Shown here: positions 1 to 64,000 of the stretch, in pieces
Layout of the letters: every line of letters starts with the position of its first letter
Numbering within the stretch: position 1 is the stretch's first letter
Source of the DNA: Bdellovibrio bacteriovorus
GTDB lineage: Bacteria > Bdellovibrionota > Bdellovibrionia > Bdellovibrionales > Bdellovibrionaceae
Assembly (NCBI RefSeq): GCF_002208115.1
Contig: NZ_CP020946.1
Coordinates: 3,410,001 to 3,474,000, forward strand
Direction of reading: 5' to 3'
DNA length: 64,000 nucleotides
Translations under genes and position numbers: made by a program
Notes under the pieces: model-generated
What the model saw: only the letters and a program-made list of their open reading frames with translations
The model's database searches: none
Told to the model about the DNA's origin: nothing

Positions 1-387
1 ATGAGCAGTAACTATGGTGCCACACCGATTTCCGGAATTGGCGTCAGTGGATACTACTATCTTCGCGGACTGACTTCGGCTTATGAGGTTGCTGACGGAG
101 ACGTCCTGACACAAAAATCGAAACCAGGCATTTTTACTTTTGCCAGCTTCACTCCTGTGAATTTCAATCTCAATAAAATCGACAAAGAAGTACAGTCCAA
201 CTCTTTTGCTCCAAGCTCGACTGTCTATGAATTAATGATTGGTTTCGGGTATGAGTACCCAATTAAACCGAATATGCTTATTTCGGCAGAACTTGCGAAG
301 AGAGATGGAACTCTCTCCGCATTAAGCAAGGAACTCAGCTATTCAGGCTACATGTTCTCTCTTGCCTTTGTGACTTCCTACTACTGA
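1..387 (+). CDS. C-terminal part of an outer-membrane beta-barrel protein (5' end probably outside the window)
   Basis: An open frame runs from base 1 to a TGA at 385-387. The 128 visible residues have alternating polar and hydrophobic stretches rich in Tyr, Phe and Gly, such as SGYYYLRG and MIGFGYEYP. They end in the aromatic strand SLAFVTSYY, as expected for the last strands of an outer-membrane barrel recognised by the BAM machinery. No signal peptide is visible and the frame is open at the window edge, so the ATG at base 1 is probably internal. The last 7 bases overlap the 3' end of the convergent motB gene. The barrel assignment is inference from composition. Confidence 0.55.
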   Translation: MSSNYGATPISGIGVSGYYYLRGLTSAYEVADGDVLTQKSKPGIFTFASFTPVNFNLNKIDKEVQSNSFAPSSTVYELMIGFGYEYPIKPNMLISAELAKRDGTLSALSKELSYSGYMFSLAFVTSYY

Positions 388-1340
388 GTCAGGTCTTTTT
401 GGAACTCTTCCGTCTTCTTCTCTAGTTGACGGATTTGCTTTTCCATACGCTCCAGCTGCTGCTGCTTGCGTTTTTCTTCCTGAGCTGCCTTGTACTTTTC
501 CTGCATCTGCTGATACTTGGCCTGAGCGTTCTTCATTCTTTCCTGAAGTTCCGCTTCACGCTTCTGCTCTTCAACCTCCTTGGCTGTCAGCTTCTTCGTG
601 AATTGTTTCTGCTGCAGTTTGTATGCCGCTTCGGCATCATTCAACGTCAACGTCACAATCACCCGGCGGTTTTCCGCCTTGTTGGCAGCAATGTCAGCGC
701 CCTTTTCATCCTGGTTCGGCTTTAAAGGCCTTGTCTGGCCATAGCCGGTTGCCGACATGATCTTTGAATCCACATAACGCTCTTCAAAGTACCGCAGCAC
801 CGAGCTGGCACGAAGAGCCGAAAGTTCCCAGTTGGATCTGATTGGACCATCAGAGGCAACAAAAGGATCGTTATCCGTATGACCTTCAATGCTGATCTTT
901 TCAACGCCCTTCACCGACTTGATAGCCGCCACCACTTTATTCAGAGTTGGCGCCGCCGCCGGCTTCAGATCAACAGCTCCGGATTCAAACAAAACAGAAC
1001 CGTCAAATTTCAATGCAAGTGTATTCGGGTCATTGCCTCGGGAGATTTCAACCCCCTGCATTTCACCGGAACCCTTTAGAATGTTAACGATCTTCTGCTC
1101 TACAATCATCAGAGAGCTCTGGGACACGTTACCACCAAAATATTTTGCAATCTCTTTGCTGACCAGATCGAATTTATTGCTGTCGAACCGGCTCATGGAA
1201 TACATAAGAACGAAGAATCCAAAAAGCAGGGTCATCATATCCGCATAGCTGACCAGCCAGTTGGATTCGTCATGAGCCGCATTGTGCGTGTGCGGCTCCT
1301 CATGAGGTTTTCTTCTTCTATGACCTGAACTGCCACTCAT
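381..1340 (-). CDS. motB: Flagellar motor stator protein MotB
   Basis: MotB pairs with MotA as the ion-conducting, peptidoglycan-anchored stator of the flagellar motor. Residues 1-26 are cytoplasmic and rich in His and Arg. Residues 27-50 form the single membrane helix with the signature SYADMMTLLFGFFVLMYSMS, in which Asp34 corresponds to the ion-binding aspartate of MotB. Residues of about 105-240 form the OmpA-like peptidoglycan-binding domain (ISIEGHTDNDPF, GYGQTRPL, NRRVIVTL). The last 75 or so residues are an extended charged Lys/Glu/Gln helix, longer than in enteric MotB. The start lies 2 bases after the motA stop, so the two are co-transcribed. PomB is the alternative name if the motor uses sodium; the coupling ion cannot be read here. 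Confidence 0.93.
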   Translation of the reverse strand: MSGSSGHRRRKPHEEPHTHNAAHDESNWLVSYADMMTLLFGFFVLMYSMSRFDSNKFDLVSKEIAKYFGGNVSQSSLMIVEQKIVNILKGSGEMQGVEISRGNDPNTLALKFDGSVLFESGAVDLKPAAAPTLNKVVAAIKSVKGVEKISIEGHTDNDPFVASDGPIRSNWELSALRASSVLRYFEERYVDSKIMSATGYGQTRPLKPNQDEKGADIAANKAENRRVIVTLTLNDAEAAYKLQQKQFTKKLTAKEVEEQKREAELQERMKNAQAKYQQMQEKYKAAQEEKRKQQQLERMEKQIRQLEKKTEEFQKDLTQ

Positions 1341-1342
1341 AA

Positions 1343-2143
1343 TTAAGCCGCCTTACTTTGAACCGGTGCAGATGAATCTTCACGTTGATGCGGAGGTAAG
1401 AAGGACTGAAGATACTCTTTGATAAAGACCGGATGTTTTTTTGCCTGTACCAGCAAAACGCCCTCTTTAATGATCTCCCGAAGAGTCAGATCCGCCTGAG
1501 AAACCGTTTGCAGCTTTTCGCTCAATGGAATCAAAACAAGGTTGGCCACGGCCAAACCGTAGAAAGTTGCCACCAGAGCGACTGCCATCGCGGGACCGAT
1601 ACGATCCTGAGCTCCCGGCTCGCCCAATGTTTCAAGCAAACCAATCATACCCAAGGTCGCACCCAAAAGACCGAATGCCGGCGGGAAACGAGCCATGGTC
1701 TGCCATACTTTGGTTTCCTCTTCGTCACGTTTTCTTTTTCCGCGCAATGCATTCGAAAGAACATCATCAAGCTCTTCCTGATTGAATCCATAGTCAGCCA
1801 GAAGTTTCACGCCGTCCTTCAGAAATGGATGCGCATTGGGTCTTAAAGCCTGAGTGATGGAACGGCTGTCTTTACGATAGGCCTCAGAGATCTCAACAAT
1901 GTTTTCGATAGCACCAAGATAGTCGATACGCTCACGACCCAGCACTTTACGAATGATGATCTTAGCAGCGCCAGCCAGGCTTCTGAAGTTGAAGCTCAAC
2001 AATGCCACTGTGATCGTACCACCCACAACCAGGACAACTGCATGCACATTGGCAAAAACGATTGGATTCTTGGTGGAATCAAGGATTGAGTAAACTGCAA
2101 TCCCCACCGCTGCAAGAATTCCCAATAAACCCGCTAAATTCAT
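1343..2143 (-). CDS. motA: Flagellar motor stator protein MotA
   Basis: The 266-residue inner-membrane protein has the MotA architecture. Two hydrophobic segments lie near the N-terminus (about 1-22 and 28-52), followed by a charged cytoplasmic loop containing GKRKRDEEE, then two segments at about 150-175 and 182-205 with the conserved prolines in MARFPPAFGLLGATLGMIGL and ALVATFYGLAVANLVLIPL. With MotB it forms the stator that converts ion flow into rotation. The gene has a good ribosome site (GGAGG, 6 bases before ATG) and is preceded by a FliA-type promoter at 2170-2196. B. bacteriovorus is known to carry several motAB pairs; which one this is cannot be told here. Confidence 0.93.
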   Translation of the reverse strand: MNLAGLLGILAAVGIAVYSILDSTKNPIVFANVHAVVLVVGGTITVALLSFNFRSLAGAAKIIIRKVLGRERIDYLGAIENIVEISEAYRKDSRSITQALRPNAHPFLKDGVKLLADYGFNQEELDDVLSNALRGKRKRDEEETKVWQTMARFPPAFGLLGATLGMIGLLETLGEPGAQDRIGPAMAVALVATFYGLAVANLVLIPLSEKLQTVSQADLTLREIIKEGVLLVQAKKHPVFIKEYLQSFLPPHQREDSSAPVQSKAA

Positions 2144-2169
2144 AAAACCTCCGGTTTTCTACATTAGTC

Positions 2170-2196
2170 TTATCGACCGGCGGCAAGAGTCCTTTA
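2170..2196 (-). promoter_or_regulatory. Sigma-28 (FliA) promoter of motAB
   Basis: Read on the minus strand, TAAAGGAC (2196-2189) is followed after exactly 11 bases by GTCGATAA (2177-2170). The flagellar sigma-28 consensus is TAAAGTTT-N11-GCCGATAA, so the invariant TAAAG, the spacing and seven of eight -10 positions fit. The -10 element ends 26 bases before the motA ATG, leaving a short leader that holds the GGAGG ribosome site. This places motAB in the late flagellar class, together with filament genes. Confidence 0.8.
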
Positions 2197-2304
2197 CTGA
2201 CCCTAGGTGTAGATTTGGTAATTTCTCGCGTTTTGCTTCTACATCTGCACTCGGCTCATAATATACTGAAAGGGGTGTATTGCGCCTTTTACAGAGGGGA
2301 ATAA

Positions 2305-2715
2305 ATGACTGAGATTATTCTTTATTCATGCCTGGGAATCTTTCTGATTGAGATGTGTCTGATCCTTAAGGAACTCCGACGGATCAATTTCGAAAAACGC
2401 TCCCAATCAACGATCAAAGAGCTTCAAGAGCAAAAAGACAAGCTCAACCAAAGACTGAATCAGGCTCTGTCTGACGTGGAAGGCATCAATCACCTTTGGA
2501 ATCAGTCAATCATGTCAGAACAAAAGCTGAGAAAAGAGCTTGAAGTCACCAAAGTTCAGATGGTTTATCTGGCCCAAAAGGTGGTCAAGGCACAAGAGCC
2601 TGTTCTGGAAGCTGAAGAGGCTGAAACTGACAAAAAGTCCTATTGGGAAAAGAGCTCCGGAGAAGCCATGCGAGTACGCTATCCAATGACGGAAAAAACA
2701 ATGGATTTCGTTTAG
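2305..2715 (+). CDS. Small membrane-anchored coiled-coil protein, unknown function
   Basis: This 136-residue protein opens with one hydrophobic segment (residues 3-21, IILYSCLGIFLIEMCLIL). A long charged helix of about residues 22-105, rich in Lys, Glu, Gln and Leu in heptad-like spacing, follows (ELQEQKDKLNQRLNQAL), predicting a coiled coil facing the cytoplasm. The acidic C-terminal part contains EAEEAETDKKSYWEK. The ATG at 2305 is preceded by AGAGGGG, a good ribosome site. The gene stands alone and is divergent from motA. I do not recognise a family. Confidence 0.7.
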   Translation: MTEIILYSCLGIFLIEMCLILKELRRINFEKRSQSTIKELQEQKDKLNQRLNQALSDVEGINHLWNQSIMSEQKLRKELEVTKVQMVYLAQKVVKAQEPVLEAEEAETDKKSYWEKSSGEAMRVRYPMTEKTMDFV

Positions 2716-2720
2716 TAACA

Positions 2721-2755
2721 AAAAAAACCCGGGCTGACATGCACCGGGTTTTTTA
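2721..2755. terminator. Bidirectional intrinsic terminator
   Basis: An A-tract and the arm ACCCGG are answered by CCGGGT and a T-tract, giving a GC stem flanked by A and T runs on both sides. It lies between convergent genes: the coiled-coil gene ending at 2715 and the six-gene minus-strand run ending at 2762. It can terminate both. Confidence 0.8.
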
Positions 2756-2761
2756 TTTTTC

Positions 2762-3994
2762 TTAATCACACTTGATGACTTTATAACTGACATCATCCTT
2801 GTTCATTACGAACAAATGCCGCCCACCAGGCATTGGCTCCCATAAAAACTTTTCCTTTGCCGGAGGAAGTTTAAAGCCGACGGAATACCTGACAACCTGA
2901 TTGGGTTCAATCAGGCGGGAAACATAGCTCCTTCTCCAGAAGATGTTCTCGCGGGCCTCTTCCGCCAACCACAAGTCTTTTTCCACCAGATTTCCGTCTT
3001 CATCGGTGACTCGCTTGAAGTCCACTGGCTTCAAAGTCTCATACTTTCGCGAACTGTCCAGACTCCCATCCACTAAAGGGGAAAACTGCCAGCGCTCACC
3101 GGCATCCAGCATTCCGCTGATTCTATGGCCGAAAAAGTTTTTACCAGCGACCATAAAGGAACCAAAGAATTCCACCGGCAAACTGACTGTGGATGGCTTT
3201 AATGAAAGCTCTTTGGCATCACTTTGATAAACTGAAATCTCTGGTTTATCTCCGGAGGTGTAAGCGATCACCTGTCTGGAAATACGCACCCGGGCTTTGC
3301 TATTTCCCTGCAATTCGGAACATTGACTGTACGTCAGTGCATTCGCACCACCCACCGTCAGTATGGAATCCGGCGTTTGAGCTCCCCCTCGAGGCACGAG
3401 ACCTTTCATGGTGAAAACATCGTAGAACCCAAGGACACCACCTTGAGTCACCAGCAGATTCTTGTCATTCAACTGCGTCCACTCTGCATCCGGACTCCAA
3501 GGCAGATTACACAAGGCCATGCTGCTTTTGGGTTGAATTTTTTCTTCACTGATCACAACCGGGAAGTACTTTTCCCTGCCTTCATACTCCCCGCGAACAA
3601 CGGCGACATTTCCGAAGGAACCAACAAGTGAAAAATGGTCACCACCACCAGGCAAAAGATCATTGTCAGATGAACTGATCTGTTCAAGATAAGGTGCCAT
3701 TTCCTGAGAGAATCCGATTCTCATCAAGCGCCACTTTTCAGACTTTGAATCCAGACCGCCGAAGTAGTACCGACCATCTGAACTTCTGAACAGGTGGGAC
3801 GCAAAAGACACCGGCTGTCCTTCATACTTCAAATGACCTTCATTTTCGATTTTACATATCAGCGGTGCGGCCTTCTGCGGCATTCCGTCATCCAGAAAAG
3901 TAACAAGTCCCACACCCAGGATCACCACCACCGCCATCAGGGCTGGCATCTTAATCATTAACGGCACTTTGCTATTCTTCACTTTCCTGTCCAT
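2762..3994 (-). CDS. Membrane-anchored extracytoplasmic protein, last gene of the surface-protein run
   Basis: The protein has 410 residues. A short basic N-terminus is followed by one membrane segment (about residues 13-31, IKMPALMAVVVILGVGLVTF), leaving some 375 residues outside the inner membrane. That part is rich in beta-strand patterns with repeated Gly/Asp turns (YYFGGLDSKSEKWRLMRIG, HLFVMNKDDVSYKVIKCD), compatible with a propeller-like fold, but I recognise no named family. The gene starts 15 bases after the stop of the von Willebrand A gene and is followed by the terminator at 2721-2755. It therefore appears to be the last of six co-transcribed genes. Confidence 0.7.
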   Translation of the reverse strand: MDRKVKNSKVPLMIKMPALMAVVVILGVGLVTFLDDGMPQKAAPLICKIENEGHLKYEGQPVSFASHLFRSSDGRYYFGGLDSKSEKWRLMRIGFSQEMAPYLEQISSSDNDLLPGGGDHFSLVGSFGNVAVVRGEYEGREKYFPVVISEEKIQPKSSMALCNLPWSPDAEWTQLNDKNLLVTQGGVLGFYDVFTMKGLVPRGGAQTPDSILTVGGANALTYSQCSELQGNSKARVRISRQVIAYTSGDKPEISVYQSDAKELSLKPSTVSLPVEFFGSFMVAGKNFFGHRISGMLDAGERWQFSPLVDGSLDSSRKYETLKPVDFKRVTDEDGNLVEKDLWLAEEARENIFWRRSYVSRLIEPNQVVRYSVGFKLPPAKEKFLWEPMPGGRHLFVMNKDDVSYKVIKCD

Positions 3995-4009
3995 TTGAAA
4001 GCTTTCCTG

Positions 4010-5416
4010 TTACTTTTTCGGGCTAATACAGCTTACTTTGATAAGTTCCCGTTTTCCGGTGCTGGCAAGTTCCTTAAAGAAGCACTTGTCATCGACCTTG
4101 ACCTGATAAGCGCCGGCTTTAAGAATAAACGGGAAGTTAGTCAGATAGTTCCCTATCAGCCTCTCACCATTGTCGTACAGATACAAGCCTCGCACGATCT
4201 TATCCTCGACAAAGAAGGCCGACGCCTCATTAACGTCATAAATATAGTCACCGTCAGGAATAATCAGATAGTCCTCGACGATCTTTTCAAAGAACGGCTC
4301 GCGGTAAAATCGCATGTTCCACTTTCCAGTGGGCAGGGAAACCCTTTCATCACTGGTGAAGGACTTAACCACCTTCTTTGTCTCGCGATCCAGCAATTGA
4401 ATTTTCATCAGCTTGTTTAAGAAGTTCGCCTTGAAGAATCCATCGCCGACAACACGCAAGGTGACCTTTCTTTTGGGCAACACCGTGAATGTGGCAAAAC
4501 GGTATTTCGGGCGAAGATTCACAATCGCCGTATAGCGCCCCGGAGGCACCTCAATCCCGATCCGCGCCTGGAACTTGCGATAGAGCTCTTTCTCATTCCC
4601 TTCCCTGAACAGAAACACCGTGGCGTCAGGATCCGGGCTGACCACAAAAAGATTCTTGTTGGGATTAAGCATCTTATCAAGTTCGTTCATCTTGTTATCG
4701 AGTTCGCTTTCACTGTCGGCCTGACTCATGTCTCCGATGCACTGAAGTTTCATCAGGGTGTCGGCCTGGTTGGCTAGTCCCAGAGCCACAACAAAAACCT
4801 TCAGATCCGTACCACTGTCCTTGATCTGCTTCATGATTTTGCAGGGATCTTCACCACAGGTTTCCTCACCGTCGGTAAAGAGCACAATTCTTTTCGGGCC
4901 TGCGTAGTGTTTGATGTCATTGTAAGAAGCCTGCAGTGACTTTCCGATCGGGGTCATGCCAACAGGCTCAAGATTCTGCACCGACATCTGAATCTGACCC
5001 AGCTGCGACTGTCCCGGCGTCAGCACCAGTTTGATGTCTTTGCAGTCTTTTTTCCTTTGAGACCCAAAAACCCGCAATCCACTGGAGCTCTTTTCTGTCC
5101 ACTGGGACAGCAGATACTTGGAAAGAATCTTTTTCAGAATGTAAATCTTGGTTTTGTTTCCGGACATTTCCTGACCCATGGAACCGGAGCTGTCTATCAA
5201 AAAAGAAACCAAAGGCGTCTGCTCACTGGACTTCATTTCCTCGGTAAACGCCTCAACCGCATGCTTGGCTTTCACTGCTGCGGGATCAAAATCAAGCTCA
5301 TCGAGCATATCCGATTTTTGCAGGCGAGTTGCACCCGCCGGAACAGTGTCATTGTCAGCATAAGCGTGCCCGGAAATAATCAGAGCAAGCAGCACCCAGA
5401 CATAAAGCATTTTCAT
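4010..5416 (-). CDS. Secreted von Willebrand factor A domain protein with intact MIDAS
   Basis: The protein has 468 residues and a signal peptide (about residues 1-20, ending SGHAYA). A VWA domain covers about 68-250. All three MIDAS elements are visible: DSSGS at 75-79, Thr155 in GMTPIG and Asp182 in VLFTDGEE, so it should bind a divalent metal and ligands as integrin I-domains do. The C-terminal half is beta-rich, with several short repeats of carboxypeptidase-regulatory or Ig-like appearance (PPGRYTAIVNL, LPTGKWNMRFY). No membrane anchor follows the signal peptide, so it is periplasmic or exported. It starts 6 bases after the upstream barrel gene. A surface or complex-assembly role is inferred from the neighbours. 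Confidence 0.85.
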   Translation of the reverse strand: MKMLYVWVLLALIISGHAYADNDTVPAGATRLQKSDMLDELDFDPAAVKAKHAVEAFTEEMKSSEQTPLVSFLIDSSGSMGQEMSGNKTKIYILKKILSKYLLSQWTEKSSSGLRVFGSQRKKDCKDIKLVLTPGQSQLGQIQMSVQNLEPVGMTPIGKSLQASYNDIKHYAGPKRIVLFTDGEETCGEDPCKIMKQIKDSGTDLKVFVVALGLANQADTLMKLQCIGDMSQADSESELDNKMNELDKMLNPNKNLFVVSPDPDATVFLFREGNEKELYRKFQARIGIEVPPGRYTAIVNLRPKYRFATFTVLPKRKVTLRVVGDGFFKANFLNKLMKIQLLDRETKKVVKSFTSDERVSLPTGKWNMRFYREPFFEKIVEDYLIIPDGDYIYDVNEASAFFVEDKIVRGLYLYDNGERLIGNYLTNFPFILKAGAYQVKVDDKCFFKELASTGKRELIKVSCISPKK

Positions 5417-5422
5417 ATCGGC

Positions 5423-6589
5423 CTACCTTGGCTTGAAGAAGCGGCTGACAAAGTCATCCAGACGCGCACCAAACATGATTTTAAAGAAGGTTTGAGACTC
5501 ACCATACGACTGCCCTGGCGGAATATTATAGAATCCGTCAGCGGGATCAACCACTTCGCCGGAGAATGACATGGAATCCTGCCGTACTCCCGCCAGAACA
5601 TCCACCTGCCAGCGTTTCACCCACGGAATCGCCTGAATATGCATCAGTGCTGTCGTTCCAAGCGTGATTTCATAAATCTGCCCTTTGCCCGTACTGCCGC
5701 GGGTAACTCCGCTGTCGCTGAAGGTCACCTCGGGGAAAAGATTTATGTCGGCATAGATACGGTTCCATGACCAGTCAAACCCCTTCGTGGATTTAAACAA
5801 AGGGTCACCCAATAAATAAGTGAATCGGCCACCCAGACCCAAACCCGAAGTTTTTGTACCCAGAACATTTTCGTCATCATTCTCAGTGACGAATTCGCCA
5901 CTTAATGAAATCAGCTTTACCGTAGGTCTTAGCTCTTTCCAAATCGGAAGAAATCTGTAGTGCAGAGCCATTCTCATTTCGGAATAGGACGTCTGCTCCA
6001 GGGTCCTGTTGTAGGATTTCAATGGGATCTTGGCGCCGTATTGATCAAATTCGATTCCAAAGCGCCACAAAAAATCTATGTACCATTCAAAATGGGTGTT
6101 CAGATAGCTGTAGTCGAATGTCTTGAAACCATTGGCTCTGTTTGAAGTCACCGTTGACAGATTTCCATTCAGCAAACCGGTTTGTATCTGAATATATCCT
6201 GGCTCGTACGTCTCGGGATCCGGTTCGGGAAACGGACTGGTGGACTCTGGAGGTGGCTGTTCAACAGCACCAGGAGTCAATCTGGCCAGATTGATAACTC
6301 TATCTTTAGTGGTTGGAATTTTTACGAGCGTTCCCGGCTGAAGTATCAAGACAAGTTTCCCGTCCTGAACAGTTCCCACTGATCCCTGTGCGATGATCTC
6401 GACGTTATCAGCATACAGTCTGACGACTGAAATCAGATCACCAACACGAAGCAGTGGAGTTCTGTCCACAACAAGAATGTCGTTGTCGACTTTAACAATC
6501 GGGACCGAATCTCTTTGTATCAGATTCAGTCCCCATTCCTGCGCATTGCTGAAAAATCCAAGAAGAATTACACAAAGCAGTTTAAGCAT
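5423..6589 (-). CDS. Predicted outer-membrane barrel protein with periplasmic N-terminal domain
   Basis: The protein has 388 residues with a signal peptide of about 16 residues (LLCVILLGFFSNA). Residues of about 17-105 form a small beta-rich domain (VDNDILVVDRTPLLRVGD, GSVGTVQDGKLVLILQPG), followed by a Pro/Glu-rich linker near 110-128. From about 130 on there are amphipathic, aromatic-rich strands typical of an outer-membrane barrel (GYIQIQTGLLNGN, HFEWYIDFLWRFGIEF, FKIMFGARL). The ATG overlaps the stop of the preceding 6.2-kb gene (TAATG), indicating translational coupling. It could be the outer-membrane partner of the giant lipoproteins. Family unknown; the barrel call rests on strand patterns only. 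Confidence 0.65.
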   Translation of the reverse strand: MLKLLCVILLGFFSNAQEWGLNLIQRDSVPIVKVDNDILVVDRTPLLRVGDLISVVRLYADNVEIIAQGSVGTVQDGKLVLILQPGTLVKIPTTKDRVINLARLTPGAVEQPPPESTSPFPEPDPETYEPGYIQIQTGLLNGNLSTVTSNRANGFKTFDYSYLNTHFEWYIDFLWRFGIEFDQYGAKIPLKSYNRTLEQTSYSEMRMALHYRFLPIWKELRPTVKLISLSGEFVTENDDENVLGTKTSGLGLGGRFTYLLGDPLFKSTKGFDWSWNRIYADINLFPEVTFSDSGVTRGSTGKGQIYEITLGTTALMHIQAIPWVKRWQVDVLAGVRQDSMSFSGEVVDPADGFYNIPPGQSYGESQTFFKIMFGARLDDFVSRFFKPR

Positions 6590-9500
6590 TACTTAGCCCG
6601 GTAGATATTTCCTGTGCTGCGGCTGATTAACAAAATCTGACCCGAAGTGTACACCGCGATGCTATCAATAGGGTTCGGGGCAGAGCTTGTGTATATCTTA
6701 TTATTTGTGAGATCCATGGTAAATATCTGATTGGAATCTCTCATAGTCCCTACCAAAGTCCGGTCGGCTGAATTCAACACAAATCTTCGCCCCTGCCCGG
6801 CCACATCAAATGGTGAAGCACTGAGTGTTCCCTTACCGAAGAATTGCAGATCCGAAGCCAACGGCGTGACGCCACTGCCATCTGCGAAGGAGGCGATCTC
6901 GCCAGTACCGGTCAACAGTACATAGACCTTGTTGGTCGTATCATCCAGAACGATGTCTGTAGGGCGTGTGTCCACATCCGCAGCCAGACCATTCCAGATA
7001 TTGAAGCTGCTTACCAATGTCGGAAGATTTCCTGACTTAACCGGATAGACGTTAAAGACATACATCTTGTGCTGTATTGGAGATTCCTGCTGTGTTGCCA
7101 CATACAATCTGTCCAGGTTCGCACTGTAAGCCATGCCGGATATCTTTTCTTTGGCTGCATTGAAGGAATATACCAAACCGCCATTTCCTGGCAGAAGATA
7201 GTCGTAATACAAAGCATCCTGAGCATCACTAGCATAGAAGACATAGTCCCCGAATGAAGCGACGATACGGTTGCCGGATGCACTTGTAGATGTGTACAGC
7301 TGCTTAAAGCAGGTGGCATCGCACTTATTCCCTGAACCCAAAGACAAAGCCGTCAGGTCGCCTCCAGCGATACTGACTGCCTGAGCTGTGGTGCTGTAGG
7401 GTCCAGAGCGACCCGGCTGTGAAACCAGATTGATTTTATAAGCAGAAGCACTGGTTTGCACTACTGCCAGACGTTGCGTACTGAATCCAGACGCCCAAGG
7501 CAATGTTTCATAGAAGTTCCAGACAGAACCTGACTTCAAAGATCCATTCGGAGTTGGAGCCACACCTTTGATACTCAGGAAGTCCCAGACAAAGTTCTTC
7601 AAAGATGAACCGTTTTTATAGCTTCCAGAGAAAATCAAGTGATCCAGATTTCCACTGGCAGAATTTACTGAGTATGGAACCTCATTCAACCAGGTGATGG
7701 ACGATGGCGTAAAGCTGGATGGCGACGCCTTCCTTGCATTGGAAAGATTAAACACGCTTTCCGCAAGAAGATAAACGTTTCGTACACGCGCTGTCCATTC
7801 ACGGGTCGTGACAAAGTTACCGTCTGTCACTTCAACTTTAATTTTTTGAATACCGGCCGTGGTCTGCCCAGTGTTCACCAATGAACCGGCTGAATCATTT
7901 GGCTTATATTTGAATTCAGGTCCTTCATCTTCAGTCAGGACGCCGTTCACATACCAACGATAGAAAAGGGTGTCATTGGCATTTGAATCCGTTGCAGTAA
8001 CCTGGAAGGTACTCTCGGACTTTTCAGTCACCAAAACGGAGTCAGACGCCGGGAAATAGCTATTGATTACCGGGGCCTGCTCTAGAGGTGAATAAGGATC
8101 CTGCACGATTAGATTAAAGTATGTCGTATCAGTCTCGTTGGTCTTGGTGTCTTTAATCTGAATTCTGACCACATGACCTGTGCCACCAGACGGTGTCACA
8201 TCATCGGGAATCTTAGGTGTCCACGTGATCACACCGTTACTGTCCACACACATCCCGTTGGCCACGCCACAGGCCCGTGGCGAATTCAACAATGTATAGG
8301 TTAGTGTATTACCCCGTGAGTTACTGACGATGGTTTTATAAGTAAATGGATAAGTCGCCAGACCACCTGCCGTCTGAGGCATAAAGTGCAGCGGCTGACC
8401 TGCCAGATCGCTTCTTGGACTGATAAAGTATGGCGGAGCTTTTACAATCAAACGTAGAGGAGCCGAACTGACTGTTGGAGTCAGCGCGACGCCATCCCTA
8501 TCCACATCTCCGTTGTCAGTCAAATAAAGCGTCGCCGTATGAGTTCCGATATGCCCACGCTGCGGGCACCACTGAAGACGATAATAGTAGAACCGAACTC
8601 CGGAAGAAGTATTTGTTCCCGTGGACATGATGTAAAGCTTCGGCACGGCAAAGTCAGGATTTACAACGCCATTTTTCACGCAAGTCGCGATCCCAAGATT
8701 TCTGTTATAACTTGGATCAAAAGTGGTGATCTCTTCAGACCAGGTTTTAGATTGCGCATGACATGTCGTCACCCAGGATGAGCTGGTATCCAGCGTCGGA
8801 TGAAGCAAATTTGTGCCATCATTATTTTTACACAACGTCAGCTTGGTCACAAAGGTGCCGCCACCAGGGATATTCATATCCTTGTCGTTCACAAAGAAGT
8901 CTTTATAGAAGTACGTGTCCGCCTCGATAGCCAGCTGATTGTTTGTGGCGATACCGCCAAATGTCGGATATTGATTGGTATTTACGACACGCACTTTAAA
9001 GAACAAGTCCTGTGATTTTGAAATAGCCGGACTGGTGCTGGCATCTGTCGCACGCATCTTCAGAATAATTCCGGCAGCACCTGAAAAAGCCTTTGCATGA
9101 CCGTCGGTGGGCGTCCACTTAAACAATGCCGTCGTACGGCTACCTTTACCTGATGGGTCATCTTCACGTTTATTGATCGTCAGACTGACGTTGACTCCTG
9201 GTGCACCACCATCAGTTCCGTTTTTAAGATCTCGCGTACCAAGCAGTGATACACTGACAGTTTTCAATTCTGTACCGCGATTTGGATCCTTCAGATAGAA
9301 ATAGAAAGATCCTTCTTTACCCTCCTGGAAGGTCCCCATATCGATAGGATTGGCAATGGTCGTTCCAACCCCTGCTGCCAAAGGTGCAAATGAGCTGTCT
9401 GACAAAATCGGAGCCACGTTCTTTTCAACAACCACCAGACTCAGGTTCGTCTGAATAATAGCGGCTGCAGATGTCGATCCACCAGACCAGGATGGATACT

Positions 9501-12500
9501 CGTAACCGGTAAGCTTGAATGAGAATGTCCCTGACAGATCCTCATCATGTGGTTGATAGCGCAAATAACACCGGGAGCTTTCAAAGTAACCCTGATAAGC
9601 CGCTCCCGGCGCCGTGTTCGTACAAGGTGTACAAGTCGAAGCATAGGTAGCTCCGGCCTCGCGACAGAATTTATAAGCGCCTTGCGGAGCTGTCCCCACC
9701 GATTGAATACCCATACTAAAATAGTCGAATTTGTCGATCGGATACCAGTAAGGGTCCACTTGATAATAGGGTGACGGAATGCCTGAACCGGAATCTGACA
9801 GCTCGACTATTCCATCTGTCAGATCGATTCCTTCATTGGCATAAATGACCGACGACGAAACCAGACGAGAAGATGTGTTCCAGTAAGAATAGCGGACCTG
9901 ATATGGCAGCTCCGAAATATAGCGCGGATCAGATGTTAAAGTGTCATACCGTCCGATATTAGAGGTCCGTTTCACCCAAACATCTGCTGTCGTTTGACCG
10001 ACAGCAAAGTTCACCGGCGAAATGACCGAGTAAAGCGCAAACAGTGAGTTGCGGACGATAAATCCTGCAGGAATAGTAAATGCAGTCGTGGTGGAAGTTC
10101 TGCTGAAACGAACTTTCCCTTCAAATGTAAACTTACTCAAAGCCAAGGACGCCGGATTGTCCACCGTCAAAGTCGCCGCCCCCGCAGGCAATGCACTTAC
10201 GATCGTGTTGATTGTTCCATGGTCTGAAATATATCCATCCAAGGCACGATACTTGAATTCCCGAGTGGTGTTTCCACTGAGAAACTTATCGTCTTTCCAG
10301 ATATTTCCCGCATTCACGTCAACCAGATTAGATCCCGTAGTCGCGGACAGCACCGGCCCACCGGGCTGGGCACTGGTGATACTCATGGCATCGCCAGCAT
10401 TAAAAGTGATCCGTTTTCGCCATACCGGCACAGATACACTGCTGCTTGCCGCCGGGAAAACAAATGCGGTCGGGATTTCAAACTCAATACTTGGATTGCC
10501 CGTTGTTTTCACAACGAACCCTTTGGGAATCGTGACATCTGTTGCAAATATTCCCGGACGATAGAATGTCACCAGGCCCTGATCAGAAATCACTGCGGTA
10601 TTTTTGACTGCGATCTGCGCGTCGGCCAAGGCAGAACCCAGAACCGTCACAGAATTTGCGGCGGCATCCCGGTTTACAGCCACAACCGGAATATAAGCTT
10701 TCAAATCCTGTGCATTCAAAGTCACCGCAAGCGCAGTCTTATAGGCAACAACATTTCCCGAAACCCCACTGGTCGTCGTCACAGCAAAATTCTTGGGAAT
10801 AACCACATCACCGGTATGAGTCGTTGCCCGGGAAAATACAACATAGCCAGCAACGTTATTGATCGCAACATCACCCGCAAACACTGTGCGCATCGGGAAT
10901 GTTCCACCCTCTTTTCGGTACACCGGACCATCACTGGAAATGGTTTCTTTAAGCACCAATGGGTAGCCCGTTGAATTGTCATACATAAGCTTCAAACTGT
11001 CCAAATTGGTTGAATCAAAGCTGAAGAACTCAAACCAGACCGGACTGCCACTATAGCTTGTGGCCTCAAGATTACGAATAACCTGTGGATTCACAGAGTT
11101 CAAGGTTGTCTGCGGAACTCTGGTCAGCAAACACGGTACGGTGATACGGGGTTCAGCTTCCAGATCAAAGACTTCAGCTTTACTGATTCCTCCGTGATTA
11201 TCCTTCACACTGACGGTGATATTCCCCTTAAGTGCGGCCCGCATTGGCTTCCACGTATATGTAATACGAGTTCTGGCTGCTGTGATTTCCCGTGGCGGAA
11301 CTTCGGTCAGATCCGCAAACAAAGTACCACCGATGGTGATCTCCATCGTATCCATTGGATCCGCAGCCGGCGTCGCCACGTTGTCCGGGTCTGTAATATC
11401 AACATAGAAAGTATACGGATCACGGCCCAAAGGATCCTGGTCCGAACAGGTATCCCATTCGCCCGGAGTCATCGTCGGATCTTTAGGTGTCAGTCCGGCA
11501 ATGACCGGTGCCGAGTTGATATCCACAATTGTCAGAGGAATAGTGACAATGGCCAAACCACCCCGACCGTCTTCGATACGGGCAATAATGTTCGTAGAGC
11601 GTTTACGAGCATCTTCGTTGTTCGGCGTCCACTTCATGGTGATCTGGGTTTTGCCGGTCAAGGTCACCGGACTTGGATTCCCATCAACATAGATCGGGCG
11701 CGATCCGCTGATACTGTCCACCACGACACTTAATGGATCGCCATCGTCATCCAGGAACTGAACCGTACAGGTCCATTCCTGATTTTCCCTGGCTTCTTTA
11801 GGGCATTCAAAATAGCTGATCGGACGGCGATTGACGTCCTCAACGTAAACATCCCAGTTTGCCGTCAGGATCTTACCGCCATCAGTAATCAAAACAGTGA
11901 TCAGGAAAGGATCCAGACGACCGTCATCATAGCCAGGAGTCCAGCTCATCCGGCCTTCGTCAGAAGCAACAGGGGTTCCTTCCAAACGCCACGCATAGAA
12001 CAGCTGATCGCCTTCGGGATCTCGTGCCGTGGCACGCATGGAAAGCTCTTTTTGTTCACGAATGCGCTGATCCACCAGCTTGGTCGAAGACTTTTCATCC
12101 AGAATCGGCGCACGGTTGTTCACACCGAACGGATAAGGTGCACTCAGCACATCCCCATTGGCGTCATAGTTAAAACTGACCTGAAAATCATTTTTTAGAA
12201 GTTCCAGGAACGTATGATCGACCGACAGACCATTGCGAATGAATCCATACAGCAGGTCTGTATTGAAGCCTTCCTGCAGACCGAAAAGCTCCATACGTTC
12301 TTTTTTGAATTGTGTAATATAGGCAATAATTTTTTCGAATTCCAAAGAGGAATAAGAAGATATGGAACGGTCCGGATAGTTGGAGATCAGATTGAAGGCC
12401 AATGTGCTTTCAAGGCTTGGTTTTACCACAACATCCGGGAATATCAGGCTGTACCAGGTGGTGGTGCTGTATTCCATGATCGTTTTCAGAACCATCGGGC

Positions 12501-12780
12501 CTTTTGAACTGACCCCTTTGGGAAGAATGGTTTGCACCAGGTTCTTTTTTTCCAAAGACGACAGATCGACAAGGTTCTTGATCAAACCAGTAGTCTGACT
12601 GTATTCAGCAATGAAGAACGAATACTTTTCAGAAGTAATAGTACGGACTTCAGTGGCATCGATTTGAATCAATGCCCCTGGATCAATAACGATTTCGCTG
12701 GTCTTACTGGCTTCCTCCAGGCAACCCGTGGTGAAAGCAAATGAGATCATTAGCAATAAACGTACAGCTGTTTTCCCCAT
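6589..12780 (-). CDS. Giant lipoprotein (2063 residues) with tandem Ig/cadherin-like domains
   Basis: The lipoprotein signal ends at Cys20 (FAFTTGC). Residues of about 205-560 hold tandem Ig/cadherin-like units with acidic turn motifs (RDPEGDQLFYAWRL, LDDDGDPLSVVVDS, TDPDNVATP), as in putative-Ig and cadherin repeats of bacterial adhesins. Near residues 650, 740 and 890 a short motif recurs three times (VVIPKNFAV, VTIPKGFVV, FTIPAGFIV, each preceded by a Phe-x-Arg strand), resembling repeats of baseplate-J-like proteins. More cadherin-like units follow at about 1080-1700. The last 350 residues look like a beta-propeller with YVTN/NHL-type strands (RPTDIVLDDTTNKVYVLL). The start has a GGGGGA ribosome site. 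It is third in the surface-protein run; an adhesion role is inference. Confidence 0.85.
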   Translation of the reverse strand: MGKTAVRLLLMISFAFTTGCLEEASKTSEIVIDPGALIQIDATEVRTITSEKYSFFIAEYSQTTGLIKNLVDLSSLEKKNLVQTILPKGVSSKGPMVLKTIMEYSTTTWYSLIFPDVVVKPSLESTLAFNLISNYPDRSISSYSSLEFEKIIAYITQFKKERMELFGLQEGFNTDLLYGFIRNGLSVDHTFLELLKNDFQVSFNYDANGDVLSAPYPFGVNNRAPILDEKSSTKLVDQRIREQKELSMRATARDPEGDQLFYAWRLEGTPVASDEGRMSWTPGYDDGRLDPFLITVLITDGGKILTANWDVYVEDVNRRPISYFECPKEARENQEWTCTVQFLDDDGDPLSVVVDSISGSRPIYVDGNPSPVTLTGKTQITMKWTPNNEDARKRSTNIIARIEDGRGGLAIVTIPLTIVDINSAPVIAGLTPKDPTMTPGEWDTCSDQDPLGRDPYTFYVDITDPDNVATPAADPMDTMEITIGGTLFADLTEVPPREITAARTRITYTWKPMRAALKGNITVSVKDNHGGISKAEVFDLEAEPRITVPCLLTRVPQTTLNSVNPQVIRNLEATSYSGSPVWFEFFSFDSTNLDSLKLMYDNSTGYPLVLKETISSDGPVYRKEGGTFPMRTVFAGDVAINNVAGYVVFSRATTHTGDVVIPKNFAVTTTSGVSGNVVAYKTALAVTLNAQDLKAYIPVVAVNRDAAANSVTVLGSALADAQIAVKNTAVISDQGLVTFYRPGIFATDVTIPKGFVVKTTGNPSIEFEIPTAFVFPAASSSVSVPVWRKRITFNAGDAMSITSAQPGGPVLSATTGSNLVDVNAGNIWKDDKFLSGNTTREFKYRALDGYISDHGTINTIVSALPAGAATLTVDNPASLALSKFTFEGKVRFSRTSTTTAFTIPAGFIVRNSLFALYSVISPVNFAVGQTTADVWVKRTSNIGRYDTLTSDPRYISELPYQVRYSYWNTSSRLVSSSVIYANEGIDLTDGIVELSDSGSGIPSPYYQVDPYWYPIDKFDYFSMGIQSVGTAPQGAYKFCREAGATYASTCTPCTNTAPGAAYQGYFESSRCYLRYQPHDEDLSGTFSFKLTGYEYPSWSGGSTSAAAIIQTNLSLVVVEKNVAPILSDSSFAPLAAGVGTTIANPIDMGTFQEGKEGSFYFYLKDPNRGTELKTVSVSLLGTRDLKNGTDGGAPGVNVSLTINKREDDPSGKGSRTTALFKWTPTDGHAKAFSGAAGIILKMRATDASTSPAISKSQDLFFKVRVVNTNQYPTFGGIATNNQLAIEADTYFYKDFFVNDKDMNIPGGGTFVTKLTLCKNNDGTNLLHPTLDTSSSWVTTCHAQSKTWSEEITTFDPSYNRNLGIATCVKNGVVNPDFAVPKLYIMSTGTNTSSGVRFYYYRLQWCPQRGHIGTHTATLYLTDNGDVDRDGVALTPTVSSAPLRLIVKAPPYFISPRSDLAGQPLHFMPQTAGGLATYPFTYKTIVSNSRGNTLTYTLLNSPRACGVANGMCVDSNGVITWTPKIPDDVTPSGGTGHVVRIQIKDTKTNETDTTYFNLIVQDPYSPLEQAPVINSYFPASDSVLVTEKSESTFQVTATDSNANDTLFYRWYVNGVLTEDEGPEFKYKPNDSAGSLVNTGQTTAGIQKIKVEVTDGNFVTTREWTARVRNVYLLAESVFNLSNARKASPSSFTPSSITWLNEVPYSVNSASGNLDHLIFSGSYKNGSSLKNFVWDFLSIKGVAPTPNGSLKSGSVWNFYETLPWASGFSTQRLAVVQTSASAYKINLVSQPGRSGPYSTTAQAVSIAGGDLTALSLGSGNKCDATCFKQLYTSTSASGNRIVASFGDYVFYASDAQDALYYDYLLPGNGGLVYSFNAAKEKISGMAYSANLDRLYVATQQESPIQHKMYVFNVYPVKSGNLPTLVSSFNIWNGLAADVDTRPTDIVLDDTTNKVYVLLTGTGEIASFADGSGVTPLASDLQFFGKGTLSASPFDVAGQGRRFVLNSADRTLVGTMRDSNQIFTMDLTNNKIYTSSAPNPIDSIAVYTSGQILLISRSTGNIYRAK

Positions 12781-12801
12781 TTATCCCCCAACATTAACTT
12801 C

Positions 12802-15800
12802 CTAATACAGCAGGAAGAATGTGCCGGTTTGAACACCCTTTGTTGTTCCATATCCACTATGCTGCTGCGTTGGAACGAGCAGATCCATACTGCCATCCCC
12901 GTTAACGTCCCCCGCGCTGCCAAGATCATAGAAGTACCATGGTCGAATCGAAACTTCAGTTTGACGAACAATAAACGGCTTCACCTTGCCGGCGCTGTCA
13001 GCAACAACAACGCTATCTGGAATATCTGAAGTATGCAGACCAGTTGAGCTGCCGAAGAACATCACACCACGGCCATAACCATCAACTGCGTTAATTGGAT
13101 CGTCCCAATAAGGAGACCCCAGCAACACGTCATCAAAACCATCATCATTGAAGTCCCCGGTTGTTCTGCTGGACATCAACGTCATACCGTATTGCTGACC
13201 AGATTCCGCATCTTTCACATAGAAGGCCTGCGGTGCCGGCTTGGGCGTATTGCTGCTTCTGTTACATTCAATCAGCGGCGTAATCCCAAGGGCAGGGTTC
13301 GAGAACTCCACTTGTGTATTCAGATTGCTGAATGCATAAGTCCAGACTGCACTTGTATTATCCGATCCGCAGATCGGCCCGTAATAGACATAACCCATGC
13401 CCGCTTTAGCCAATGAAGACGATGGGGACTGCACAGGAGCTGTTACAACCAGATCCTCGTAGCCATCTCCATTGATGTCCCCCGGATTCGCAATTCTGTA
13501 TCCAAACAGTCGATCCGAGCTGTTCAAGCCACCAAATAACGGAGGCATGATAGCCCGCGTGGTTCCTGCGGTACCATTTCCGGTTCCACCATTTCCATTC
13601 AGTGTGTTATCCGAAGCCTGGAAGGCAGTATCACTCGTACAAGTCGACGCAGCATACGGAGCATAATAGCTTTTGCGTTCAGCAGCCTGAATACCCTGAG
13701 CTCCACCCCGATAGATGAAGATTCTGCCATAGCTTTTCTTCGGATTGGTATCATAGTAACAAGCCACGTCTTCCCAACCCGGAGCCGAAACATACAGATC
13801 GTCATAGTCACCGTTACGCATAATTGCGACGCTGTGACCGAACTGGTGTCTCATGGTATCGTAACCATACGGAACGTTTTCCACCATCGGACTGTATAGG
13901 TACTGAACCTTACATTTATTATTAGGAGCACCGGTGCAGACTTTATCAGCCGTTGCTGCCGTTTCGGTTCCATAAGTATCGATCAACCAAGAGCTGACAC
14001 TTGATGGATTCACAAAATTTGGGCTTGGCTCATCGCCAGCTGTATACGATGGGCTTGCTTTCTTCGGCGTCTGCACACCCTGTGCAGACCCATAAAAGAT
14101 CGCCAGTTTCCCCATGTGCACCGAGCCTCTGCCAGAATAACAATCTTCATCCGCCACAGGAAGACACTGCCAGCCCTTTGCTGGTGCTGCACCCGTTGGA
14201 GGCGGCCCCGGGTTGATCCCGTCTGCTACATTCATTTTGAACATTGAAGTCGCATGGCCATCAACCAGCACAAGATCTGACTTGCCGTCACCGTTGAAGT
14301 CACCGTGATAGACATACTGCGCACGATGCTTGAAGGATGCCGCATAGTCGGCATCTTCAACTGAATTTGCACCCCAGATCTTGGTGATGATCTGAGGGTC
14401 ACCGATGGCCGCCACCCACGATGGGCTGTTGACTGCAGACAGCCCCGATGCAGAACCATAGAAGACCGTCACTTGTCCGGTTGCATTTGGATCCACAAAG
14501 GCAACATCCGCAAATCCGTCGCCATTGACGTCACCGGCTGCGAAGGCTCTCAGCGCCCAAGAAGCGGAAAGACTGGAAGGACGGACAATCAGCTGAGGCA
14601 GAGGAATATCGTCATTGGTGATTCCCTGTGCCGGAGCCACCGTTGGATAACAACTGGAGCTGTCTGTCGCCGCATCTTTGAAGATCAAAGCGATATTCTC
14701 AAGACAGTATGACGTTGAAATCAAACCCAGCTTGGATCCATAGTACACCACCGCATCAGTAATCTTACCGGTGCCGGTTTCAGATGCTTTCGAGATCTTT
14801 GCCACGACGTCATCGTATCCATCACCGTTGATATCACCAACGAAAGAGGCCGACTCATATCCAAAGACCTGCATGCTTCCAAGATTGTCCACAATTTTGA
14901 AATCAGGCGTTTGGTTCACACCGGAAAGGACAGAACCGCTACTCAGGAAACCGTACACAGCACCGCCGCCCAATTTGTGCGAGCGATCCAGGTAAGCTCC
15001 GGCAGCCACATCCAGATACGGACGTCCACTCGTGGCGAAATCACCATCGAAGTTACCGATAGCCACAGATCTGCCAAAATAGGAATACGTCAATGACTGA
15101 TCATTATAGAACTTAAGGAAGGTACTGGTCAGACCATAGCCTTTATAGCTTGAGAAAGCATAGACAGCACCGGCGCTGGTTCCCACCGTCGTGTCACCGG
15201 TAGCACCCACCACAACATCCATCTGACCATCGCCAGAGATATCGCCGACAGCGATAGCACCGGAATGTGCACCCAGATGTGCCAGCGAATTAATCGATTC
15301 ACTTCGCACCAATGTGGGTGCACAGTTCATTTTTGTGGATGCCGTTGTGTCACTGAATGCGGCGCAATTCGGCATCTGATCAAGCCAGTCATTTGTTATG
15401 TTCGACCCATTCAAGCGATAGAAAGAGTCATATTCATACAACCGGCCCGCATTACCATAGAAGGTCCATAGTGCACCGGAATTGGTCTTGGTTGGGGACG
15501 AGAAGAAGCCAGTACCAACTACGATATCCGCCCAGCCATCGCCATTGGCATCTGCAAAAGCAGTTTTGGTTGTATTTGTACTGTCATAGCGTGATGAGTC
15601 GCCAAGAATAGCAACAGAGCTACCAAAAGCTCTGGACACATAGCCCGACAAATCACCGCGCGGGAACAGAATACGGAATGAAGACGCATCCGCCAGGCAG
15701 GAATAGTGCTCCAAATTCAACATTCCTCGGCGCCCGCACTTCCAGAAAGTTTTACGATATGGTTGATCAATATCTGAAATTGCCGGAGCAGAATCTCGAC

Positions 15801-17982
15801 CACGGCCAAAATAAATAAATGCCGCACCTGGCGCGCCACCAGTAACTGAAATGCTCCCGCTGTCGGTTCCATTCCCAGCTTTAATGCCATAGGCATTATT
15901 AACACCGTTAGCCGTGAAAGACGTCCCACCAAACCAACCACCATCACCCGGTGTTACGGATTTACAGTTGTCGGGGCATGAACCACCAGTAGGCAGCTTA
16001 AAGTTCGCCGAATCGGATGCATCCGGATAATTGAATCCCGGAGCCCCAATGATCATATCAGATCCACCCACAAGTGTGCCGTCAGGTCTTCGAACTTTGA
16101 ACTTCCCATCCACATCAGCACCGCCGGCAATGGAGAAACCAAACTTCATGCCTGCAGTTGGAATTGGTGGATAAATCTGAAGGAATCTGAATTTGGCATC
16201 AGAAGCACTCTGCGCAATAGATGCTTCCGGAGTTTCATAACCAACTCCATAGGCCGACCCAAAGTACATGGAAACATATCCGACATTGGTGACATATTTG
16301 GATTCACCAGGCAGAGCAGCATTGGCTACCCCCTGCCACACCCCGCGCGGAGCACCAATGGCAATGTCATCGTATCCACCGGCATTGAAGTCACCGACGA
16401 AGGCAACAGACAAGCCGAAATTATTACGGATGCGGGCCCAACTAGGCACTGTTTGTGCCGGGTCATAGTAACCAGCTGGATATAAAGCTGTGTTCGGCCA
16501 CAACATGACCGCCGAACAAATCGCCCCCTCCAGAACCCCGTTACAAGTTTCGATATTCTGCTGCATGTCCTTAACATGCCCCGGTGCTTTCAGGCCTTTT
16601 TCACTGCCGAAGAAGACAAATGCCGCACCTTGATCTTCGATCCCGCCACTGTCAAACCCAGGGGCACCAACCAGCAAGTCCTGACATTGATTAGAACCAC
16701 TGATGTCCCCGTTCACATTTCCTTTACCCGCCAGTGCATAGCCGAATTGACTGTACCTGTCCAAATCATCAAATGTGATGATCTGAGGATCTTTACCGGG
16801 ACGTGCCGGACTGATCAACGGCTCGCCAGTTCTGTTCAGCTTGTAAACACCATTGATAAGCTCGGAATAATAAATAACAACGGCCCCGGCCTGGGGTACC
16901 GTATTCCCCAATGAAGTGATGGAGGCATTGGGCATACCGACAGCCAGATCCTCATATCCATCACAGTTGAAATCCCCGGAAGTCATGGCTTCACCAAGGA
17001 ACGCCACACCCAAATCAGAATTCAGCACCGGAGGTGATTGTTTGATCGGGGAAATACCTTTGATATAGGTGGACAGTCCGTCAAACACTCTTGTCTCATC
17101 GACGGTGCTGTCTTTGTAATTTACGCGAACCTCAATGTTCTTAGCCTCGCCAATAGGCAGATTGGCTGATGAAGAAAACACCAAAGTGCCCTTGCCAACC
17201 AGTGGATCCGATATCGCCTGCCCGTCTTTATAAACTCGGGTGGTGTAGTTTTCGTTTCGATACTGCAGATTTACAACTGGCTCGACATCCACATAGGGCA
17301 AAGAACCAATGGAAATACGGCTGAGCTTGACCACGGGCTCCGGGAACGAAGACGTTGTATTGGCCGTTACAACCTTGGTGGAACGTTCATAAGTTCCATC
17401 TTTATACTTAGCCTGAACAACAAAGTGATAGCGGCTGGAACCGTCCAGATTCTGGAACACATACTGGTTGGCAATCGTGGAAGCGTTATAAACTGTCCAG
17501 TCAGACGTATTGGCAGCTGTCGGATCTTCCTGCTTTTTATAGAAAATCAAATAGCTATCAACCTGCTTGTCATATTCCCAGGAAACCGTGACGGAGTTTT
17601 CAGTTCCCAAAACCGCCTTGGATACGCCGGCAAATCGCTTCCAGGTGGTCACCGTGACCTCGCGCTCGCCGCCGACCACGCTGTCTCCACTTTTTCCGAC
17701 AACCTTATAGGTATACGAAGTATCCGGACTCAGATTGCTGACAGTGTATTCACCAAACTGAATCACATCCAGAGGTTCAGTCTTGGAACTGTCATAGATT
17801 TCATACTCTTTGTAACGATCATGCAGGTTCCAGATGATTTTAACCGACGTCGGAGATAAAACCTCGATGCGGTCCACACCGCTGAAGTCCACCAGCAAGG
17901 AACCGCTTTCAAGTTTCTCGGTACAAGAAACCAGTATCGTCAGAAGAGATGTCAGAGCAAATATCTTCCTAATAAAGCACAT
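12802..17982 (-). CDS. Giant FG-GAP repeat lipoprotein (1726 residues), paralogue of the upstream gene
   Basis: The lipoprotein signal ends at Cys20 (LLTILVSC). Two fibronectin type III domains follow at about 28-112 and 113-208 (LSPTSVKIIWNL, LSPDTSYTYKVVG). From about residue 320 to the end there are roughly 14 FG-GAP repeats, each pairing a Phe/Tyr-Gly strand with a calcium-loop motif, for example GDFNCDGYEDLAVG, GDINGDGYDDVV, GDFNGDGKSDLVLV and GDVNGDGSMDLLVP. In integrin alpha chains such repeats build a seven-bladed propeller, so this chain could form two. The N-terminal FnIII region and the C-terminal repeat match the upstream gene closely in pattern, pointing to tandem duplication. 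The ATG has a GGAG site and lies within the end of the preceding gene (14-base overlap). Confidence 0.9.
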   Translation of the reverse strand: MCFIRKIFALTSLLTILVSCTEKLESGSLLVDFSGVDRIEVLSPTSVKIIWNLHDRYKEYEIYDSSKTEPLDVIQFGEYTVSNLSPDTSYTYKVVGKSGDSVVGGEREVTVTTWKRFAGVSKAVLGTENSVTVSWEYDKQVDSYLIFYKKQEDPTAANTSDWTVYNASTIANQYVFQNLDGSSRYHFVVQAKYKDGTYERSTKVVTANTTSSFPEPVVKLSRISIGSLPYVDVEPVVNLQYRNENYTTRVYKDGQAISDPLVGKGTLVFSSSANLPIGEAKNIEVRVNYKDSTVDETRVFDGLSTYIKGISPIKQSPPVLNSDLGVAFLGEAMTSGDFNCDGYEDLAVGMPNASITSLGNTVPQAGAVVIYYSELINGVYKLNRTGEPLISPARPGKDPQIITFDDLDRYSQFGYALAGKGNVNGDISGSNQCQDLLVGAPGFDSGGIEDQGAAFVFFGSEKGLKAPGHVKDMQQNIETCNGVLEGAICSAVMLWPNTALYPAGYYDPAQTVPSWARIRNNFGLSVAFVGDFNAGGYDDIAIGAPRGVWQGVANAALPGESKYVTNVGYVSMYFGSAYGVGYETPEASIAQSASDAKFRFLQIYPPIPTAGMKFGFSIAGGADVDGKFKVRRPDGTLVGGSDMIIGAPGFNYPDASDSANFKLPTGGSCPDNCKSVTPGDGGWFGGTSFTANGVNNAYGIKAGNGTDSGSISVTGGAPGAAFIYFGRGRDSAPAISDIDQPYRKTFWKCGRRGMLNLEHYSCLADASSFRILFPRGDLSGYVSRAFGSSVAILGDSSRYDSTNTTKTAFADANGDGWADIVVGTGFFSSPTKTNSGALWTFYGNAGRLYEYDSFYRLNGSNITNDWLDQMPNCAAFSDTTASTKMNCAPTLVRSESINSLAHLGAHSGAIAVGDISGDGQMDVVVGATGDTTVGTSAGAVYAFSSYKGYGLTSTFLKFYNDQSLTYSYFGRSVAIGNFDGDFATSGRPYLDVAAGAYLDRSHKLGGGAVYGFLSSGSVLSGVNQTPDFKIVDNLGSMQVFGYESASFVGDINGDGYDDVVAKISKASETGTGKITDAVVYYGSKLGLISTSYCLENIALIFKDAATDSSSCYPTVAPAQGITNDDIPLPQLIVRPSSLSASWALRAFAAGDVNGDGFADVAFVDPNATGQVTVFYGSASGLSAVNSPSWVAAIGDPQIITKIWGANSVEDADYAASFKHRAQYVYHGDFNGDGKSDLVLVDGHATSMFKMNVADGINPGPPPTGAAPAKGWQCLPVADEDCYSGRGSVHMGKLAIFYGSAQGVQTPKKASPSYTAGDEPSPNFVNPSSVSSWLIDTYGTETAATADKVCTGAPNNKCKVQYLYSPMVENVPYGYDTMRHQFGHSVAIMRNGDYDDLYVSAPGWEDVACYYDTNPKKSYGRIFIYRGGAQGIQAAERKSYYAPYAASTCTSDTAFQASDNTLNGNGGTGNGTAGTTRAIMPPLFGGLNSSDRLFGYRIANPGDINGDGYEDLVVTAPVQSPSSSLAKAGMGYVYYGPICGSDNTSAVWTYAFSNLNTQVEFSNPALGITPLIECNRSSNTPKPAPQAFYVKDAESGQQYGMTLMSSRTTGDFNDDGFDDVLLGSPYWDDPINAVDGYGRGVMFFGSSTGLHTSDIPDSVVVADSAGKVKPFIVRQTEVSIRPWYFYDLGSAGDVNGDGSMDLLVPTQQHSGYGTTKGVQTGTFFLLY

Positions 17983-20900
17983 AGATCACTCCAGTTGAAT
18001 ATGCTTGTCCTGACGGATGAGTTCTTCCAGTTGAACCCACAACAACATCCAGCGCACCATCACCGTTGACATCGCCAACAGCATTTTGACTCAAGTACGT
18101 GTATTCATTTTGCGTCCGCAATGGCAAATAAACCAAAGAGGGCTCACAGATCGGACTGGATCCGCCGCGGTAGCAGCGAGGTGTCGGAGTCGGCGTTTCC
18201 ACGATTCTTAAACCCAACTGACTGCCGAAGTAGACTACGTAGGCGCCCGTGCCCTCGATCACTTGATCAGAGTCATAAGTTTTGCCCGGAGCATTTACCA
18301 ACAGGTCCGGATAACCATCCAGATTCATGTCACCAATGGCGGCAAGCCCCACCCCGACCTTGTCGCCTGGAACAAACAAAGACGATTGAATTCTTTGTGG
18401 TTTTGGCTGCAATACATTGGCGTGCATCGTATTAATTGGCAGCGGATTTAATGCCGAATCAAAGTAGTCTGTGCTGTTCAAATCCGTCGCTCCGTAGAAG
18501 GCATAACTGCCGCCAACAACAGCTCCGTAGAAGACATAGGTAATACCGGTATTCGCAGACGATGAAGAGGCAAATGGTGCCGAAAGCGCCACGTCGTCAA
18601 TATCATCTCCGTTAACATCCCCCAGACCGGCAAGGCTGTAACCAAACATTTCCCCTGGGGTGGATCCCACAAGTTTCTGGATTGGAGTGTATGACAAACC
18701 CCGATCGGTTCCACGATACAGATAAGCACGTCCTGAGTAGGAATTATAGCCAGGATCAGAAACCAACAGTTCTGAATAGTCATCACCCGCGGCTTCATCA
18801 AGTGAATCCAAGCCTATTGCGCCCCAGCCAAAGTACACACCCGAATCGACAGAAGCAATCTGTTGAATTGAGCAAACGGCCGGCTTGGCAGCAGTACACG
18901 GCTGTTCTACAACCACGTCGGCTTGAGTTTCAGATATTACATTTCCACTGCCATCATAGGTCACGTTACGCAGCAGAATGGTACCTGTCGCACGATTCAC
19001 CTGCAATCCGCTGGCACCGCCATAAAGCACGAACAAGCGTCCACGATTTCCACTGACAAAGTTACCAACAGCATCCGCCGGAATAACAGAATCCGGCAGT
19101 TTGTAGGTTCTTGCGCCGGAACTGGACCACATGCCTACGACAATATCGCTGTAACCATCGGCATTGAAGTCACCATAATGAACACCCCGATTGTTTGAAC
19201 GCATTTGAGAGAATTTAAAAACATCCGGTGTCGAAGACTCTCCGCCATACAAATAACCATCATGGAAGACGGCAACAGCCGAAGAGGAATTTCGGGCAAA
19301 CCAAAGAGGGTTGTTACCCACTGGATTGATCGACGGTTCGCCTATAACAACCCCAGAACTTGAACCATAGAATATATAGCTGCCTTTGGAACCGATCACC
19401 ATAATATCGTCATAGGCATCACCATTGACACTGCCAATACGATGGTACGCACTTCCCAGATAAGCATCCGCCGTACTGGAAAGTATGGTAGGAGAAGTCG
19501 GAACGGAAGGCGTCTTCGACGGCGCTGGTGAAGTGATCAACCCGCTGGCACTGCCATAGAAGATAATCAATTCATATCCCTGCCCCGTGGCAATATGGGT
19601 CATAACATCATCGTACCCATCGCCGTTAACATCCCCGACCGCTTTTCCTTCTTCAAAGGAATAGTTCAGCTCCTTACTGAAGTTGGGCTTGATGGTCTCG
19701 GACGCTGTCGTCACTGAAGATGCAAAGGCACCTTTTGAATTAAAGATGAAGAGCGCACCATTTCCGTATGCAGGAGCATTTACGTATGGGGCACCGGCAA
19801 CAAAGTCACCTTTTTCATCTCCATCAAAGTCACCACCCGCCAGGCTGCCAAGGCCAAAGCTTGCACCTGAATTCAGATCCTTTGGATAAATAATTGAAGG
19901 TCCAAACGGATTGATACCACCACTGTACCAGGTACACTTGGTCGTACATCCGACAGTGTCATCATCAGACAAGACCGGTGCGGTGATTTCAGTGATCGTG
20001 CTTCCATCATCCTCTGTTCCAAATGTCGAAACATCCGGACTGTAAAGATAAACAACCCCGTTATTGGTAATATTCGAAGTGCCCGAGCTGTTCTTCACAG
20101 ACCTGAATGGCGCTGACACCGCCAAAGATGGCAAGGCGCGAGACTTGGATTCCACATCAGGTACCGTACCCATGGAGTATCCAAACTGAACACCGGTTTC
20201 CGCTGGGCTTGTGAAGATCATCTGATGGTTGCAATGCAGCAGGGTTCCTGTGGCAACAGCGTTGTTTCGGCTGTTACAGGCAACTGAATTGGCAGCAGCA
20301 ATCACTTGACGCCCTTGAACCAATCCACTGTTCAGAATCCCCTGGATTCCACCCGTGGTATATGAAGACGACTTCGGCGTCATATAATAACCAAACACCA
20401 CTCCGGCGTTCGTAGCGCCCTGAACAGTTGATTGAGGCGCACCTACAAACAAAGAACCACTGATGTCCGGCACCGCATTGGAAGTTTTAATGATACTTTC
20501 AAGCGGGTATCCATTCTGATTTTTAACCCCGTGGATACTGAAGCCGTAACCCTTCACGGTCACATTCGCAGTTTCCTGAGCGCCCCCTGCGGCCGCCATA
20601 TCAGGATAGGACTCCTGACAATCCCAGCTTGAAATTTTATAGCGATCAGCTCCGGAGGTTGGATTCACCCCTTTACAAGTCACAATAGAGCCTCGTCCCG
20701 ATGCACGGTCCGGGACACCAATCACCAAATCATCACACTTGGTGAAATCAAAGCCCTTGGCTCGTTCAAGATTGGAAGGACGGAACTGAGCCCCCGCCGG
20801 GCTGCCGGTAATACAAGTACGGGAATTATATGCGACACCCAAGGCGCTAGCAAAGCCATCCAGGTATCCGTACCCAAATCCATCAGATAAATCCGCATCA

Positions 20901-22759
20901 AAAGAACCATCTGTAAGAAATCCGGTAGCGCTGAGACCTTCAGCCGTGATTGGAGCATGATTCAAAGTACTGCTTGGCGGATAAAGTCCCCAAACACTTC
21001 CACGCAGGACATGAACAGCACGCGCGTATGTGCCCGTTTGCTGAACACCAATTGCCAGATCATCATAGCCGTCGTTATTGAAGTCACCGAAAGCGATGGA
21101 TTTGACGTCTTTCACGTTCGTGTCATCCAGCTGAACCGGACGACATTTATGTGATGACGGTTCACACGTCACTTCATTTGTGCCATATGATGTACCACCG
21201 CTACCAGAAACCAATCCAGTCACAGGGTCGCCAAAGATAACAAAGACCTTTCCATTGTCTGTGGTGATCGCCAGATCATCACAAGAATGGATCTTTTTTA
21301 CCTTTGCCAGTGGCATCTGTCCGGAACCAGTAAATGGAACGTGCAGATCATTACAACTGCCAACTGTACTTGCTTTCGTATCCGGCAAAGTTTCCGGATC
21401 AAATTCTTCCGATCCATAACGGCTGTAACAGTCACCATTCGCATTACCCACCGCCATCTTCAGCCCCAGACGTGCCTGAGCCCCCACAGATGGATAGTAA
21501 ATCAGCTGAGGATTTGGAGCCTTGGCCCCTTCCGTCGGCAATTGGTCCGTTTTCAAGCGAGGATCCGGAGTATATGGCGTCCCGTTTTCATCCTGCTGGT
21601 CAGCCGGTTGGTATCCATAATAAACAACAACCGCACCCAAACCGGCACTGCGATAGGCATTCACCACAGGTGTTGCCCGCGGAGCCGTCACGGCCACATC
21701 ATCAAATCCGTCACAGTTAAAATCACCTACAGCTGTATTCTGACCCAGATCCTGAATTCCAAGACCACCGTTCACCAAACGTGGATAAAGCGGGTCTTTC
21801 GCACCGGCTCCTTCAAGAGAACGAATCAAAGGTTTCGTGAAGGCACCTGCGCCTTCGGTGCCAATATTTACGATTGTTGCGGCTGAACCGGAGCTGACTT
21901 TTGCATACCAGTCTTTTTGGCCAGGGCCGATTGAAGTCAGGGCACGGAAATAGTCATTCCCCTGAACTGAAGCCACACGAACATCGGTTGCCCGATCAAA
22001 GATCTCTGTCTTATATGTCGTGTCTCCGTTTTCAGTCCAGAACCATGGATAGTTTCCGGAAAACGCCATGTTGATTTTTACCTGCGGAAGGTTCGGCAAA
22101 AGCGACTGAACCAGCATGCACGGAGCTTTGGAATTGATATAAGCCAGAGTGTTGTTTTCCGGCTGTGAAGTTCCGTCACCATATTTTGCAACAACCCAGA
22201 AACAATACTTCGAACCACTTGCCAACGTCGTCAACGAAGTCTGCCCTTTGCCAACAACTGAAGCTGTTGGAGACATCAGGTTCCAAGACTGGGACTCCAA
22301 ACGAGTGAACACCTGGTATTCAACGTTTTCGCCATTTTTAAACCAGTTCACTTCCACAGCACCATTGGTCTGCGGAATCACGCCTGAACTTGGTACCGGC
22401 GTGAAGTTTTCCAGAGTACTTACTGCAACGAATTTTTCAATACCGACTTCGGTTTCATCTTCCGCCTGAACACCCACAACAGAGAACTGATAGGACGTTG
22501 CCGGATTCAAACTGTCCACGATTGTAGAAGCAAATGTCACAGTTTTGCGAGGAGTGCTCTCACCTTTGAGATAAATTCTGTATGCTTTAAATCGGGACTG
22601 CAGTGTCCAAGAAAGACGAATTGCTGTCGGTGAAAGTGCCACAGCAGAGTCCACGCCGTTGAATTTTGACGGCAAAGTGGTTCCCTGCAAGCCTGCCTTC
22701 GCACACGAAAGCAAACTACCGCAAATTAGGAAATACAGAAGTGTGTATTTTAACGACAT
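17969..22759 (-). CDS. Giant FG-GAP repeat lipoprotein (1596 residues), first gene of the surface-protein run
   Basis: From the ATG at 22759 the lipoprotein signal reads MSLKYTLLYFLICGSLLSC, with Cys19 as lipidation site; an in-frame GTG nine bases upstream (22768) is the alternative start. Two FnIII domains follow (LSPTAIRLSWTL, LNPATSYQFSVVG). About 13-14 FG-GAP units then run to the C-terminus, with calcium-loop motifs such as GDFNCDGFDDVAV, GDFNNDGYDDLAIG, GDVNGDGYDDVM, GDFNADGYSDIVVG and GDVNGDGALDVVVG. Spacing, order of domains and the last repeat before the terminal VLY parallel the downstream paralogue. The protein should be lipid-anchored in the envelope and calcium-dependent. An adhesion function is inferred from the integrin-like architecture, not shown. 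Confidence 0.9.
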   Translation of the reverse strand: MSLKYTLLYFLICGSLLSCAKAGLQGTTLPSKFNGVDSAVALSPTAIRLSWTLQSRFKAYRIYLKGESTPRKTVTFASTIVDSLNPATSYQFSVVGVQAEDETEVGIEKFVAVSTLENFTPVPSSGVIPQTNGAVEVNWFKNGENVEYQVFTRLESQSWNLMSPTASVVGKGQTSLTTLASGSKYCFWVVAKYGDGTSQPENNTLAYINSKAPCMLVQSLLPNLPQVKINMAFSGNYPWFWTENGDTTYKTEIFDRATDVRVASVQGNDYFRALTSIGPGQKDWYAKVSSGSAATIVNIGTEGAGAFTKPLIRSLEGAGAKDPLYPRLVNGGLGIQDLGQNTAVGDFNCDGFDDVAVTAPRATPVVNAYRSAGLGAVVVYYGYQPADQQDENGTPYTPDPRLKTDQLPTEGAKAPNPQLIYYPSVGAQARLGLKMAVGNANGDCYSRYGSEEFDPETLPDTKASTVGSCNDLHVPFTGSGQMPLAKVKKIHSCDDLAITTDNGKVFVIFGDPVTGLVSGSGGTSYGTNEVTCEPSSHKCRPVQLDDTNVKDVKSIAFGDFNNDGYDDLAIGVQQTGTYARAVHVLRGSVWGLYPPSSTLNHAPITAEGLSATGFLTDGSFDADLSDGFGYGYLDGFASALGVAYNSRTCITGSPAGAQFRPSNLERAKGFDFTKCDDLVIGVPDRASGRGSIVTCKGVNPTSGADRYKISSWDCQESYPDMAAAGGAQETANVTVKGYGFSIHGVKNQNGYPLESIIKTSNAVPDISGSLFVGAPQSTVQGATNAGVVFGYYMTPKSSSYTTGGIQGILNSGLVQGRQVIAAANSVACNSRNNAVATGTLLHCNHQMIFTSPAETGVQFGYSMGTVPDVESKSRALPSLAVSAPFRSVKNSSGTSNITNNGVVYLYSPDVSTFGTEDDGSTITEITAPVLSDDDTVGCTTKCTWYSGGINPFGPSIIYPKDLNSGASFGLGSLAGGDFDGDEKGDFVAGAPYVNAPAYGNGALFIFNSKGAFASSVTTASETIKPNFSKELNYSFEEGKAVGDVNGDGYDDVMTHIATGQGYELIIFYGSASGLITSPAPSKTPSVPTSPTILSSTADAYLGSAYHRIGSVNGDAYDDIMVIGSKGSYIFYGSSSGVVIGEPSINPVGNNPLWFARNSSSAVAVFHDGYLYGGESSTPDVFKFSQMRSNNRGVHYGDFNADGYSDIVVGMWSSSGARTYKLPDSVIPADAVGNFVSGNRGRLFVLYGGASGLQVNRATGTILLRNVTYDGSGNVISETQADVVVEQPCTAAKPAVCSIQQIASVDSGVYFGWGAIGLDSLDEAAGDDYSELLVSDPGYNSYSGRAYLYRGTDRGLSYTPIQKLVGSTPGEMFGYSLAGLGDVNGDDIDDVALSAPFASSSSANTGITYVFYGAVVGGSYAFYGATDLNSTDYFDSALNPLPINTMHANVLQPKPQRIQSSLFVPGDKVGVGLAAIGDMNLDGYPDLLVNAPGKTYDSDQVIEGTGAYVVYFGSQLGLRIVETPTPTPRCYRGGSSPICEPSLVYLPLRTQNEYTYLSQNAVGDVNGDGALDVVVGSTGRTHPSGQAYSTGVIYVLY

Positions 22760-23089
22760 ATACTTCACAGTATAAGTATCGGAATTTATGAATGGAATTA
22801 AAGATCTATCGATGCTCGTTCTTGGTACAGTCCAGTTCCTTTCGTATCAAACTGGCCTTTAGTTTTACACTCTTTCAATGATTGAGCTGAACTCGCATGT
22901 ACGGCATCTGATATTCCACAATGTTGATCCGTTGGGAAAATGCGGGTAACACTTTAAAATTACTTAGCCTCCCATGCAGCGGTCATTTAGGACTTTTGCC
23001 TCATTGCAAGTCAGCAGTATGTGACTATTTTGCAGGTCATATTCCATCACTTCAGTATACTGACCTTGTCTTCGCCAAAGGAGGAATTC
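22760..23089. promoter_or_regulatory. 330-bp divergent intergenic region with a 12-bp palindrome
   Basis: No gene is visible here. The region separates the start of the 20-kb minus-strand run from the plus-strand gene at 23090 and must hold the promoters of both. A perfect 12-bp palindrome, TCAGTATACTGA, sits at 23052-23063, its right edge 26 bases before the 23090 ATG, and contains a TATACT that could serve as a -10 element. On the minus strand another TATACT (22774-22769) lies immediately before the first giant lipoprotein. Neither promoter can be assigned with confidence, because no convincing -35 element was found. Confidence 0.4.
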
Positions 23090-23509
23090 ATGGGTCAGCT
23101 TGAACACCTGCCACACCCCAGCCGCCTACCCTCTTTGAATCATCACACATTGGCTTTCTTTTCGAATCCCGATGATGTTCGCAAAGCAGCTTCGGCTTTG
23201 GTGAATGCCGGATTCCATGAAGGGGATATCAATGTCTTTGAAGGTGATGACGGTGTTGAGGCTGTAGATCTTGATTCCGACCATGCCGACCTGATGGAAA
23301 AGTACTATCGCAAGTTTGTGAAGTTTTCAGATTCCGCAGAATGGCACTTCCTGCTGGAGGCCGACGATGAGCTGCGCCGTGGGCACGTCCTGATGTGCCT
23401 GGTCACCATGAACGTCGAGGAAAAAAATCTGGCAGTGCCTATCTTAAGAAAGTACAAAGCCTTCGACATCCGCTACTGCACCGGCATCGCGATCGAAGAG
23501 GTTGTTTAA
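23090..23509 (+). CDS. Conserved-looking small cytoplasmic protein, unknown function
   Basis: The protein has 139 residues. I chose the ATG at 23090 because AAAGGAGG lies 5 bases upstream; the frame is open further 5' but without a ribosome site. There is no signal peptide or membrane segment. The sequence has alternating helix and strand (HTLAFFSNPDDVRKAASALVNAGF, HVLMCLVTMNVEEKNLAVPILRKY), compatible with a ferredoxin-like or ACT-like alpha/beta fold similar in layout to small stress proteins, but no family is recognised. It is followed after 46 bases by ogt in the same direction. Confidence 0.75.
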   Translation: MGQLEHLPHPSRLPSLNHHTLAFFSNPDDVRKAASALVNAGFHEGDINVFEGDDGVEAVDLDSDHADLMEKYYRKFVKFSDSAEWHFLLEADDELRRGHVLMCLVTMNVEEKNLAVPILRKYKAFDIRYCTGIAIEEVV

Positions 23510-23526
23510 ACATTCTTTATGCGGTA

Positions 23527-23558
23527 CATCTGTCACATCCTTTGCGAGGTGACAGATG
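23527..23558 (+). promoter_or_regulatory. Hairpin covering the ribosome site and start codon of ogt
   Basis: CATCTGTCAC (23527-23536) and GTGACAGATG (23549-23558) are perfect 10-bp inverted repeats around a 12-base loop. The right arm includes the ATG of ogt (23556-23558) and part of its GAGGTGA ribosome site (23546-23552). If formed in mRNA, the stem would hide both, which suggests translational control. The structure is seen directly; its role is inference. Confidence 0.55.
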
Positions 23559-24047
23559 ACCGATCTTGAATTCAAAATCTATAAAGTTCCTTCTGAATTC
23601 GGCGAATGGCTGGCGGCCTTCGAAGACGACCAGTTGATTTTTCTGGGCAGTTACAATGCCGGGAAGAAGCTGGTGGAAGGCGACCTCGCGGCTTTGATTG
23701 CAAAATTCTACAGCGTGCGTATCGGCTCTTTCCAACCCGCGCCCTGGGACCACGGCAACTTCTGGACAACCCAGCATCAGATCAAACTTCAGGGCACCGA
23801 GTTTCAAATGAAAGTGTGGCTGGAGCTTTTGAAAATTCCCTCAGGAAAAACCGTCACCTATTCTGAACTGGCCAAGAAACTTCGCAAGGGCTCAGCTGTT
23901 CGAGCCGTGGCCACGGCGGTGGGAAAAAATCCCATCAGCTATTGGATCCCCTGTCACCGCGTCGTCGGCCAGGGTAACAATCTTCTGAAGTATCACTGGG
24001 GTCCGGAAGTAAAAGAGTATCTGCTGATGAAAGAAGGCGTTCTTTAG
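23556..24047 (+). CDS. ogt: Methylated-DNA--protein-cysteine methyltransferase
   Basis: Repairs O6-alkylguanine in DNA by irreversible transfer of the alkyl group to its own cysteine. The 163-residue length fits Ogt-type single-domain enzymes. The active site IPCHRVVG places the acceptor at Cys133. The DNA-binding helix with the arginine finger is visible as RAVATAVGKNPI (about 116-127), and the conserved segment TEFQMKVWLELLKIPSGKTVTYSELA lies at 81-106. The stop codon overlaps the end of the convergent gene by 4 bases. A hairpin covers the start codon. It lies near the SOS cassette, but no LexA box was found in front of it. Confidence 0.93.
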   Translation: MTDLEFKIYKVPSEFGEWLAAFEDDQLIFLGSYNAGKKLVEGDLAALIAKFYSVRIGSFQPAPWDHGNFWTTQHQIKLQGTEFQMKVWLELLKIPSGKTVTYSELAKKLRKGSAVRAVATAVGKNPISYWIPCHRVVGQGNNLLKYHWGPEVKEYLLMKEGVL

Positions 24048-25018
24048 AACTTCAGATTGAAGTTCAGCGTAATGCCGGGATTTCCGACATAGTCATACTG
24101 ATCAGCAAAGTCGACATTTGGAATGACCTGTACGTCGAGCATGTTCTTGTACAGGATGCGGCTCCAGGCCACGCCCAGATTGTAGCTTTTCATCTGATAG
24201 TTCGGGCGGTTCTTCGAGGTGACAAAAATATTGTAAGACATATTGGTCACCTTCGAGAACCACTGCCCCAAAGCCACACCATTGGTCACCGTGAACAAAT
24301 GGGCGCGGTCTTCATAATCCCCTTCATTCACAAAAGTCAGATTGAAGCGCTGAGAAAGCTGAAAGGCAAAGTTGAAGGCCAAAAAGATTCCTGTGCCCTT
24401 GTCAGCATCTGCATAAAATTGCATCTTTGGATTCACGCGATAGTTTTTTCCACGCTCGACCACACTTTCAAATGTCAGTGTGTGTGAAATCAGGAAAGAT
24501 CCCGCAAAGCTGATACGCGGTTGGAAATACGCTTTGACGTCCCCCAATTTGCGGAAGAAACCCAGGGTCGCCCCGTAATCCCGTTCCCGCGGGGTTTGAC
24601 GAAGATATGTCTGGGAGATACCGCGTTCTTTGGTTTCATCATAGCTGGTAAAAGTGATTTGCCAGTACTCTTCGACATTGGGAAGACGCAAGTTGAAATT
24701 GAATGCGAAAGCGTCATTGTAACCCTCTTTTTCATTGTAATAAAAAGACGGCTCAATCAGGAAGGCGGTTTTGTTCTGTTTGGTGGTGTACTGCTGACCT
24801 GCCAGAAACAAATCGACCCCTTCGGCCACACCGTCAAACCATTCAGAAATGGCGATATTGCCGGTGATGAAGGATTTTTCCCATTTGCCTTCCTTGGATT
24901 CAGACTCGGCTTCAGAGTATTCAGCGCGCGCGTTTCCACAATACAGGGCCAGGGCCAGCATCACTGACCCCAGAGCACTTATGCGCGCGAAAGATATTGG
25001 TGCTTTTTTCCCCTGCAC
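24044..25018 (-). CDS. Predicted outer-membrane beta-barrel protein
   Basis: The protein has 324 residues. The start is a GTG at 25018 with GGAG 8 bases upstream. A long signal peptide (about 1-32) ends in GNARA before EYSEAES. The mature part shows many amphipathic aromatic strands (AFAFNFNLRLPNVEEYWQI, ATLGFFRKLGDVKAYFQPR, IFLAFNFAFQLSQRF) and ends in GITLNFNLKF, a terminal Phe as in outer-membrane barrels. It is divergent from the exported-protein gene at 25035, with only 16 bases between the start codons. Family and cargo unknown. Confidence 0.7.
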   Translation of the reverse strand: MQGKKAPISFARISALGSVMLALALYCGNARAEYSEAESESKEGKWEKSFITGNIAISEWFDGVAEGVDLFLAGQQYTTKQNKTAFLIEPSFYYNEKEGYNDAFAFNFNLRLPNVEEYWQITFTSYDETKERGISQTYLRQTPRERDYGATLGFFRKLGDVKAYFQPRISFAGSFLISHTLTFESVVERGKNYRVNPKMQFYADADKGTGIFLAFNFAFQLSQRFNLTFVNEGDYEDRAHLFTVTNGVALGQWFSKVTNMSYNIFVTSKNRPNYQMKSYNLGVAWSRILYKNMLDVQVIPNVDFADQYDYVGNPGITLNFNLKF

Positions 25019-25034
25019 GTTTTAGTCTCCAGAC

Positions 25035-25679
25035 ATGAAGTATTTTAGACTTATCCTTTGCCTCCTGTCGCTGAGTATCTCGCTGCTGGCTGCAAAATCA
25101 GTCCAAGCCTACATCCCTCAGCGTGGCAACGTCGTGGCCACACTCAGTCCCTATTTCTTTCAGACAAATTATGACGGCCACGAACAGGGACAAAACAAAG
25201 TGGACACCGGAATTTCTTTGGTGGCCAATGGGGATGTCGACAACAAAGGCAGTCTTGAAATCGCCGTGATCTACATGAACAAAACCTATTTCCGTGAAGA
25301 CGGCAGCCGCACGGTTGCTGAAAAAACCCCGCTGATGCACATCACAATGGGATATCGTCGCTGGTGGACTGAACTTTTTTCGACCTCTTTGGCTCTTTAT
25401 ACCTCTTATCCGATGGGTCTTGTGGATGTGCTTCACAATGATTTCACTCCGGAAGAGGACATGGGAACAACCGCTCGGTCCACCACTGAAACCGGCTTGG
25501 ATCTCGCCCTTCAATATGAACTGATCAACCGGGAGCGCTTTTCGATTGTGGCCGAAGGACGCTATTCATATTCACTGACCAAAAAGTCCAACGAGTACGC
25601 CGACCAGTACGGCGCCAGCATCGGGATCAGGTACTTCATCCAAAGCAAAGTGGCCTCCCCTAAAGAACTCCGGGATTAA
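25035..25679 (+). CDS. Predicted secreted or outer-membrane protein
   Basis: The protein has 214 residues with a clear signal peptide (MKYFRLILCLLSLSISLLAA, cleavage after KSVQA). The mature part resembles a small eight-to-ten-stranded barrel (GNVVATLSPYFFQTNYDG, SLEIAVIYMNKTYF, RFSIVAEGRYSYSL, QYGASIGIRYFIQ), typical of proteobacterial barrel proteins of unknown role. The ribosome site is weak. The gene starts 16 bases from the divergent barrel gene, so each promoter must lie inside the other's 5' region, or the two share regulation. Confidence 0.68.
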   Translation: MKYFRLILCLLSLSISLLAAKSVQAYIPQRGNVVATLSPYFFQTNYDGHEQGQNKVDTGISLVANGDVDNKGSLEIAVIYMNKTYFREDGSRTVAEKTPLMHITMGYRRWWTELFSTSLALYTSYPMGLVDVLHNDFTPEEDMGTTARSTTETGLDLALQYELINRERFSIVAEGRYSYSLTKKSNEYADQYGASIGIRYFIQSKVASPKELRD

Positions 25680-25782
25680 TCAACCTCTGATTTAGGTTAG
25701 TTAACTATTTGATTTTGTAGTTCTTTTAAGAAACACAAACTTTGGTCCATATTTGAAAATAGCCTCTTTACTTACATATAAT

Positions 25783-25793
25783 TTACATAGTAA
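25783..25793 (+). promoter_or_regulatory. LexA box of the imuA-imuB-dnaE2 cassette
   Basis: TTACATAGTAA is a perfect match to TTAC-N3-GTAA, the LexA operator reported for B. bacteriovorus, where LexA controls its own gene and a cassette with dinP- and dnaE-like genes. It lies in an AT-rich stretch 25 bases before the imuA ATG, where it would overlap the promoter. No other copy was noticed in front of genes in this window, including dinB and ogt. Confidence 0.88.
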
Positions 25794-25818
25794 TTTATGT
25801 GTAAATGGAGAGCTTCAA

Positions 25819-26475
25819 ATGAGCACCCTTGCCCTTCCCGAACTGGCTAACATCCCTTTTGTCTCTGCCGAGCAGCTGCAACCGCCGCCGGGACTTCCCA
25901 CTGGCGTGAATGTCCTGGATGACTTTCTGCTGTGGCGAGGAGTCCCGCAAGGCGACCTCAGCCTGCTGCAGGGGGCTCCGGGCACCGGCGCCACTTCTTT
26001 GTGGATTCGCATCGTTCAAAACGTGCATTCCCAGAACAAGTGGGCGGCGTGGATCAACGGGGATGCTCAGCTTTTTCCGGCTCATTTAAGCAATTACAAA
26101 ATCAATCTGAAAAAACTGCTGGTGGTCAAGGAGCCCAAAGAAAACGAACAGCTTTTCTGGCTGCTGCAAGAGCTGATCACAAGTTCCCTGTTTGAAGTGA
26201 TCGGCTGCAACCTGAAAGAGATGTTTTTGAAAAACCATCAGCTGCAAAAACTGAAACGGCTTTGTCGTCTGCACAAGGTGGCTTTGGTTTTTGTGAATCA
26301 GAAGGCCAGCAAGTTTGTAAACCCGCTGTTCAGTCTGATGATTCATTTTCAACGCGACTTTATCACCATCCAAAGGGCTTTGCACCGTCCAACGCCATTC
26401 AATCTGGCAGGGAGTATGATTCATGCGAACTTTATGCATCAATTTAAAAACACCGCAAGAAAGCTCCTCAGCTGA
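25819..26475 (+). CDS. imuA: ImuA-like RecA-fold protein of the SOS mutagenesis cassette
   Basis: The protein has 218 residues from the ATG at 25819, supported by GGAGAG 6 bases upstream; an open frame extends to 25753 but would cross the LexA box. A RecA-like core is visible (TGVNVLDDFLLWRGVPQGDLSLLQGAPGTG...). The P-loop reads GAPGTGATSL, with Ala in place of the catalytic Lys, so ATP hydrolysis is doubtful. In the ImuA-ImuB-DnaE2 system this protein assists error-prone lesion bypass. The last 53 bases overlap imuB in another frame, indicating co-transcription and coupling. The name rests on cassette context more than on sequence. Confidence 0.82.
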   Translation: MSTLALPELANIPFVSAEQLQPPPGLPTGVNVLDDFLLWRGVPQGDLSLLQGAPGTGATSLWIRIVQNVHSQNKWAAWINGDAQLFPAHLSNYKINLKKLLVVKEPKENEQLFWLLQELITSSLFEVIGCNLKEMFLKNHQLQKLKRLCRLHKVALVFVNQKASKFVNPLFSLMIHFQRDFITIQRALHRPTPFNLAGSMIHANFMHQFKNTARKLLS

Positions 26476-27745
26476 AGCTTTTTTGGTGCTAAGCCCGCGC
26501 GTTCAGTATCGCTTCCCGCACTATATCTTCGTGGACATTGGCTCGACCCAGCACTTGATGGGCGGCGAAATGGGCTGCCTTGAAAAAGCGCTGGAAATCG
26601 CCTCGAAGTTTGCCCCTGATGCCAGCGCCGCCATTGGTGATACTCCTGCGGGCGCACAGATGCTGGCAAAGTGGCGTCCATCGCATATCAGTCTGCGCGG
26701 CAAGGAACAGGAAAGCTTCAAGGGTCTGGGGCTGGATGCACTGAAGGATCTTGAAGGTCTTTCACCGTGGGCACAGAAAAAACCAGTGGAGCACATGATT
26801 GCCTTCTTCCACACCCTGGGTGTGTATGGGTTGGAAGGTGTTCTAAATTTTCGTCTGAATTCACTGCGGGAACGTTGGGGGGATTTTGGTGTTTTACTTT
26901 GGAATCGTCTGCATTCTCAGGACTCTCAGGTCATTTCACCTCTTGTGCCTCGCGACCCTCTTGTGGGCTATGGCTACCTGGATGATCCCTTAGGTTCAGC
27001 CCCTTTGCTGATGAACCGGATCAAGATTCACCTGGACATTCTGTTTGCGCGCCTGCAGGGCCTGGCCCGTCATGCGCAGCGACTGGATGTGGTTTTGCAC
27101 TGTGAATACTCGGACAAACGCTACAATCTTTCCATTGAACCGGTCAGTCCGACGCGCGATCAGGAGTTATTCGAGGATCTGCTGTTCAAAAAACTAGAAC
27201 AGCAGGTTCTGGAAAATCCGATCCGGGAATTTGAAATCACTTTGTTTGATGTACCGGAAAAGATCCAGCAACTGGATTTTTTTGAACCCCGGGACAACAC
27301 CGAGGACCGCTGGCGCCGCCTGATCAGTTTTGCCAAACAATCCCAGTGTGAAATGGGCTTTCTGCAAATGGAGGCCAGTCATTTCCCCGAGCAAAGCTTC
27401 CGCCTGGTGACGGACTGGCCCGAAGACTTCAAACCCCAGGATCTGGTGGAAAGACAGGACGAGGCTTTGCAGATCAAATCGGTCTATGCCAAAGCTCTGG
27501 CTTCCAGCCCGCGCCCGTCCCTGCTGCTGGAAAAGCCGCAGGCACTGAGCACGGGCGAAGTGCAGAAGCTTCGTTTCGTGTCGTCCCTTCCCAGTGAACG
27601 GATTGAATCGGCTTGGTGGCAGATTTCAGTTCAGGATTTAAAAAACAGAGATTATTACTTTGCGCTCTCTCATCAAGGTCAACTGCTGTGGGTTTTCAAA
27701 GATCGCATAAATTCACAGGTCTACTTGCATGGGTACTTTGACTAA
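26423..27745 (+). CDS. imuB: ImuB, non-catalytic Y-family polymerase homologue
   Basis: The protein has 440 residues. ImuB acts as a hub linking ImuA and DnaE2 to the beta sliding clamp during translesion synthesis. The Y-family N-terminus keeps the palm outline (FVDIGSTQHLMGG, SAAIGDTPAGAQMLAKW) but lacks the DxD-x-FF-x-SVE metal-binding start of active Y polymerases, as expected for ImuB. A clamp-binding motif QLDFF is visible at 283-287. The C-terminal region (about 300-440) is ImuB-specific, with LLLEKPQAL and a final strand-rich tail. The start has GCAGGGAG 8 bases upstream, inside imuA, and the 3' end overlaps dnaE2 by 17 bases. Confidence 0.88.
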   Translation: MRTLCINLKTPQESSSAEAFLVLSPRVQYRFPHYIFVDIGSTQHLMGGEMGCLEKALEIASKFAPDASAAIGDTPAGAQMLAKWRPSHISLRGKEQESFKGLGLDALKDLEGLSPWAQKKPVEHMIAFFHTLGVYGLEGVLNFRLNSLRERWGDFGVLLWNRLHSQDSQVISPLVPRDPLVGYGYLDDPLGSAPLLMNRIKIHLDILFARLQGLARHAQRLDVVLHCEYSDKRYNLSIEPVSPTRDQELFEDLLFKKLEQQVLENPIREFEITLFDVPEKIQQLDFFEPRDNTEDRWRRLISFAKQSQCEMGFLQMEASHFPEQSFRLVTDWPEDFKPQDLVERQDEALQIKSVYAKALASSPRPSLLLEKPQALSTGEVQKLRFVSSLPSERIESAWWQISVQDLKNRDYYFALSHQGQLLWVFKDRINSQVYLHGYFD

Positions 27746-30700
27746 TAAAGCTTTAGTTCCGTCACAAAATTCCAGGCTGCCGGCCAAACCCCGGCCGCGC
27801 GCCAAAGGCTTCGTCGAACTTCTGGGGCGCAGTAATTTTTCATTTCTGCAAGGGGCCTCCAGTCCTGAAGAAATGGTCTCGCAAGCCGTGGAGTTTGGTT
27901 ATGACGGCATGGCCCTGTGTGATCTGAATGGATTGTACGGTGTGGTTCGGGGTTTTCAGACCATTCAGTCCCCGTCGTTGTTCACCGCCTCCCCGCAAGT
28001 GAAAGAGGGCTTTCATTATCTGATTGGCTCAGAGCTGACTTTGACCGACGAAAGCTCCGTTGTGCTGATCCCGATGAACAAACAGGGTTATTCGCATCTG
28101 TGTGAAATTCTGACATTGGGAAAACGTCAGGCCGCCAAGGGGTTTTCCAAACTCAGTCTGGAACAGATTGAAAAATACAATCAGGGACTTTTGTGTCTGG
28201 CCATTCCTCCGTGGACGGATGAACGCTATGAAAAACTTGAAAAGATTTTCGACAACCGCCTGTATCTGCCGCTGTGGCGCGATCTGACCTGGGAATCCCA
28301 GGAGTTCTGTCGACAGGGATTTGCACTGGAAGAAAAGTATCAGGCTCGTTTGTTTGTTACCCAGCGCCCTTTCATGCACAGTCCGGAACGCAAGCCCTTG
28401 TTTGATGTTCTGACCTGCACGCTTCATCACACCACGTTGGCAGAGGCGAAAAACAAACTGATTCAGAATTCCGAGAGATGCTTAAAAAGCCTCGATGATA
28501 TTTCGTGGCTGTGGCAGGACCGCCTGGATCTTGTGGAAAAAACTGTGGAGATCTCGGCACGTGTGACGTTTTCATTAAATGAAATACGTTACCGCTATCC
28601 CGCATCCAGCTTGCCTTTGGGGATGACACCCACTGAGCACATGCGTGAACTGACGATGAAAGGGGCGCAGTGGCGCTATCCGGAAGGCATTCCTGAAAAA
28701 GCCTTAAAGCAAATCGAACACGAACTGGAACTGATCAAGGATTTGCAGTACGAGGATTATTTTTTAACTCTGAAAGAGATCTGCGACTTCGCCTCATCCC
28801 GAGGAATCCTTTACCAGGGCCGTGGTTCCGCTGCCAACTCGGTGGTGTGTTTTTGTCTGGGCTTAACCGCGATTGATCCGGTGAAAATGAATCTGCTGTT
28901 TGAACGTTTCCTGTCGCGGGAACGGCGCGAACCGCCGGACATTGATATCGACTTTGAACACAGCCGCCGCGAGGAAGTGATTCAGCATATCTATGAAAAA
29001 TACAACGAACGCCACGCCGCCATGGTGTGCACGGTGATTCGTTATCGTTCCCGCATGGCCATTCGTGAAACTGCCAAGGTGTTCGGCATGCCACTGGCTA
29101 AAATCAATGCCATGATCAAATTCATGGGCCGCGACGGAATGAAGCGTCTGCTGGATCCCGCCGTGGCAGCGGACTTCGGCATGGAGCCTGAACCTTGGAA
29201 GATGTTCATGGCTCTGGCTCAGCAGTTGCATGGATTCCCCCGTCATCTGGGAATTCACAGCGGTGGCTTTTTAATCACTCAAGATCCCATCACCGAAATG
29301 GTTCCGGTGGAAAAAGCCACCATGAACGGCCGCTATGTCATTCAGTGGAACAAGGACGACGTGGATTTCCTGCGCCTGATGAAAATTGACGTTCTAAGTC
29401 TGGGAATGCTGACGTGTCTGCGCAAGTGCTTTGATCTTTTGCGTGATGTGAAAGGCAAGGACTACAGCCTTGCCACTTTGCCTGCCGATGACAAGCCCAC
29501 TTACGACATGATCTGCCGTGCGGAAACCGTCGGTGTCTTTCAGATTGAATCCCGCGCGCAGATGAACACGTTGCCGCGCATGCAGCCGCGGAATTTTTAT
29601 GATCTGGTGATTGAAATCGCCCTGATTCGTCCGGGCCCATTGCAAGGGGGCATGGTGCATCCGTTCTTGAAACTGCGCCAGAATCGTCCCAAAGAAATCA
29701 AATATGCGCATCCGGCCCTGGAGCCGATTCTAGAAAAAACCATGGGCGTTCCCATCTTTCAGGAACAAGTGATGAAGATGGTGGTGGCCGTGGCGGACTT
29801 TACTCCGGGGGAAGCAGATGAACTGCGCCGGGTGATGTCTTCGGCCTGGAAACGCAAAGCCACCATGGGTGGCATCGAGCAGCGCCTGCGCACCGGGTTT
29901 GCCCGTCACGGGATCTCCAGTGAATACGCCGATCAGATCTATAAAACCATCGAAGGTTTTGCCAACTATGGCTTCCCCGAAAGTCACTCGGCCAGCTTTG
30001 CTCTTTTGACTTATGCCAGCTGTTATCTGAAATGCCACTATCCGGATGTATTTGCCTGCGGGCTTTTGAACAGTCAGCCCATGGGCTTTTACGCTCCCCG
30101 CACGATCATCGCCGAAGCCCAGCGCAACGGTGTGGTGGTGGCACCCTTGGACGTGCAGAAGTCCGACTATGACTACACCATTGAAAAAACCGCCTCGGGT
30201 GATCAACTGCGTGTGGGATTAAGATCTATTTATGGCATTCCCGAAGCATTGATTCGCCGGATTGAAGACAGCCGCAAACAAGACGGCCTGTATCTGGATC
30301 TGGCAGACTTTATCCGCCGCACTCAGCTTCCTCGAAGTGTTCTGCTGAAACTTGCCGCCGCCGAGGCTTTTGAATCTTTCAACAGCAATGTGCGGGAACT
30401 GATCTGGAATCTGGAATCCTTAAGTCTGGATCAGCAAAGCTTCCTGTGGGGCCACCCCAAAGAACAGTTCGAGCTGGGAGAAGACGAGGACGAACCCGAG
30501 CATCTGCCCTTTGAATCCAACTGGGACCGCCTGCGCCGTGAATATGACAGCAAGGGGTATTCCGTGGAGTCCCATCCGATGTCAGTCCTTAGAACCTATC
30601 TGCACAGCAAAAGCGAAGCTCTGCGCGAAAAACGTTTTGTGCCTTATTTTTCCTCGGAAGATCTGAAACGCATGAAAACAAAAACCAAGGTGCGGGTTGC

Positions 30701-30923
30701 AGGCCTGGTGGCAATTACCCAACGCCCGCCCACGGCCAAGGGCATGTGCTTTATCACCCTGGAAGACGAGTTCGGTTTTATGAACATCGTCATTCATCCT
30801 GAAATCTATCAGAAGGACCGCACCACGATTTACACCCGCTCGCTGCTGGAAATTCACGGCCAGGTTGAAAAAGTGGGTGCCATCACCAATATCCGCGCCG
30901 AACGCATTCTGCCGCTGGGATAG
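27729..30923 (+). CDS. dnaE2: Error-prone DNA polymerase III alpha subunit DnaE2
   Basis: The protein has 1064 residues, the usual DnaE2 length. It is a C-family polymerase for lesion bypass and SOS mutagenesis. The catalytic aspartates are present in PPDIDIDFEHSRR (about 401-413) and in the later LMKIDVLSLGMLT strand. The helix-hairpin-helix region follows, and the OB-fold lies near the C-terminus (KVRVAGLVAITQRPPTAKGM). The N-terminal PHP domain is present, but its metal ligands are lost: the usual HxH start reads LLGRSNFSFL and the usual TDHDG reads CDLNG, so PHP phosphoesterase or proofreading activity is unlikely. It is the third gene of the LexA-controlled cassette. Confidence 0.95.
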   Translation: MGTLTNKALVPSQNSRLPAKPRPRAKGFVELLGRSNFSFLQGASSPEEMVSQAVEFGYDGMALCDLNGLYGVVRGFQTIQSPSLFTASPQVKEGFHYLIGSELTLTDESSVVLIPMNKQGYSHLCEILTLGKRQAAKGFSKLSLEQIEKYNQGLLCLAIPPWTDERYEKLEKIFDNRLYLPLWRDLTWESQEFCRQGFALEEKYQARLFVTQRPFMHSPERKPLFDVLTCTLHHTTLAEAKNKLIQNSERCLKSLDDISWLWQDRLDLVEKTVEISARVTFSLNEIRYRYPASSLPLGMTPTEHMRELTMKGAQWRYPEGIPEKALKQIEHELELIKDLQYEDYFLTLKEICDFASSRGILYQGRGSAANSVVCFCLGLTAIDPVKMNLLFERFLSRERREPPDIDIDFEHSRREEVIQHIYEKYNERHAAMVCTVIRYRSRMAIRETAKVFGMPLAKINAMIKFMGRDGMKRLLDPAVAADFGMEPEPWKMFMALAQQLHGFPRHLGIHSGGFLITQDPITEMVPVEKATMNGRYVIQWNKDDVDFLRLMKIDVLSLGMLTCLRKCFDLLRDVKGKDYSLATLPADDKPTYDMICRAETVGVFQIESRAQMNTLPRMQPRNFYDLVIEIALIRPGPLQGGMVHPFLKLRQNRPKEIKYAHPALEPILEKTMGVPIFQEQVMKMVVAVADFTPGEADELRRVMSSAWKRKATMGGIEQRLRTGFARHGISSEYADQIYKTIEGFANYGFPESHSASFALLTYASCYLKCHYPDVFACGLLNSQPMGFYAPRTIIAEAQRNGVVVAPLDVQKSDYDYTIEKTASGDQLRVGLRSIYGIPEALIRRIEDSRKQDGLYLDLADFIRRTQLPRSVLLKLAAAEAFESFNSNVRELIWNLESLSLDQQSFLWGHPKEQFELGEDEDEPEHLPFESNWDRLRREYDSKGYSVESHPMSVLRTYLHSKSEALREKRFVPYFSSEDLKRMKTKTKVRVAGLVAITQRPPTAKGMCFITLEDEFGFMNIVIHPEIYQKDRTTIYTRSLLEIHGQVEKVGAITNIRAERILPLG

Positions 30924-30972
30924 CCTTTGAAAGTGCTTTTCAAGTCCGATCCCCCGGTGTTATGGTGCCGGC

Positions 30973-31770
30973 ATGATCCGCGAAGCCATTGAAATGATTT
31001 TCACCCCTGCCACGTCCGTCGCTAAAAAATACGGATTCGTCTATCATTCGATTTCTTTGAAACACCGCTTTGAACGCTGTAAAAAAATCTGGCTGCCGCA
31101 TTTGAAGAACTGTCAGGACACTTTCCTGCAAGTCGTAAAAGACCTGCCACAGAAAAAGTCCGTGGTGGTTCTGGGCAGTGCCCACCTGCACGAAATCCCC
31201 CTGCACCTGCTGGTGGATCATTTTGAAAGCATCACCCTGGTGGATGTCATCCATCCTTTGAAACACCACTGGGCGGCCAAACGCAACTCCCGCTTGAAAC
31301 TGATCACCCAGGATCTTGGGGGATCTTTGCAGGAACTGGAAAATCTGAAATCTTTGGAGGACCTGAACAAGCTGATTCAGAATCTGTCTGAAAAACAGCT
31401 TTTCCATTTCGAAGCGGATCTGATTGTGTCGGGGAATCTTTTATCCCAGTTGGCGCTACTGCCGATGGAAGCCCTGGAAAAATACACCAAAAAAGATCTG
31501 ACTTTGGCGGAAAAAGACCATATCTGCACGGCCTTTGGCGAAATTCATCTGAAGAACCTGCGCCAGTGCACCGGCCACAAACTGATTTACACCGACCGCG
31601 AAGTCACCTATCGCAATCCGCAAGGGGAAGAGATCTATCAAGGTTCGTATCCGGTGAACTTTGACGGCTTCACTAAATTGCGGGAATGGAACTGGATTCT
31701 GGCTCCGCTGAAAGAAGCCTCAAAAGATTATTCCATCGAAATGAAAGTGGAAGCTTACTCTTCCAAATAA
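30973..31770 (+). CDS. Possible SAM-dependent methyltransferase-fold protein, function unknown
   Basis: The protein has 265 residues without signal peptide or membrane segment. A Rossmann-like start is visible at about 56-64 (SVVVLGSAHLHEIPL), followed by an acidic strand end (ITLVDVIHPLK, about 87-97) and a DLIVSGNLLSQLALLP strand-loop near 150. Those are the places where class I methyltransferases carry motifs I, post-I and IV, but the glycine-rich loop is degenerate. It lies 49 bases after dnaE2 in the same direction, with no visible terminator between, and ends at a strong terminator. It may be read through from the SOS cassette. The methyltransferase label is tentative. Confidence 0.6.
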   Translation: MIREAIEMIFTPATSVAKKYGFVYHSISLKHRFERCKKIWLPHLKNCQDTFLQVVKDLPQKKSVVVLGSAHLHEIPLHLLVDHFESITLVDVIHPLKHHWAAKRNSRLKLITQDLGGSLQELENLKSLEDLNKLIQNLSEKQLFHFEADLIVSGNLLSQLALLPMEALEKYTKKDLTLAEKDHICTAFGEIHLKNLRQCTGHKLIYTDREVTYRNPQGEEIYQGSYPVNFDGFTKLREWNWILAPLKEASKDYSIEMKVEAYSSK

Positions 31771-31814
31771 AAAAAGCCGCATTTCTGCATCACAGATCAT
31801 GCGGCTTTCTTTTT
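31768..31814. terminator. Bidirectional intrinsic terminator
   Basis: AAAAAGCCGCAT (31771-31782) pairs with ATGCGGCTTTCTTTTT (from 31799), a GC-rich stem with A and T tracts on both sides. It lies between the convergent genes ending at 31770 and 31813 and can terminate both. Confidence 0.85.
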
Positions 31815-32904
31815 AGCAGCGTGGTCCTTTGCTGCAACCCAGAAGGTCTTCGGTTTCTTTCAGCTTAAAGAAGTTTTTCAAACGGGACTTGTTATCCAGA
31901 TGAGTTGAGCTGTCGCCTTCAGTATCATGCTCCTCTAGATGGCACATCCAAGAAAGAGCCGCTTTGGCTTTTTCCGTCTGCACAGACAACTCTTTATCCT
32001 GCTTCAGGAAAATATTCAGAATGCGGAAGCCCATGATGTCGGCTTGAGTTTCCTTGTTTTTGCTTTCAACAAACTTTGCCGACTTGTCTGCCAGGTCCGA
32101 GTTCACACATGTTAGAACACGATTGTCCAATTCAAATCCACGGTACTGCAGCTGATGTGTCATCTCATGCGCCAATGTCATCACCAGGCCCGCGATTCTT
32201 TCCACTTTGGTTTTTCCGGCATTCAACAACAGCTGTCCAGGGCAGATATAGATTACACCGTTCGGACCACCACCTGGCAACAAAGAGCGCGCCATCACAT
32301 TCAAACCATCAATTCCACAAGCTGATGACATGTCTATAGTCACAATGTCCTTACCCTGATAGGAAAGCTCAAATGTTTCAGAAACCGACTGCACCACCGT
32401 CGTATTCAAAGCACCCACAAGGCCCATGCGACCGTCTTCATCCAGCTTTTCACTTTTCACGAATTCCATCATCAGCTTGTGTACAATCTCGGTGGCCTCT
32501 TTCACGTCTTCATCATAGTTATAAATTGTGCGATATTCTTTATCGGCCAAGAGCAAAAGGCGACTTTGAGCCTGATATCTTTTCAGATCCTCGGGAATAT
32601 GTTTTTTAAAGGACTCTGCTGAGCCGTCAAACTCTTCCGGCAATGAAAGTTCTGCCTTCAGAGCTTTAACCGCAGCTTCAAAGCCGTTCTTTTTAATGTC
32701 GGCAGTAATCGGCAATACGGACTTTTCACAGATATTGATTTCAGGGGTTTCGCAGATCGGAGCGGATCTTGCGCCCGGAACAACTTGCTCCGTTTTGGCC
32801 TTGTCGCCGGTCTTGTTGCGGTACTTTCTTGCGTAATCAGAATCCTTTTCCGCACAAGCGGCCAAACCCAAACTGATCGCAAGGATAACGCTAAGCTTTT
32901 TCAT
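31813..32904 (-). CDS. Lipoprotein with HExxH zinc-metalloprotease motif (M48-like gluzincin)
   Basis: The protein has 363 residues. The lipoprotein signal ends at Cys17 (AISLGLAAC). Near residue 245 the helix LVMTLAHEMTHQLQ carries HExxH, and some 40 residues downstream ETQADIMGFRIL supplies an acidic third-ligand candidate in the ExxxD pattern of M48-type peptidases. Seven or more cysteines in the mature part (ICETPEINICEKS, SACGIDG, YICPG, LLGCSKGPRC) suggest disulfides. The role would be an envelope-anchored protease; the substrate is unknown. It shares a bidirectional terminator with the preceding plus-strand gene. The protease call rests on the motif pair. Confidence 0.78.
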   Translation of the reverse strand: MKKLSVILAISLGLAACAEKDSDYARKYRNKTGDKAKTEQVVPGARSAPICETPEINICEKSVLPITADIKKNGFEAAVKALKAELSLPEEFDGSAESFKKHIPEDLKRYQAQSRLLLLADKEYRTIYNYDEDVKEATEIVHKLMMEFVKSEKLDEDGRMGLVGALNTTVVQSVSETFELSYQGKDIVTIDMSSACGIDGLNVMARSLLPGGGPNGVIYICPGQLLLNAGKTKVERIAGLVMTLAHEMTHQLQYRGFELDNRVLTCVNSDLADKSAKFVESKNKETQADIMGFRILNIFLKQDKELSVQTEKAKAALSWMCHLEEHDTEGDSSTHLDNKSRLKNFFKLKETEDLLGCSKGPRC

Positions 32905-33040
32905 AACTGCTCCTTTTCTTTACGCGTGAGTACTGAAAAACGGCACTTCCGCGGGCCGGATCCTCGATGTTCGAGGCGGACCTGACAGAGAAGAAACAAA
33001 GCAAAGGCAGGGCCAAGCCGCTGTCTCAGAATGAGATAAC

Positions 33041-33075
33041 GCGGCGTAGGTGTAAAAAGTCACCAGGCACCTTTT
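33041..33075. repeat. 35-bp intergenic repeat, copy 1
   Basis: This 35-bp stretch is repeated at 51775-51809 with a single mismatch. The core is AAAAAGTCACCAGGCACC followed by T residues, with AGGTG before and CACCT within, so alternative small hairpins can form. The copy overlaps the stop codon of the minus-strand O-methyltransferase gene and would lie in its 3' untranslated RNA, where AAAAAG and CTTTT-type ends could help termination. Confidence 0.75.
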
Positions 33076-33730
33076 ATTTTTTGAGGGCTATGTAGAGGCC
33101 TTCGAAGGTGGGGATGATGGCGGATTCAAACAAAGTGGGGTCGGCCAGGCGCTTGTTGAAGTCTTGCATGATGCGGACTTGTTTGTCCGAGAACTTCTGG
33201 GCGGGTTCACCCCACACGGAGCCCGACAAGAAGATATTGTCGGCCAGAATCAGGCCGCCTTGACGCAAGTTTTTTTCGGCCCAGGTCAGATAGTCAAAGT
33301 AAGCGGCCTTGTTGCCGTCGATAAACACGCCGTCGAAAGGCCCCAGAGCTGCGATTTTTTCAAGCTCCTCACGGGCATCACCCATCACCAGATGGATTTT
33401 CTTTTTCGACTGATCCAGTTGCGCGAAAATCTGGGATGAGTATTCGCCGTGCTTCGGGTCTTTTTCAAGAGTCCACAACTCCCCACCCTCCGGCAGGGCA
33501 TCAAAGATGTACTGCGCCGACAATCCGGTCAGCGTTCCGATCTCGACAAATTTGCGGCAGCCGTGTGTGCGCACCAGCGTTTGGATCAACTTTGCTTCCG
33601 CTGCATTGATGCTGATTCTTCCCAAATTCAGTTCATCAGCAAACTGACGGGAACGTTTTTTCAGATCACTTTCTTCAGAAAGAAGTGAAAGCATATAATT
33701 GTCTTTGTGGCTTAACACGGATTCACGCAT
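33074..33730 (-). CDS. Class I SAM-dependent O-methyltransferase (caffeoyl-CoA/catechol type)
   Basis: The protein has 218 residues, the usual length for this bacterial O-methyltransferase family. The SAM-binding motif FVEIGTLTGLSAQYIFDALP lies near 58-77, followed by the acidic strand LWTLEKDPKH. The metal-binding aspartate region is FDGVFIDGNKAAYFDYL with LILADNIFLSG after it. These enzymes methylate small aromatic hydroxyl groups using a divalent metal; the natural substrate cannot be predicted. The gene stands alone between an upstream divergent OmpA-domain lipoprotein gene and a downstream repeat. Confidence 0.88.
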   Translation of the reverse strand: MRESVLSHKDNYMLSLLSEESDLKKRSRQFADELNLGRISINAAEAKLIQTLVRTHGCRKFVEIGTLTGLSAQYIFDALPEGGELWTLEKDPKHGEYSSQIFAQLDQSKKKIHLVMGDAREELEKIAALGPFDGVFIDGNKAAYFDYLTWAEKNLRQGGLILADNIFLSGSVWGEPAQKFSDKQVRIMQDFNKRLADPTLFESAIIPTFEGLYIALKK

Positions 33731-33842
33731 GCCCTATCTTCGCACATCCCTCTTGTGAAGTTAACAGGAAGTTAATTTGCCCGGCACTTACGTCGCCGCT
33801 TAGCCTTAAAGGACCTGTTTCTATTAACACGGAGGTATTTTC

Positions 33843-34358
33843 ATGCATTTGTCTTCAGCACTTAAAATTGCCGCATCTTTGACCCTGGTGTTCGCCCTGG
33901 GTGCATGTTCCAGCAAATCCAAAAAAGAGGATGAAAACGTCATTGGCCAGCGTGGCAATCGCGGTCCTGACTCAGCCCTTTCCGGAGCCGCGGGTGACTT
34001 AAGAAAATCAACCAAGTTCTCAACTCTTTCCCAGAACATTCGATTCAATGTCGGAAGTTCCGAACTCAACGCCTCCAGCCGCCGGGCTTTGGATGAAATT
34101 GCCAGCGAGTTGAAGAAGACCTCGAACTCTTATGAGAAAATTCGCATCTCTGGTCTGACGGACCCTCAAGGCGATGCTGATCGCAACCTGCGCCTGTCAG
34201 AAGCCCGTGCGATGCGCGTGCGCGACTATCTGGTGTCTCGCGGAGTGTCCGAGGATAAGCTTGAAACCATCGGCAAGGGGGCCGTAGCCCGTGAAAGCCT
34301 GGGAACGTCCTCTCAAATGGCGCGGGATCGTCGCGTGGACTTTGAGATTGTCGAATAA
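33843..34358 (+). CDS. OmpA-family peptidoglycan-associated lipoprotein (Pal-like)
   Basis: The protein has 171 residues with a lipoprotein signal ending at Cys22 (LVFALGAC). An Ala/Ser/Gly-rich linker leads to an OmpA-like domain at about 60-170, with NIRFNVGSSELNASSRRALDEIA, IRISGLTDPQGD, LRLSEARAMRVRDYL and the closing RRVDFEIVE. Such proteins tether the outer membrane to peptidoglycan. The usual HTD reads LTD, so one peptidoglycan-contact residue differs. Size and order fit Pal, but no tol genes are adjacent, so I do not use that name. The start has GGAGGT 7 bases upstream. Confidence 0.88.
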   Translation: MHLSSALKIAASLTLVFALGACSSKSKKEDENVIGQRGNRGPDSALSGAAGDLRKSTKFSTLSQNIRFNVGSSELNASSRRALDEIASELKKTSNSYEKIRISGLTDPQGDADRNLRLSEARAMRVRDYLVSRGVSEDKLETIGKGAVARESLGTSSQMARDRRVDFEIVE

Positions 34359-34384
34359 CGTCAGAAACGGCAAGATAGTGGCTT

Positions 34385-35047
34385 ATGAATCCACTTCTTG
34401 TCTTTGATCTTGACGGCACTTTGATTGACTCGGCCCCGGATATTATCGTGGCCGTCAATCGCACTTTGGCAAACCATTCCAAACCCACCTTAAGCGATGA
34501 ACTGATCATCGCACACATCGGCGAAGGCATTAAAAAGCTTATCGCCGATTTATTTAAAGACGACTCACTGGAACCCGCCGACATCATCGCTCTGGAAATG
34601 GAGTTCCTGAAAACCTACGAAGAAGAGATGCTGCAAAAAACCCGCATCTATCCTGGTGTGGAAGACTTCCTGTCCCGCTATCAGGGGCCTATGGGTATCA
34701 TCACCAATAAAAATGAAATTCCCGCCAAGGTCATTTTGAAACATCTGGGTCTGGACAAGTATCCATGGGTGAATGTTTTTGGTGCTGATACACTTGAAGA
34801 ACGAAAGCCCAGCCCGCTTCCTTTAAGAACCATGATGAAGCTGGCCGGCCGTCTGCCGGGGAACACCCTGATGATCGGCGATGGCATTCCGGATATGGTT
34901 TCCGCCCAAAAAGCCGGCGTGGCCTCCATTGCCATCGGCTTTGGTTATACGGCAACTCCCCTTCTGGAAAAGTACGAACCGCTGGCCGTTTTGGAACACT
35001 ATCAGGATCTCTCAGCTCTGGTTGAAAGAATCTCAGTCCGGGCCTGA
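34385..35047 (+). CDS. gph: Phosphoglycolate phosphatase-type HAD hydrolase
   Basis: The protein has 220 residues and all HAD motifs: the nucleophile FDLDGTLIDS (Asp8, Asp10), GIITNK as motif II, Lys in ERKPSPLP as motif III and MIGDGIPDMVSAQKAG as motif IV. The helical cap of about residues 15-85 fits the Gph subgroup, which removes 2-phosphoglycolate, a product of oxidative DNA-end repair and of other reactions. Other small phosphate esters are possible substrates, so the name is by family. It starts 26 bases after the OmpA-domain lipoprotein gene. Confidence 0.8.
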   Translation: MNPLLVFDLDGTLIDSAPDIIVAVNRTLANHSKPTLSDELIIAHIGEGIKKLIADLFKDDSLEPADIIALEMEFLKTYEEEMLQKTRIYPGVEDFLSRYQGPMGIITNKNEIPAKVILKHLGLDKYPWVNVFGADTLEERKPSPLPLRTMMKLAGRLPGNTLMIGDGIPDMVSAQKAGVASIAIGFGYTATPLLEKYEPLAVLEHYQDLSALVERISVRA

Positions 35048-35142
35048 GAACGTGCTGGACCTTAGTCCCATTCGTGGGAGCAGTGTAAAGGATTAACCAA
35101 AAAACTCCGATAACTTCTATAGGAATTAGTTTGAGGAGTGGA

Positions 35143-36000
35143 ATGAAGACCCAAGGTAAAATCTGGATCATTTATGATGCCGAGGCGAAGACGCAGACAA
35201 AGCCTATGTCTGTTGTGCAAGCTCAAGTGTCGATCCTGTCCATTCCCGAACATGCTCATGCCAAATTCTTCCTGTGGACACCGGGCTGGGAAAGCTGGTT
35301 GTCTATCAAGGACTTCCTGGAATCTGATCAGAACTATTTCGTTATCGTTCAGCCTCCGAAGCCAGGCGGTATGCCTTCTCTTCCAGGTGAAAATGAAAAC
35401 ACCCTGACGGCGACCAAGAATGCGCCGGCCACCAATGGGGGTGCTGACAGTCCCTACACCCAAGTGGTTGTGGGCGACATTCCGCTGAAGCACCGTGAAC
35501 TCGGCGGCTATCACCAAAAAGATTTCAACGGAGATGATCTGGATCTGGCCAAGATCCGCAAAGACAAATCCGACATGCCAAAGCCCAAGAAGAAAAACGA
35601 CGAACCCGAAGAAGTGCCACAAGCACAAGCCAAGTCAGAGCCGAAGGGTTCTGACCGTCGTCGCGATCCCCGACACAATTTCAAAATTGAAGTCGTGCTG
35701 GTTTCCAAGGTTCGTTCGTTCCGCACTTATTCCAAGGACATCTCTTTAAGCGGGACCATGCTTGAAGACGAAATCCCAAGAGACTTCCTGAATAAGCCTT
35801 TCGATTTGATTATCGTAAATCCATTTGAACCGGATCCATCCAAAGCCCGCCTGCTCTTCCGCGCCAAAATCGTGGGTGACCTGGCAGACCCTCGCCGTTT
35901 GATGTTCATCGAACAGGATGTCACCATGACATTGCGTCTGGATGCTTTGCTGAAAGCTTACGTAGCTTATCAGGATCAAGTTCGTCGCAGCGCCGGCTAA
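35143..36000 (+). CDS. PilZ-domain c-di-GMP receptor with GYF-like N-terminal domain
   Basis: The protein has 285 residues from the ATG at 35143, preceded by GAGGAG; a TTG at 35131 is also in frame. The N-terminal 65 residues (KIWIIYDAEAKTQTKPM, FFLWTPGWESWLSI) resemble the GYF_2-like module found before PilZ domains. A charged low-complexity linker (about 140-170, KPKKKNDEPEEVPQAQAK) follows. The PilZ domain of about 172-285 has both ligand motifs, RRRDPRH and DISLSGT, so c-di-GMP binding is likely. The output partner is unknown. A diguanylate cyclase gene lies 9 kb away in this window. Confidence 0.85.
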   Translation: MKTQGKIWIIYDAEAKTQTKPMSVVQAQVSILSIPEHAHAKFFLWTPGWESWLSIKDFLESDQNYFVIVQPPKPGGMPSLPGENENTLTATKNAPATNGGADSPYTQVVVGDIPLKHRELGGYHQKDFNGDDLDLAKIRKDKSDMPKPKKKNDEPEEVPQAQAKSEPKGSDRRRDPRHNFKIEVVLVSKVRSFRTYSKDISLSGTMLEDEIPRDFLNKPFDLIIVNPFEPDPSKARLLFRAKIVGDLADPRRLMFIEQDVTMTLRLDALLKAYVAYQDQVRRSAG

Positions 36001-36134
36001 TCTTACTCTATACTCTATCAAAAAATGCTGTTTCGCAGGACTGCGCATCTGCGCCCATTCACGACTATCGTCGTATAAATTGCGAAGCTGAATTGTTTGC
36101 TCCTTAATTATCTTTCAAATTTTCAGAATAATTA

Positions 36135-36205
36135 TTGTGTTAAAGCCTCTTAATGAAACATCGAGGCCAGTTTTCTCACATCACCGTCAAGACTCTTTAA
36201 CACAA
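36135..36205 (+). promoter_or_regulatory. 11-bp inverted repeat in the leader region of the 36246 lipoprotein gene
   Basis: TTGTGTTAAAG (36135-36145) and CTTTAACACAA (36195-36205) are perfect inverted repeats separated by 49 bases. They lie in the 245-bp gene-free region before the lipoprotein gene, the right arm ending 40 bases before its ATG. They could be paired operator half-sites or the foot of an mRNA structure. The rest of this region (36001-36245) is AT-rich, without a gene. Confidence 0.45.
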
Positions 36206-36245
36206 AACCGATATCTAATTTTGAGAAATCCATCAAGGAGTCTTT

Positions 36246-37376
36246 ATGAGTACACTGAAGTACGTTGTTGTGATGGGGACCACACTAGGTCTGCTGACGG
36301 GTTGTCAGAAAGAATTGGAAGAAGCTTCCAAACCCCGCTATCTGTACATCGCAAGTGGCGCCTGCTATTCCGGCACCGGCAACACCACTTACAGTGCGAC
36401 GACTTCCTCCAATGTGATCTTCCGCATCGGCCTTGAAACTGCCCAGTACGAAGGGCGCATCGCCGATTTTTCTTCCGTCCTGGATACTCCGGGCACCACC
36501 CCGGTCAGCATTGTGGATCACGACGATGAACATCTGCTGGCGTTGCTTGAGCACACCGGACAACGTCGCATCGAGCTGATCAAAAAAGACCTGCTTGGCG
36601 AAAGACAGACTTTCTATAACAACACCTCCGCAACGGCCCCTATCGGCGCATTACAATCGGCCGCTCGCTATTTGCTTTCCGTCGTCGATGGTCTTTTGAT
36701 CAGCCGCACGACCGCCATTGAGAAACTGGACACCGGTAAATCCCGCGAAACCGGAACAGGCACCAATGCCTGGGTTCAGGGACCCGGTGGATCTTGCAGT
36801 GCTTCGGCCACCAACATCACGTCCCTTGCGACCTATCCAACGTCTTCCAATGCCGCCGGTTACAACATCATTTACACTCATTCCCAGAATGCCTCCAGTG
36901 CCAACAACCGCATCGGCATCATGAATGGACTGACCGGCTGGAATGGAACGACAGGATGTCTGGCGGCACAATCAGGACCTGCCTTGACGGCTTATCCGAC
37001 CGCTTCAGTGTATATGCCTGATTCCGGGCGCATTGCGGTTGCGTATGCGGGGATCTCAGGCTCCATGCTGAATTCTATTTACACTTATGAGGTCGATGAA
37101 ACCGCCAACACCATTTCAGATCCGGTGAATGCCTATGAGGTTCCAAGTGTGATCTACGGGGCTTCAGCGATGGTCTATGACGAAGTAGAGGGGCATCTGT
37201 ATGTCGCCACGGGCGGTGCCGTGACCACGAACTTCACGACCGGAAATATTCCGTACAACATTGAAAAGTTCACCTATGACAGCACGACAAAGACCTTCAC
37301 CCGTGTAGGCTCCACGTCGTATTACAGCGGGAATCTTGAAACCCGCTGCATTTCATCCATGTTTATTGGAAATTAA
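36246..37376 (+). CDS. Secreted lipoprotein with possible propeller fold, unknown function
   Basis: The protein has 376 residues with a lipoprotein signal ending at Cys20 (TTLGLLTGC). The mature part is rich in Thr, Ser, Ala and Tyr and in strand-turn patterns (YLYIASGACYSGTGNTTYS, HLYVATGGAVTTNF, IAVAYAGISGSMLNSIYTY), as in surface beta-propellers, but no family is recognised. The ATG is preceded by AAGGAG 7 bases upstream. The last 4 bases overlap the end of the convergent S8 protease gene, so no terminator fits between them. Confidence 0.72.
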   Translation: MSTLKYVVVMGTTLGLLTGCQKELEEASKPRYLYIASGACYSGTGNTTYSATTSSNVIFRIGLETAQYEGRIADFSSVLDTPGTTPVSIVDHDDEHLLALLEHTGQRRIELIKKDLLGERQTFYNNTSATAPIGALQSAARYLLSVVDGLLISRTTAIEKLDTGKSRETGTGTNAWVQGPGGSCSASATNITSLATYPTSSNAAGYNIIYTHSQNASSANNRIGIMNGLTGWNGTTGCLAAQSGPALTAYPTASVYMPDSGRIAVAYAGISGSMLNSIYTYEVDETANTISDPVNAYEVPSVIYGASAMVYDEVEGHLYVATGGAVTTNFTTGNIPYNIEKFTYDSTTKTFTRVGSTSYYSGNLETRCISSMFIGN

Positions 37377-39106
37377 GGCGTTCCGATAATCTGAACGCCC
37401 CAACTGACCAGATCGCCATTGAAGGTCGAACCCCCATCAATGACCTTGATCGTCCAGGTGCCGTTGGAACGTTCCTGGAAGAAGGCGTTGCTCAGGAAAA
37501 CTTCGTTGTCAAAATCAACCTGACCCAACAAAGAATTTCGCATATTCAAAATCATGCTTTTAGTCCCGGACGGCGACGTCAGTTCCACGCCCAGATCACC
37601 CACCCGGTCATGATCCACCTTCAAGCGGATACGAACCCCTTCGATGCGCAAATTGTCTGTCACCGTCACGGTGTTGCTGACGCCGGTTGCGCTGTAATCA
37701 GGAATTGCGACGCGTGTGGTGTTTTCAATCCAGGCCGTGCTGGAAAGGCTGGTGGTGAATGTCGAGGTATAATTTTTTGCCAACGAAACAGCGGCGTCCA
37801 CATTCACCCGGCCAAATCCATACCAGTTATGGAATTTGAATCCCGCACTGTTGGTGACCCACGCATTTTCCCAGACCGCACCTGATGGCAAAATCACATT
37901 CTTGGCAGAGTTCCCCGGATAATTTCGCAAAGGATGATTACTGATGGCGCCAGAGTTCGGACGAACCTGCACTGCCGTTTTCGCCAGAATGTATTTCACA
38001 TCACGCCAGTTTAAATTCGGATTTGCCTCCAGAAGCAGCGCAATCGCCCCCGTCAAAACCGGAGCCGCCGAAGAAGTTCCGTTGAAAGTCGTCGTGTAAT
38101 TGCAATTGCTGTTTCCGTTGCTACCCCGTTCGAACTCCACTTTGCCAGAGATACTGGTCTGAGCATAACCTGCGCTGCAACCGGTGCGGTCGGTGGTCAC
38201 CATCGCCGGAGAATCATCGCCGGACTCTCCCCCGAAGGACGAAATCCACACATTCGAACCAACAGAAGAATACGAAGCCGCATCACCCGTAGAATTTAAA
38301 GCCGTCACCAGAATTGTGTAAGGCGTGCTGTTGTCCGGATCCAGATTCGAGTTACCGATGCAGTAAGTGTCCGTCGAGCCTTTGCATTCCACCAGGAAGT
38401 CATTGCCGGCAGACTTTACATAGATGGAACCTTTGCCACTGCGACCATTGAGCACCCCGTTCAGCAATGCTGTTTCCCAGGCGGCCACAGGATCCGGCAG
38501 ATAATTCTGCGAGTTCCCCCAGCTCATGTTGTAAACGTCATAACCACCACTCAGTTGCTCGGCCATGCGACTGTAGGTTTGCGAAACACCCGTGGACAGG
38601 AAGTTATAAGCCAGCAGTTTGGCTTTGTAAGCAACACCCTTGCTGCCCACGCCGTTATCGCCGACGGCCGCCGCCAGACCCGCCACGGATGTGCCGTGAT
38701 TGTCATCGGAAGAACTTGGAGGCGCATTGCTGGAGGTGTACGGAGCTGCGTTGTGATAATTCTTGGAAACCCCATACAGGAAGTTGTCCTTCAAATCCGG
38801 ATGGGCATCCTGAACACCGTCATCGGAAATCACAATTTTGATTCCGTTTCCAGTAAGCCCCGCCGTCCATGTCTGCAACAGATTCAAATCCACACCGGCG
38901 GTCCCGGCATCGGCGGCAAAAACTTTTTGTCCGGTGTTATTGATATGCCAGGCGTAACCTAACAAAGGGTCCGCGCCCGTACCGGCCAGTTCTTCACCAA
39001 CTGCCGTGAAGCTGTTTTTCGCGCAGTTAGTAAATAAAGTCCCCGTGATAGCAGCTATCACCGCAAGGCCCATCAGCATTTTGGCTTTAGGACTAAAACT
39101 TTTCAT
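37373..39106 (-). CDS. Subtilisin-family (S8, kexin-like) serine protease with C-terminal P domain
   Basis: The protein has 577 residues with a lipoprotein-type signal ending LFTNC (Cys28). The catalytic domain of about 50-430 has the triad visible: Asp in IVISDDGVQDAHPDL (95 or 96), His137 in DDNHGTSVAG and Ser345 in NGTSSAAPV, with the oxyanion Asn235 in KSAGND. A P/proprotein-convertase domain occupies about 455-577 (IEGVRIRLKVDHDRVGDLGVEL, GTWTIKVIDGG). No N-terminal prodomain lies between the signal and the catalytic domain; a prodomain-like protein is encoded by the gene just upstream, overlapping by 14 bases. Secreted proteases of this kind are plausible in predation, but the substrate is unknown. 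Confidence 0.92.
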   Translation of the reverse strand: MKSFSPKAKMLMGLAVIAAITGTLFTNCAKNSFTAVGEELAGTGADPLLGYAWHINNTGQKVFAADAGTAGVDLNLLQTWTAGLTGNGIKIVISDDGVQDAHPDLKDNFLYGVSKNYHNAAPYTSSNAPPSSSDDNHGTSVAGLAAAVGDNGVGSKGVAYKAKLLAYNFLSTGVSQTYSRMAEQLSGGYDVYNMSWGNSQNYLPDPVAAWETALLNGVLNGRSGKGSIYVKSAGNDFLVECKGSTDTYCIGNSNLDPDNSTPYTILVTALNSTGDAASYSSVGSNVWISSFGGESGDDSPAMVTTDRTGCSAGYAQTSISGKVEFERGSNGNSNCNYTTTFNGTSSAAPVLTGAIALLLEANPNLNWRDVKYILAKTAVQVRPNSGAISNHPLRNYPGNSAKNVILPSGAVWENAWVTNSAGFKFHNWYGFGRVNVDAAVSLAKNYTSTFTTSLSSTAWIENTTRVAIPDYSATGVSNTVTVTDNLRIEGVRIRLKVDHDRVGDLGVELTSPSGTKSMILNMRNSLLGQVDFDNEVFLSNAFFQERSNGTWTIKVIDGGSTFNGDLVSWGVQIIGTP

Positions 39107-39830
39107 ACTTCCTGCTCAAAATTTCCAGTTGGGCCTGACTGATACCAGGTTCACTGCTTAAACGTTCTTTCAAAGAGGACAAATTGAATGTGTCCTGTGC
39201 CGAGGTCACAAAATACATATTCGCTTCCGGCATCGAACCCACAACCTTTAGGTCATATTCCTGAATCAGAGAATCGATATTCACACCTTCATTCACAGTG
39301 ATCTGAATGGTGCCCGTCACAACGCCCGCAATCCCTTTGCGCTCGTTGTAAACGGCCAGGGGCTGTGATGCCGAGAAGTGACGGTCATCGCCACGGAAGC
39401 CGTCTTCTTCGACCAGATAGTAACCGTTGATTTCAGCCAAGTAAGCACTGCGTTTGCCCGCAGACTGCGGATAGGCGGCCACACCCTCCCACACTTTCCA
39501 GGAAGTGCCGGACAAAACAGATGACTGCGCCAGACGGCGATCATCCGGTTTTGGCAAAACGGTCTGCTTTCTTTTTGGCTCCAGTAAACGACGTGATTCT
39601 TCCGCCTGATTCTGGCCGTGCGAAGGGATCTCGGTCACCTGCATTTGCGCGCCCGGGGACTGCATGGCGATGTCTTCTTCGCTTAAACGGTCTTCAGAGG
39701 ATTCAACAACATCGACGGCCTCTTTCAAGGATTCCGCCAAAGTCGGCTCCTGATCCTTTTTAAGGAACAGCGAAAGCGCAACAACCGCTGTGATTACAAT
39801 AAGTAAGATGATGACGTGTTTACGTGCCAT
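39093..39830 (-). CDS. Membrane-anchored S8-prodomain-like protein (separate propeptide for the protease downstream)
   Basis: The protein has 245 residues from the ATG at 39830 (AAAGGA upstream); an open frame extends 135 bases further 5' but has no ribosome site there. One membrane helix lies at residues 3-22 (RKHVIILLIVITAVVALSLF). A polar linker runs to about residue 125. The last 110 residues look like the inhibitory prodomain of S8 proteases (VVTGTIQITVNEGVNIDSLIQEYDLKVVGSM, MYFVTSAQ, LKERLSSEPGISQAQLEIL). The gene overlaps the protease start by 14 bases (the protease ATG lies in its last codons). I infer that it acts in trans as chaperone and inhibitor; the fold assignment is by pattern. 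Confidence 0.72.
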   Translation of the reverse strand: MARKHVIILLIVITAVVALSLFLKKDQEPTLAESLKEAVDVVESSEDRLSEEDIAMQSPGAQMQVTEIPSHGQNQAEESRRLLEPKRKQTVLPKPDDRRLAQSSVLSGTSWKVWEGVAAYPQSAGKRSAYLAEINGYYLVEEDGFRGDDRHFSASQPLAVYNERKGIAGVVTGTIQITVNEGVNIDSLIQEYDLKVVGSMPEANMYFVTSAQDTFNLSSLKERLSSEPGISQAQLEILSRKYEKF

Positions 39831-39950
39831 GAGTCCTTTAATTCTATCGCTAAAAGGGGGGCCACGTTCACTATTTTCTGCAAGAAGTATTGGGAAAGTA
39901 TGGAAACAGACTGTGTTCCCGTTTTGAGACAGAACTTTGGTCTGTAATAA

Positions 39951-39981
39951 AAAACCCCTCAGCAATCACTCGCTGAGGGGT
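39951..39981 (-). terminator. Intrinsic terminator of the trxB-receiver unit
   Basis: On the minus strand CCCCTCAGC and GCTGAGGGG form a perfect 9-bp stem around an 8-base loop, followed by a T-rich tract (39954 downwards). It lies 31 bases after the stop of the receiver gene at 40012. Confidence 0.88.
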
Positions 39982-40011
39982 CCATATTTTATTCAATCAG
40001 TTTGGTTTCGA

Positions 40012-40509
40012 TTACGGATTCAGCTTCAAAAGCGTTTCCACGGTTTTTTTCAGCTTTTCAACGTCGAATGGCTTTTTGATGTAGTCATCAGCGCCGATCT
40101 CAAAGGCCTTTTTCATGTCTTCTTCGGAAGCTTTGCCGGACACGAACACCAGCGGGATTTTTTTCAGATCGCGGTGCTCTTTCAGAAGTTGCGCCAGTTC
40201 AAAACCGTTGATCCAAGGCAGTCCCACGTCCATCAGAATCAGATCCACCGAGTGATCATCCAGCACTGTCGAAAGCTCAGTGCCATCGGCCGCAAGCTTC
40301 GTCACATAACCTTCACTCTCAAGGATTCTTTTCATCGCCAGGCGCATGGTTTCGTCATCCTCGATCACAAGAATGATTTTTGGATCCAGCTTTTTCTTGG
40401 CTTCGCGGAACTGATCCAAAGGCACCACTTCCTGAGAAGCGATGCGGGCCTTGGTCATCTTTTCGATCTTTTCGATCAAATCCTTGGTGTTGATTCTTTT
40501 GTCCTTCAT
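40012..40509 (-). CDS. Stand-alone response regulator receiver protein
   Basis: The protein has 165 residues from the ATG at 40509, supported by AAGGAAG upstream. A longer frame runs back into trxB, but without a ribosome site. After a charged 45-residue N-terminal extension comes one receiver domain (about 47-165) with the acidic pair VIEDDE, the phosphoacceptor Asp in ILMDVGLP, Ser in VFVSGKA and Lys in DYIKKPF. There is no output domain, so it acts by protein-protein contact, in the manner of CheY-like or phosphorelay proteins. It lies 7 bases after trxB and is probably co-transcribed with it; no histidine kinase is nearby. Confidence 0.85.
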   Translation of the reverse strand: MKDKRINTKDLIEKIEKMTKARIASQEVVPLDQFREAKKKLDPKIILVIEDDETMRLAMKRILESEGYVTKLAADGTELSTVLDDHSVDLILMDVGLPWINGFELAQLLKEHRDLKKIPLVFVSGKASEEDMKKAFEIGADDYIKKPFDVEKLKKTVETLLKLNP

Positions 40510-40516
40510 ATCTTCC

Positions 40517-41461
40517 TTAGTGAGCTTCCTGGGCTTCCAGCCATCTTTCAGCATCGATCGCCGCCATACAACCTGTACCGGCTGCCGTGATCGCCTGACG
40601 ATATACGTGATCTTGCACGTCTCCCGCCGCAAAGACACCTGGAATATTAGTATACGTGGTGTTGGGCTGGGTGATCAAATAGCCTGTCTCATTCATATCC
40701 AAAACACCTTTGAAAAGGTCGGTGTTCGGCTTATGGCCAATGGCCAGGAATAGACCTGTGATCGGAAGTTCTTTGACAGCGCCATCAACAGTGCCTTTGA
40801 TTTTCGCACCGGTCATACCCTTGCCGTCACCCAGAACCTCGGTCACCTCGGTGTTGTAAAGCACTTCGATTTTTGGGTTCTTAAGCGCACGATCAACCAT
40901 GATTTTGGAGGCACGGAAGTGGTCACGTCTGTGAATCAGGTACACCTTGCTGGCAAAGCGAGTCAGGAACTGCGCTTCTTCCATCGCTGTGTCACCACCG
41001 CCAACAACGCCGATTTCCTGATTGCGGAAGAAGGCACCGTCACAAGTTGCACACGCAGAAACACCACGGTTGGCGTAAACTTTTTCAGAAGGCAGACCCA
41101 GATACTTGGCGCTGGCGCCAGTGGAAATGATAATGGATTTTGCCAAGTGAAGTTTGTCACCGATCCACACTTTGAACGGACGCTGGGAGAAATCCACCTT
41201 CGTCACATTGCGAGTGATGAAACGAGTGCCGAATCTTTCGGCCTGTTTTCTCATGACTGTGATCAGGTCCGGACCCGTGATCCCGTGGTCAAAGCCTGGG
41301 AAGTTTTCAACTTCGGTCGTGGTCATCAACTGACCGCCGGCCTCTTCACCTTCAATCATCAAAGGCTCCAGATTGGCGCGGGAAGTATAAATAGCGGAAG
41401 TCAGGCCTGCAGGGCCGGAACCGATGATGATGACGTTTTCAACTTTTTGATCCTGAGTCAT
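40517..41461 (-). CDS. trxB: Thioredoxin reductase
   Basis: The protein has 314 residues, the length of low-molecular-weight TrxB. It transfers electrons from NADPH via FAD to thioredoxin. The FAD-binding start is IIIGSGPAGLTSAIYTSRA (12-30), the redox pair is Cys137 and Cys140 in ACATCDGAFF, the NADPH motif is VGGGDTAMEEA and the closing FAD motif is GVFAAGDVQD. The start has GAGGTAAT upstream. It is the first gene of a two-gene unit with the receiver protein. Confidence 0.96.
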   Translation of the reverse strand: MTQDQKVENVIIIGSGPAGLTSAIYTSRANLEPLMIEGEEAGGQLMTTTEVENFPGFDHGITGPDLITVMRKQAERFGTRFITRNVTKVDFSQRPFKVWIGDKLHLAKSIIISTGASAKYLGLPSEKVYANRGVSACATCDGAFFRNQEIGVVGGGDTAMEEAQFLTRFASKVYLIHRRDHFRASKIMVDRALKNPKIEVLYNTEVTEVLGDGKGMTGAKIKGTVDGAVKELPITGLFLAIGHKPNTDLFKGVLDMNETGYLITQPNTTYTNIPGVFAAGDVQDHVYRQAITAAGTGCMAAIDAERWLEAQEAH

Positions 41462-41568
41462 AGATTACCTCACAATTGGTCGGGACAATAACGGATCAAG
41501 GCTACCACAAATAGCCCCGTTTTCATTAGTTCTTTGCACGTTTTGGACTGCGTCAGCTACAATGGGCT

Positions 41569-41856
41569 ATGCCCGTGATTTCTTTTAAAAAGAACATGCC
41601 TGCCGTAGAGGTTCCTGCTGACACCGTCCTGATGATGGCGCTACTGGATGCGGGCCTTCCCGTGGCTTCCAGTTGTGATGGCGACGGCGTTTGCGCAAAG
41701 TGCAAAATCATTATTGTGGAAGGCAAAGAGAATCTATCTGCTGAAAACGACACAGAAAATTTTCTGCGCGAAAAAAACGGGCTTTCTTCGGATGTTCGCA
41801 TCAGCTGCCAGACCCGCATTCAGGGCAACATCACGGTCGACGCGACATATTGGTGA
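41569..41856 (+). CDS. [2Fe-2S] ferredoxin, plant/adrenodoxin-like
   Basis: The protein has 95 residues. Four cysteines follow the plant-type pattern: Cys36, Cys42 and Cys45 in SCDGDGVCAKC and Cys80 in RISCQTR, so a [2Fe-2S] cluster is expected. The N-terminal beta-strands (VISFKKNMPAVEVPADTVL) fit the ferredoxin fold. It carries electrons in the cytoplasm; the partner is unknown. The ribosome site is weak. It is divergent from trxB and convergent with the next small gene, 3 bases away. Confidence 0.9.
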   Translation: MPVISFKKNMPAVEVPADTVLMMALLDAGLPVASSCDGDGVCAKCKIIIVEGKENLSAENDTENFLREKNGLSSDVRISCQTRIQGNITVDATYW

Positions 41857-41859
41857 ATC

Positions 41860-42168
41860 TTACAGTTCACGGTGTTTAAATTCCTTGCCGGGATCATCCA
41901 CTTCGTGATCCGGGCGATCCAGACGACGGGCTTCCACCGGCTGCGGAACCGAGCAGCGCTCCCCTTCAACCCGGGACATATTGGTTTTGCGCCCAATACC
42001 GGATTGATTTCGTCCATAACAGGGAATCACAGAGCTGCGTAGAACCGTGGCTGGCTCTGCCGGAGTCACAAAATCAGTTTCACGAGTGATCGCACCAAGA
42101 ATCGGCTCTAATCCAAAAAAGAAAAATACACCAATGAAGAATAAGGAAAAACGAAGAAAGGATGCCAT
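41860..42168 (-). CDS. Small exported or membrane-anchored protein, unknown
   Basis: The protein has 102 residues from the ATG at 42168, chosen because GGGGGAT lies 5 bases upstream; the frame is open to 42390 but that part is not convincing. A hydrophobic N-terminal segment (residues 4-24, FLRFSLFFIGVFFFFGL) is a signal peptide or anchor. The rest is polar with two cysteines and ends in a basic and acidic tail (DRPDHEVDDPGKEFKHREL). No family recognised. The 250 bases between it and trmB hold the trmB terminator and no other visible gene. Confidence 0.55.
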   Translation of the reverse strand: MASFLRFSLFFIGVFFFFGLEPILGAITRETDFVTPAEPATVLRSSVIPCYGRNQSGIGRKTNMSRVEGERCSVPQPVEARRLDRPDHEVDDPGKEFKHREL

Positions 42169-42374
42169 AGAATCCCCCTGTTCCCAAAACTCTCTCAGTA
42201 TACCCCAAGGAAATTTAAAACGAGGACTTCTGCCACCCAACACCAGCCCAAAGTGCGATTCACGCAGTAAAGCCCTCCCAAAAAGCCGGGAATCAAGGTC
42301 GGTCAAAAGGGTTCGAATGCAAGGCGGAGGTTCTTTTGCGAAACGGAGGCGTGCTCCAAGCACGTCGGAGAGAA

Positions 42375-42411
42375 GCAAAAGGCCCGACAACGCAGCAGGC
42401 GGGCCCTTTTC
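42375..42411 (-). terminator. Intrinsic terminator after trmB
   Basis: On the minus strand AAAGGGCCCG and CGGGCCTTTT form a stem around a loop of about 13 bases, ending in T residues. It starts about 9 bases after the trmB stop at 42420. Confidence 0.8.
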
Positions 42412-42419
42412 ACCGACCG

Positions 42420-43118
42420 CTAGACCTTCTGCAGTCTGACGAAATTGATTTTGATCCCTTCACGCAGGAAGATTTTCTCAAAAGCCGTTTCGAAGTTCTG
42501 ATCTTTCATTTCTGAATTGTGCAGATCCTGAGTTTCAAAAATGATCTTGTACGGAGACTGACGGATTTCATCCATCGCCCACAGGAAATACACCAAAGAA
42601 TCGGTTTTGAAATTGATGAAAGAACCCGGCTTTTGCAGACGGTACAAAAGCTCCAGATTATCTTTGCACACGAAACGGTTCTTCGGCTTTTTCGGGGACG
42701 TCCATGGATCCGGGAAATGGATATAGACGTTGTCGATCTCGCCCTCAGCAAAAAGATGATCAATGTTGAAAGCGTGGAAACGCGTGATCGCCGCATTTTT
42801 GCAGCCAGCATTCACCGCGCGACGGATGGACTGAATCAAAGGTTTGTATTTCAGCTCAAGGCCCACCAACAGGCGGTCAGAATGGGTTTTGGCGTGATGA
42901 GCAAAGTAAGTCCCGTTCCCGGTGCCCACTTCCACGTCCATCGGCATGCCAGCATCAGCTTTAAAAACGTCCGAACGCCATTTGCCCTTGTTCAGCGGAG
43001 CACGCAGCTCATCGAAAGCCACATGCGCATATTCGCCGTTCAACGCCAGGGTGTAGGCATTCTGGTTGGGAAGGTCTTTGGTGATATTAATTTGTCTTCT
43101 TAGAGCCTGATCTGTCAT
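42420..43118 (-). CDS. trmB: tRNA (guanine-N7)-methyltransferase
   Basis: The protein has 232 residues. It methylates G46 of tRNA using SAM. The SAM motif VEVGTGNGTYFAHHA is followed by GLELKYKPL, and the family signature IHFPDPWTSPKKPKNRF is clear. The TrmB C-terminal region contains FINFKTDSLVYFLWAM. The ATG lies within the last 32 bases of the upstream cation-efflux gene, so the two are translationally coupled. A GGGAC ribosome site lies upstream. Confidence 0.94.
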   Translation of the reverse strand: MTDQALRRQINITKDLPNQNAYTLALNGEYAHVAFDELRAPLNKGKWRSDVFKADAGMPMDVEVGTGNGTYFAHHAKTHSDRLLVGLELKYKPLIQSIRRAVNAGCKNAAITRFHAFNIDHLFAEGEIDNVYIHFPDPWTSPKKPKNRFVCKDNLELLYRLQKPGSFINFKTDSLVYFLWAMDEIRQSPYKIIFETQDLHNSEMKDQNFETAFEKIFLREGIKINFVRLQKV

Positions 43119-44124
43119 GGGTCCCTTGATTAGTCGGAGCCGGGTCGTCGGTCAAGCTTTTCACAGAGAAGTCCGGCCGGTGGCGGAAAGGCTGCAAACG
43201 AATCGGGCACTGAGGCACCTCACAGCTGTCACAGTAGGATTTTTTACAAGGATCCACATGGAAAGCCAGCTCCCCGTCAAACTCATAATCCTTTACCACC
43301 GCAGCCTCATAATCACTGGTCATGGCGTGAACCTGAGAAACATCCCAATATTCCGGCACCACCATATGGGCATCCACGTGATGGAATCGGCCAGAGCGAA
43401 TCACGCGCAGATGGTGAATATTGATCACACCAGGCACACGATTTTTCTCCAGCGCACTGGCCAGAAGCTCGAGTGACGCCATATCCTGCTGGTCCATCAG
43501 GCCACCCAAAGATTCGCGCACAATTTTAAATCCTGAATAAGCCAGTTGCAAACCCACCAGCATCGCAATCACCGGATCCAGCCACTGAATTCCGGTCAGC
43601 AAAACCAGCCCCAGACCAACCATCACTCCGGCGGTGGTCAGAACGTCCGACAGCACATGGGCCCCACTGGCCTTCAGGGCATCCGACTGATGAGTCGTCC
43701 CCACGCGCTTCAAATACAAACCCAAAGCCAGATTCACCAGGGCGGCTCCGCCCACGATCAACAAACCCATCTCCAGCTTCTGAGTGGGTTCATGATAAAT
43801 CAACGCTTTGGCGGCTTCGGCGATAATCATGATGGCGGCAAAAAAGATCATACCGCCTTCAAACGCTGACGAGAAATACTCGGCCTTGCCGTGCCCATAG
43901 GGATGATCCTCATCCGCGGGCTGAGCGGCGAAACGAATCACAAACAGCGCCACGATGGCGGCTATGACGTTCACGATACTTTCCAATGCATCAGACAGCA
44001 CGGCGGTCGAGCTGGTAAGGCGATAGGCCACCACCTTCATGGTGAATATCACGACACTGGCAATGGCAGAAATCCACGCGGCACGATTACGGATTTTTTC
44101 AGCAGATGAAATAGAACTTTGCAT
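43087..44124 (-). CDS. Cation diffusion facilitator metal efflux protein
   Basis: The protein has 345 residues and six predicted membrane helices in the first 215 residues. Metal-site residues are visible in TM2 (LSDALESIVN) and TM5 (GAHVLSD, H-x3-D), and the loop DHPYGHGKAEYF is typical of CDF proteins. The cytoplasmic C-terminal domain has histidines (NIHHLRV, RFHHVDAHM) and an unusual Cys-rich end (CKKSYCDSCEVPQC) that may bind metal. It exports Zn2+, Fe2+ or similar ions by proton exchange; specificity cannot be told. No good ribosome site is visible before the ATG. It overlaps trmB by 32 bases. Confidence 0.92.
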   Translation of the reverse strand: MQSSISSAEKIRNRAAWISAIASVVIFTMKVVAYRLTSSTAVLSDALESIVNVIAAIVALFVIRFAAQPADEDHPYGHGKAEYFSSAFEGGMIFFAAIMIIAEAAKALIYHEPTQKLEMGLLIVGGAALVNLALGLYLKRVGTTHQSDALKASGAHVLSDVLTTAGVMVGLGLVLLTGIQWLDPVIAMLVGLQLAYSGFKIVRESLGGLMDQQDMASLELLASALEKNRVPGVINIHHLRVIRSGRFHHVDAHMVVPEYWDVSQVHAMTSDYEAAVVKDYEFDGELAFHVDPCKKSYCDSCEVPQCPIRLQPFRHRPDFSVKSLTDDPAPTNQGTHDRSGSKKTN

Positions 44125-44168
44125 ATAAGAGCGTTTTCTTAGATACCCCGGGCGAGGTCAACGACTAA

Positions 44169-45167
44169 TTAGCCAGCAGCCTTACGGCGCTTATGAATGG
44201 CAGATTTGATTTCCACCACAGGAGCGGCATCCAGTTTGTAATGAGCCACCTGGTTGCGCCCGGCCCGTTTGGCTTCATATAAAGCGTGGTCGGCACGACG
44301 GACCAGCTCACGGGCACTGATGTTTTCACCCGGGATCGTAATGGCAAAGCCCAAAGAGGCCGTCAGCTTCATTGAGTCCTCACCATTGCGGAAAGTGGTC
44401 TTTTCGATGTTTTCACGCAGGCGCTCGCAGAAGTACATGGCACCGGCATGATTGGTCTCTGTCAGCACCATCAGGAATTCATCCCCACCATAGCGGGCCG
44501 GAATATCAATATTGCGTGTGTTGGCGCGAATGATCTTACCCACTTCGGACAGCACATAGCTTCCGAACAGATGGTCATGCCCGTCATTGACGGTTTTGAA
44601 ATAGTCCATATCCATCATCACGACACAGACATCACGGTGGAAGCGACGACCGCGCTCCATCTCGAAGTCCAGACGTTGATACAGCGAACGCATGTTGTAC
44701 AGACCCGTCAGGTCATCGGTATCAACAAGCTCTTTGAGTTTCTCGTTGGCGAAAAGCAGTTGCTCGTGCAAATCGCGAATACGCAACTGTGAGCGAATGC
44801 GCGCCAGAAGCTCCAGCGGCACAAATGGTTTTACGATGTAGTCATCCGCACCCGAGTCCAGAGCCTCGATGATAGCTTCAGTGCTGGAGTTTTCCGACAC
44901 AAACACGCAGGAAACGTGAGACAGACGCTCACGCACGGATTTCAAAACCCGCAAACCCGCCATGGAAGGCGCCATCCAGTCCAAAATGACAATGTGAGGA
45001 ATCCAGGATTCGATCAGCTTGTGCGCTTCAGATTCGGTGGTCACACCGCGCGCGTCGTAGCCCTCCCAGCGCAAAGGCTCCAGGAGAATTTCCAGGCTAT
45101 CCTTATCGTCGTCGATTACTAGAATACGGCGACTTTTTGGTTGTTTAGGGCTTACTTCAAAACTCAT
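44169..45167 (-). CDS. Response regulator with GGDEF diguanylate cyclase output
   Basis: The protein has 332 residues from the ATG at 45167; another ATG at 45200 is in frame and the choice is uncertain. The receiver domain (about 15-130) has VIDDDKDS, the phosphoacceptor Asp in VILDWMAP and Lys in DYIVKPF. After a linker helix comes the GGDEF domain (about 165-325) with intact active site RYGGDEF and the inhibitory I-site RNID five residues before it, so it should make c-di-GMP under product inhibition. It is a candidate source of signal for the PilZ protein at 35143. It forms a single-gene unit. Confidence 0.92.
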   Translation of the reverse strand: MSFEVSPKQPKSRRILVIDDDKDSLEILLEPLRWEGYDARGVTTESEAHKLIESWIPHIVILDWMAPSMAGLRVLKSVRERLSHVSCVFVSENSSTEAIIEALDSGADDYIVKPFVPLELLARIRSQLRIRDLHEQLLFANEKLKELVDTDDLTGLYNMRSLYQRLDFEMERGRRFHRDVCVVMMDMDYFKTVNDGHDHLFGSYVLSEVGKIIRANTRNIDIPARYGGDEFLMVLTETNHAGAMYFCERLRENIEKTTFRNGEDSMKLTASLGFAITIPGENISARELVRRADHALYEAKRAGRNQVAHYKLDAAPVVEIKSAIHKRRKAAG

Positions 45168-45669
45168 CTTACATACCAGTGTAACTTCTGCCCTACTCAT
45201 CGGTTAATTCCGGGAATTATTTAGACAATTTTCTAATCATAAGACCAGACTACCAAACTTTAATCCTGCCTCCGTGGGAGCCGGGCTGGGGGCTGGGCTC
45301 CGGCGCTTCGAACAGTCCTCGCTCGGGTGGTTTTTTTCTTCCTTACTAGCCCTTTGGCTCGTCGGGAGCTATTGCGTTCCACGATTACCCCCGGACCTGC
45401 GGAACTTGCGGCGGAACCCAGCCCCCCAGCCCTCCTTCCTCGATCAGGACCTTGTTGGTGCGCCCGTGCGCGAAGTATTGGGAATCTAAAACAATGTGGA
45501 TGGCATTCGGGATTTTGTGGACTTTGGGCGGGGGAGACTTTCTTACATTTTCTGTGTTTTGTGGAAGGGTCTGATGTGGGCGCTAAGGGGGTCTTATTCG
45601 TTGAATTGTCTGGGGATTTTGGCTATTTATGGTTGTGGTGTTTTTCTTTGAATTTTGAAGGATGTTTTT
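45168..45669 (+). promoter_or_regulatory. 500-bp region before leuS with a long GC-rich inverted repeat
   Basis: No gene is supported here. GGGCTGGGGGCTGGG (45283-45297) is answered by CCCAGCCCCCCAGCCC (45417-45432), complementary except for one extra C. Pairing continues inward with mismatches (CTCCGGCGC against GCGGCGGAA), giving a stem of about 24 bp enclosing roughly 100 bases. Both arms are far more GC-rich than the surroundings. Between the arms is a T7 tract at 45331-45337. If transcribed, this would be a large structured leader for leuS or a separate RNA. A T-box is not supported, because its conserved antiterminator bulge was not seen. Confidence 0.45.
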
Positions 45670-48060
45670 ATGAGTTTGAACTTCACCGAGTACGAGAAAA
45701 AATGGCAGAAAAAGTGGGCGGACGCCAAGGCGTTTCAGGCTGAGACAAACAGTGTGAAACCAAAATATTATGCGCTGGATATGTTCCCCTATCCATCGGG
45801 CTCCGGTTTGCATGTTGGGCATATGGCCTCTTACACTCCGGCCGATATCATTTCCCGTTACAAACGCGCCAAGGGGTTCAACGTTCTTCACCCGATGGGA
45901 TACGATGCCTTTGGTCTGCCGGCTGAGCAGTTTGCCATCCAGACCGGGATCCATCCTGCCATCACGACCAAAAAAGCAATCGAAAGCTTCCGCACAACTC
46001 TGCAGTCCTTTGGGTTCAGCTTTGACTGGAGCCGCGAAATCTCCACTTGTGAGCCTAACTACTACAAATGGACTCAGTTCATTTTCCTGAAACTGTATGA
46101 GCGCGGCCTGGCTTACCAGAAGGAAGTTCCGGTCAACTGGTGCCCGGCTTTGAAAACCGTTCTGGCCAATGACGAAGTCATCGACGGAAAATCAGAGCGC
46201 GGCGGTCACCCGGTCATCCGCGTGCCGATGAAACAGTGGATGCTTAAAATCACCGACTATGCCGAACGCCTGTTGAATGACCTGGACAAAGTCGACTGGC
46301 CGGAAAGAACCAAAGAGGCGCAGCGCAACTGGATTGGAAAGTCCGAAGGCGCGCGCGTCACCTTCCAGGTTCATGGCGAACAGGACAGCTTTGAAGTCTT
46401 CACCACTCGTCCGGACACATTGTACGGTGTGACCTTCATGGTGATGGCTCCGGAAAATCCGCTGGTCAAAAAGATCACCTCCCAGCCGCAGCACACGGCG
46501 GTGGAAGAATACATTGCCGCCACGGCGAAAAAATCAGAAGTCGACCGCAAGGCGACGACTGAAAAAACCGGCGTCTTCACGGGGGCTCACGCCATCCACC
46601 CGATCACGGGCGAAAAGATCGAGATCTGGATTGCCGACTATGTCCTGATGGATTACGGCACCGGTGCAATCATGGCCGTTCCTGGTCACGATGCGCGTGA
46701 CTTCGAGTTTGCGACCAAATTCAACATTCCAATTAAAACCGTGCTTGAAAGTGACCAACTGCCATTTGAAGGCGACAGCGTCATGATCAACTCTGAATTC
46801 CTGAACGGCCTGAATAAAGCCGACGCCATCAAAAAAATGCTGGCTTATCTGGAAGAAAACAAATTGGGCGTTCGCGAAGTTCAGTACAAGCTGCGCGACT
46901 GGCTGTTCAGCCGTCAGCGCTATTGGGGCGAGCCGTTCCCGATCGTACACTTTGCCGACGGTTCCCGCGGCGTTCCCGTGAACGAGCTTCCTGTCGTATT
47001 GCCGGAAGTGGCGGACTATGAACCCGCCGACACCGGAGAAGCTCCACTGGCCCGCAACGCGGAATGGGTGAAGTACATGGACGGCAACAAAGAAGGCCGA
47101 CGCGAAACCGACACCATGCCGGGAGCTGCCGGATCTTCCTGGTACTTCCTGCGCTATATCGATCCAAACAATGATGCAGCTCCGTTCAGTGCGGAAGCTG
47201 AAAAGTACTGGATGCCAGTGGATCTGTACGTGGGCGGTCCTGAACACACTGTCGGTCACTTGCTGTATTCCCGCTTCTGGATGAAGGTTCTTTTTGATTG
47301 CGGTCTTGTGACCCATGATGAACCATTCCAAAAACTGGCCCACCAGGGCATGGTTTTGGGACCCGACGGTGAAAAAATGTCCAAATCCCGTGGCAACGTG
47401 ATCCCAGCTCAGGAAATCGGCCAGACACACGGTTCAGATGCTGTTCGAACTTTCGTCAGCTTTATGGGGCCTTTGGATAAAGACAAGGCCTGGTCTCCGA
47501 CCGGTATTGACGGCGTAAAACGCTTCCTGGATCGCATCGGCCGCCTTGTTGTCAGCGATGACGGCAAATATGTGGCGACCGATGCCGCTTTGACTTTGGA
47601 GATCGAGAAATTAGTTCACAAAACCATCAAAAAAGTCACAGAGGACATCGAGTCCATGAGCTTTAACACGGCGATCAGCGCCATGATGATTCTGGTGAAC
47701 GAACTTTACCGCGCGGAGTGCCGCTCTGTTTTGGCTCTGAAACCGCTGGTACAGATTCTGGCTCCGTTTGCCCCGCATTTGGCTGAAGAATTGTGGGAAA
47801 AAATGGGCGGACAGGGACTTTGCTCTTTGGCTCCTTGGCCAAAATATGATAACACCCTGTGCGCTGACGACACTGTGACAATCGGCGTGCAAGTGAATGG
47901 AAAAATGCGCGGCACGATCGAGTTGGGCGTGGCGGCTTCCGAACAGGAAGCGGTCGCGGCGGCGAAAGCCGTTCCACAAGTGGCAGCTGTGCTTGGCGAC
48001 AAGAATCCCGACAAGGTGATTTACAAAGCCGGCAAAATTTTGAACTTGATCGTTAAATAA
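45670..48060 (+). CDS. leuS: Leucyl-tRNA synthetase
   Basis: The protein has 796 residues. It charges tRNA-Leu. The HIGH-type motif is FPYPSGSGLHVGHM and the KMSKS motif is GEKMSKSRGNVIP. The CP1 editing domain has TRPDTLYGVTFM and the GTGAIMAVPGHD segment, and an anticodon-binding helical domain and a C-terminal tail follow. I chose the ATG at 45670 (AAGGAT about 7 bases upstream) rather than the in-frame ATG at 45655. A terminator follows at 48077. Confidence 0.97.
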   Translation: MSLNFTEYEKKWQKKWADAKAFQAETNSVKPKYYALDMFPYPSGSGLHVGHMASYTPADIISRYKRAKGFNVLHPMGYDAFGLPAEQFAIQTGIHPAITTKKAIESFRTTLQSFGFSFDWSREISTCEPNYYKWTQFIFLKLYERGLAYQKEVPVNWCPALKTVLANDEVIDGKSERGGHPVIRVPMKQWMLKITDYAERLLNDLDKVDWPERTKEAQRNWIGKSEGARVTFQVHGEQDSFEVFTTRPDTLYGVTFMVMAPENPLVKKITSQPQHTAVEEYIAATAKKSEVDRKATTEKTGVFTGAHAIHPITGEKIEIWIADYVLMDYGTGAIMAVPGHDARDFEFATKFNIPIKTVLESDQLPFEGDSVMINSEFLNGLNKADAIKKMLAYLEENKLGVREVQYKLRDWLFSRQRYWGEPFPIVHFADGSRGVPVNELPVVLPEVADYEPADTGEAPLARNAEWVKYMDGNKEGRRETDTMPGAAGSSWYFLRYIDPNNDAAPFSAEAEKYWMPVDLYVGGPEHTVGHLLYSRFWMKVLFDCGLVTHDEPFQKLAHQGMVLGPDGEKMSKSRGNVIPAQEIGQTHGSDAVRTFVSFMGPLDKDKAWSPTGIDGVKRFLDRIGRLVVSDDGKYVATDAALTLEIEKLVHKTIKKVTEDIESMSFNTAISAMMILVNELYRAECRSVLALKPLVQILAPFAPHLAEELWEKMGGQGLCSLAPWPKYDNTLCADDTVTIGVQVNGKMRGTIELGVAASEQEAVAAAKAVPQVAAVLGDKNPDKVIYKAGKILNLIVK

Positions 48061-48076
48061 CTGGGTTCTTTTACCG

Positions 48077-48112
48077 AAAAGGACCCCTGAAAAACAACAT
48101 GGGGTCCTTTAT
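48077..48112 (+). terminator. Intrinsic terminator after leuS
   Basis: AAAAGGACCCC (48077-48087) pairs with GGGGTCCTTT (48101-48110), a 10-bp stem with short T run, 17 bases after the leuS stop. Confidence 0.82.
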
Positions 48113-48143
48113 CCGGGCCCCCTAGTCGTGAGGGCCAGAAGAG

Positions 48144-50048
48144 ATGTCTAATTGGAGTCCTGAAAAAAGCGCTGAGCTTTATGGGATCAACAACTGGGGC
48201 AACGGTTATTTCAGAATTAACAGCGCAGGCAATGTTGCTGTCACTCCGATGGGCGCCGCGGGTCCGACAGTGGATCTGCATGAGCTGACCCAAGATCTTT
48301 TGGACCGCGGTATCCGCGTTCCCATCATGATTCGTTTTCCGGAAATTATTAAATCCCGCGTGGAGCTTTTGAACGGCTGCTTCCAAAAAGCATTTGCTGA
48401 TCATGGCTACAAAGGCCAGTATCGTGGCGTTTACCCGATCAAGGTAAACCAACAGCGTCACCTGGTTCAGGAGCTGGTGAAATACGGTAAAGACTATTCC
48501 ATGGGTCTTGAAGCAGGTTCCAAACCTGAGCTTCTGGTGGTTCTGGCTTTGATGAACACTCCAGATGCACTTATCATCTGCAACGGTTTCAAAGACTGGG
48601 AATACATCGAAACAGCGATCCTGTCCCAGAAACTGGGCCGCAACACCATCATCGTGGTGGATCGTAAAGAAGAATTGAAAATGATCGTGGATGTGGCGAA
48701 AAAGTTCAACGCCCGTCCAAAAATCGGCTTCCGTGCGAAGCTGAACACCCAAGGTGCCGGCAAGTGGGTTGACTCCTCTGGCGCCCGCTCCAAGTTCGGT
48801 CTGACTTCCACTGAAATCGTGGAAGGCGTTGAATTCCTGAAAAGCGAAGGCATGCTGGATTGCCTGGAACTTCTGCACTACCACATCGGTTCTCAGGTTC
48901 CTCAGATCCAGTCCATCAAGTCCTCTTTGAAAGAGGGCGCACGCTTCTACACCGAGCTGTACAAAATGGGCGCAGGCCTGAAGTACATCGACGTGGGCGG
49001 CGGCCTGGGCGTTGACTATGACGGTTCCGGCCACTCTGACAGCTCTGTGAACTATTCTGAGCAGGAATACGCCAATGACATCGTGTCTGTACTTCAGACC
49101 CTGTGTGATGAAAAAGGCATTCCACATCCAAACATCGTGACTGAGTCCGGCCGCTTCCTGGTGGCTCACCACTCGGTTTTGGTGTTCAACGTGATGGGCG
49201 TGAACGACCTTCACCGCCACGAGCCGCCTCGTCCAGCGACGAAAACGGATCATTCCATCATGCAGGACATGCAGTACATCTTTGAAAAGGTGAACAAAGA
49301 CAATATCAACGAGTGCTTCAATGACCTGGAACAGGCCAAACAGGAAACTCTGCAATTGTTCACTTACGGCGTCTTGAGCCTTGAACAACGTGCATGGTGT
49401 GAATCCATGTACTTTGCGATCGCAACCAAGATGATCAAACTGGCGCGCGCGACTCCGGATTGTGAAGACATCGTGGCAGCTCTGGGTAAGGAACTGTGCG
49501 ACACTTACTTCTCCAACTTCTCTGTGTTCCAGTCTGTACCGGATTCATGGGCGGTGGGTCAGTTGTTCCCGGTGATCCCAATTCACCGTCTGGGCGAAGA
49601 GCCTAAACGTGAAGCGACTTTGGCGGATCTGACTTGTGACTCTGACGGTGTGATTGAAAAATTCATCGACACGGCTTCCGGCGAACCGAAAGAAACCATC
49701 CGCTTGCATCAGTTCACTGATGGCCAGCAGTACTATCTGGGCGTGTTCCTGACCGGTGCCTACCAAGAGATCCTGGGCGATTTGCACAATCTGTTTGGGG
49801 ACACGGATGCGGTTCACATCTCTTTGAACGGCGTGGGTTACACTATTGACCATTACGTTCCAGGTGACACGGTGACTGAAGTTCTGTCTTACGTTCAGTA
49901 CGGCCGCTCTGAAATGGTCGACAGCGTTCGTCAGGCAACAGAGGAATCCATCCAGAAGGGCTCGATCACAAAACAAGAAGCCAAGCTTCTGATCAAGCAC
50001 TACGAAGAAGGTCTTTCCGGTTACACCTACCTGGAAGAAGCCGAGTAA
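48144..50048 (+). CDS. speA: Biosynthetic arginine decarboxylase
   Basis: The protein has 634 residues, the size of SpeA. It is a PLP enzyme of fold type III that converts arginine to agmatine, the first step of putrescine synthesis. The PLP lysine lies in YPIKVNQQRHLV, the family segment LLHYHIGSQVPQI and the phosphate-binding GGGLGVDYDGSG follow, and the C-terminal part carries the barrel strands and CESMYFAIATKM. The agmatinase-family gene at 55722 would take agmatine further, though it is not adjacent. A strong terminator follows. Confidence 0.95.
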   Translation: MSNWSPEKSAELYGINNWGNGYFRINSAGNVAVTPMGAAGPTVDLHELTQDLLDRGIRVPIMIRFPEIIKSRVELLNGCFQKAFADHGYKGQYRGVYPIKVNQQRHLVQELVKYGKDYSMGLEAGSKPELLVVLALMNTPDALIICNGFKDWEYIETAILSQKLGRNTIIVVDRKEELKMIVDVAKKFNARPKIGFRAKLNTQGAGKWVDSSGARSKFGLTSTEIVEGVEFLKSEGMLDCLELLHYHIGSQVPQIQSIKSSLKEGARFYTELYKMGAGLKYIDVGGGLGVDYDGSGHSDSSVNYSEQEYANDIVSVLQTLCDEKGIPHPNIVTESGRFLVAHHSVLVFNVMGVNDLHRHEPPRPATKTDHSIMQDMQYIFEKVNKDNINECFNDLEQAKQETLQLFTYGVLSLEQRAWCESMYFAIATKMIKLARATPDCEDIVAALGKELCDTYFSNFSVFQSVPDSWAVGQLFPVIPIHRLGEEPKREATLADLTCDSDGVIEKFIDTASGEPKETIRLHQFTDGQQYYLGVFLTGAYQEILGDLHNLFGDTDAVHISLNGVGYTIDHYVPGDTVTEVLSYVQYGRSEMVDSVRQATEESIQKGSITKQEAKLLIKHYEEGLSGYTYLEEAE

Positions 50049-50083
50049 CCAAAAAGGTTCCTGGTTCTTTTTTAGCAAACTTC

Positions 50084-50117
50084 AAAGCGGCGGATGAAAA
50101 TTCGCCGCTTTTTTTAT
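50084..50117. terminator. Intrinsic terminator after speA
   Basis: AAAGCGGCG (50084-50092) pairs with CGCCGCTTT (50103-50111) around a 10-base loop, followed by T7 for the plus strand. It touches the stop codon of the convergent lipoprotein gene at 50114 and may serve both strands. Confidence 0.87.
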
Positions 50118-50992
50118 TCAACCACTTCTGCGTCAGCCTGAGTGATCGCAGGCTTGCCACAGCCAGAGTAAGTCACCGTCGTGATCTTTTCCGAGGATCT
50201 CATCGTCACTATGCCGTCATCAAACCCGCAAACCCCGCGATGCAAACCATCCGAAGACACACTGTACACATTCTGGGTCACGCCACCCTTAAGGTGACTG
50301 ACGTTTCCGCTGATCTGAACAAAGCCCGCTCCTTTGGCGGCATCTTCATCGGGGATAAAGTCATAAAAGGAAACCCCGGTGATCTGATGCTGAACACCCT
50401 CCACCGTCGAAGTCTCCTCGAACTCACGATCAATCTGAATTGCCCCACTGCCAAGACGTGTGTGCGTATGAGTGGACTGAACGTTTCGAATCAGTCCCGC
50501 CTTACCATAGACATCAACATCGGTGTCGATCACAGATACCACCGCGCCGTTTTCTTCTTCCCGGGTGCTGATCAAATTCACGACGCCTTTGACTTCGCGA
50601 CACGAGTATTCATACAAAATCTCGCGGCGAACATCCGAGTCCTCTTTCACCGTGCGCTTTACACAAGGACCCTGGGGCAAAACAAGGCCCTTGCCGGAAG
50701 CAAAAGATATGTTCAAGAAAGGATCCTGCATGATATCGCCCTGAGAGGCGTTGTGAGAATCGGAATCCAGTTGGTCGCAGACTTCGCCCACGACTTCAGA
50801 ATCCGGCACAGTTTCGGAATCATCGGCGGAATCATCAGCACTGTCGTCACTGGGGGAAGCGTCCGTTGTGGTGGTTTCTTCAGAGGTTTTGGAACTGAAT
50901 TCCTCAGTGAAAGACACCGGCGTCTTACAAGAGCTCAGTATCAGAGCCAGAAACAATACCCAGATTCCCGCGTACATCCGTTTGGACATCAT
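50114..50992 (-). CDS. Secreted lipoprotein, unknown function
   Basis: The protein has 292 residues from the ATG at 50992, supported by GGGGGGAT upstream. The lipoprotein signal ends ALILSSC. An acidic Ser/Asp/Thr linker (about 30-65, PSDDSADDSADDSE) leads to a beta-rich domain with a few cysteines (GEVCDQLD, YSCREVKG, GVCGFDDG, SGCGKP). No family recognised. It is transcribed alone, convergent with speA. Confidence 0.72.
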   Translation of the reverse strand: MMSKRMYAGIWVLFLALILSSCKTPVSFTEEFSSKTSEETTTTDASPSDDSADDSADDSETVPDSEVVGEVCDQLDSDSHNASQGDIMQDPFLNISFASGKGLVLPQGPCVKRTVKEDSDVRREILYEYSCREVKGVVNLISTREEENGAVVSVIDTDVDVYGKAGLIRNVQSTHTHTRLGSGAIQIDREFEETSTVEGVQHQITGVSFYDFIPDEDAAKGAGFVQISGNVSHLKGGVTQNVYSVSSDGLHRGVCGFDDGIVTMRSSEKITTVTYSGCGKPAITQADAEVVE

Positions 50993-51099
50993 AAGATCCC
51001 CCCGCACAAACAAGTGCGCCTGATGGGATCAGATTAGGGGGAAAGTATTGAGGGACTATGCAAGCCCCTCAATAATGAAAAGAATCTCGAACTGATATA

Positions 51100-51693
51100 T
51101 TACTTTAGACCCGCATTGAGACTGGAGGTCATTTTTACCGCCGTCGGGATCACAACCGCTGGGCAGCGTGGATAATCACGGCGGGACTTATAGGCCAGGC
51201 GGTCTTCAGAAACCTCGCGGTTCATCTGGTAACCTGTCGCTGTTTTCACAAACGTGTATTTGATCACGGTGTCCAGATTCAGGGTCTTTTTATCCATGGA
51301 ATACAGACGGCAGAAGCCATCGTACTTCTCGTCATGATAAGTCACCTGAGAGCGGGAAAGACTTGTGAACTCAATAGTGCCGTCCGCATAAATACGCCCC
51401 TGCTCGATGCCTTTGGAATTTACCAGCTTGTTGCCATCAATTTTCAAGGACACTGGCAGATCATTCCAACCACCCAGTTGTTCACACTCATAGAAAGAAA
51501 AACCAAGCTCAACCACGTCGGCCGTTTGATCCAGATTCAAAGCGACCGTGCACTTTACATTGCGAACATCAGCCGAGCCATCCAAACGGAAGTACTTCGC
51601 CGTCATTTCGCCAGAACCTTTGATTTTACCCAGAACCTGCGCCTGAACAGACAGACCAAAAACAGAGACTAGAATGCACACGAAAAACTTCAT
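51100..51693 (-). CDS. Secreted protein, unknown function
   Basis: The protein has 197 residues from the ATG at 51693, chosen for the signal peptide MKFFVCILVSVFGLSVQAQ and the GGGGGAA ribosome site 5 bases upstream; the frame is open to 51804 but crosses the 35-bp repeat. The mature part is a beta-rich domain (GKIKGSGEMTAKYFRLDG, VALNLDQTADVVELGFSFYE) resembling small lipocalin-like or YceI-like folds in pattern only. Four cysteines lie in it. No family recognised. Confidence 0.7.
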   Translation of the reverse strand: MKFFVCILVSVFGLSVQAQVLGKIKGSGEMTAKYFRLDGSADVRNVKCTVALNLDQTADVVELGFSFYECEQLGGWNDLPVSLKIDGNKLVNSKGIEQGRIYADGTIEFTSLSRSQVTYHDEKYDGFCRLYSMDKKTLNLDTVIKYTFVKTATGYQMNREVSEDRLAYKSRRDYPRCPAVVIPTAVKMTSSLNAGLK

Positions 51694-51774
51694 GATTCCC
51701 CCGGAAATAGATTGGTTGTTTGGACCATATCGGCGGAAGAAAGGGGTATCAACTTTAAAGACAGAAAGAATGAT

Positions 51775-51809
51775 GCGGTGTAGGTGTAAAAAGTCACCAG
51801 GCACCTTTT
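51775..51809. repeat. 35-bp intergenic repeat, copy 2
   Basis: Matches copy 1 at 33041-33075 in 34 of 35 positions. It lies between the permease gene terminator (51815-51848) and the secreted-protein gene on the minus strand. As with copy 1 it sits downstream of a minus-strand gene and upstream of another, in the same orientation. Confidence 0.75.
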
Positions 51810-51814
51810 TGGGG

Positions 51815-51848
51815 ATAAAAAAAGGTGGCCTTAAGCCACCTGTTTTTT
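51815..51848 (-). terminator. Intrinsic terminator of the peptide-transporter genes
   Basis: On the minus strand AGGTGGC (51841-51835) and GCCACCT (51829-51823) form a 7-bp stem followed by T7, directly after the stop of the permease gene at 51851. Confidence 0.85.
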
Positions 51849-51850
51849 AT

Positions 51851-52870
51851 TTACATTTTGGAGTCGAAGGCGTCGCGGACTGCAAGACCGATGTTGATCA
51901 ACAGGGTCAGAGTCAGAACCAGAGCCACCATCGGGCCCCAAACTATCCACTCTGCAATCGTGAACCATTTTTGAGCCTGAGCCAGCAACTCACCCCAAGA
52001 AGGAGTCGGCGGACGAAGACCCAAGCCCAGGTAATCCAGGAAGGACAACGTATTCACGCCACCTGCGATAAAGAACGGCGCAAAGGTCACAATCGGAGTC
52101 AGACCGTTCGGCAGGATGTGCTTACCGATAATACGGGTGTGATCCGCACCAATGGCTTTAGCTGCCTCAACGTACTCACGCTTTCTCAAAGACAGGAACT
52201 GGGCACGCATATAAGCAGAGATCCCGGTCCAGCTGAAGATCGCAAAGAACCCGATCAACAACGGCAAGCTTGGAGTAAAGATAGAGATGATCGTCAAAAG
52301 AACGATCAGAATCGGGGTGCTTTCCACGATCTCAACCAGACGCTGACCAACCAAGTCGGTCTTACCACCCATGTAACCCATGATAGCACCCATGGTGATA
52401 CCAATCGCATAAGTCGCAAGCCATGAACCAATCGCGAACAACATCGTGTAACGGAATCCGTACAACAGACGCGTCATCACGTCACGACCGCTCTCATCCG
52501 TACCCAACCAGTTTACTTTGGTAGGAGGAGATGGATAGGTTTCAACGGTTTTATTGCTTTCATATGGGTCCCACTGAATGATCGGCCATACCGCCCAGTC
52601 GCCCTCTTTCATTTCCAGCTCACGATAATCCATCACATAGATGTCATCACGGCCGAAGGCAGTTGGGTGATAATCCTTGAACAACGGGAAGAACAATTTC
52701 CCATTGTAGCTCATCACATGTGGGTGATTGTTGGCCCAAAGTTCCGCCGTGAAGCTCACGAAGAACATAGCCAAAAGAATCCAAACAGAGACAACAGCGA
52801 CACGATCGCGCTTAAATCGCTTATATCTCTTCAGCGTCAATTCATTGCGAATAAGATATTTTTCGATCAT
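51851..52870 (-). CDS. yejE: ABC transporter permease, YejE/OppC type (peptide import)
   Basis: The protein has 339 residues. The N-terminal region has one membrane helix, then the extracytoplasmic segment ANNHPHVMSYNGKLFFPLFKDY typical of YejE. The permease domain of about 130-335 has five helices and the EAA loop (YVEAAKAIGADHTRIIGKHILPNG) that contacts the ATPase. YejABEF-type systems import oligopeptides such as microcin C in enterobacteria. The start overlaps the end of the yejB-like gene by 4 bases. It is the last gene of the unit; no ATPase gene follows. Confidence 0.88.
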   Translation of the reverse strand: MIEKYLIRNELTLKRYKRFKRDRVAVVSVWILLAMFFVSFTAELWANNHPHVMSYNGKLFFPLFKDYHPTAFGRDDIYVMDYRELEMKEGDWAVWPIIQWDPYESNKTVETYPSPPTKVNWLGTDESGRDVMTRLLYGFRYTMLFAIGSWLATYAIGITMGAIMGYMGGKTDLVGQRLVEIVESTPILIVLLTIISIFTPSLPLLIGFFAIFSWTGISAYMRAQFLSLRKREYVEAAKAIGADHTRIIGKHILPNGLTPIVTFAPFFIAGGVNTLSFLDYLGLGLRPPTPSWGELLAQAQKWFTIAEWIVWGPMVALVLTLTLLINIGLAVRDAFDSKM

Positions 52871-53898
52871 TTGAAGTCAATCCTTGGATCAATAAGAACA
52901 TAAATGATGTCAGAGAAAATACGTCCGAACATCAAAAGCAAAGACGAAATGAAGGTCAGACCCATGATCACGTTATAGTCACGTGCCATGATGGACTGAT
53001 AGCCCAGCAAACCGATACCGTCCAAGTTGAACATCTGTTCGATGATCAAAGAACCCGCCAGGAAAGCTCCGAAGAAGCCGCCCAAACCGGTTGCGATCGG
53101 AATCAAAGCATTGCGAAGAGCATGTTTGAAGATAACCACGTTGTCAGAAAGACCCTTGGCGCGTGCCGTACGAACAAAGTCCGACTTCACAACATCCAGC
53201 ATGGAATTTCGCATCAGAGTGGAAAGCTCCGTGAAACCACCGATCATGTAACAGATCAACGGCAGCACGAAGTGGTGTGCACGGTCCACGATCTTGCCCC
53301 AGGTGGTCAGAACTTCATAATCGTCCGAGTGCAAACCGCCCAGTGGGAACATGTTCAGTTTCCCGGCGAACACAACGATCAGGAAGATACCCAATACCAA
53401 CGGTGGAATCGAATACGTCAGATTCAGAATAATAGTGGTGATACGGTCAAAGGCGCCGCCAGCCTTGATGGCCTTGCGAACACCGAGAGGGATACACACC
53501 AAATAAGTCAGGATCAAAGAGGCGATACCGAACTGCAAAGACACCGGGAACTTACTTTTGATCACATCAATGACCGGTTCCTGGTAGGTGAAGCTTTCAC
53601 CGAAATCCAGACGGGACAAATTTTTAAGCCAGATGATGTAACGTTCATGCAAAGGCTTGTCGAAACCGTATTGTTTCTTCAAGGCCTCAATCACTTCTTC
53701 GTTAACCGCGGAATCACCGCGACTGTTAACGCCAGCAGCGCCACCGCCAGCTCCACCAGCAGAGCCGAAGCGAATTGCCTGCAGCTTCTGCTCAATGGGG
53801 CTGCCCGGAGCCAAATTGATAAGAACGAAAGTCATGATGGTGATCCCGAAGAATGTCGGGATCATCAGTAGTAATCGGCGAATCAGGTAGACGATCAA
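52867..53898 (-). CDS. yejB: ABC transporter permease, YejB/OppB type (peptide import)
   Basis: The protein has 343 residues. The N-terminal TM helix (IRRLLLMIPTFFGITIMTFVLI) is followed by the Gly/Ala-rich insertion AGGAGGGAAGVNSRG and KKQYGFDKPLHERYIIW, which mark the YejB branch of OppB permeases. Five further helices and the EAA loop (DFVRTARAKGLSDNVVIFKHALRNA) follow, and the protein ends DPRIDFK. It forms the heteromeric channel with the YejE-like permease. It lies 52 bases after the binding-protein gene. Confidence 0.9.
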   Translation of the reverse strand: MIVYLIRRLLLMIPTFFGITIMTFVLINLAPGSPIEQKLQAIRFGSAGGAGGGAAGVNSRGDSAVNEEVIEALKKQYGFDKPLHERYIIWLKNLSRLDFGESFTYQEPVIDVIKSKFPVSLQFGIASLILTYLVCIPLGVRKAIKAGGAFDRITTIILNLTYSIPPLVLGIFLIVVFAGKLNMFPLGGLHSDDYEVLTTWGKIVDRAHHFVLPLICYMIGGFTELSTLMRNSMLDVVKSDFVRTARAKGLSDNVVIFKHALRNALIPIATGLGGFFGAFLAGSLIIEQMFNLDGIGLLGYQSIMARDYNVIMGLTFISSLLLMFGRIFSDIIYVLIDPRIDFK

Positions 53899-53950
53899 AG
53901 CCCTACTCCCAAACTAATAAGAGACAGATGAACAACTCAGAGGAAGAAGC

Positions 53951-55573
53951 CTATTGAGGCTTCATCCACCAGTAGTCTGTACCAATTTCGTACTTAAATG
54001 TCTCTGCAGGAGTGCCCATGCGTGAAGAATTTGCATAGAATACGTACTTGTCGTTGAACAGGAACGCGTATGGAGCGTCTTCAGCGATTCTTCTGTAAAC
54101 TTCTTTCAACTTAACAACACGTTTAGCTTTATTCGGCTCAACGCGAGCTTCGTCGATCAGCTTGTCCACTTCAGGGTTTTTGTAACCGATGAAGTTAGAA
54201 CCACCTGGGATCGCACCGGAAGAGTGCCAGATTTGTTTTGGATCCGGATCAACAGAACCACCACCCCAAGCCATAGTCACAGCGTCGAAGTTACCTTCGT
54301 CAACCAGCTTCAGGAAGGAGTTCCACTCAAGATACTTAAGTTCCATGTCGATACCCGCTTTTTTCAGGTCTTCACGGTACATAGTCCAATATTTCTCTAC
54401 GTCTTTATTAGGGTAGATCAAAGTGAACTTGAACTCAGATTTCTTGCCGTTAACGGTTTTCTCTAGAACACCGTTTTTGTCAGCGTCAGCCCAACCGGCT
54501 TTAGCCAGCAATTCCTGAGCTTTCTTCGGATTGAATTCCAAAGCTTTGTTGCCTGGGTTGTATTCGGATTTGATGTAAACCGCACCGTTGGCAAGGTCAG
54601 ACATGCCGTAACGGAACTTTTTGTTCATCTCTTCGCGGTTCAACAGGTGAGCCAAAGCCACACGTACGTTTTTGTCCTGGAACAATTCTTTGCGGAAGTT
54701 CCAGCCCACGAAGCCGTAAGACTTAGGAGCGCTGTTGGCAACTTTGTGTTTAAGAACAGTTTTGCCCCAAGGAGCGCCTTCAGTTTTTTTCATGAAGGAT
54801 TCGATACGCAGGTCAAGGTAATCAAGCTCACCTTTTTTAGCGCGCTCAAGCTGAACGTTTTCGTCTTTGTAGAAACGAAGAGTCACAGTGTCGAAGTTGT
54901 AAGCGCCTTTGTACAATGGCTCGTTCAGACCCCACCATTTGTCGAATTTCTTCAACTGGATCATTTGACCACGGTCGAATTTGGACATGGAGTATGCGCC
55001 CGTGCAGATCAACTGACGGTTCATTTTTTTGGATTTTTCAACATCGCCGTAGATGTGCTTAGGGATGATGGTCAAACCCGCAGCGGATTCGAAGTTTTTG
55101 AAGTACATGTCTTTAGCGGTGAATTTCACAGTGTGAGCATCAACCACTTCAACTTTGGAAAGACCTTCATAGTATGGACGAAGGTGAGCCGCTTCATATT
55201 TTGGCTCGAAGATCGCGTCGAAGGAGAATTTAACGTCTTCAGCTGTTACCGGCTTGCCGTCATGGAAGACTGCATTTTTACGAAGGAAGAAAGTGAAAGT
55301 TTTGTTGTCTTTGGAGACTTCCCACTTCTCAGCCAAACGAGGTTTCCAGTCATAAGTCTCAGAATCACGAGACAGAAGACCTTCACACACCATCGCTTGT
55401 ACGTTGGAACCGTACACGTCAGTGCTTGTGATCGGATGAACTGTTGGTGGTTCACCGCCAAGATTGTTTACGAAATTTCCGCCTTTTGGTGCATTCGCAT
55501 TTGGTGCGGCTGCAAAAGCGGGAGCTGTCAAAGCTGAGCTCAGTGCAAGAGCCAGGAGTCCCTTCATATTCAT
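53951..55573 (-). CDS. Periplasmic peptide-binding protein (SBP family 5)
   Basis: The protein has 540 residues with a signal peptide (LLALALSSALTAPAFA). The mature protein has the family 5 hallmarks: an N-terminal GGEPPTVHPITSTDVYG segment, the signature FLRKNAVFHDGKPVTAEDVKFSFD (near 95-118) and the C-terminal YKNPEVDKLIDEARVEPN. It delivers peptides to the two permeases encoded downstream. Sequence pattern is closer to general oligopeptide-binding proteins than to YejA, so I leave the symbol open. It is the first gene of the unit; the ATPase must be encoded elsewhere. Confidence 0.9.
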   Translation of the reverse strand: MNMKGLLALALSSALTAPAFAAAPNANAPKGGNFVNNLGGEPPTVHPITSTDVYGSNVQAMVCEGLLSRDSETYDWKPRLAEKWEVSKDNKTFTFFLRKNAVFHDGKPVTAEDVKFSFDAIFEPKYEAAHLRPYYEGLSKVEVVDAHTVKFTAKDMYFKNFESAAGLTIIPKHIYGDVEKSKKMNRQLICTGAYSMSKFDRGQMIQLKKFDKWWGLNEPLYKGAYNFDTVTLRFYKDENVQLERAKKGELDYLDLRIESFMKKTEGAPWGKTVLKHKVANSAPKSYGFVGWNFRKELFQDKNVRVALAHLLNREEMNKKFRYGMSDLANGAVYIKSEYNPGNKALEFNPKKAQELLAKAGWADADKNGVLEKTVNGKKSEFKFTLIYPNKDVEKYWTMYREDLKKAGIDMELKYLEWNSFLKLVDEGNFDAVTMAWGGGSVDPDPKQIWHSSGAIPGGSNFIGYKNPEVDKLIDEARVEPNKAKRVVKLKEVYRRIAEDAPYAFLFNDKYVFYANSSRMGTPAETFKYEIGTDYWWMKPQ

Positions 55574-55721
55574 TGTGTTTCCTCCAAAGAATTTCGCTGG
55601 GAATTTAAGTGGTTCCCAAAGTTGGGTTAAAATGGGTTATGCGACAAAAATAATCAAGTTATTGCTCGATTGACGCCGCGCTTAAATGCTATACCATGGG
55701 GGCTAATTTAAGGAGTAAAAA

Positions 55722-56777
55722 ATGTCTGAAAAGACTGTGAAATTCGACCCGACGACCACCATTTCTGCAGAGTTCGGAATCTTCGGAATTCCCATGACAG
55801 AAGAAGAGTCCAAGGTCGTTCTTGTACCTGTTCCCTGGGAAGTCACAACCTCTTACGGTGAAGGCGCCTCCCGCGGGCCTCAGATCATCCGCCAAGCCAG
55901 TGAACAGATTGACCTTTTTGACATTGAAGTGGGCAAAGCCTACGAAGTCGGCTACCACATGCGCGACTTCCCGGAAGACCTGTGCAACATGAACGACAAG
56001 TTCAAGGCTGTGGCTCAGGAGCTGATCGGAATGCGAACCAACCTCAGCGAAGACGAAGCCAAAATGAACAAGCTGGCCGCTCAGGTGAATGAAGCCTGCG
56101 AAGAGATGACCCAATGGGTTTACGACCAGTGCTCTGACGTCCTGAAAAAAGGAAAGCTTCTGGGTCTGGTGGGTGGTGATCACTCCACCCCACTGGGAGC
56201 CATTCGCGCCGTCAGCGACAAATACAAAGGCGAGTTCGGCGTTCTACACATTGATGCTCACGCGGATCTGCGCACGGCTTATCAGGGCTTCAAGCAGTCC
56301 CACGCTTCCATTATGTATAATGTGATGACTGATGCTAAAAAGCCTCAGAAGCTGGTTCAGGTTGGCATCCGTGACTTCTGCGAGGAAGAATACGACTTCA
56401 GCAACTCCCGCGAAGACATCAAGACCTTCTACGACCTGGAACTGAAACGCCGCATGCTCAAAGGCGAAACCTGGGAACAAGTCTGCAAAGACATCATCAA
56501 AGAGCTTCCACAGAACGTGTACATCTCTTTTGATATCGACGGTCTGGATCCGGCCTTCTGCCCCCACACCGGCACTCCGGTTCCGGGCGGCTTGAGCGTG
56601 GATCAGGTCTTCTTCCTGTTCCGCGAAGTTCATGCTTCCGGCCGCAAGATCGTGGCTTTCGACCTGAATGAAGTTTCCACCGGCGGCCTTTCTGAAGAGG
56701 AAGTTGAATGGGACGGCAACGTGGGCGCGCGCATTTTGTATAAAATGTGCGGCTGGCTGGTGAAGAGCCATGCTTAA
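55722..56777 (+). CDS. speB: Agmatinase/arginase-family ureohydrolase
   Basis: The protein has 351 residues. The manganese-cluster motifs of the family are visible: GGDHSTPLG, HIDAHADLR and SFDIDGLDPAFCPHTGTPVPGG. With the arginine decarboxylase at 48144 the likely reaction is agmatine to putrescine plus urea, so agmatinase is preferred over arginase. It is about 45 residues longer than E. coli SpeB, mainly through an N-terminal extension and an insertion near 90-125. Formiminoglutamase is a less likely alternative. The ATG has AAGGAG 7 bases upstream. The last 8 bases overlap the ArsC-like gene. Confidence 0.82.
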   Translation: MSEKTVKFDPTTTISAEFGIFGIPMTEEESKVVLVPVPWEVTTSYGEGASRGPQIIRQASEQIDLFDIEVGKAYEVGYHMRDFPEDLCNMNDKFKAVAQELIGMRTNLSEDEAKMNKLAAQVNEACEEMTQWVYDQCSDVLKKGKLLGLVGGDHSTPLGAIRAVSDKYKGEFGVLHIDAHADLRTAYQGFKQSHASIMYNVMTDAKKPQKLVQVGIRDFCEEEYDFSNSREDIKTFYDLELKRRMLKGETWEQVCKDIIKELPQNVYISFDIDGLDPAFCPHTGTPVPGGLSVDQVFFLFREVHASGRKIVAFDLNEVSTGGLSEEEVEWDGNVGARILYKMCGWLVKSHA

Positions 56778-57129
56778 GGTTTACGAGTACGCGAAGTGCT
56801 CCACCTGCGTAAAGGCTTTGAAGTTTCTGGATGGGAAAAAGGTCAAGTACGACAAGCTTCCCATCGTCGACAAAGCCCCTTCTCAGAAAGAGCTGAAAGA
56901 AATGCTTTCTGCACTGAAAGAGCGTGGAGGCAGCATCCGCAACCTGTTTAACACCTCAGGTGTGATGTACAAGGAAATGAAATTAAGCGAAAAGCTTCCT
57001 TCCATGACGGAAGCAGAAGCACTCAAGCTTCTTTCTGAAAACGGCAAGCTGGTGAAGCGTCCGTTCGTCATCGGCGACGACACTCATCTGGTCGGATTTA
57101 AAGAAGATGAATGGAAAAAAGTTTTCTAA
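56770..57129 (+). CDS. ArsC/Spx-family thioredoxin-fold protein
   Basis: The protein has 119 residues, the usual length for this family. The N-terminal strand LKVYEYAKCSTCVKALKFLD carries a CxxC pair (Cys10, Cys13), followed by KAPSQKELKEML, RNLFNTSGVMYKEM and the closing RPFVIGDDTHLVGF. Family members are arsenate reductases, Spx regulators or YffB-like proteins of unknown role. The Arg after Cys typical of ArsC is replaced, so arsenate reduction is not assured. It is co-transcribed with the agmatinase gene, overlapping by 8 bases. Confidence 0.85.
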   Translation: MLKVYEYAKCSTCVKALKFLDGKKVKYDKLPIVDKAPSQKELKEMLSALKERGGSIRNLFNTSGVMYKEMKLSEKLPSMTEAEALKLLSENGKLVKRPFVIGDDTHLVGFKEDEWKKVF

Positions 57130-57132
57130 AGC

Positions 57133-57160
57133 AAAAAGGTCCCTTGCGGGACCTTTTTAT
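57133..57160. terminator. Intrinsic terminator after the agmatinase-ArsC unit
   Basis: AAAAAGGTCCC (57133-57143) and GGGACCTTTTT (57148-57158) form an 11-bp perfect stem around a 4-base loop. The T run overlaps the stop of the convergent small gene at 57157, so it may work in both directions. Confidence 0.92.
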
Positions 57161-57306
57161 TTTGTTCGATGGTGTGGACGAAATCCTGGAGGATGCTTCT
57201 TGCCGATCTCTTCTTCAAAGAAGCCGTTTTTACGACTGCGAAGAATGAAATAGAGTCCTCCGAAACTCAAAGCCAACACCAAGATCACGACTGACAGGCT
57301 TATCAT
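57157..57306 (-). CDS. 49-residue single-pass membrane protein, unknown
   Basis: A short frame from ATG at 57306 to TAA at 57157 encodes 49 residues. One membrane helix (residues 2-22, ISLSVVILVLALSFGGLYFIL) is followed by a basic stop-transfer RSRKNG and a polar tail (FFEEEIGKKHPPGFRPHHR). GGGAGGT lies 5 bases before the ATG, a strong ribosome site, which argues that it is real. No family recognised. It is convergent with the ArsC-like gene and shares its terminator. Confidence 0.7.
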   Translation of the reverse strand: MISLSVVILVLALSFGGLYFILRSRKNGFFEEEIGKKHPPGFRPHHRTK

Positions 57307-57373
57307 AAATACCTCCCATCGCTGACTTCATCTTTTCATAAAGAAAAGTGAGCAAATAGAGAGGATTCCTTTT

Positions 57374-57638
57374 TCAGCGTTTGTTTCTCAACATATCAGC
57401 GAGCTTGACCAGCCATTTTTCCACAGACTTACGCAGGGACTGACCTTCAGTCAGATCCTCTGCATTTACCAGAACGTGCAAAACCACGATCATCACCGTG
57501 ATGACCGCCATAGAGCCAGGAATCAATGCCAGAGCCGGCGACAAACCCGACAGCTCCTGCTGTAAAGCCCTAACGGTGAAGGCCTGAATAACGAAACAAG
57601 GTGGCTATGAGCAGGCCGGAAAATACGATTTTTCTCAT
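57374..57638 (-). pseudogene. Small exported-protein gene with a +1 frameshift near 57593
   Basis: From ATG at 57638 (AAAGGA 7 bases upstream) the frame gives MRKIVFSGLLIATLF, a signal-like start, and then soon reaches a stop (TAG) after 22 codons. If one base at about 57593 is skipped, the frame stays open for 72 more residues to TGA at 57374: VIQAFTVRALQQELSG, a membrane segment (SMAVITVMIVVLHVLV) and a basic amphipathic tail ending ADMLRNKR. The joined product would be 87 residues. This is either a recent frameshift, a programmed +1 shift or a sequencing error. Family unknown. Confidence 0.55.
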
Positions 57639-57757
57639 AGTGGTGTCCTTTCTTAAAACAAACGAAGCCGTTGTGGCCCCGCTGGTGGGCAAAGGACTGT
57701 TAAAGCAACAGTGATGCCAGAAAAAATGCACCACCTGTTTCCAACCGTGATTTACAA

Positions 57758-58828
57758 CTAAATGGCAAACTTCAACTGAGAAGAATCGGATTCCGAGGAA
57801 GATTTCTTTTGAGTGCCCAAGCGAACACCCAGACCCACCAGGCGCACCGGCACACCCCGGCGATTCCAGGCCTTTTCCAGCAGGCGTTCAAAATCCTGCA
57901 ACATGGGAAGCTCGCTGATGACTTCTTCATGCGTGGTTTGTTTGAAATCGAAGAACTTCAGTTTGATCACCAGACCCTTGATGCGATCGTGATACTGACC
58001 ACGATCCATCCGGCGCACAAAGTCCTCGTAAAGTGACGGCAACGTCTTTAAACAATCCTGCAACGTGGGAAGATCCCTGTTGTAAGTTTCCTCCACCGTC
58101 AGCGATTTGCGCTCCCACTCGGTGATCACTTCGCGATGATCTATGCCGCGGGAAAAATCATAAAGCTCCGCCGCGCGCGATCCAAACCAATGCGACAATT
58201 CAAGGACGGTGTATTTCTGAATATCACCACACGTGCGAAGCCCCAGATCATGCATCTTCTGGGCGGTGACTTTGCCCACTCCGAAGATCTTTTCAACCGG
58301 CAGGTCCTTCACAAAAGTTTCCACATCCTGAGGTCGGACCACGAACTGCCCGTTGGGCTTTTTCCAGTCACTGGCGATCTTGGCCAGAAACTTGTTCGGG
58401 GCCACCCCGGCGGACGCCGTCAGGTTCAGTTCGGTGAAGATCAAACGACGGATTTCCTGCGCAATCAAGGTGGCACTGCCACCGAACTGCTCACACTCCG
58501 TCACATCCAGATAGGCTTCATCCAGGGACAAAGGCTCAATCTTGTTCGTGAATCTTTCCATGATTTCACGGACTTTGCGGCTTTCAGCTTTATATAAGTC
58601 AAAATGTGGAGGAATCAAAACCAACTGCGGGCACAGACGTACCGCTTGCGAAGAAGGCATCGCCGAACGCACGCCGAACTTGCGGGCTTCATAGCTCGCG
58701 GTGCACAGCACACTGCGGGTGTTCGGTGGTCCGCCGATTCCCAAGGGCTTCCCCTTAAGCTCAGGACGGTACTTCACCTCCACAGCCGCGTAAAAGCAGT
58801 CCATGTCGATGTGAATGATCTTCCTCAT
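57758..58828 (-). CDS. dinB: DNA polymerase IV (Y family)
   Basis: The protein has 356 residues, the length of Pol IV. It performs translesion synthesis. Catalytic residues are all present: the N-terminal HIDMDCFYAAVE and LSLDEAYLDV (about 100-109), the steric-gate region CFYAAVE and the HhH segment LPVEKIFGVGKVTAQKM. The little-finger domain follows at about 235-345. The start is well supported by family alignment, but no ribosome site precedes the ATG; the upstream sequence has two TGTAAAT-like direct repeats and no perfect LexA box. A clear C-terminal clamp motif was not identified. Confidence 0.95.
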   Translation of the reverse strand: MRKIIHIDMDCFYAAVEVKYRPELKGKPLGIGGPPNTRSVLCTASYEARKFGVRSAMPSSQAVRLCPQLVLIPPHFDLYKAESRKVREIMERFTNKIEPLSLDEAYLDVTECEQFGGSATLIAQEIRRLIFTELNLTASAGVAPNKFLAKIASDWKKPNGQFVVRPQDVETFVKDLPVEKIFGVGKVTAQKMHDLGLRTCGDIQKYTVLELSHWFGSRAAELYDFSRGIDHREVITEWERKSLTVEETYNRDLPTLQDCLKTLPSLYEDFVRRMDRGQYHDRIKGLVIKLKFFDFKQTTHEEVISELPMLQDFERLLEKAWNRRGVPVRLVGLGVRLGTQKKSSSESDSSQLKFAI

Positions 58829-58860
58829 TTACACATTATTTACATATCAGAGGGACTAAA

Positions 58861-59697
58861 TCAAGTCGGATCTGCCTGCATCTCGGCTGGAGGCTGGGGT
58901 TCGGCAGGAAGACCTTTCACCGGAACGAACTTGGCCGAGATCGCCGCGTGGGCTTTGTCGGCGATCAGACCACGGTCATCTTCCGGGGTCGAGTAAATCG
59001 GTTCCAGGAACTCGATCTCACCTTTTACAGACCTCAAAACCGCAGACTTCCACATCGAGGTCGCAAAGGGAATGTCACCATACCAGCAAAGATGATCACG
59101 CCATTTCAGGCTGAACTCTTCACCATTCACTTCGCGGAAGTTGATCACCACCGGCTGAATCGGCACACCGGCCTGCGCCGCCGCCATCATCAGGGTTTTC
59201 TTAAACGGCAACACACGTTCACCATTGGTGGAGGTCGCTTCCGGATAAAGCACCACACGGAATCCCGCACGCAGGGCATTCACGATGGACTTCATTTCAT
59301 CCAGGATCTTCGTGCGACTGCGGCGCTCAACGTAAATGCAACCACCCATCTCAGTCAAAAGACCCAGGAACGGGGTTTCGCGCATTTCATTGGAAGTCAC
59401 AAACAGCATCGGGTTGCAGGACGCCAGCATCAGAATATCAACAAAGCCCATATGATTGGAAACGATCAAACACTTCTGATCATCCGCAGGTTTGTTGATG
59501 ACAGTCAGATCCAGATTGAAAACCTTCAGAATCAGGCCCGAGAAAAAGCGCGTGTTTTTAGAAAAGCGCTGCAGTCTTTTCTGCGGGTCGCGCACCACCA
59601 AATGGCAGACGTACGACCACAACATGAATGTCAGGATAATCAGAACAAAGACAGTAAGTTTTAGGACTCCGCGGAGTCCAGCTTGAATCGCTTCCAC
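58861..59697 (-). CDS. 1-acylglycerol-3-phosphate-type acyltransferase (PlsC family; OlsA-like)
   Basis: The protein has 278 residues from a GTG start at 59697. One or two N-terminal membrane segments (VLKLTVFVLIILTFMLWSYV) anchor it to the inner membrane. The catalytic HX4D is in VSNHMGFVDILML, and the second motif is VLYPEATSTNGERVLPFKKTL. It transfers acyl chains to lyso-lipids. The GTG lies in the last 37 bases of the GNAT gene, which resembles OlsB; together they could make ornithine lipid, in which case this is OlsA. An ordinary PlsC role is the alternative. Confidence 0.88.
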   Translation of the reverse strand: MEAIQAGLRGVLKLTVFVLIILTFMLWSYVCHLVVRDPQKRLQRFSKNTRFFSGLILKVFNLDLTVINKPADDQKCLIVSNHMGFVDILMLASCNPMLFVTSNEMRETPFLGLLTEMGGCIYVERRSRTKILDEMKSIVNALRAGFRVVLYPEATSTNGERVLPFKKTLMMAAAQAGVPIQPVVINFREVNGEEFSLKWRDHLCWYGDIPFATSMWKSAVLRSVKGEIEFLEPIYSTPEDDRGLIADKAHAAISAKFVPVKGLPAEPQPPAEMQADPT

Positions 59698-60536
59698 AGG
59701 GTCCTATTTAAATCTTCCCGATGAAGAATCGTCAAGAAGTCAATGCACTGGAATTCACGATCCCATGCCGGCTCCCCGCCGATATATGCGCCGGCTTTCA
59801 AATAGGCGCGGCACAAAGGAGGAAGAAGTTCCTCAGCCTGGGCTCTCTGAATCTCCGTGAGAGGGCTTCGGACTTCTTCTAAAAAGTGATTCAGCATCGG
59901 CATCGTGTAGGCCAGCGTCGGTCGGGTGCGAAGCCCCGGCACAATACGCCCTTCCTCTTCAAAGTACCGAGTCAACAGGGCCGCATCGCGGGGATCATCC
60001 GTCTTCACCGTCGCGCAACCAAAAAGCATCTTGGAATCTGAGGCCGCCATGTATTCGGCAATTCCGCGCCACAAAAGCGAGATCAAAACCCCGCGGCGGA
60101 AATCCTTGTGAATGCAGGCACGGCCCAGCTCCAGCTTCACACCCGGCTGAGCCAGAATCCCGTTCATCATGAACTCTTTGCCGGAATAAAACTCGTCCGT
60201 GAACAACGAACAATTCATTCGATAAGTGCCAACGATGCGGTTGCTGCGTTTTTCCTTGATGATCAGATGGTCGCAGTCAAAGTCGAATTCATCAACGTCC
60301 ACCCCTGTCGGGTTTCTTTTACCCTGCATTTCGCGGTGGAAGACTTCGTATCTCAGGGTCAGTGCCTCTTTCAGCTCTTCCACATCCGTGACGGTCTTGA
60401 TTTCAAAAGGACCGACGTCAGACTGAATATGTATTTTAGCTTTGAATTTATGAATACGATTCAGACGCAGTTGATAGAAAGACTGCAGATTCGTGGAAAC
60501 ACGCTCAAGACTTGCGTAAGCCAGTGAGTTGATCAT
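59661..60536 (-). CDS. GNAT-fold N-acyltransferase resembling ornithine-acyl-ACP N-acyltransferase OlsB
   Basis: The protein has 291 residues, a size and layout like OlsB. The acyl-homoserine-lactone-synthase-like core is visible: LRYEVFHREMQGK, DEFDFDCDHLIIKEK, RIVGTYRM, the glycine/glutamate-rich LELGRACIHKDFRRG and LFGCATVKTDDPRDAALL. A C-terminal lid of about 80 residues follows (PPLCRAYLKAGAYIGGEPAWD), with YLKAGA typical of this group. It would attach a 3-hydroxy acyl chain to an amino acid, making the lyso-lipid for the overlapping PlsC-like enzyme. The amino acid used cannot be read from the sequence. Confidence 0.78.
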   Translation of the reverse strand: MINSLAYASLERVSTNLQSFYQLRLNRIHKFKAKIHIQSDVGPFEIKTVTDVEELKEALTLRYEVFHREMQGKRNPTGVDVDEFDFDCDHLIIKEKRSNRIVGTYRMNCSLFTDEFYSGKEFMMNGILAQPGVKLELGRACIHKDFRRGVLISLLWRGIAEYMAASDSKMLFGCATVKTDDPRDAALLTRYFEEEGRIVPGLRTRPTLAYTMPMLNHFLEEVRSPLTEIQRAQAEELLPPLCRAYLKAGAYIGGEPAWDREFQCIDFLTILHREDLNRTLWKRFKLDSAES

Positions 60537-60654
60537 CGAAGGCCCCCCTTAAGATCAACCTCAGTGTAGCGGGCTTTAAATGTGAAGATTGTCAGAACTC
60601 CGACAGGATATTGTTGGTGTTATCTTGAAACTCCGTGATATGAAGAAGTCATCT

Positions 60655-61191
60655 ATGGAAGCCACCGCGTTTCGCACACCACTTTCCGGAATATCATTAA
60701 ACAAGGAAGCTGAAAGCTACCTGAAGGAGATCATTCAGAATCTTCCGCAGGACCTTTCTCCAGATCGTCCGGGATACTATTCACATGAAACAAAAGATTT
60801 ACTGCTGAAAGATGCGTCCGAGCGCCTGGCGCTGTACCTGCGAGGCTGCCCAGAGCCGATAAACTTTGAAGATCTGCGCTCTGGCTGGAACGCTGTGATC
60901 GTGGACTATCATCGCCAAAACAACTGGAACTATCCAACGCAGCCTCAGAAGCCGGAAAAGAAAATCACCCAGGATCAGAAGATCTTCAAAGAGCTTTTTT
61001 CCTATGTCTGGATGATGATGCGCTCTTTGATCCTGCTGAAGACCGTCGTCTATTATTACGGCATGCACACTGCGACCGACCCCGGAACCTATCACACCGT
61101 CATGTTGTATGGGGCTTTACTGCTGCTGCTGGCAAACATGGTTCATTTTATCTGGAAGAAGTCCCGCAACAGTTCAGCTGATAAAAACTAA
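60655..61191 (+). CDS. Small membrane protein with cytoplasmic N-terminal domain, unknown
   Basis: The protein has 178 residues from the ATG at 60655, preceded by GAAGAAG; in-frame ATG at 60640 and TTG at 60589 are alternatives. The first 125 residues are soluble and mostly helical (EAESYLKEIIQNLPQDL, SERLALYLRGC). Two membrane helices close the chain (about 120-140, MMMRSLILLKTVVYYYGM, and 147-168, MLYGALLLLLANMVHFIW), with a short basic tail. No family recognised. The end overlaps the convergent Sua5 gene by 4 bases. Confidence 0.65.
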   Translation: MEATAFRTPLSGISLNKEAESYLKEIIQNLPQDLSPDRPGYYSHETKDLLLKDASERLALYLRGCPEPINFEDLRSGWNAVIVDYHRQNNWNYPTQPQKPEKKITQDQKIFKELFSYVWMMMRSLILLKTVVYYYGMHTATDPGTYHTVMLYGALLLLLANMVHFIWKKSRNSSADKN

Positions 61192-62204
61192 ACAATCAAA
61201 GAGGCCGCTTTATTCAAGCGGTCAAACAGAGATTCCCAGCGTTCGCCCGTCTGATGGGGTTCGCGATAGAACAGGATGCAGTCTTTTCCACGCGCTGCCA
61301 CTTCACGCAAGTGACCATAGAATTCACGGGTTGCCAGCAGAGGGTCTTCAGACAGCTTCAGGATTTCACAGGAATGAATGCCCGCTTTGGGTTTGATGAT
61401 CTTGATACTTTCAATCTCATCCGGCAGTTCGCCGATCTTTTCATTCACTTCCTTCAGCACGCTTTCCGGGCTGCGGGAAGGCTCCAGACACACCACCATC
61501 GGGACAGGCGGCATATAGTGATGTTTCATGTGACCCGGAGATTCACGCTTGTCCACCTGTTCGATGAACTCGTACTTAAGTCCCTTGTCTTCCAGAACAC
61601 GCGCCAGATCTGACTTCAGAATATGCCCGCGACGAAGAATGGACAGCACCACACCTTCCGGGCGGTGACGGACCAGCAGCACTGTGGATTCGATGCCGAT
61701 TTCACAATCGCCACCATCAACCACAAAAACATTTTCATTTTTGAATTCCACACGCACGTGCGAAGCCGACGTCGGCGAAGTGCGACCGAACTTGTTCGCA
61801 CTGGGTGCCGCCAAAGGAACGCCCACCTGCTGCAGCAGTTCCAGCGCCAGCGGATGATTCGGCATACGAATTCCCACAGATTCAAGACCCGAAGTGATCA
61901 TCGCATTTACAGAAGGATCCCTTGGCAGAACCAGAGTCAACGGACCTGGCCAGAAAGCTTCAGCCAAGGTCTGGGACGCCGGGCCCCAGAAGGCCGTGAC
62001 CTTCTTGGCTTGTTCAATGGACGCCACATGCACAATCAAAGGATCAAAAAACGGACGCTCTTTGGTGGTAAAGATCTTTTCGATGGCCGAAGGGATGTCA
62101 ATACGGGCCGCCAGACCGTAAACGGTCTCAGTGGGGAAGCCGATGACTCCCCCTTCTTCCAGAATGATTTTGGCTTTGGCCAAGGCCTCGTTCGGCGTCA
62201 TCAT
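61188..62204 (-). CDS. sua5: L-threonylcarbamoyladenylate synthase, Sua5 type
   Basis: The protein has 338 residues. It makes threonylcarbamoyl-AMP for the t6A modification of ANN-decoding tRNAs. The YrdC/TsaC domain (about 1-205) shows GGVIGFPTETVYGLAARI, KERPFFDPLIVHVA, PGPLTLVLPR and PLAAPSANKFGRTSPT. A linker with SPGMKHHY-like sequence (ESPGHMKHHYMP) leads to the C-terminal Sua5 domain (about 235-338), so this is the long Sua5 form and not the short TsaC. Start at ATG 62204. Confidence 0.92.
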   Translation of the reverse strand: MMTPNEALAKAKIILEEGGVIGFPTETVYGLAARIDIPSAIEKIFTTKERPFFDPLIVHVASIEQAKKVTAFWGPASQTLAEAFWPGPLTLVLPRDPSVNAMITSGLESVGIRMPNHPLALELLQQVGVPLAAPSANKFGRTSPTSASHVRVEFKNENVFVVDGGDCEIGIESTVLLVRHRPEGVVLSILRRGHILKSDLARVLEDKGLKYEFIEQVDKRESPGHMKHHYMPPVPMVVCLEPSRSPESVLKEVNEKIGELPDEIESIKIIKPKAGIHSCEILKLSEDPLLATREFYGHLREVAARGKDCILFYREPHQTGERWESLFDRLNKAASLIV

Positions 62205-62250
62205 GGATACTTTTGTACATCATCTCAGACGGGATTAAAAGGACTCCCGT

Positions 62251-64000
62251 CTATTTTTCTTCGCGCAGGATGCTTAAAGCACTTTCCCGGACGATATCCA
62301 GACTGGCCAGCAGTGAAATCACCAGACTTAAAACGGTGATAATCACCACCGACAGCAGCGGCTGTACCAGCGAGAACTTGAAATCACTTTCAAAGATGAA
62401 CGTATTCAGAGCAAAGCTCACCACCACGCTGAGGGCCGCCCCGAAGAACGATGCGATAAATGCCAGGAAAGCAAATTCCGTCAGAATGAAGCTGGCGACT
62501 TCCCCCCAACTGGCACCGAGGATTTTTAACATGTTCAGCTCCCAACGGCGCAGCTTGATCTGACTGCGCACAATCGAGAACAACACGATGTATCCGGTCA
62601 AAAGCGCCAGACCCGCCATCAGCTCCAGGGACCAGCTCATTTTTTCGGCGGTCCTTAGGACATCATCCACCGTGCGCACAACATCAATCACAGACACGTT
62701 GGAAAATTCTTTGGCAATGGCGTTTTGCAATTCAGATCTTTGCTGATCCGGCAGGAACGGAATCGCCGCAATCCAGCTTTTCGGGGCCTCGTTCAAGACG
62801 CCGTTTTGCACCAGAATAAAGAAATTCGGCTGGAAGCTTGTCCACTTCACCTTGCGCAGGTTGATGATTTCGCCTTCCACTTCCACACCCTGCACATCAA
62901 AGACCAGCACATCACCAATCTTAAAGCCCATGCGATCTGCAAAGCGGGTTTCCACCGAGAGTTCGGCGCGCTTTTGTTTTTCCGGATCAAAGGGACCCGA
63001 GAACGGCCGGCCATCAATCATGATTTCGGAATCAGAAAGCCCTTCACGGAAAGACAGGTTCATCCCCCGGTTGCGGAAACGGGCTTCACGCTCTTCTTCC
63101 CGGGTTTTAAACCCTTGGGTTTCGAGCTTTCTTTCATAGTCCTGATCGTTCACCTTCAAGATGCGCGCGCGCACCAGCGGAGATCGGCCCAAAGGTTTCA
63201 CTTCACGGTCCGCCAGAATCTTTTCCAGACCCGTCCATTGTTCATCCTGAATATCGAACATAAACAGAGACGGGATCTTGCTGTTGGCATCCATTTGGAA
63301 TTCCGCCTGCAATGAGTTTTTCAACTGCGGCAGGATATTGATCAGCAAAGCCCCCAAGCCCAGCGCCACAAAGATCGCAAGGCTCGCCCCCGCCCGGCGG
63401 GACAGACTTAAGAAGCTGAATTTCAGGAACCAGCGGTTCAAGCCCCGTATCCAGCCAGCCATTTTAACTGTCCCATAACCGATCAAAAGCAGCGCCAGCA
63501 CCACGGCGACCATTGATCCGACAAACAGACTGCCGATTTTCCAGGAATGAGCCTGGTACACTGAAAGGGCATAGAACAAAGCCACACAAGGCAGGAATGT
63601 CCAATAGCGACGCTGTCCTTCGCCCACCGCAAACTTTTCTTCACTGAACAGTTTCGCCGCACGCAGATCAAAGATCTTCATCAGGAACGGGATACTGACC
63701 ACGAAGCTGCCAAACACCGCCATCAAAAGACAAATCAAGAACGCTTCCGGCGTCACCGTGGGACTTAGATCAAACGGCGTGAAGTTCGCCAGCAGTTTAC
63801 TGAGCAAAGGCAACACCAGCAGACTGAACAGCATCGTCGGAATGGTCGCCAACAGCCCCAGCATGGAGGCCTGCAGAATATAAACACTCACCGCCTCGCC
63901 ACTTTGCAGACCCAGCGTGCGCAAAATGGCGATTTCTTTCATGCGGGTCGACAGGAACAGACGATAGATGTAGGCCGCTCCCAGCGCCGACATAAACAGC
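62251..64000 (-). CDS. FtsX-like ABC transporter permease, 3' part (5' end beyond window)
   Basis: About 580 residues are visible and the frame is open to the window edge, so the N-terminus is missing. Two FtsX/MacB-type permease modules are recognisable. The first (about 1-110 of the visible part) carries the LSTRMKEIAILRTLGLQSGEA loop. A middle set of helices and a periplasmic domain (about 215-425) follow, and the second module (about 440-570) has a repeat of the signature (LRRWELNMLKILGASWGEV). Such duplicated permeases (YbbP type) work with a LolD-like ATPase on envelope lipids or lipoproteins. The ATPase gene is probably upstream, outside the window. Confidence 0.85.
   Translation of the reverse strand, partial: LFMSALGAAYIYRLFLSTRMKEIAILRTLGLQSGEAVSVYILQASMLGLLATIPTMLFSLLVLPLLSKLLANFTPFDLSPTVTPEAFLICLLMAVFGSFVVSIPFLMKIFDLRAAKLFSEEKFAVGEGQRRYWTFLPCVALFYALSVYQAHSWKIGSLFVGSMVAVVLALLLIGYGTVKMAGWIRGLNRWFLKFSFLSLSRRAGASLAIFVALGLGALLINILPQLKNSLQAEFQMDANSKIPSLFMFDIQDEQWTGLEKILADREVKPLGRSPLVRARILKVNDQDYERKLETQGFKTREEEREARFRNRGMNLSFREGLSDSEIMIDGRPFSGPFDPEKQKRAELSVETRFADRMGFKIGDVLVFDVQGVEVEGEIINLRKVKWTSFQPNFFILVQNGVLNEAPKSWIAAIPFLPDQQRSELQNAIAKEFSNVSVIDVVRTVDDVLRTAEKMSWSLELMAGLALLTGYIVLFSIVRSQIKLRRWELNMLKILGASWGEVASFILTEFAFLAFIASFFGAALSVVVSFALNTFIFESDFKFSLVQPLLSVVIITVLSLVISLLASLDIVRESALSILREEK

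Follow-up and report, generated by a model that had tools for sequence, protein, structure and literature searches.

What does a run of six adjoining genes for surface proteins do, and does it form a unit by itself? The run lies near one end of a 64,000-nucleotide stretch of Bdellovibrio bacteriovorus DNA (the window; NZ_CP020946.1, positions 3,410,001 to 3,474,000). An earlier note, made from the letters of this DNA, had proposed that it encodes a calcium- and metal-dependent adhesion complex with integrin-like parts.

ORF calling placed the six genes on the minus strand between positions 2762 and 22759 (Table 1). The layout described in the earlier note held, as the P0006 and P0005 ORFs overlap by 14 bases and those of P0004 and P0003 by 1 base, while the gaps inside the run are 21 (P0005-P0004), 6 (P0003-P0002) and 15 bases (P0002-P0001), within the limit of 22 bases given there. 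The start of P0006 was taken as the ATG at 22759, and an upstream GTG at 22768 is likewise open. The terminator said to close the run was recovered as a strong bidirectional hairpin, which is common to the run and to a convergent gene at 2305-2715. Promoter and terminator scans gave no more sites than were obtained with shuffles, and the terminator loop at 2720-2757 exceeds the length used in the scan. A check of gene order in relatives, which had also been suggested, was run, and the six-gene order with near-zero gaps was found in six further Bdellovibrio genomes (G004, G009, G011, G016, G018 and G023), indicating that the arrangement is not due to chance. It is plausible that the six genes are read as one transcript.

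Table 1. Features of the run and of the linked motor genes (positions in the window unless a contig is named).
Feature	Coordinates	Strand	Length	Characteristics
P0006, giant lipoprotein	17969..22759	-	1596 aa from ATG	2 fn3 + FG-GAP repeats; lipobox LLSC
P0005, giant lipoprotein	12802..17982	-	1726 aa	2 fn3 + FG-GAP repeats; lipobox LVSC
P0004, giant Ig-type lipoprotein	6589..12780	-	2063 aa	Pfam Big_9, E 4e-8
P0003, predicted outer-membrane barrel	5423..6589	-	388 aa	AlphaFold model, pLDDT 71
P0002, secreted VWA protein	4010..5416	-	468 aa	VWA, E 5e-9; MIDAS; family-specific C-terminal part
P0001, membrane-anchored protein	2762..3994	-	410 aa	One N-terminal membrane helix (hydrophobic segment 8-39)
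Bidirectional terminator hairpin	2720..2757 (about)	.		-18 kcal/mol, z -3.9; T-tails on both strands; closes six-gene run
MotA-type stator subunit	1343..2143	-	266 aa	MotA_ExbB, 3e-23
MotB-type stator subunit	381..1340	-	319 aa	MotB_plug, 2e-19; OmpA, 3e-17
OMP0, small exported protein	1..387 (3' part; start outside window)	+	210 aa	Conserved in relatives
PEGA/TPR lipoprotein, OMP2, TM3, FliF/FliG fusion	G000:C1 3405495-3409674, outside window			Set members

The kinds of protein that the earlier note had assigned to the six genes were borne out. Pfam searches matched FG-GAP repeats in 8 stretches of P0006 (E 5e-43) and 11 stretches of P0005 (E 1e-51), together with two fn3 domains in each (6e-9 and 5e-10, respectively). 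Six loops of the form DxDxDGxxD are present in P0006 and nine calcium-type loops in P0005, a count which is almost constant among the P0005 orthologues. Lipoboxes were found in P0004, P0005 and P0006 and in their orthologues; P0004, previously called Ig/cadherin-like, is of Ig type, and the GC-LEE lipobox kept in its family is weak in P0004 itself. The AlphaFold model of P0003 contains ten long strands and a small N-terminal beta domain, and a Foldseek search with this model gave the outer-membrane adhesin OpcA as best match (E 3e-7) with omptins next, consistent with the predicted barrel; a sequence profile of P0003 found no relative among PDB sequences. The MIDAS residues of P0002 (DSSGS at 75-79, T155 and D182) are unchanged in 13/13 orthologues. 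For P0001 the hydrophobic segment agrees with the membrane anchor that had been predicted, and its orthologues, at 26-30% identity, occupy the equivalent place in the loci of relatives. The six genes form a conserved operon for surface proteins, probably adhesive, with calcium-type FG-GAP propellers and an intact-MIDAS VWA protein.

The earlier note had treated the run as a unit, and this stood as far as the tight operon is concerned, but the conserved set extends past the terminator to MotA and MotB genes and to a FliF-FliG fusion. It comprises about 13 genes, with the six-gene run as its surface half and a motor half beside it. The MotA and MotB genes (381-2143) adjoin the run past the terminator. 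The remaining genes, located at the edge of the window or outside it, encode the PEGA/TPR lipoprotein, the fusion, a membrane protein and two small exported proteins. MotB has a conserved membrane helix, SYADMMTLLF. The MotA of the set belongs to a clade separate from the flagellar-type MotAs and is probably orthologous to HD100 MotA2.

The fusion is a 575-aa protein in which the FliF RBM3 ring domain is joined to full-length FliG. Profile comparison with FliG structures gave E 4.6e-29 over residues 342-551, and the model of a fusion orthologue matched both FliF RBM3 (Z 11.5, 2.0 A over 101 residues) and full-length FliG (Z 13.5). Besides an N-terminal signal-like segment the protein has a single membrane helix. 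In its FliG part the position equivalent to D289 is acidic in 12/12 sequences and that equivalent to R281 basic in 10/12; no conservation was seen at FliG D288 in the fusion or at an E98-like residue in the MotA of the set. The flagellar FliF and FliG are separate genes, distinct from the fusion, and the FlhA and FliM genes of the host genome lie far from the locus, at 0.56 Mb.

The fusion, the MotA clade, the VWA protein and the P0006-type FG-GAP giant share one distribution, being found together in 16 of the 141 genomes. Within the genus the set is carried by 9 of the 24 genomes and is missing from the other 15, and so is not needed for the lifestyle of the genus in general. Gene order and strand differ in G025, G059, G062, G063, G109 and G110, and in G062 and G063 motor and surface genes follow one another directly in one run. 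In two relatives (loci L075 and L077) FG-GAP genes begin 2-3 bases past the end of the fusion gene. In another class of the phylum FG-GAP giants and an Ig giant adjoin the same motor genes, and related motor sets with different giant proteins recur across the phylum. Linkage of motor and surface genes is well supported. The integrin-like pairing of propeller and VWA domain was rejected as organising principle, since in that other class no VWA gene was found in the 40 kb read at the joint FG-GAP and motor loci in G305 and G316; what remains of the earlier note's proposal is the conserved, probably adhesive operon. Five genomes (G063, G028, G074, G075 and G094) in which flagellar FliG was not found were considered as flagella-less and rejected, as FlhA and FliM are present; G120 and G122 alone stayed without either. 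Glt/Agl-like genes were seen near the set in a single genome, G109.

From the observed gene content, domain identities, co-occurrence and linkage across rearranged loci we infer a motor activity and a biological output for the set, as well as ring assembly, rotation and coupling to the barrels. The six genes would supply the outward-facing half of a machine that spans the envelope, whose inner half would be a minimal flagellar-type motor. MotA/MotB stators powered by an ion gradient would act against FliG domains that belong to a one-piece protein (FliF RBM3, membrane helix, FliG) predicted to assemble into an inner-membrane ring. Force would leave the RBM3 ring by way of the membrane proteins and the PEGA/TPR lipoprotein and reach barrels in the outer membrane, on which the giants of FG-GAP and Ig type and the VWA/MIDAS adhesin would be held or displayed. 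Most probably the machine would move or actively tension surface adhesins, whether in gliding or to pull and twist against a surface or a prey cell. We lean, by a little, towards such a flagellar-derived, ion-driven motor moving or tensioning surface adhesins. Points against it are the lack of conservation at FliG D288 and at the E98-like residue of MotA, the flagellar role ascribed to HD100 MotAB2, the flagellar genes of the main-set carriers and the absence of the set from most genomes of the genus.

Published work counts MotAB2 among the three flagellar stator pairs of HD100, and expression of MotAB2 is altered when fliL is mutated. MotAB2 and the fusion might be an accessory stator and rotor module of the polar flagellum, a lineage-specific add-on with surface proteins that decorate the sheath or pole, and the carriers of the main set do have flagellar genes, FlhA and FliM included. 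We consider this unlikely, however, because most flagellated genomes of the order are without the set, its FliF ring domain and FliG would duplicate what separate flagellar genes already supply, its MotA falls outside the flagellar-type clade and interaction with FliL was not seen. Moreover, related sets are present in G120 and G122, near-complete genomes in which neither FlhA nor FliM was found.

Relatives of MotAB, namely TolQR and ExbBD, energise the outer membrane. A Tol/Ton-like energised module could export or assemble the giants or place them in the outer membrane, or tether or tension the envelope, with no cell movement; the giants must be exported in some way to reach the surface, and genes for barrels lie next to theirs. 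A ring-forming RBM3 domain and full FliG are nevertheless torque-transmission features foreign to Tol/Ton systems, and the locus encodes no recognisable TonB/TolA-like protein, so that we hold such a module to be distinctly improbable. It seems very improbable that the six genes alone are a passive calcium/metal-dependent adhesion complex with the motor genes as mere neighbours. The operon is indeed tight, is closed by its own terminator and brings FG-GAP propellers together with a MIDAS VWA protein, but motor and surface genes stay linked despite rearrangement and across classes, and the same motor type is found with different giants.

No description of such a gene set was found in the open-access literature searched. 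Literature searches by locus tag with Bd3015-3019 and Bd3022-3028, which we take to be the HD100 counterparts of the neighbours of the locus, gave nothing on Bdellovibrio, and the Tn-seq, RNA-seq and microarray papers do not mention the genes of the set in their main texts. We tentatively suggest, with confidence slightly short of even, that the set represents a class of rotary or ratcheting motors, distinct from the flagellum, that has not been described before, in which MotAB and a one-piece FliF-FliG rotor drive FG-GAP/Ig giants and a MIDAS adhesin on the cell surface, with variants that have other surface parts across Bdellovibrionota, some of them in bacteria without recognisable flagella, and that this class could include the Bdellovibrio gliding motor. 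A 2026 review (PMC13104615) describes the gliding machinery of Bdellovibrio as unidentified and its motor, adhesins and force transmission as a major open challenge. The locus offers candidates for all three together, at least in the carrier species. If the suggestion is true, FliF, FliG and MotAB would work outside the flagellum, coupled to adhesins, the flagellar torque core would be redeployable as a separate surface machine, and the view of Bdellovibrio MotAB2 would change.

With the flagellar motor the set shares MotA, MotB with plug and OmpA domain, FliF RBM3 and full-length FliG, and the FliG charges corresponding to R281 and D289 are for the most part kept. It differs in that FliF is cut down to RBM3 and fused to FliG, whereas the flagellar FliF is complete, has two membrane helices and stands apart from FliG. 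None of the ORFs of the loci examined encodes rod, hook, filament, export gate, FliM or FliN, and the set is linked instead to surface lipoproteins and outer-membrane barrels. Integrins likewise have FG-GAP propeller repeats with calcium loops (there is a weak match to integrin alpha) and a VWA (I) domain with intact MIDAS, as in P0002. Here, however, these are separate lipid-anchored or secreted proteins whose VWA gene is not always linked, and transmembrane legs are lacking; the FG-GAP proteins have lipoboxes, the VWA protein has a signal-like N-terminus, and no C-terminal membrane helix was found in either.

Among VWA/MIDAS proteins of a Bdellovibrio, Bd0875, Bd1483, Bd0767 and Bd3132 have been tested as adhesins, and Bd0875 functions in prey invasion (PMC11003981). 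P0002 is not named there, and differs from them in its own C-terminal part and its position in a motor locus. P0002 was rejected as a CglB, scoring 20.4 bits with the NCBIfam CglB model (cut-off 200), and among the proteins scanned none hit a family model with Glt in its name. The Agl-Glt system of Myxococcus nevertheless also places an ion-driven inner-membrane motor beside periplasmic proteins, outer-membrane barrels and a VWA protein, the adhesin CglB. Its AglRQS stator is of TolQR/ExbBD type whereas that of the set is of MotA/MotB type, FliF/FliG are found in the set, and the giants differ. On this comparison the set is best read as resembling Agl-Glt-CglB in its working, without belonging to it.

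All six open reading frames of the surface-protein run, which the earlier note had described from the window, were reproduced together with their overlaps, gaps and terminator in the window sequence, which belongs to a complete genome of 3.77 Mb (G000). Pfam searches bore out FG-GAP and fn3 domains in P0005 and P0006 and a VWA domain in P0002, and returned a Big_9 match for P0004. The MIDAS of P0002, previously called intact, consisted of residues invariant in 13 orthologues. Calcium-loop motifs of the DxDxDGxxD type were counted in P0005 (nine) and P0006 (six), and their number was nearly constant among P0005 orthologues. P0003 matched no Pfam family; its model, built from four sequences (pLDDT 71), contained ten long strands and a small beta domain, with the outer-membrane adhesin OpcA and omptins as nearest folds. 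P0001 carries a single N-terminal membrane helix. By eye, the C-terminal 300 residues of P0004 had the look of a YVTN/NHL-type beta-propeller, with no Pfam match.

Neighbourhoods were compared in 14 genomes with a barrel or VWA orthologue. Recurrent neighbours of the run were a MotA gene (MotA_ExbB domain) and a MotB gene (MotB_plug and OmpA domains), a gene, truncated by the window start, for a small exported protein, and further genes outside the window. Judged from this recurrence, the conserved unit extends beyond the six genes to motor genes. Converging on the FliF/FliG gene in G000 is a gene for a HAMP and SpoIIE phosphatase membrane protein, a possible signalling partner of the motor set; several paralogous sets are flanked by proteins of 500-585 residues with similar N-termini. 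Upstream of the run the window also has a gene similar to 6-O-methylguanine-DNA methyltransferases (E 3e-29), and elsewhere a DnaE2-type gene (E 2e-83), a second one for a DNA polymerase III alpha-like protein. Ahead of a DnaE2-type gene is the usual place of the imuA/imuB mutasome genes, and two ORFs directly precede this one there; the one of 440 residues had no Pfam match.

Features and their coordinates (window positions unless a contig or locus is named)
Feature	Position	Strand
MotA and MotB	381-2143	
Six surface-protein genes, P0001-P0006	2762-22759	-
P0004 C-terminal 300 aa	6589-7500	-
Methyltransferase-like gene	23556-24047	+
Two ORFs before DnaE2-type gene	25753-27745	+
DnaE2-type gene	27729-30923	+
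PEGA/TPR lipoprotein, second small exported protein, membrane protein, 575-aa protein	G000:C1 3405495-3409674	
HAMP/SpoIIE protein	L054:11726-13489	+
Agl-Glt-like genes (genome G109)	L049-L050, ~17856-27602 of joined region	

The 575-residue protein matched FliG_M (7.8e-8) and FliG_C (4.5e-12) in Pfam, and its family profile matched FliG crystal structures over residues 342-551 (E 4.6e-29). The modelled structure of L073, an orthologue from Bdellovibrio sp. (584 residues, pLDDT 73), matched FliF RBM3 over residues 14-146 (Z 11.5, 2.0 A, 23% identity) and full-length FliG over residues 272-565 (Z 13.5). By these profile and model matches the protein is a reduced FliF joined to FliG via a membrane helix plus a linker that is disordered. 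Right before the fusion at L101 (G305), L105 (G316) and L104 (G319) lies an extra protein of 325-500 residues with a weak fusion-profile match, possibly a second RBM3-like ring protein.

The 16 genomes with the full-length fusion, out of 141 in the order, are also those that carry the P0006 giant, the VWA orthologue and the MotA2 clade, leaving aside a single weak further match to P0006; the barrel orthologue occurs in 15 of them, and G019 and G078 hold some set genes as fragments only. The chance odds of identical 16-of-141 sets are 2e-21, a figure that ignores kinship and adjacency. The VWA and P0001 genes are on the opposite strand in G025, barrel-VWA come first and the giants last in G109 and G110, and the set is rearranged in G059 and G062. 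Only 2-3 bases separate the end of the fusion gene from the first FG-GAP gene in G063 and G062, and G063 carries in succession on one strand the fusion, both FG-GAP genes, Ig giant, barrel, VWA, PEGA lipoprotein, MotA, MotB and P0001. Such varied order and strand are a more telling sign of linkage than the chance odds. G109 is the one genome in which genes resembling AglRQS/ExbD and FHA/TPR (Agl-Glt-like by eye) were seen near the set, less than 10 kb from barrel-VWA.

Since the main set is present in 9 of the 24 genomes of the genus, with a paralogous set alone in at least two others, it is not universally required there. The paralogous set (L059, L060 and L069 in G016, G013 and G063; partly L058 in G038) has a different VWA protein (~450 residues, DYSGSM motif), three large lipoproteins (800-1050 residues where complete), a PEGA lipoprotein, a FliF/FliG-like protein, a small exported protein and MotAB, and by gene content is a second putative adhesin-motor variant. 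At other loci a PEGA lipoprotein, MotA, MotB, a FliF/FliG-like protein of ~550-670 residues and a small exported protein stand beside different giants, and some of these loci also encode another VWA protein. Several have a FliG part that misses the Pfam cut-off, and others one that clearly exceeds it. Of the 369 genomes of the phylum searched by profile, 39 have such FliF/FliG-like sets. The main type (26 of 369) reaches a second class, where FG-GAP giants and an Ig giant adjoin the motor genes of G305 and G316, with no VWA gene in the 40 kb read.

The MotB ion-site region SYADMMTLLF is conserved. Among 12 sequences of the FliG part, all have an acidic residue at the D289 position and 10 a basic one at the R281 position, and D288 is lost; aligned by eye, MotA keeps an R90-like basic residue and mostly not an E98-like acid (numbering and roles from PMC12505986). 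Since key residues are partly kept and partly lost, force generation through a related, non-identical MotA-FliG contact is plausible. Because barrels, lipoproteins and a MIDAS adhesin are encoded for the outer membrane, the motor would act there, moving or tensioning the adhesins.

A rival reading takes the motor set as a flagellar accessory. G120 and G122 (97 and 99% complete) have motor sets with calcium-loop-rich lipoproteins on the same contig, and neither FlhA nor FliM was found in them. In the MotA tree main-set and second-class proteins are joined (support 97/99) and flagellar-type MotAs, most of them drawn from genomes that lack a FliG fusion, sit on long separate branches, some deep joins being unsure owing to long rows. 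In a second rival reading the motor set would energise export or tension the envelope; in a third, the surface proteins would form a passive adhesion complex.

Among the open-access papers searched, none combined FliG, FG-GAP and MotA. Published tests of Bdellovibrio MIDAS proteins to date concern a different four (PMC11003981); bd3099, called a gliding-cluster VWA gene, does not fit P0002 by position either. A 2026 review describes the gliding motor and adhesins of Bdellovibrio as unidentified (PMC13104615). The window MotAB is presumed by position to be HD100 MotAB2 (bd3021/bd3020), for which no interaction with FliL was detected in published work and which the open-access literature searched treats solely as a flagellar stator.

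Follow-up and report, generated by a model that had tools for sequence, protein, structure and literature searches.

What are two giant, adjacent lipoprotein genes doing in the chromosome of Bdellovibrio bacteriovorus, how long have they been a pair, and with which genes do they travel? These questions are raised by genes A and B (Table 1), which lie within the 64,000-nucleotide stretch of DNA analysed here (the window, from the genome that we number G000). The earlier note on this DNA had described the two genes, from the letters alone, as a tandem duplication.

The position of the pair and its first-described features (lipobox, two FnIII domains, FG-GAP repeats) are confirmed by the open reading frames, by Pfam and by comparison of N-termini. 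Both genes are complete ORFs that overlap by 14 bp, and B starts with GTG. Both proteins score above the curated cut-off of Pfam FG-GAP (PF01839; 22.1 bits), and fn3 is above its own cut-off in both; genome-wide, all 14 of the 14 FG-GAP matches fall within A and B. Across the 22 N-termini that were compared, the lipobox cysteine (C22) is invariant, as are S46, P47 and W54 of the LSPT...W stretch. BLASTP aligns the two proteins along the diagonal, matching residues 17-546 of A to 19-577 of B (27% identity over 588 columns, E 3.5e-31) and residues 972-1726 of A to 975-1599 of B (25% over 796 columns, E 2.5e-34), with the best off-diagonal match at 4e-7. The FnIII part taken alone is 33% identical between A and B (E 8.9e-24), so the likeness exceeds that of one shared repeat family. 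This colinearity, together with a split of all A from all B in every domain tree (below), bears out the tandem duplication that had been proposed.

Table 1. Genes of the cluster around A and B. Positions are those of the window, except where prefixed L109 (our reading of the region that includes the genes left of the window).
Feature	Position	Strand	Description	Basis
Gene A, lipoprotein, paralogue of B	12802..17982	(-)	1726 aa; FnIII pair ~17353-17916; FG-GAP repeats ~12805-17031	Pfam FG-GAP 1.3e-51, 172.2 bits; fn3 4.9e-10; BLASTP against B 2.5e-34
Gene B, lipoprotein	17969..22768	(-)	1599 aa; FnIII pair ~22124-22699; FG-GAP repeats ~17972-21778	Pfam FG-GAP 5.4e-43, 144.7 bits; fn3 5.7e-9
Ig-type giant protein	6589..12780	(-)	2063 aa; lipoprotein N-terminus by eye; directly downstream of A	Pfam Big_9 4.4e-8
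388-aa protein, probably outer-membrane (inferred)	5423..6589	(-)	apparent signal peptide	no family match
Von Willebrand A (VWA) protein	4010..5416	(-)	468 aa; DSSGS motif	Pfam VWA 5.2e-9
410-aa protein	2762..3994	(-)	apparent N-terminal membrane anchor; same position in 6/10 relatives	no Pfam match
136-aa coiled-coil-like protein	2305..2715	(+)	apparently membrane-anchored; homologue at same place in 6/10 relatives	
MotA-type stator protein	1343..2143	(-)		Pfam MotA_ExbB 2.8e-23
MotB-type stator protein	381..1340	(-)	C-terminal extension past OmpA-like domain	Pfam MotB_plug 1.7e-19, OmpA 3.1e-17
210-aa probable outer-membrane protein	1..387 (C-terminal end); L109:16756-17388	(+)	start outside window (G000:C1:3409755); conserved beside MotB	
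TPR lipoprotein	L109:15782-16675	(-)	left of window	
192-aa OMP-like/barrel-like protein	L109:15207-15785	(-)	left of window	
322-aa protein	L109:14220-15188	(-)	left of window	
FliG-like rotor	L109:12496-14223	(-)	575 aa; just outside window's left edge	
SpoIIE phosphatase	L109:10726-12489	(+)	after rotor gene	

The number of repeats can be given as a range. The figure of about 14 FG-GAP units per protein agrees with our count by eye (14 in each of A and B), while with a home-made HMM the count for A is 12 at E<0.01 and rises to 15 at E<1, that for B being 11 at either threshold. With 11-15 units, the suggestion that each chain has repeats enough for two seven-bladed propellers is plausible, but its seven blades were left unconfirmed by AlphaFold: the models of B 955-1599 (pLDDT 36.2) and B 1-1045 (pLDDT 29.6), made from an alignment that held the matching part of A only, are unusable.

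To date the duplication relative to the spread of the pair, we turned to the 25 pair-bearing genomes described below, 20 of which supplied an A and 19 a B for the trees. (G010, where A is cut by a contig end, G219, G305 and G309 do not figure in them; G308 is represented by B only, and G211 and G314 by A only.) The trees are unrooted, of the 'quick' type, with SH-aLRT support only. In the N-terminal tree (20 A, 19 B) all A stand opposite all B with a support of 97, and the trees of the first and the second repeat half (39 proteins) give the same split with 100 and 100, G308_B forming a long branch in the second-half tree and G229_B and G308_B each filling less than half of its columns. Single-domain trees again separate A from B, at 94 for the middle domain, 90 for FnIII-2 and 80 for FnIII-1; the split is weakly supported in this last domain, where our own A and B are 37% identical versus 35% for A against the A of G057. 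Three other histories were considered and ruled out: a recent duplication, by the trees; independent duplications in each branch, by the grouping of A and B of family f22 with other A and B; and whole-gene gene conversion, by the recurrence of the same split in all domains.

The next large same-strand gene after B is A in all 19 of the genomes read on one contig (among them G010, where A is cut by the contig end, and G229, where B is a shortened frame ending 0.9 kb before A). The other six pair genomes (G211, G219, G305, G308, G309 and G314) gave two-contig matches or contig ends, or were not read further; in G314 A and a match to B stand 5.3 kb apart on one strand, and the script did not resolve that match as a single ORF. 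These 19 linked-pair genomes span five genera beyond the window's genus and include families f22 and f24, which are outside the window's class. The strong divergence ascribed to the copies holds at 25-27% identity, and it is old, the same pair being found outside the class. By comparison, the closest orthologues within the genus reach 54% identity (A) and 56% (B). That each copy might be nearer to unlinked homologues than to its neighbour was a further concern; what we found is that the nearer orthologues themselves sit in linked pairs. Unlinked closer homologues are absent among the matches listed, from which near relatives may have been left out, and with the same reservation A and B have no nearer kin than each other once orthologues are set aside. 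When named genomes were scanned, at least 45 loci came back, all of them generic FG-GAP proteins, and none among the matches listed matches B before residue 245.

In the repeat halves our own A and B are 26-28% identical, and A or B is 23-29% identical to its most distant f22 orthologues, so that the assignment to A or B in f22 rests on the trees; such similar values are as expected if the duplication and the split of f22 are similar in age. The simplest reading would be one old duplication retained as a pair ever since, a reading which, the trees being unrooted, depends on both copies having been present throughout. The strict co-retention of A and B would fit an obligate pair.

Downstream of A runs a same-strand row with short gaps, composed of the genes for the Ig lipoprotein, the 388-aa protein, the VWA protein and the 410-aa protein; a small gene on the other strand separates this row from MotA and MotB. 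In nine of the ten relatives whose regions were read, A is likewise followed by the Ig gene, and in G010, the tenth, A itself is broken off by the end of the contig. We take the DSSGS motif of the 468-aa VWA protein to be of the MIDAS type; the protein matches CglB weakly (2.2e-4, far below cut-off). The YAD motif of MotB is kept in 9/9. As to the outer-membrane assignment of the small proteins, structure and family searches gave little: the 192-aa protein has weak matches in 3/9 members (best 4.7e-4) and the 388-aa protein has none; the latter lacks a Pfam match in 8/8 orthologues scanned, and it is not similar to a 361-aa protein that likewise lies beside a VWA gene in the second system described below (hhalign probability 0.4). 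Pfam scanning of 15 cluster proteins found no flagellar family other than MotA, MotB and FliG, whether FliM/FliN or export genes, and the six proteins scanned against NCBIfam gave no Glt-named match. Our ORF picking favoured the longest ORFs, by which some small genes were hidden, such as the 192- and 322-aa genes in G006. On the other side of the pair, a 163-aa protein with a PCHR motif is encoded divergently from B (window 23556-24047) and presumably resembles methylated-DNA cysteine methyltransferase, and three ORFs at 25753-30923 look, to us, like an ImuA-ImuB-DnaE2 mutagenesis cassette.

Left of the window lies the gene for the FliG-like rotor (Table 1). By eye, its product consists of a signal peptide, a periplasmic part, a membrane helix and then the FliG-like cytoplasmic part. 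Pfam FliG_C (4.5e-12) and FliG_M (7.8e-8) both match above cut-off; a profile of 15 rotor orthologues finds the FliG structure 1lkv in the PDB (2.7e-30); and hhalign aligns the rotor with a flagellar FliG profile over 311 columns (E 1.4e-17). Its identity to flagellar FliG is 17-22%. In the FliG stretch R..RR....F.D, which we take to be the torque helix, the first R is present in 12/13 rotors and the D in 13/13. The genome's own flagellar FliG is encoded elsewhere, at C1:486 kb, by a separate gene that follows a fliF-like one. Between the periplasmic part of the rotor and FliF the hhalign match is not significant (probability 2, E 0.0079), and the topology, with the membrane helix following the periplasmic part, is alike by eye. 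At four loci, three of them in f22 (L218:1850-3022, L219:4348-5325 and L220:3975-5006) and one in G318 (L225), a smaller rotor-like protein of 325-501 aa precedes the FliG-like rotor and is perhaps a FliF-like partner.

Other FliG_C-bearing proteins were met along the way. The window's genome encodes a third FliG_C-like protein (248 aa, 1.3e-6; L132:1339-2085(-), within G000:C1:2941500-2945500), adjoined by a lipoprotein of 384 aa (L132:2302-3456(-)) whose DNSAS motif is VWA-like and which presumably resembles CglB. Long frames of 769-905 aa with FliG_C occur in G304, G306, G307, G308, G309, G311, G314 and G318, and stand-alone FliG_C proteins of ~150 aa in several carriers.

We examined co-occurrence in two sets of genomes. 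The first consists of 59 genomes, our own among them, drawn from the genus, its family and its order, and here A, B, the Ig lipoprotein, the 388-aa protein, the cluster-type VWA protein, the cluster-type MotB and the rotor are all found in the same 11 genomes, in a patchy distribution within the genus. Cluster-type cut-offs were E <= 3e-84 for VWA, E <= 3.4e-55 for MotB (next match 2.3e-45) and E <= 1.3e-78 for the rotor; counting any match, VWA is found in 14/59 (three extra genomes, weak matches only) and MotB in 58/59. In the second set, 368 genomes of the phylum, up to five pair candidates and three rotor candidates were scored per genome. The shared N-terminus, used as a profile, finds the pair at E <= 1e-20 in 25 genomes, and the best genome after these stands at 1.4e-15; the 115 of 140 pair-profile genomes below the cut were treated as generic FnIII matches. 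The rotor is found in 26 genomes at E <= 5.7e-135, and in the next genome (7.2e-26) the FliG part alone is covered. Both thresholds were chosen after the gaps were visible. The pair is present in 25 of the 26 rotor genomes and in none of the 342 others (hypergeometric p 7e-38, uncorrected for kinship). The rotor of G219 consists of two contig-end pieces. The single rotor genome without the pair is G311, whose contig ends ~3.6 kb upstream of the rotor, by position presumably inside the Ig gene, so that A and B may merely be absent from the assembly.

Linkage was examined in the same genomes. The rotor lies on the contig of A or B, within ~16 kb, in 18 of the 25, and on another contig in seven (G010, G219, G305, G307, G308, G309 and G318), which may reflect assembly breaks. 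Its place in the row varies. Our genome and seven relatives in the genus have it after MotB; G028 and G214 have it immediately upstream of B, as do G057 and G244 except that one small gene on the opposite strand intervenes; and in f22 (three genomes whose reading reached this far) it sits between the Ig gene and MotA/MotB. That the linkage persists through a rearranged order argues for joint function.

A second, more distantly related system with its own MotAB was also seen. We read 12 loci with a second type of MotB (L094-L105) in other genomes of the order (G012, G023, G022, G024, G028, G004, G015, G040, G046, G052, G030 and G032). A membrane-anchored FliG-like rotor of 600-odd aa is recognised by BLAST in seven of them (L094, L095, L096, L098, L099, L104 and L105), a VWA gene is recognised in five (L094-L098), and several have FnIII or Ig lipoproteins and a TPR lipoprotein as neighbours. 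A profile of eight second-class rotors, two of which (L100 and L101) were included by position and length, has a 501-column alignment to the first class (probability 99.2, E 1e-19) and matches FliG structures at 1.4e-6. Near some of these loci FnIII lipoproteins weakly match the N-terminal profile of A and B (for example G028:C98:49363, 2.7e-12). The window's genome has no MotB of the second type, its best other hit listed being at 2.1e-14.

Several functions might be read into such a gene set. A and B could be a plain pair of adhesins, static surface proteins that bind ligands, with the motor genes as mere travelling neighbours, and it is in keeping with this that the cluster contains FG-GAP, FnIII, VWA and Ig domains, which are typical of adhesion proteins. 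Hitch-hiking, however, poorly explains a co-occurrence that still holds in 25 of 26 genomes while the position of the rotor differs between branches, and we regard a static pair as quite unlikely. The cluster might instead act as a contact sensor, in which binding by A and B would alter the activity of the stator or of the SpoIIE-type phosphatase, so that the unit signals and does not move. A HAMP-SpoIIE phosphatase gene does come after the rotor in our genome and in the seven genus relatives read that far past MotB, and a HAMP-SpoIIE protein is also found in the second, related system of G012; but the phosphatase went unrecognised in G028 and in the regions of 11 further genomes, and a sensor would not obviously need a FliG torque domain, which leaves this reading, to our minds, highly improbable.

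A possible objection of another kind is that the cluster serves the flagellum, with the extra MotAB and the FliG-like protein as modifiers of the ordinary motor and with the three lipoproteins (A, B and the Ig protein) as decoration of the flagellar sheath or pole. By the title of a 2011 paper, three motAB products reportedly contribute to single-flagellum motility. The MotAB genes of the cluster are probably motA2/motB2 (bd3021/bd3020) of strain HD100, and one publication treats MotAB2 of Bdellovibrio as a flagellar stator (PMC11323537). Twenty genomes, G311 and 19 that carry the pair, were moreover examined for a flagellar-type FliG, and 18 have a match (E <= 4.9e-40; G229 and G314 have none, and in G309 it is a 214-aa frame only), so that absence of flagella is unusable as an argument against a flagellar role. 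The idea that f22 carriers in particular lack flagella was not borne out, flagellar-type FliG being matched in 8/9 of the f22 genomes examined. Other observations do speak against the flagellar reading: the rotor has an apparent signal peptide and a membrane anchor of its own and is as little as 17-22% identical to flagellar FliG; the flagellar fliF-fliG genes lie elsewhere; beyond MotA, MotB and FliG the 15 cluster proteins scanned contain no flagellar family; and a FliG match is also present in 44 of the 48 genomes that lack the cluster, from which it follows that flagella manage without it. We consider a flagellar accessory role unlikely.

Judged by comparison of their sequences, A and B are products of one old tandem duplication, predicted lipoproteins that are inherited with the Ig lipoprotein, the 388-aa protein, the VWA protein, MotA/MotB and a membrane-anchored FliG-like protein distinct from the flagellar FliG. 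The pair and a second flagellum-type motor gene set together suggest a motor-driven surface machine without a flagellum of its own, and our preferred reading, held with moderate confidence, is that A and B would be the two subunits exposed at the surface in a conserved machine of the cell envelope, powered by MotAB and the FliG-like protein. If it works as the flagellum does, MotAB would draw on the ion gradient and push against the cytoplasmic, FliG-like domain of the rotor, whose periplasmic part, along with the TPR lipoprotein and the probable proteins of the outer membrane, would pass movement or torque on to that membrane. The proteins there that contact a surface or another cell would be A, B, the Ig lipoprotein and the VWA protein, A and B jointly forming the binding head, perhaps side by side. 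Adhesion, gliding and prey contact or holding are candidate outputs, none of which we prefer. Agl/Glt-type sets exist in Bdellovibrio according to one paper (PMC3271064), and another distinguishes four separate agl/glt-like sets and gives Bd0828-0838 as the best gliding candidate (PMC3169522); since one of these sets is already the published candidate, gliding is not preferred over adhesion or prey contact. A 2026 review calls the gliding machinery of Bdellovibrio unidentified (PMC13104615). In the open-licence PubMed Central literature we did not find a description of the cluster.

A bolder version of this proposal, which we put forward as a tentative possibility, is that Bdellovibrionota possess a second kind of rotary motor, with stator and rotor of flagellar ancestry, FliG fused to a membrane and a periplasmic part, and no filament, which would move integrin-like twin lipoproteins to grip or crawl on surfaces or prey; the distantly related second class would run other FnIII/Ig lipoproteins. 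To our knowledge, FliG-type rotors are known from flagella only, and a conserved unit of FliG and MotAB, if tied to giant binding proteins of the surface, would illustrate how the flagellar motor can be rewired. The testable set is about a dozen genes, a new candidate beside the Agl/Glt sets, and it suggests that MotAB2 is worth re-examining as something other than a flagellar stator.

How does the proposed machine compare with known systems? For B the nearest solved structures are integrins: searched against them, a profile of B and ten orthologues (11 sequences) finds integrin alpha-V propeller chains first (3.1e-16), and alpha-4 and alpha-5 are also among the nearest to the FG-GAP repeats. 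As in the integrin head, there is a VWA domain with a MIDAS-type motif, here encoded in the same gene row. Unlike integrin alpha, A and B are lipoproteins in which no transmembrane helix or cytoplasmic tail is seen by eye, the chain ending at the last repeat; there are two predicted propeller proteins, each with 11-15 repeat units versus seven; and the VWA domain is a separate protein.

Among motors, the Agl-Glt system of Myxococcus with its VWA lipoprotein CglB likewise brings together an ion-driven stator, outer-membrane proteins and a VWA protein, but the cluster has MotAB and a FliG-like rotor; the comparison with Glt covered NCBIfam families by name. The GldLM motor of type IX secretion and gliding and the ZorAB defence motor are, like the proposed motor of the cluster, ion-driven stators outside flagella, and we know of no FliG-type rotor in either. 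The flagellar motor itself shares with the cluster the MotA and MotB domains, the middle and C-terminal domains of FliG, and the R and D kept in the torque-helix stretch. In contrast to the flagellar arrangement, the FliG domain of the rotor stands behind a membrane anchor and a periplasmic domain whose similarity to FliF is not significant, and the motor genes of the cluster, at a distance from flagellar fliF-fliG, are linked to those of giant lipoproteins of the surface.
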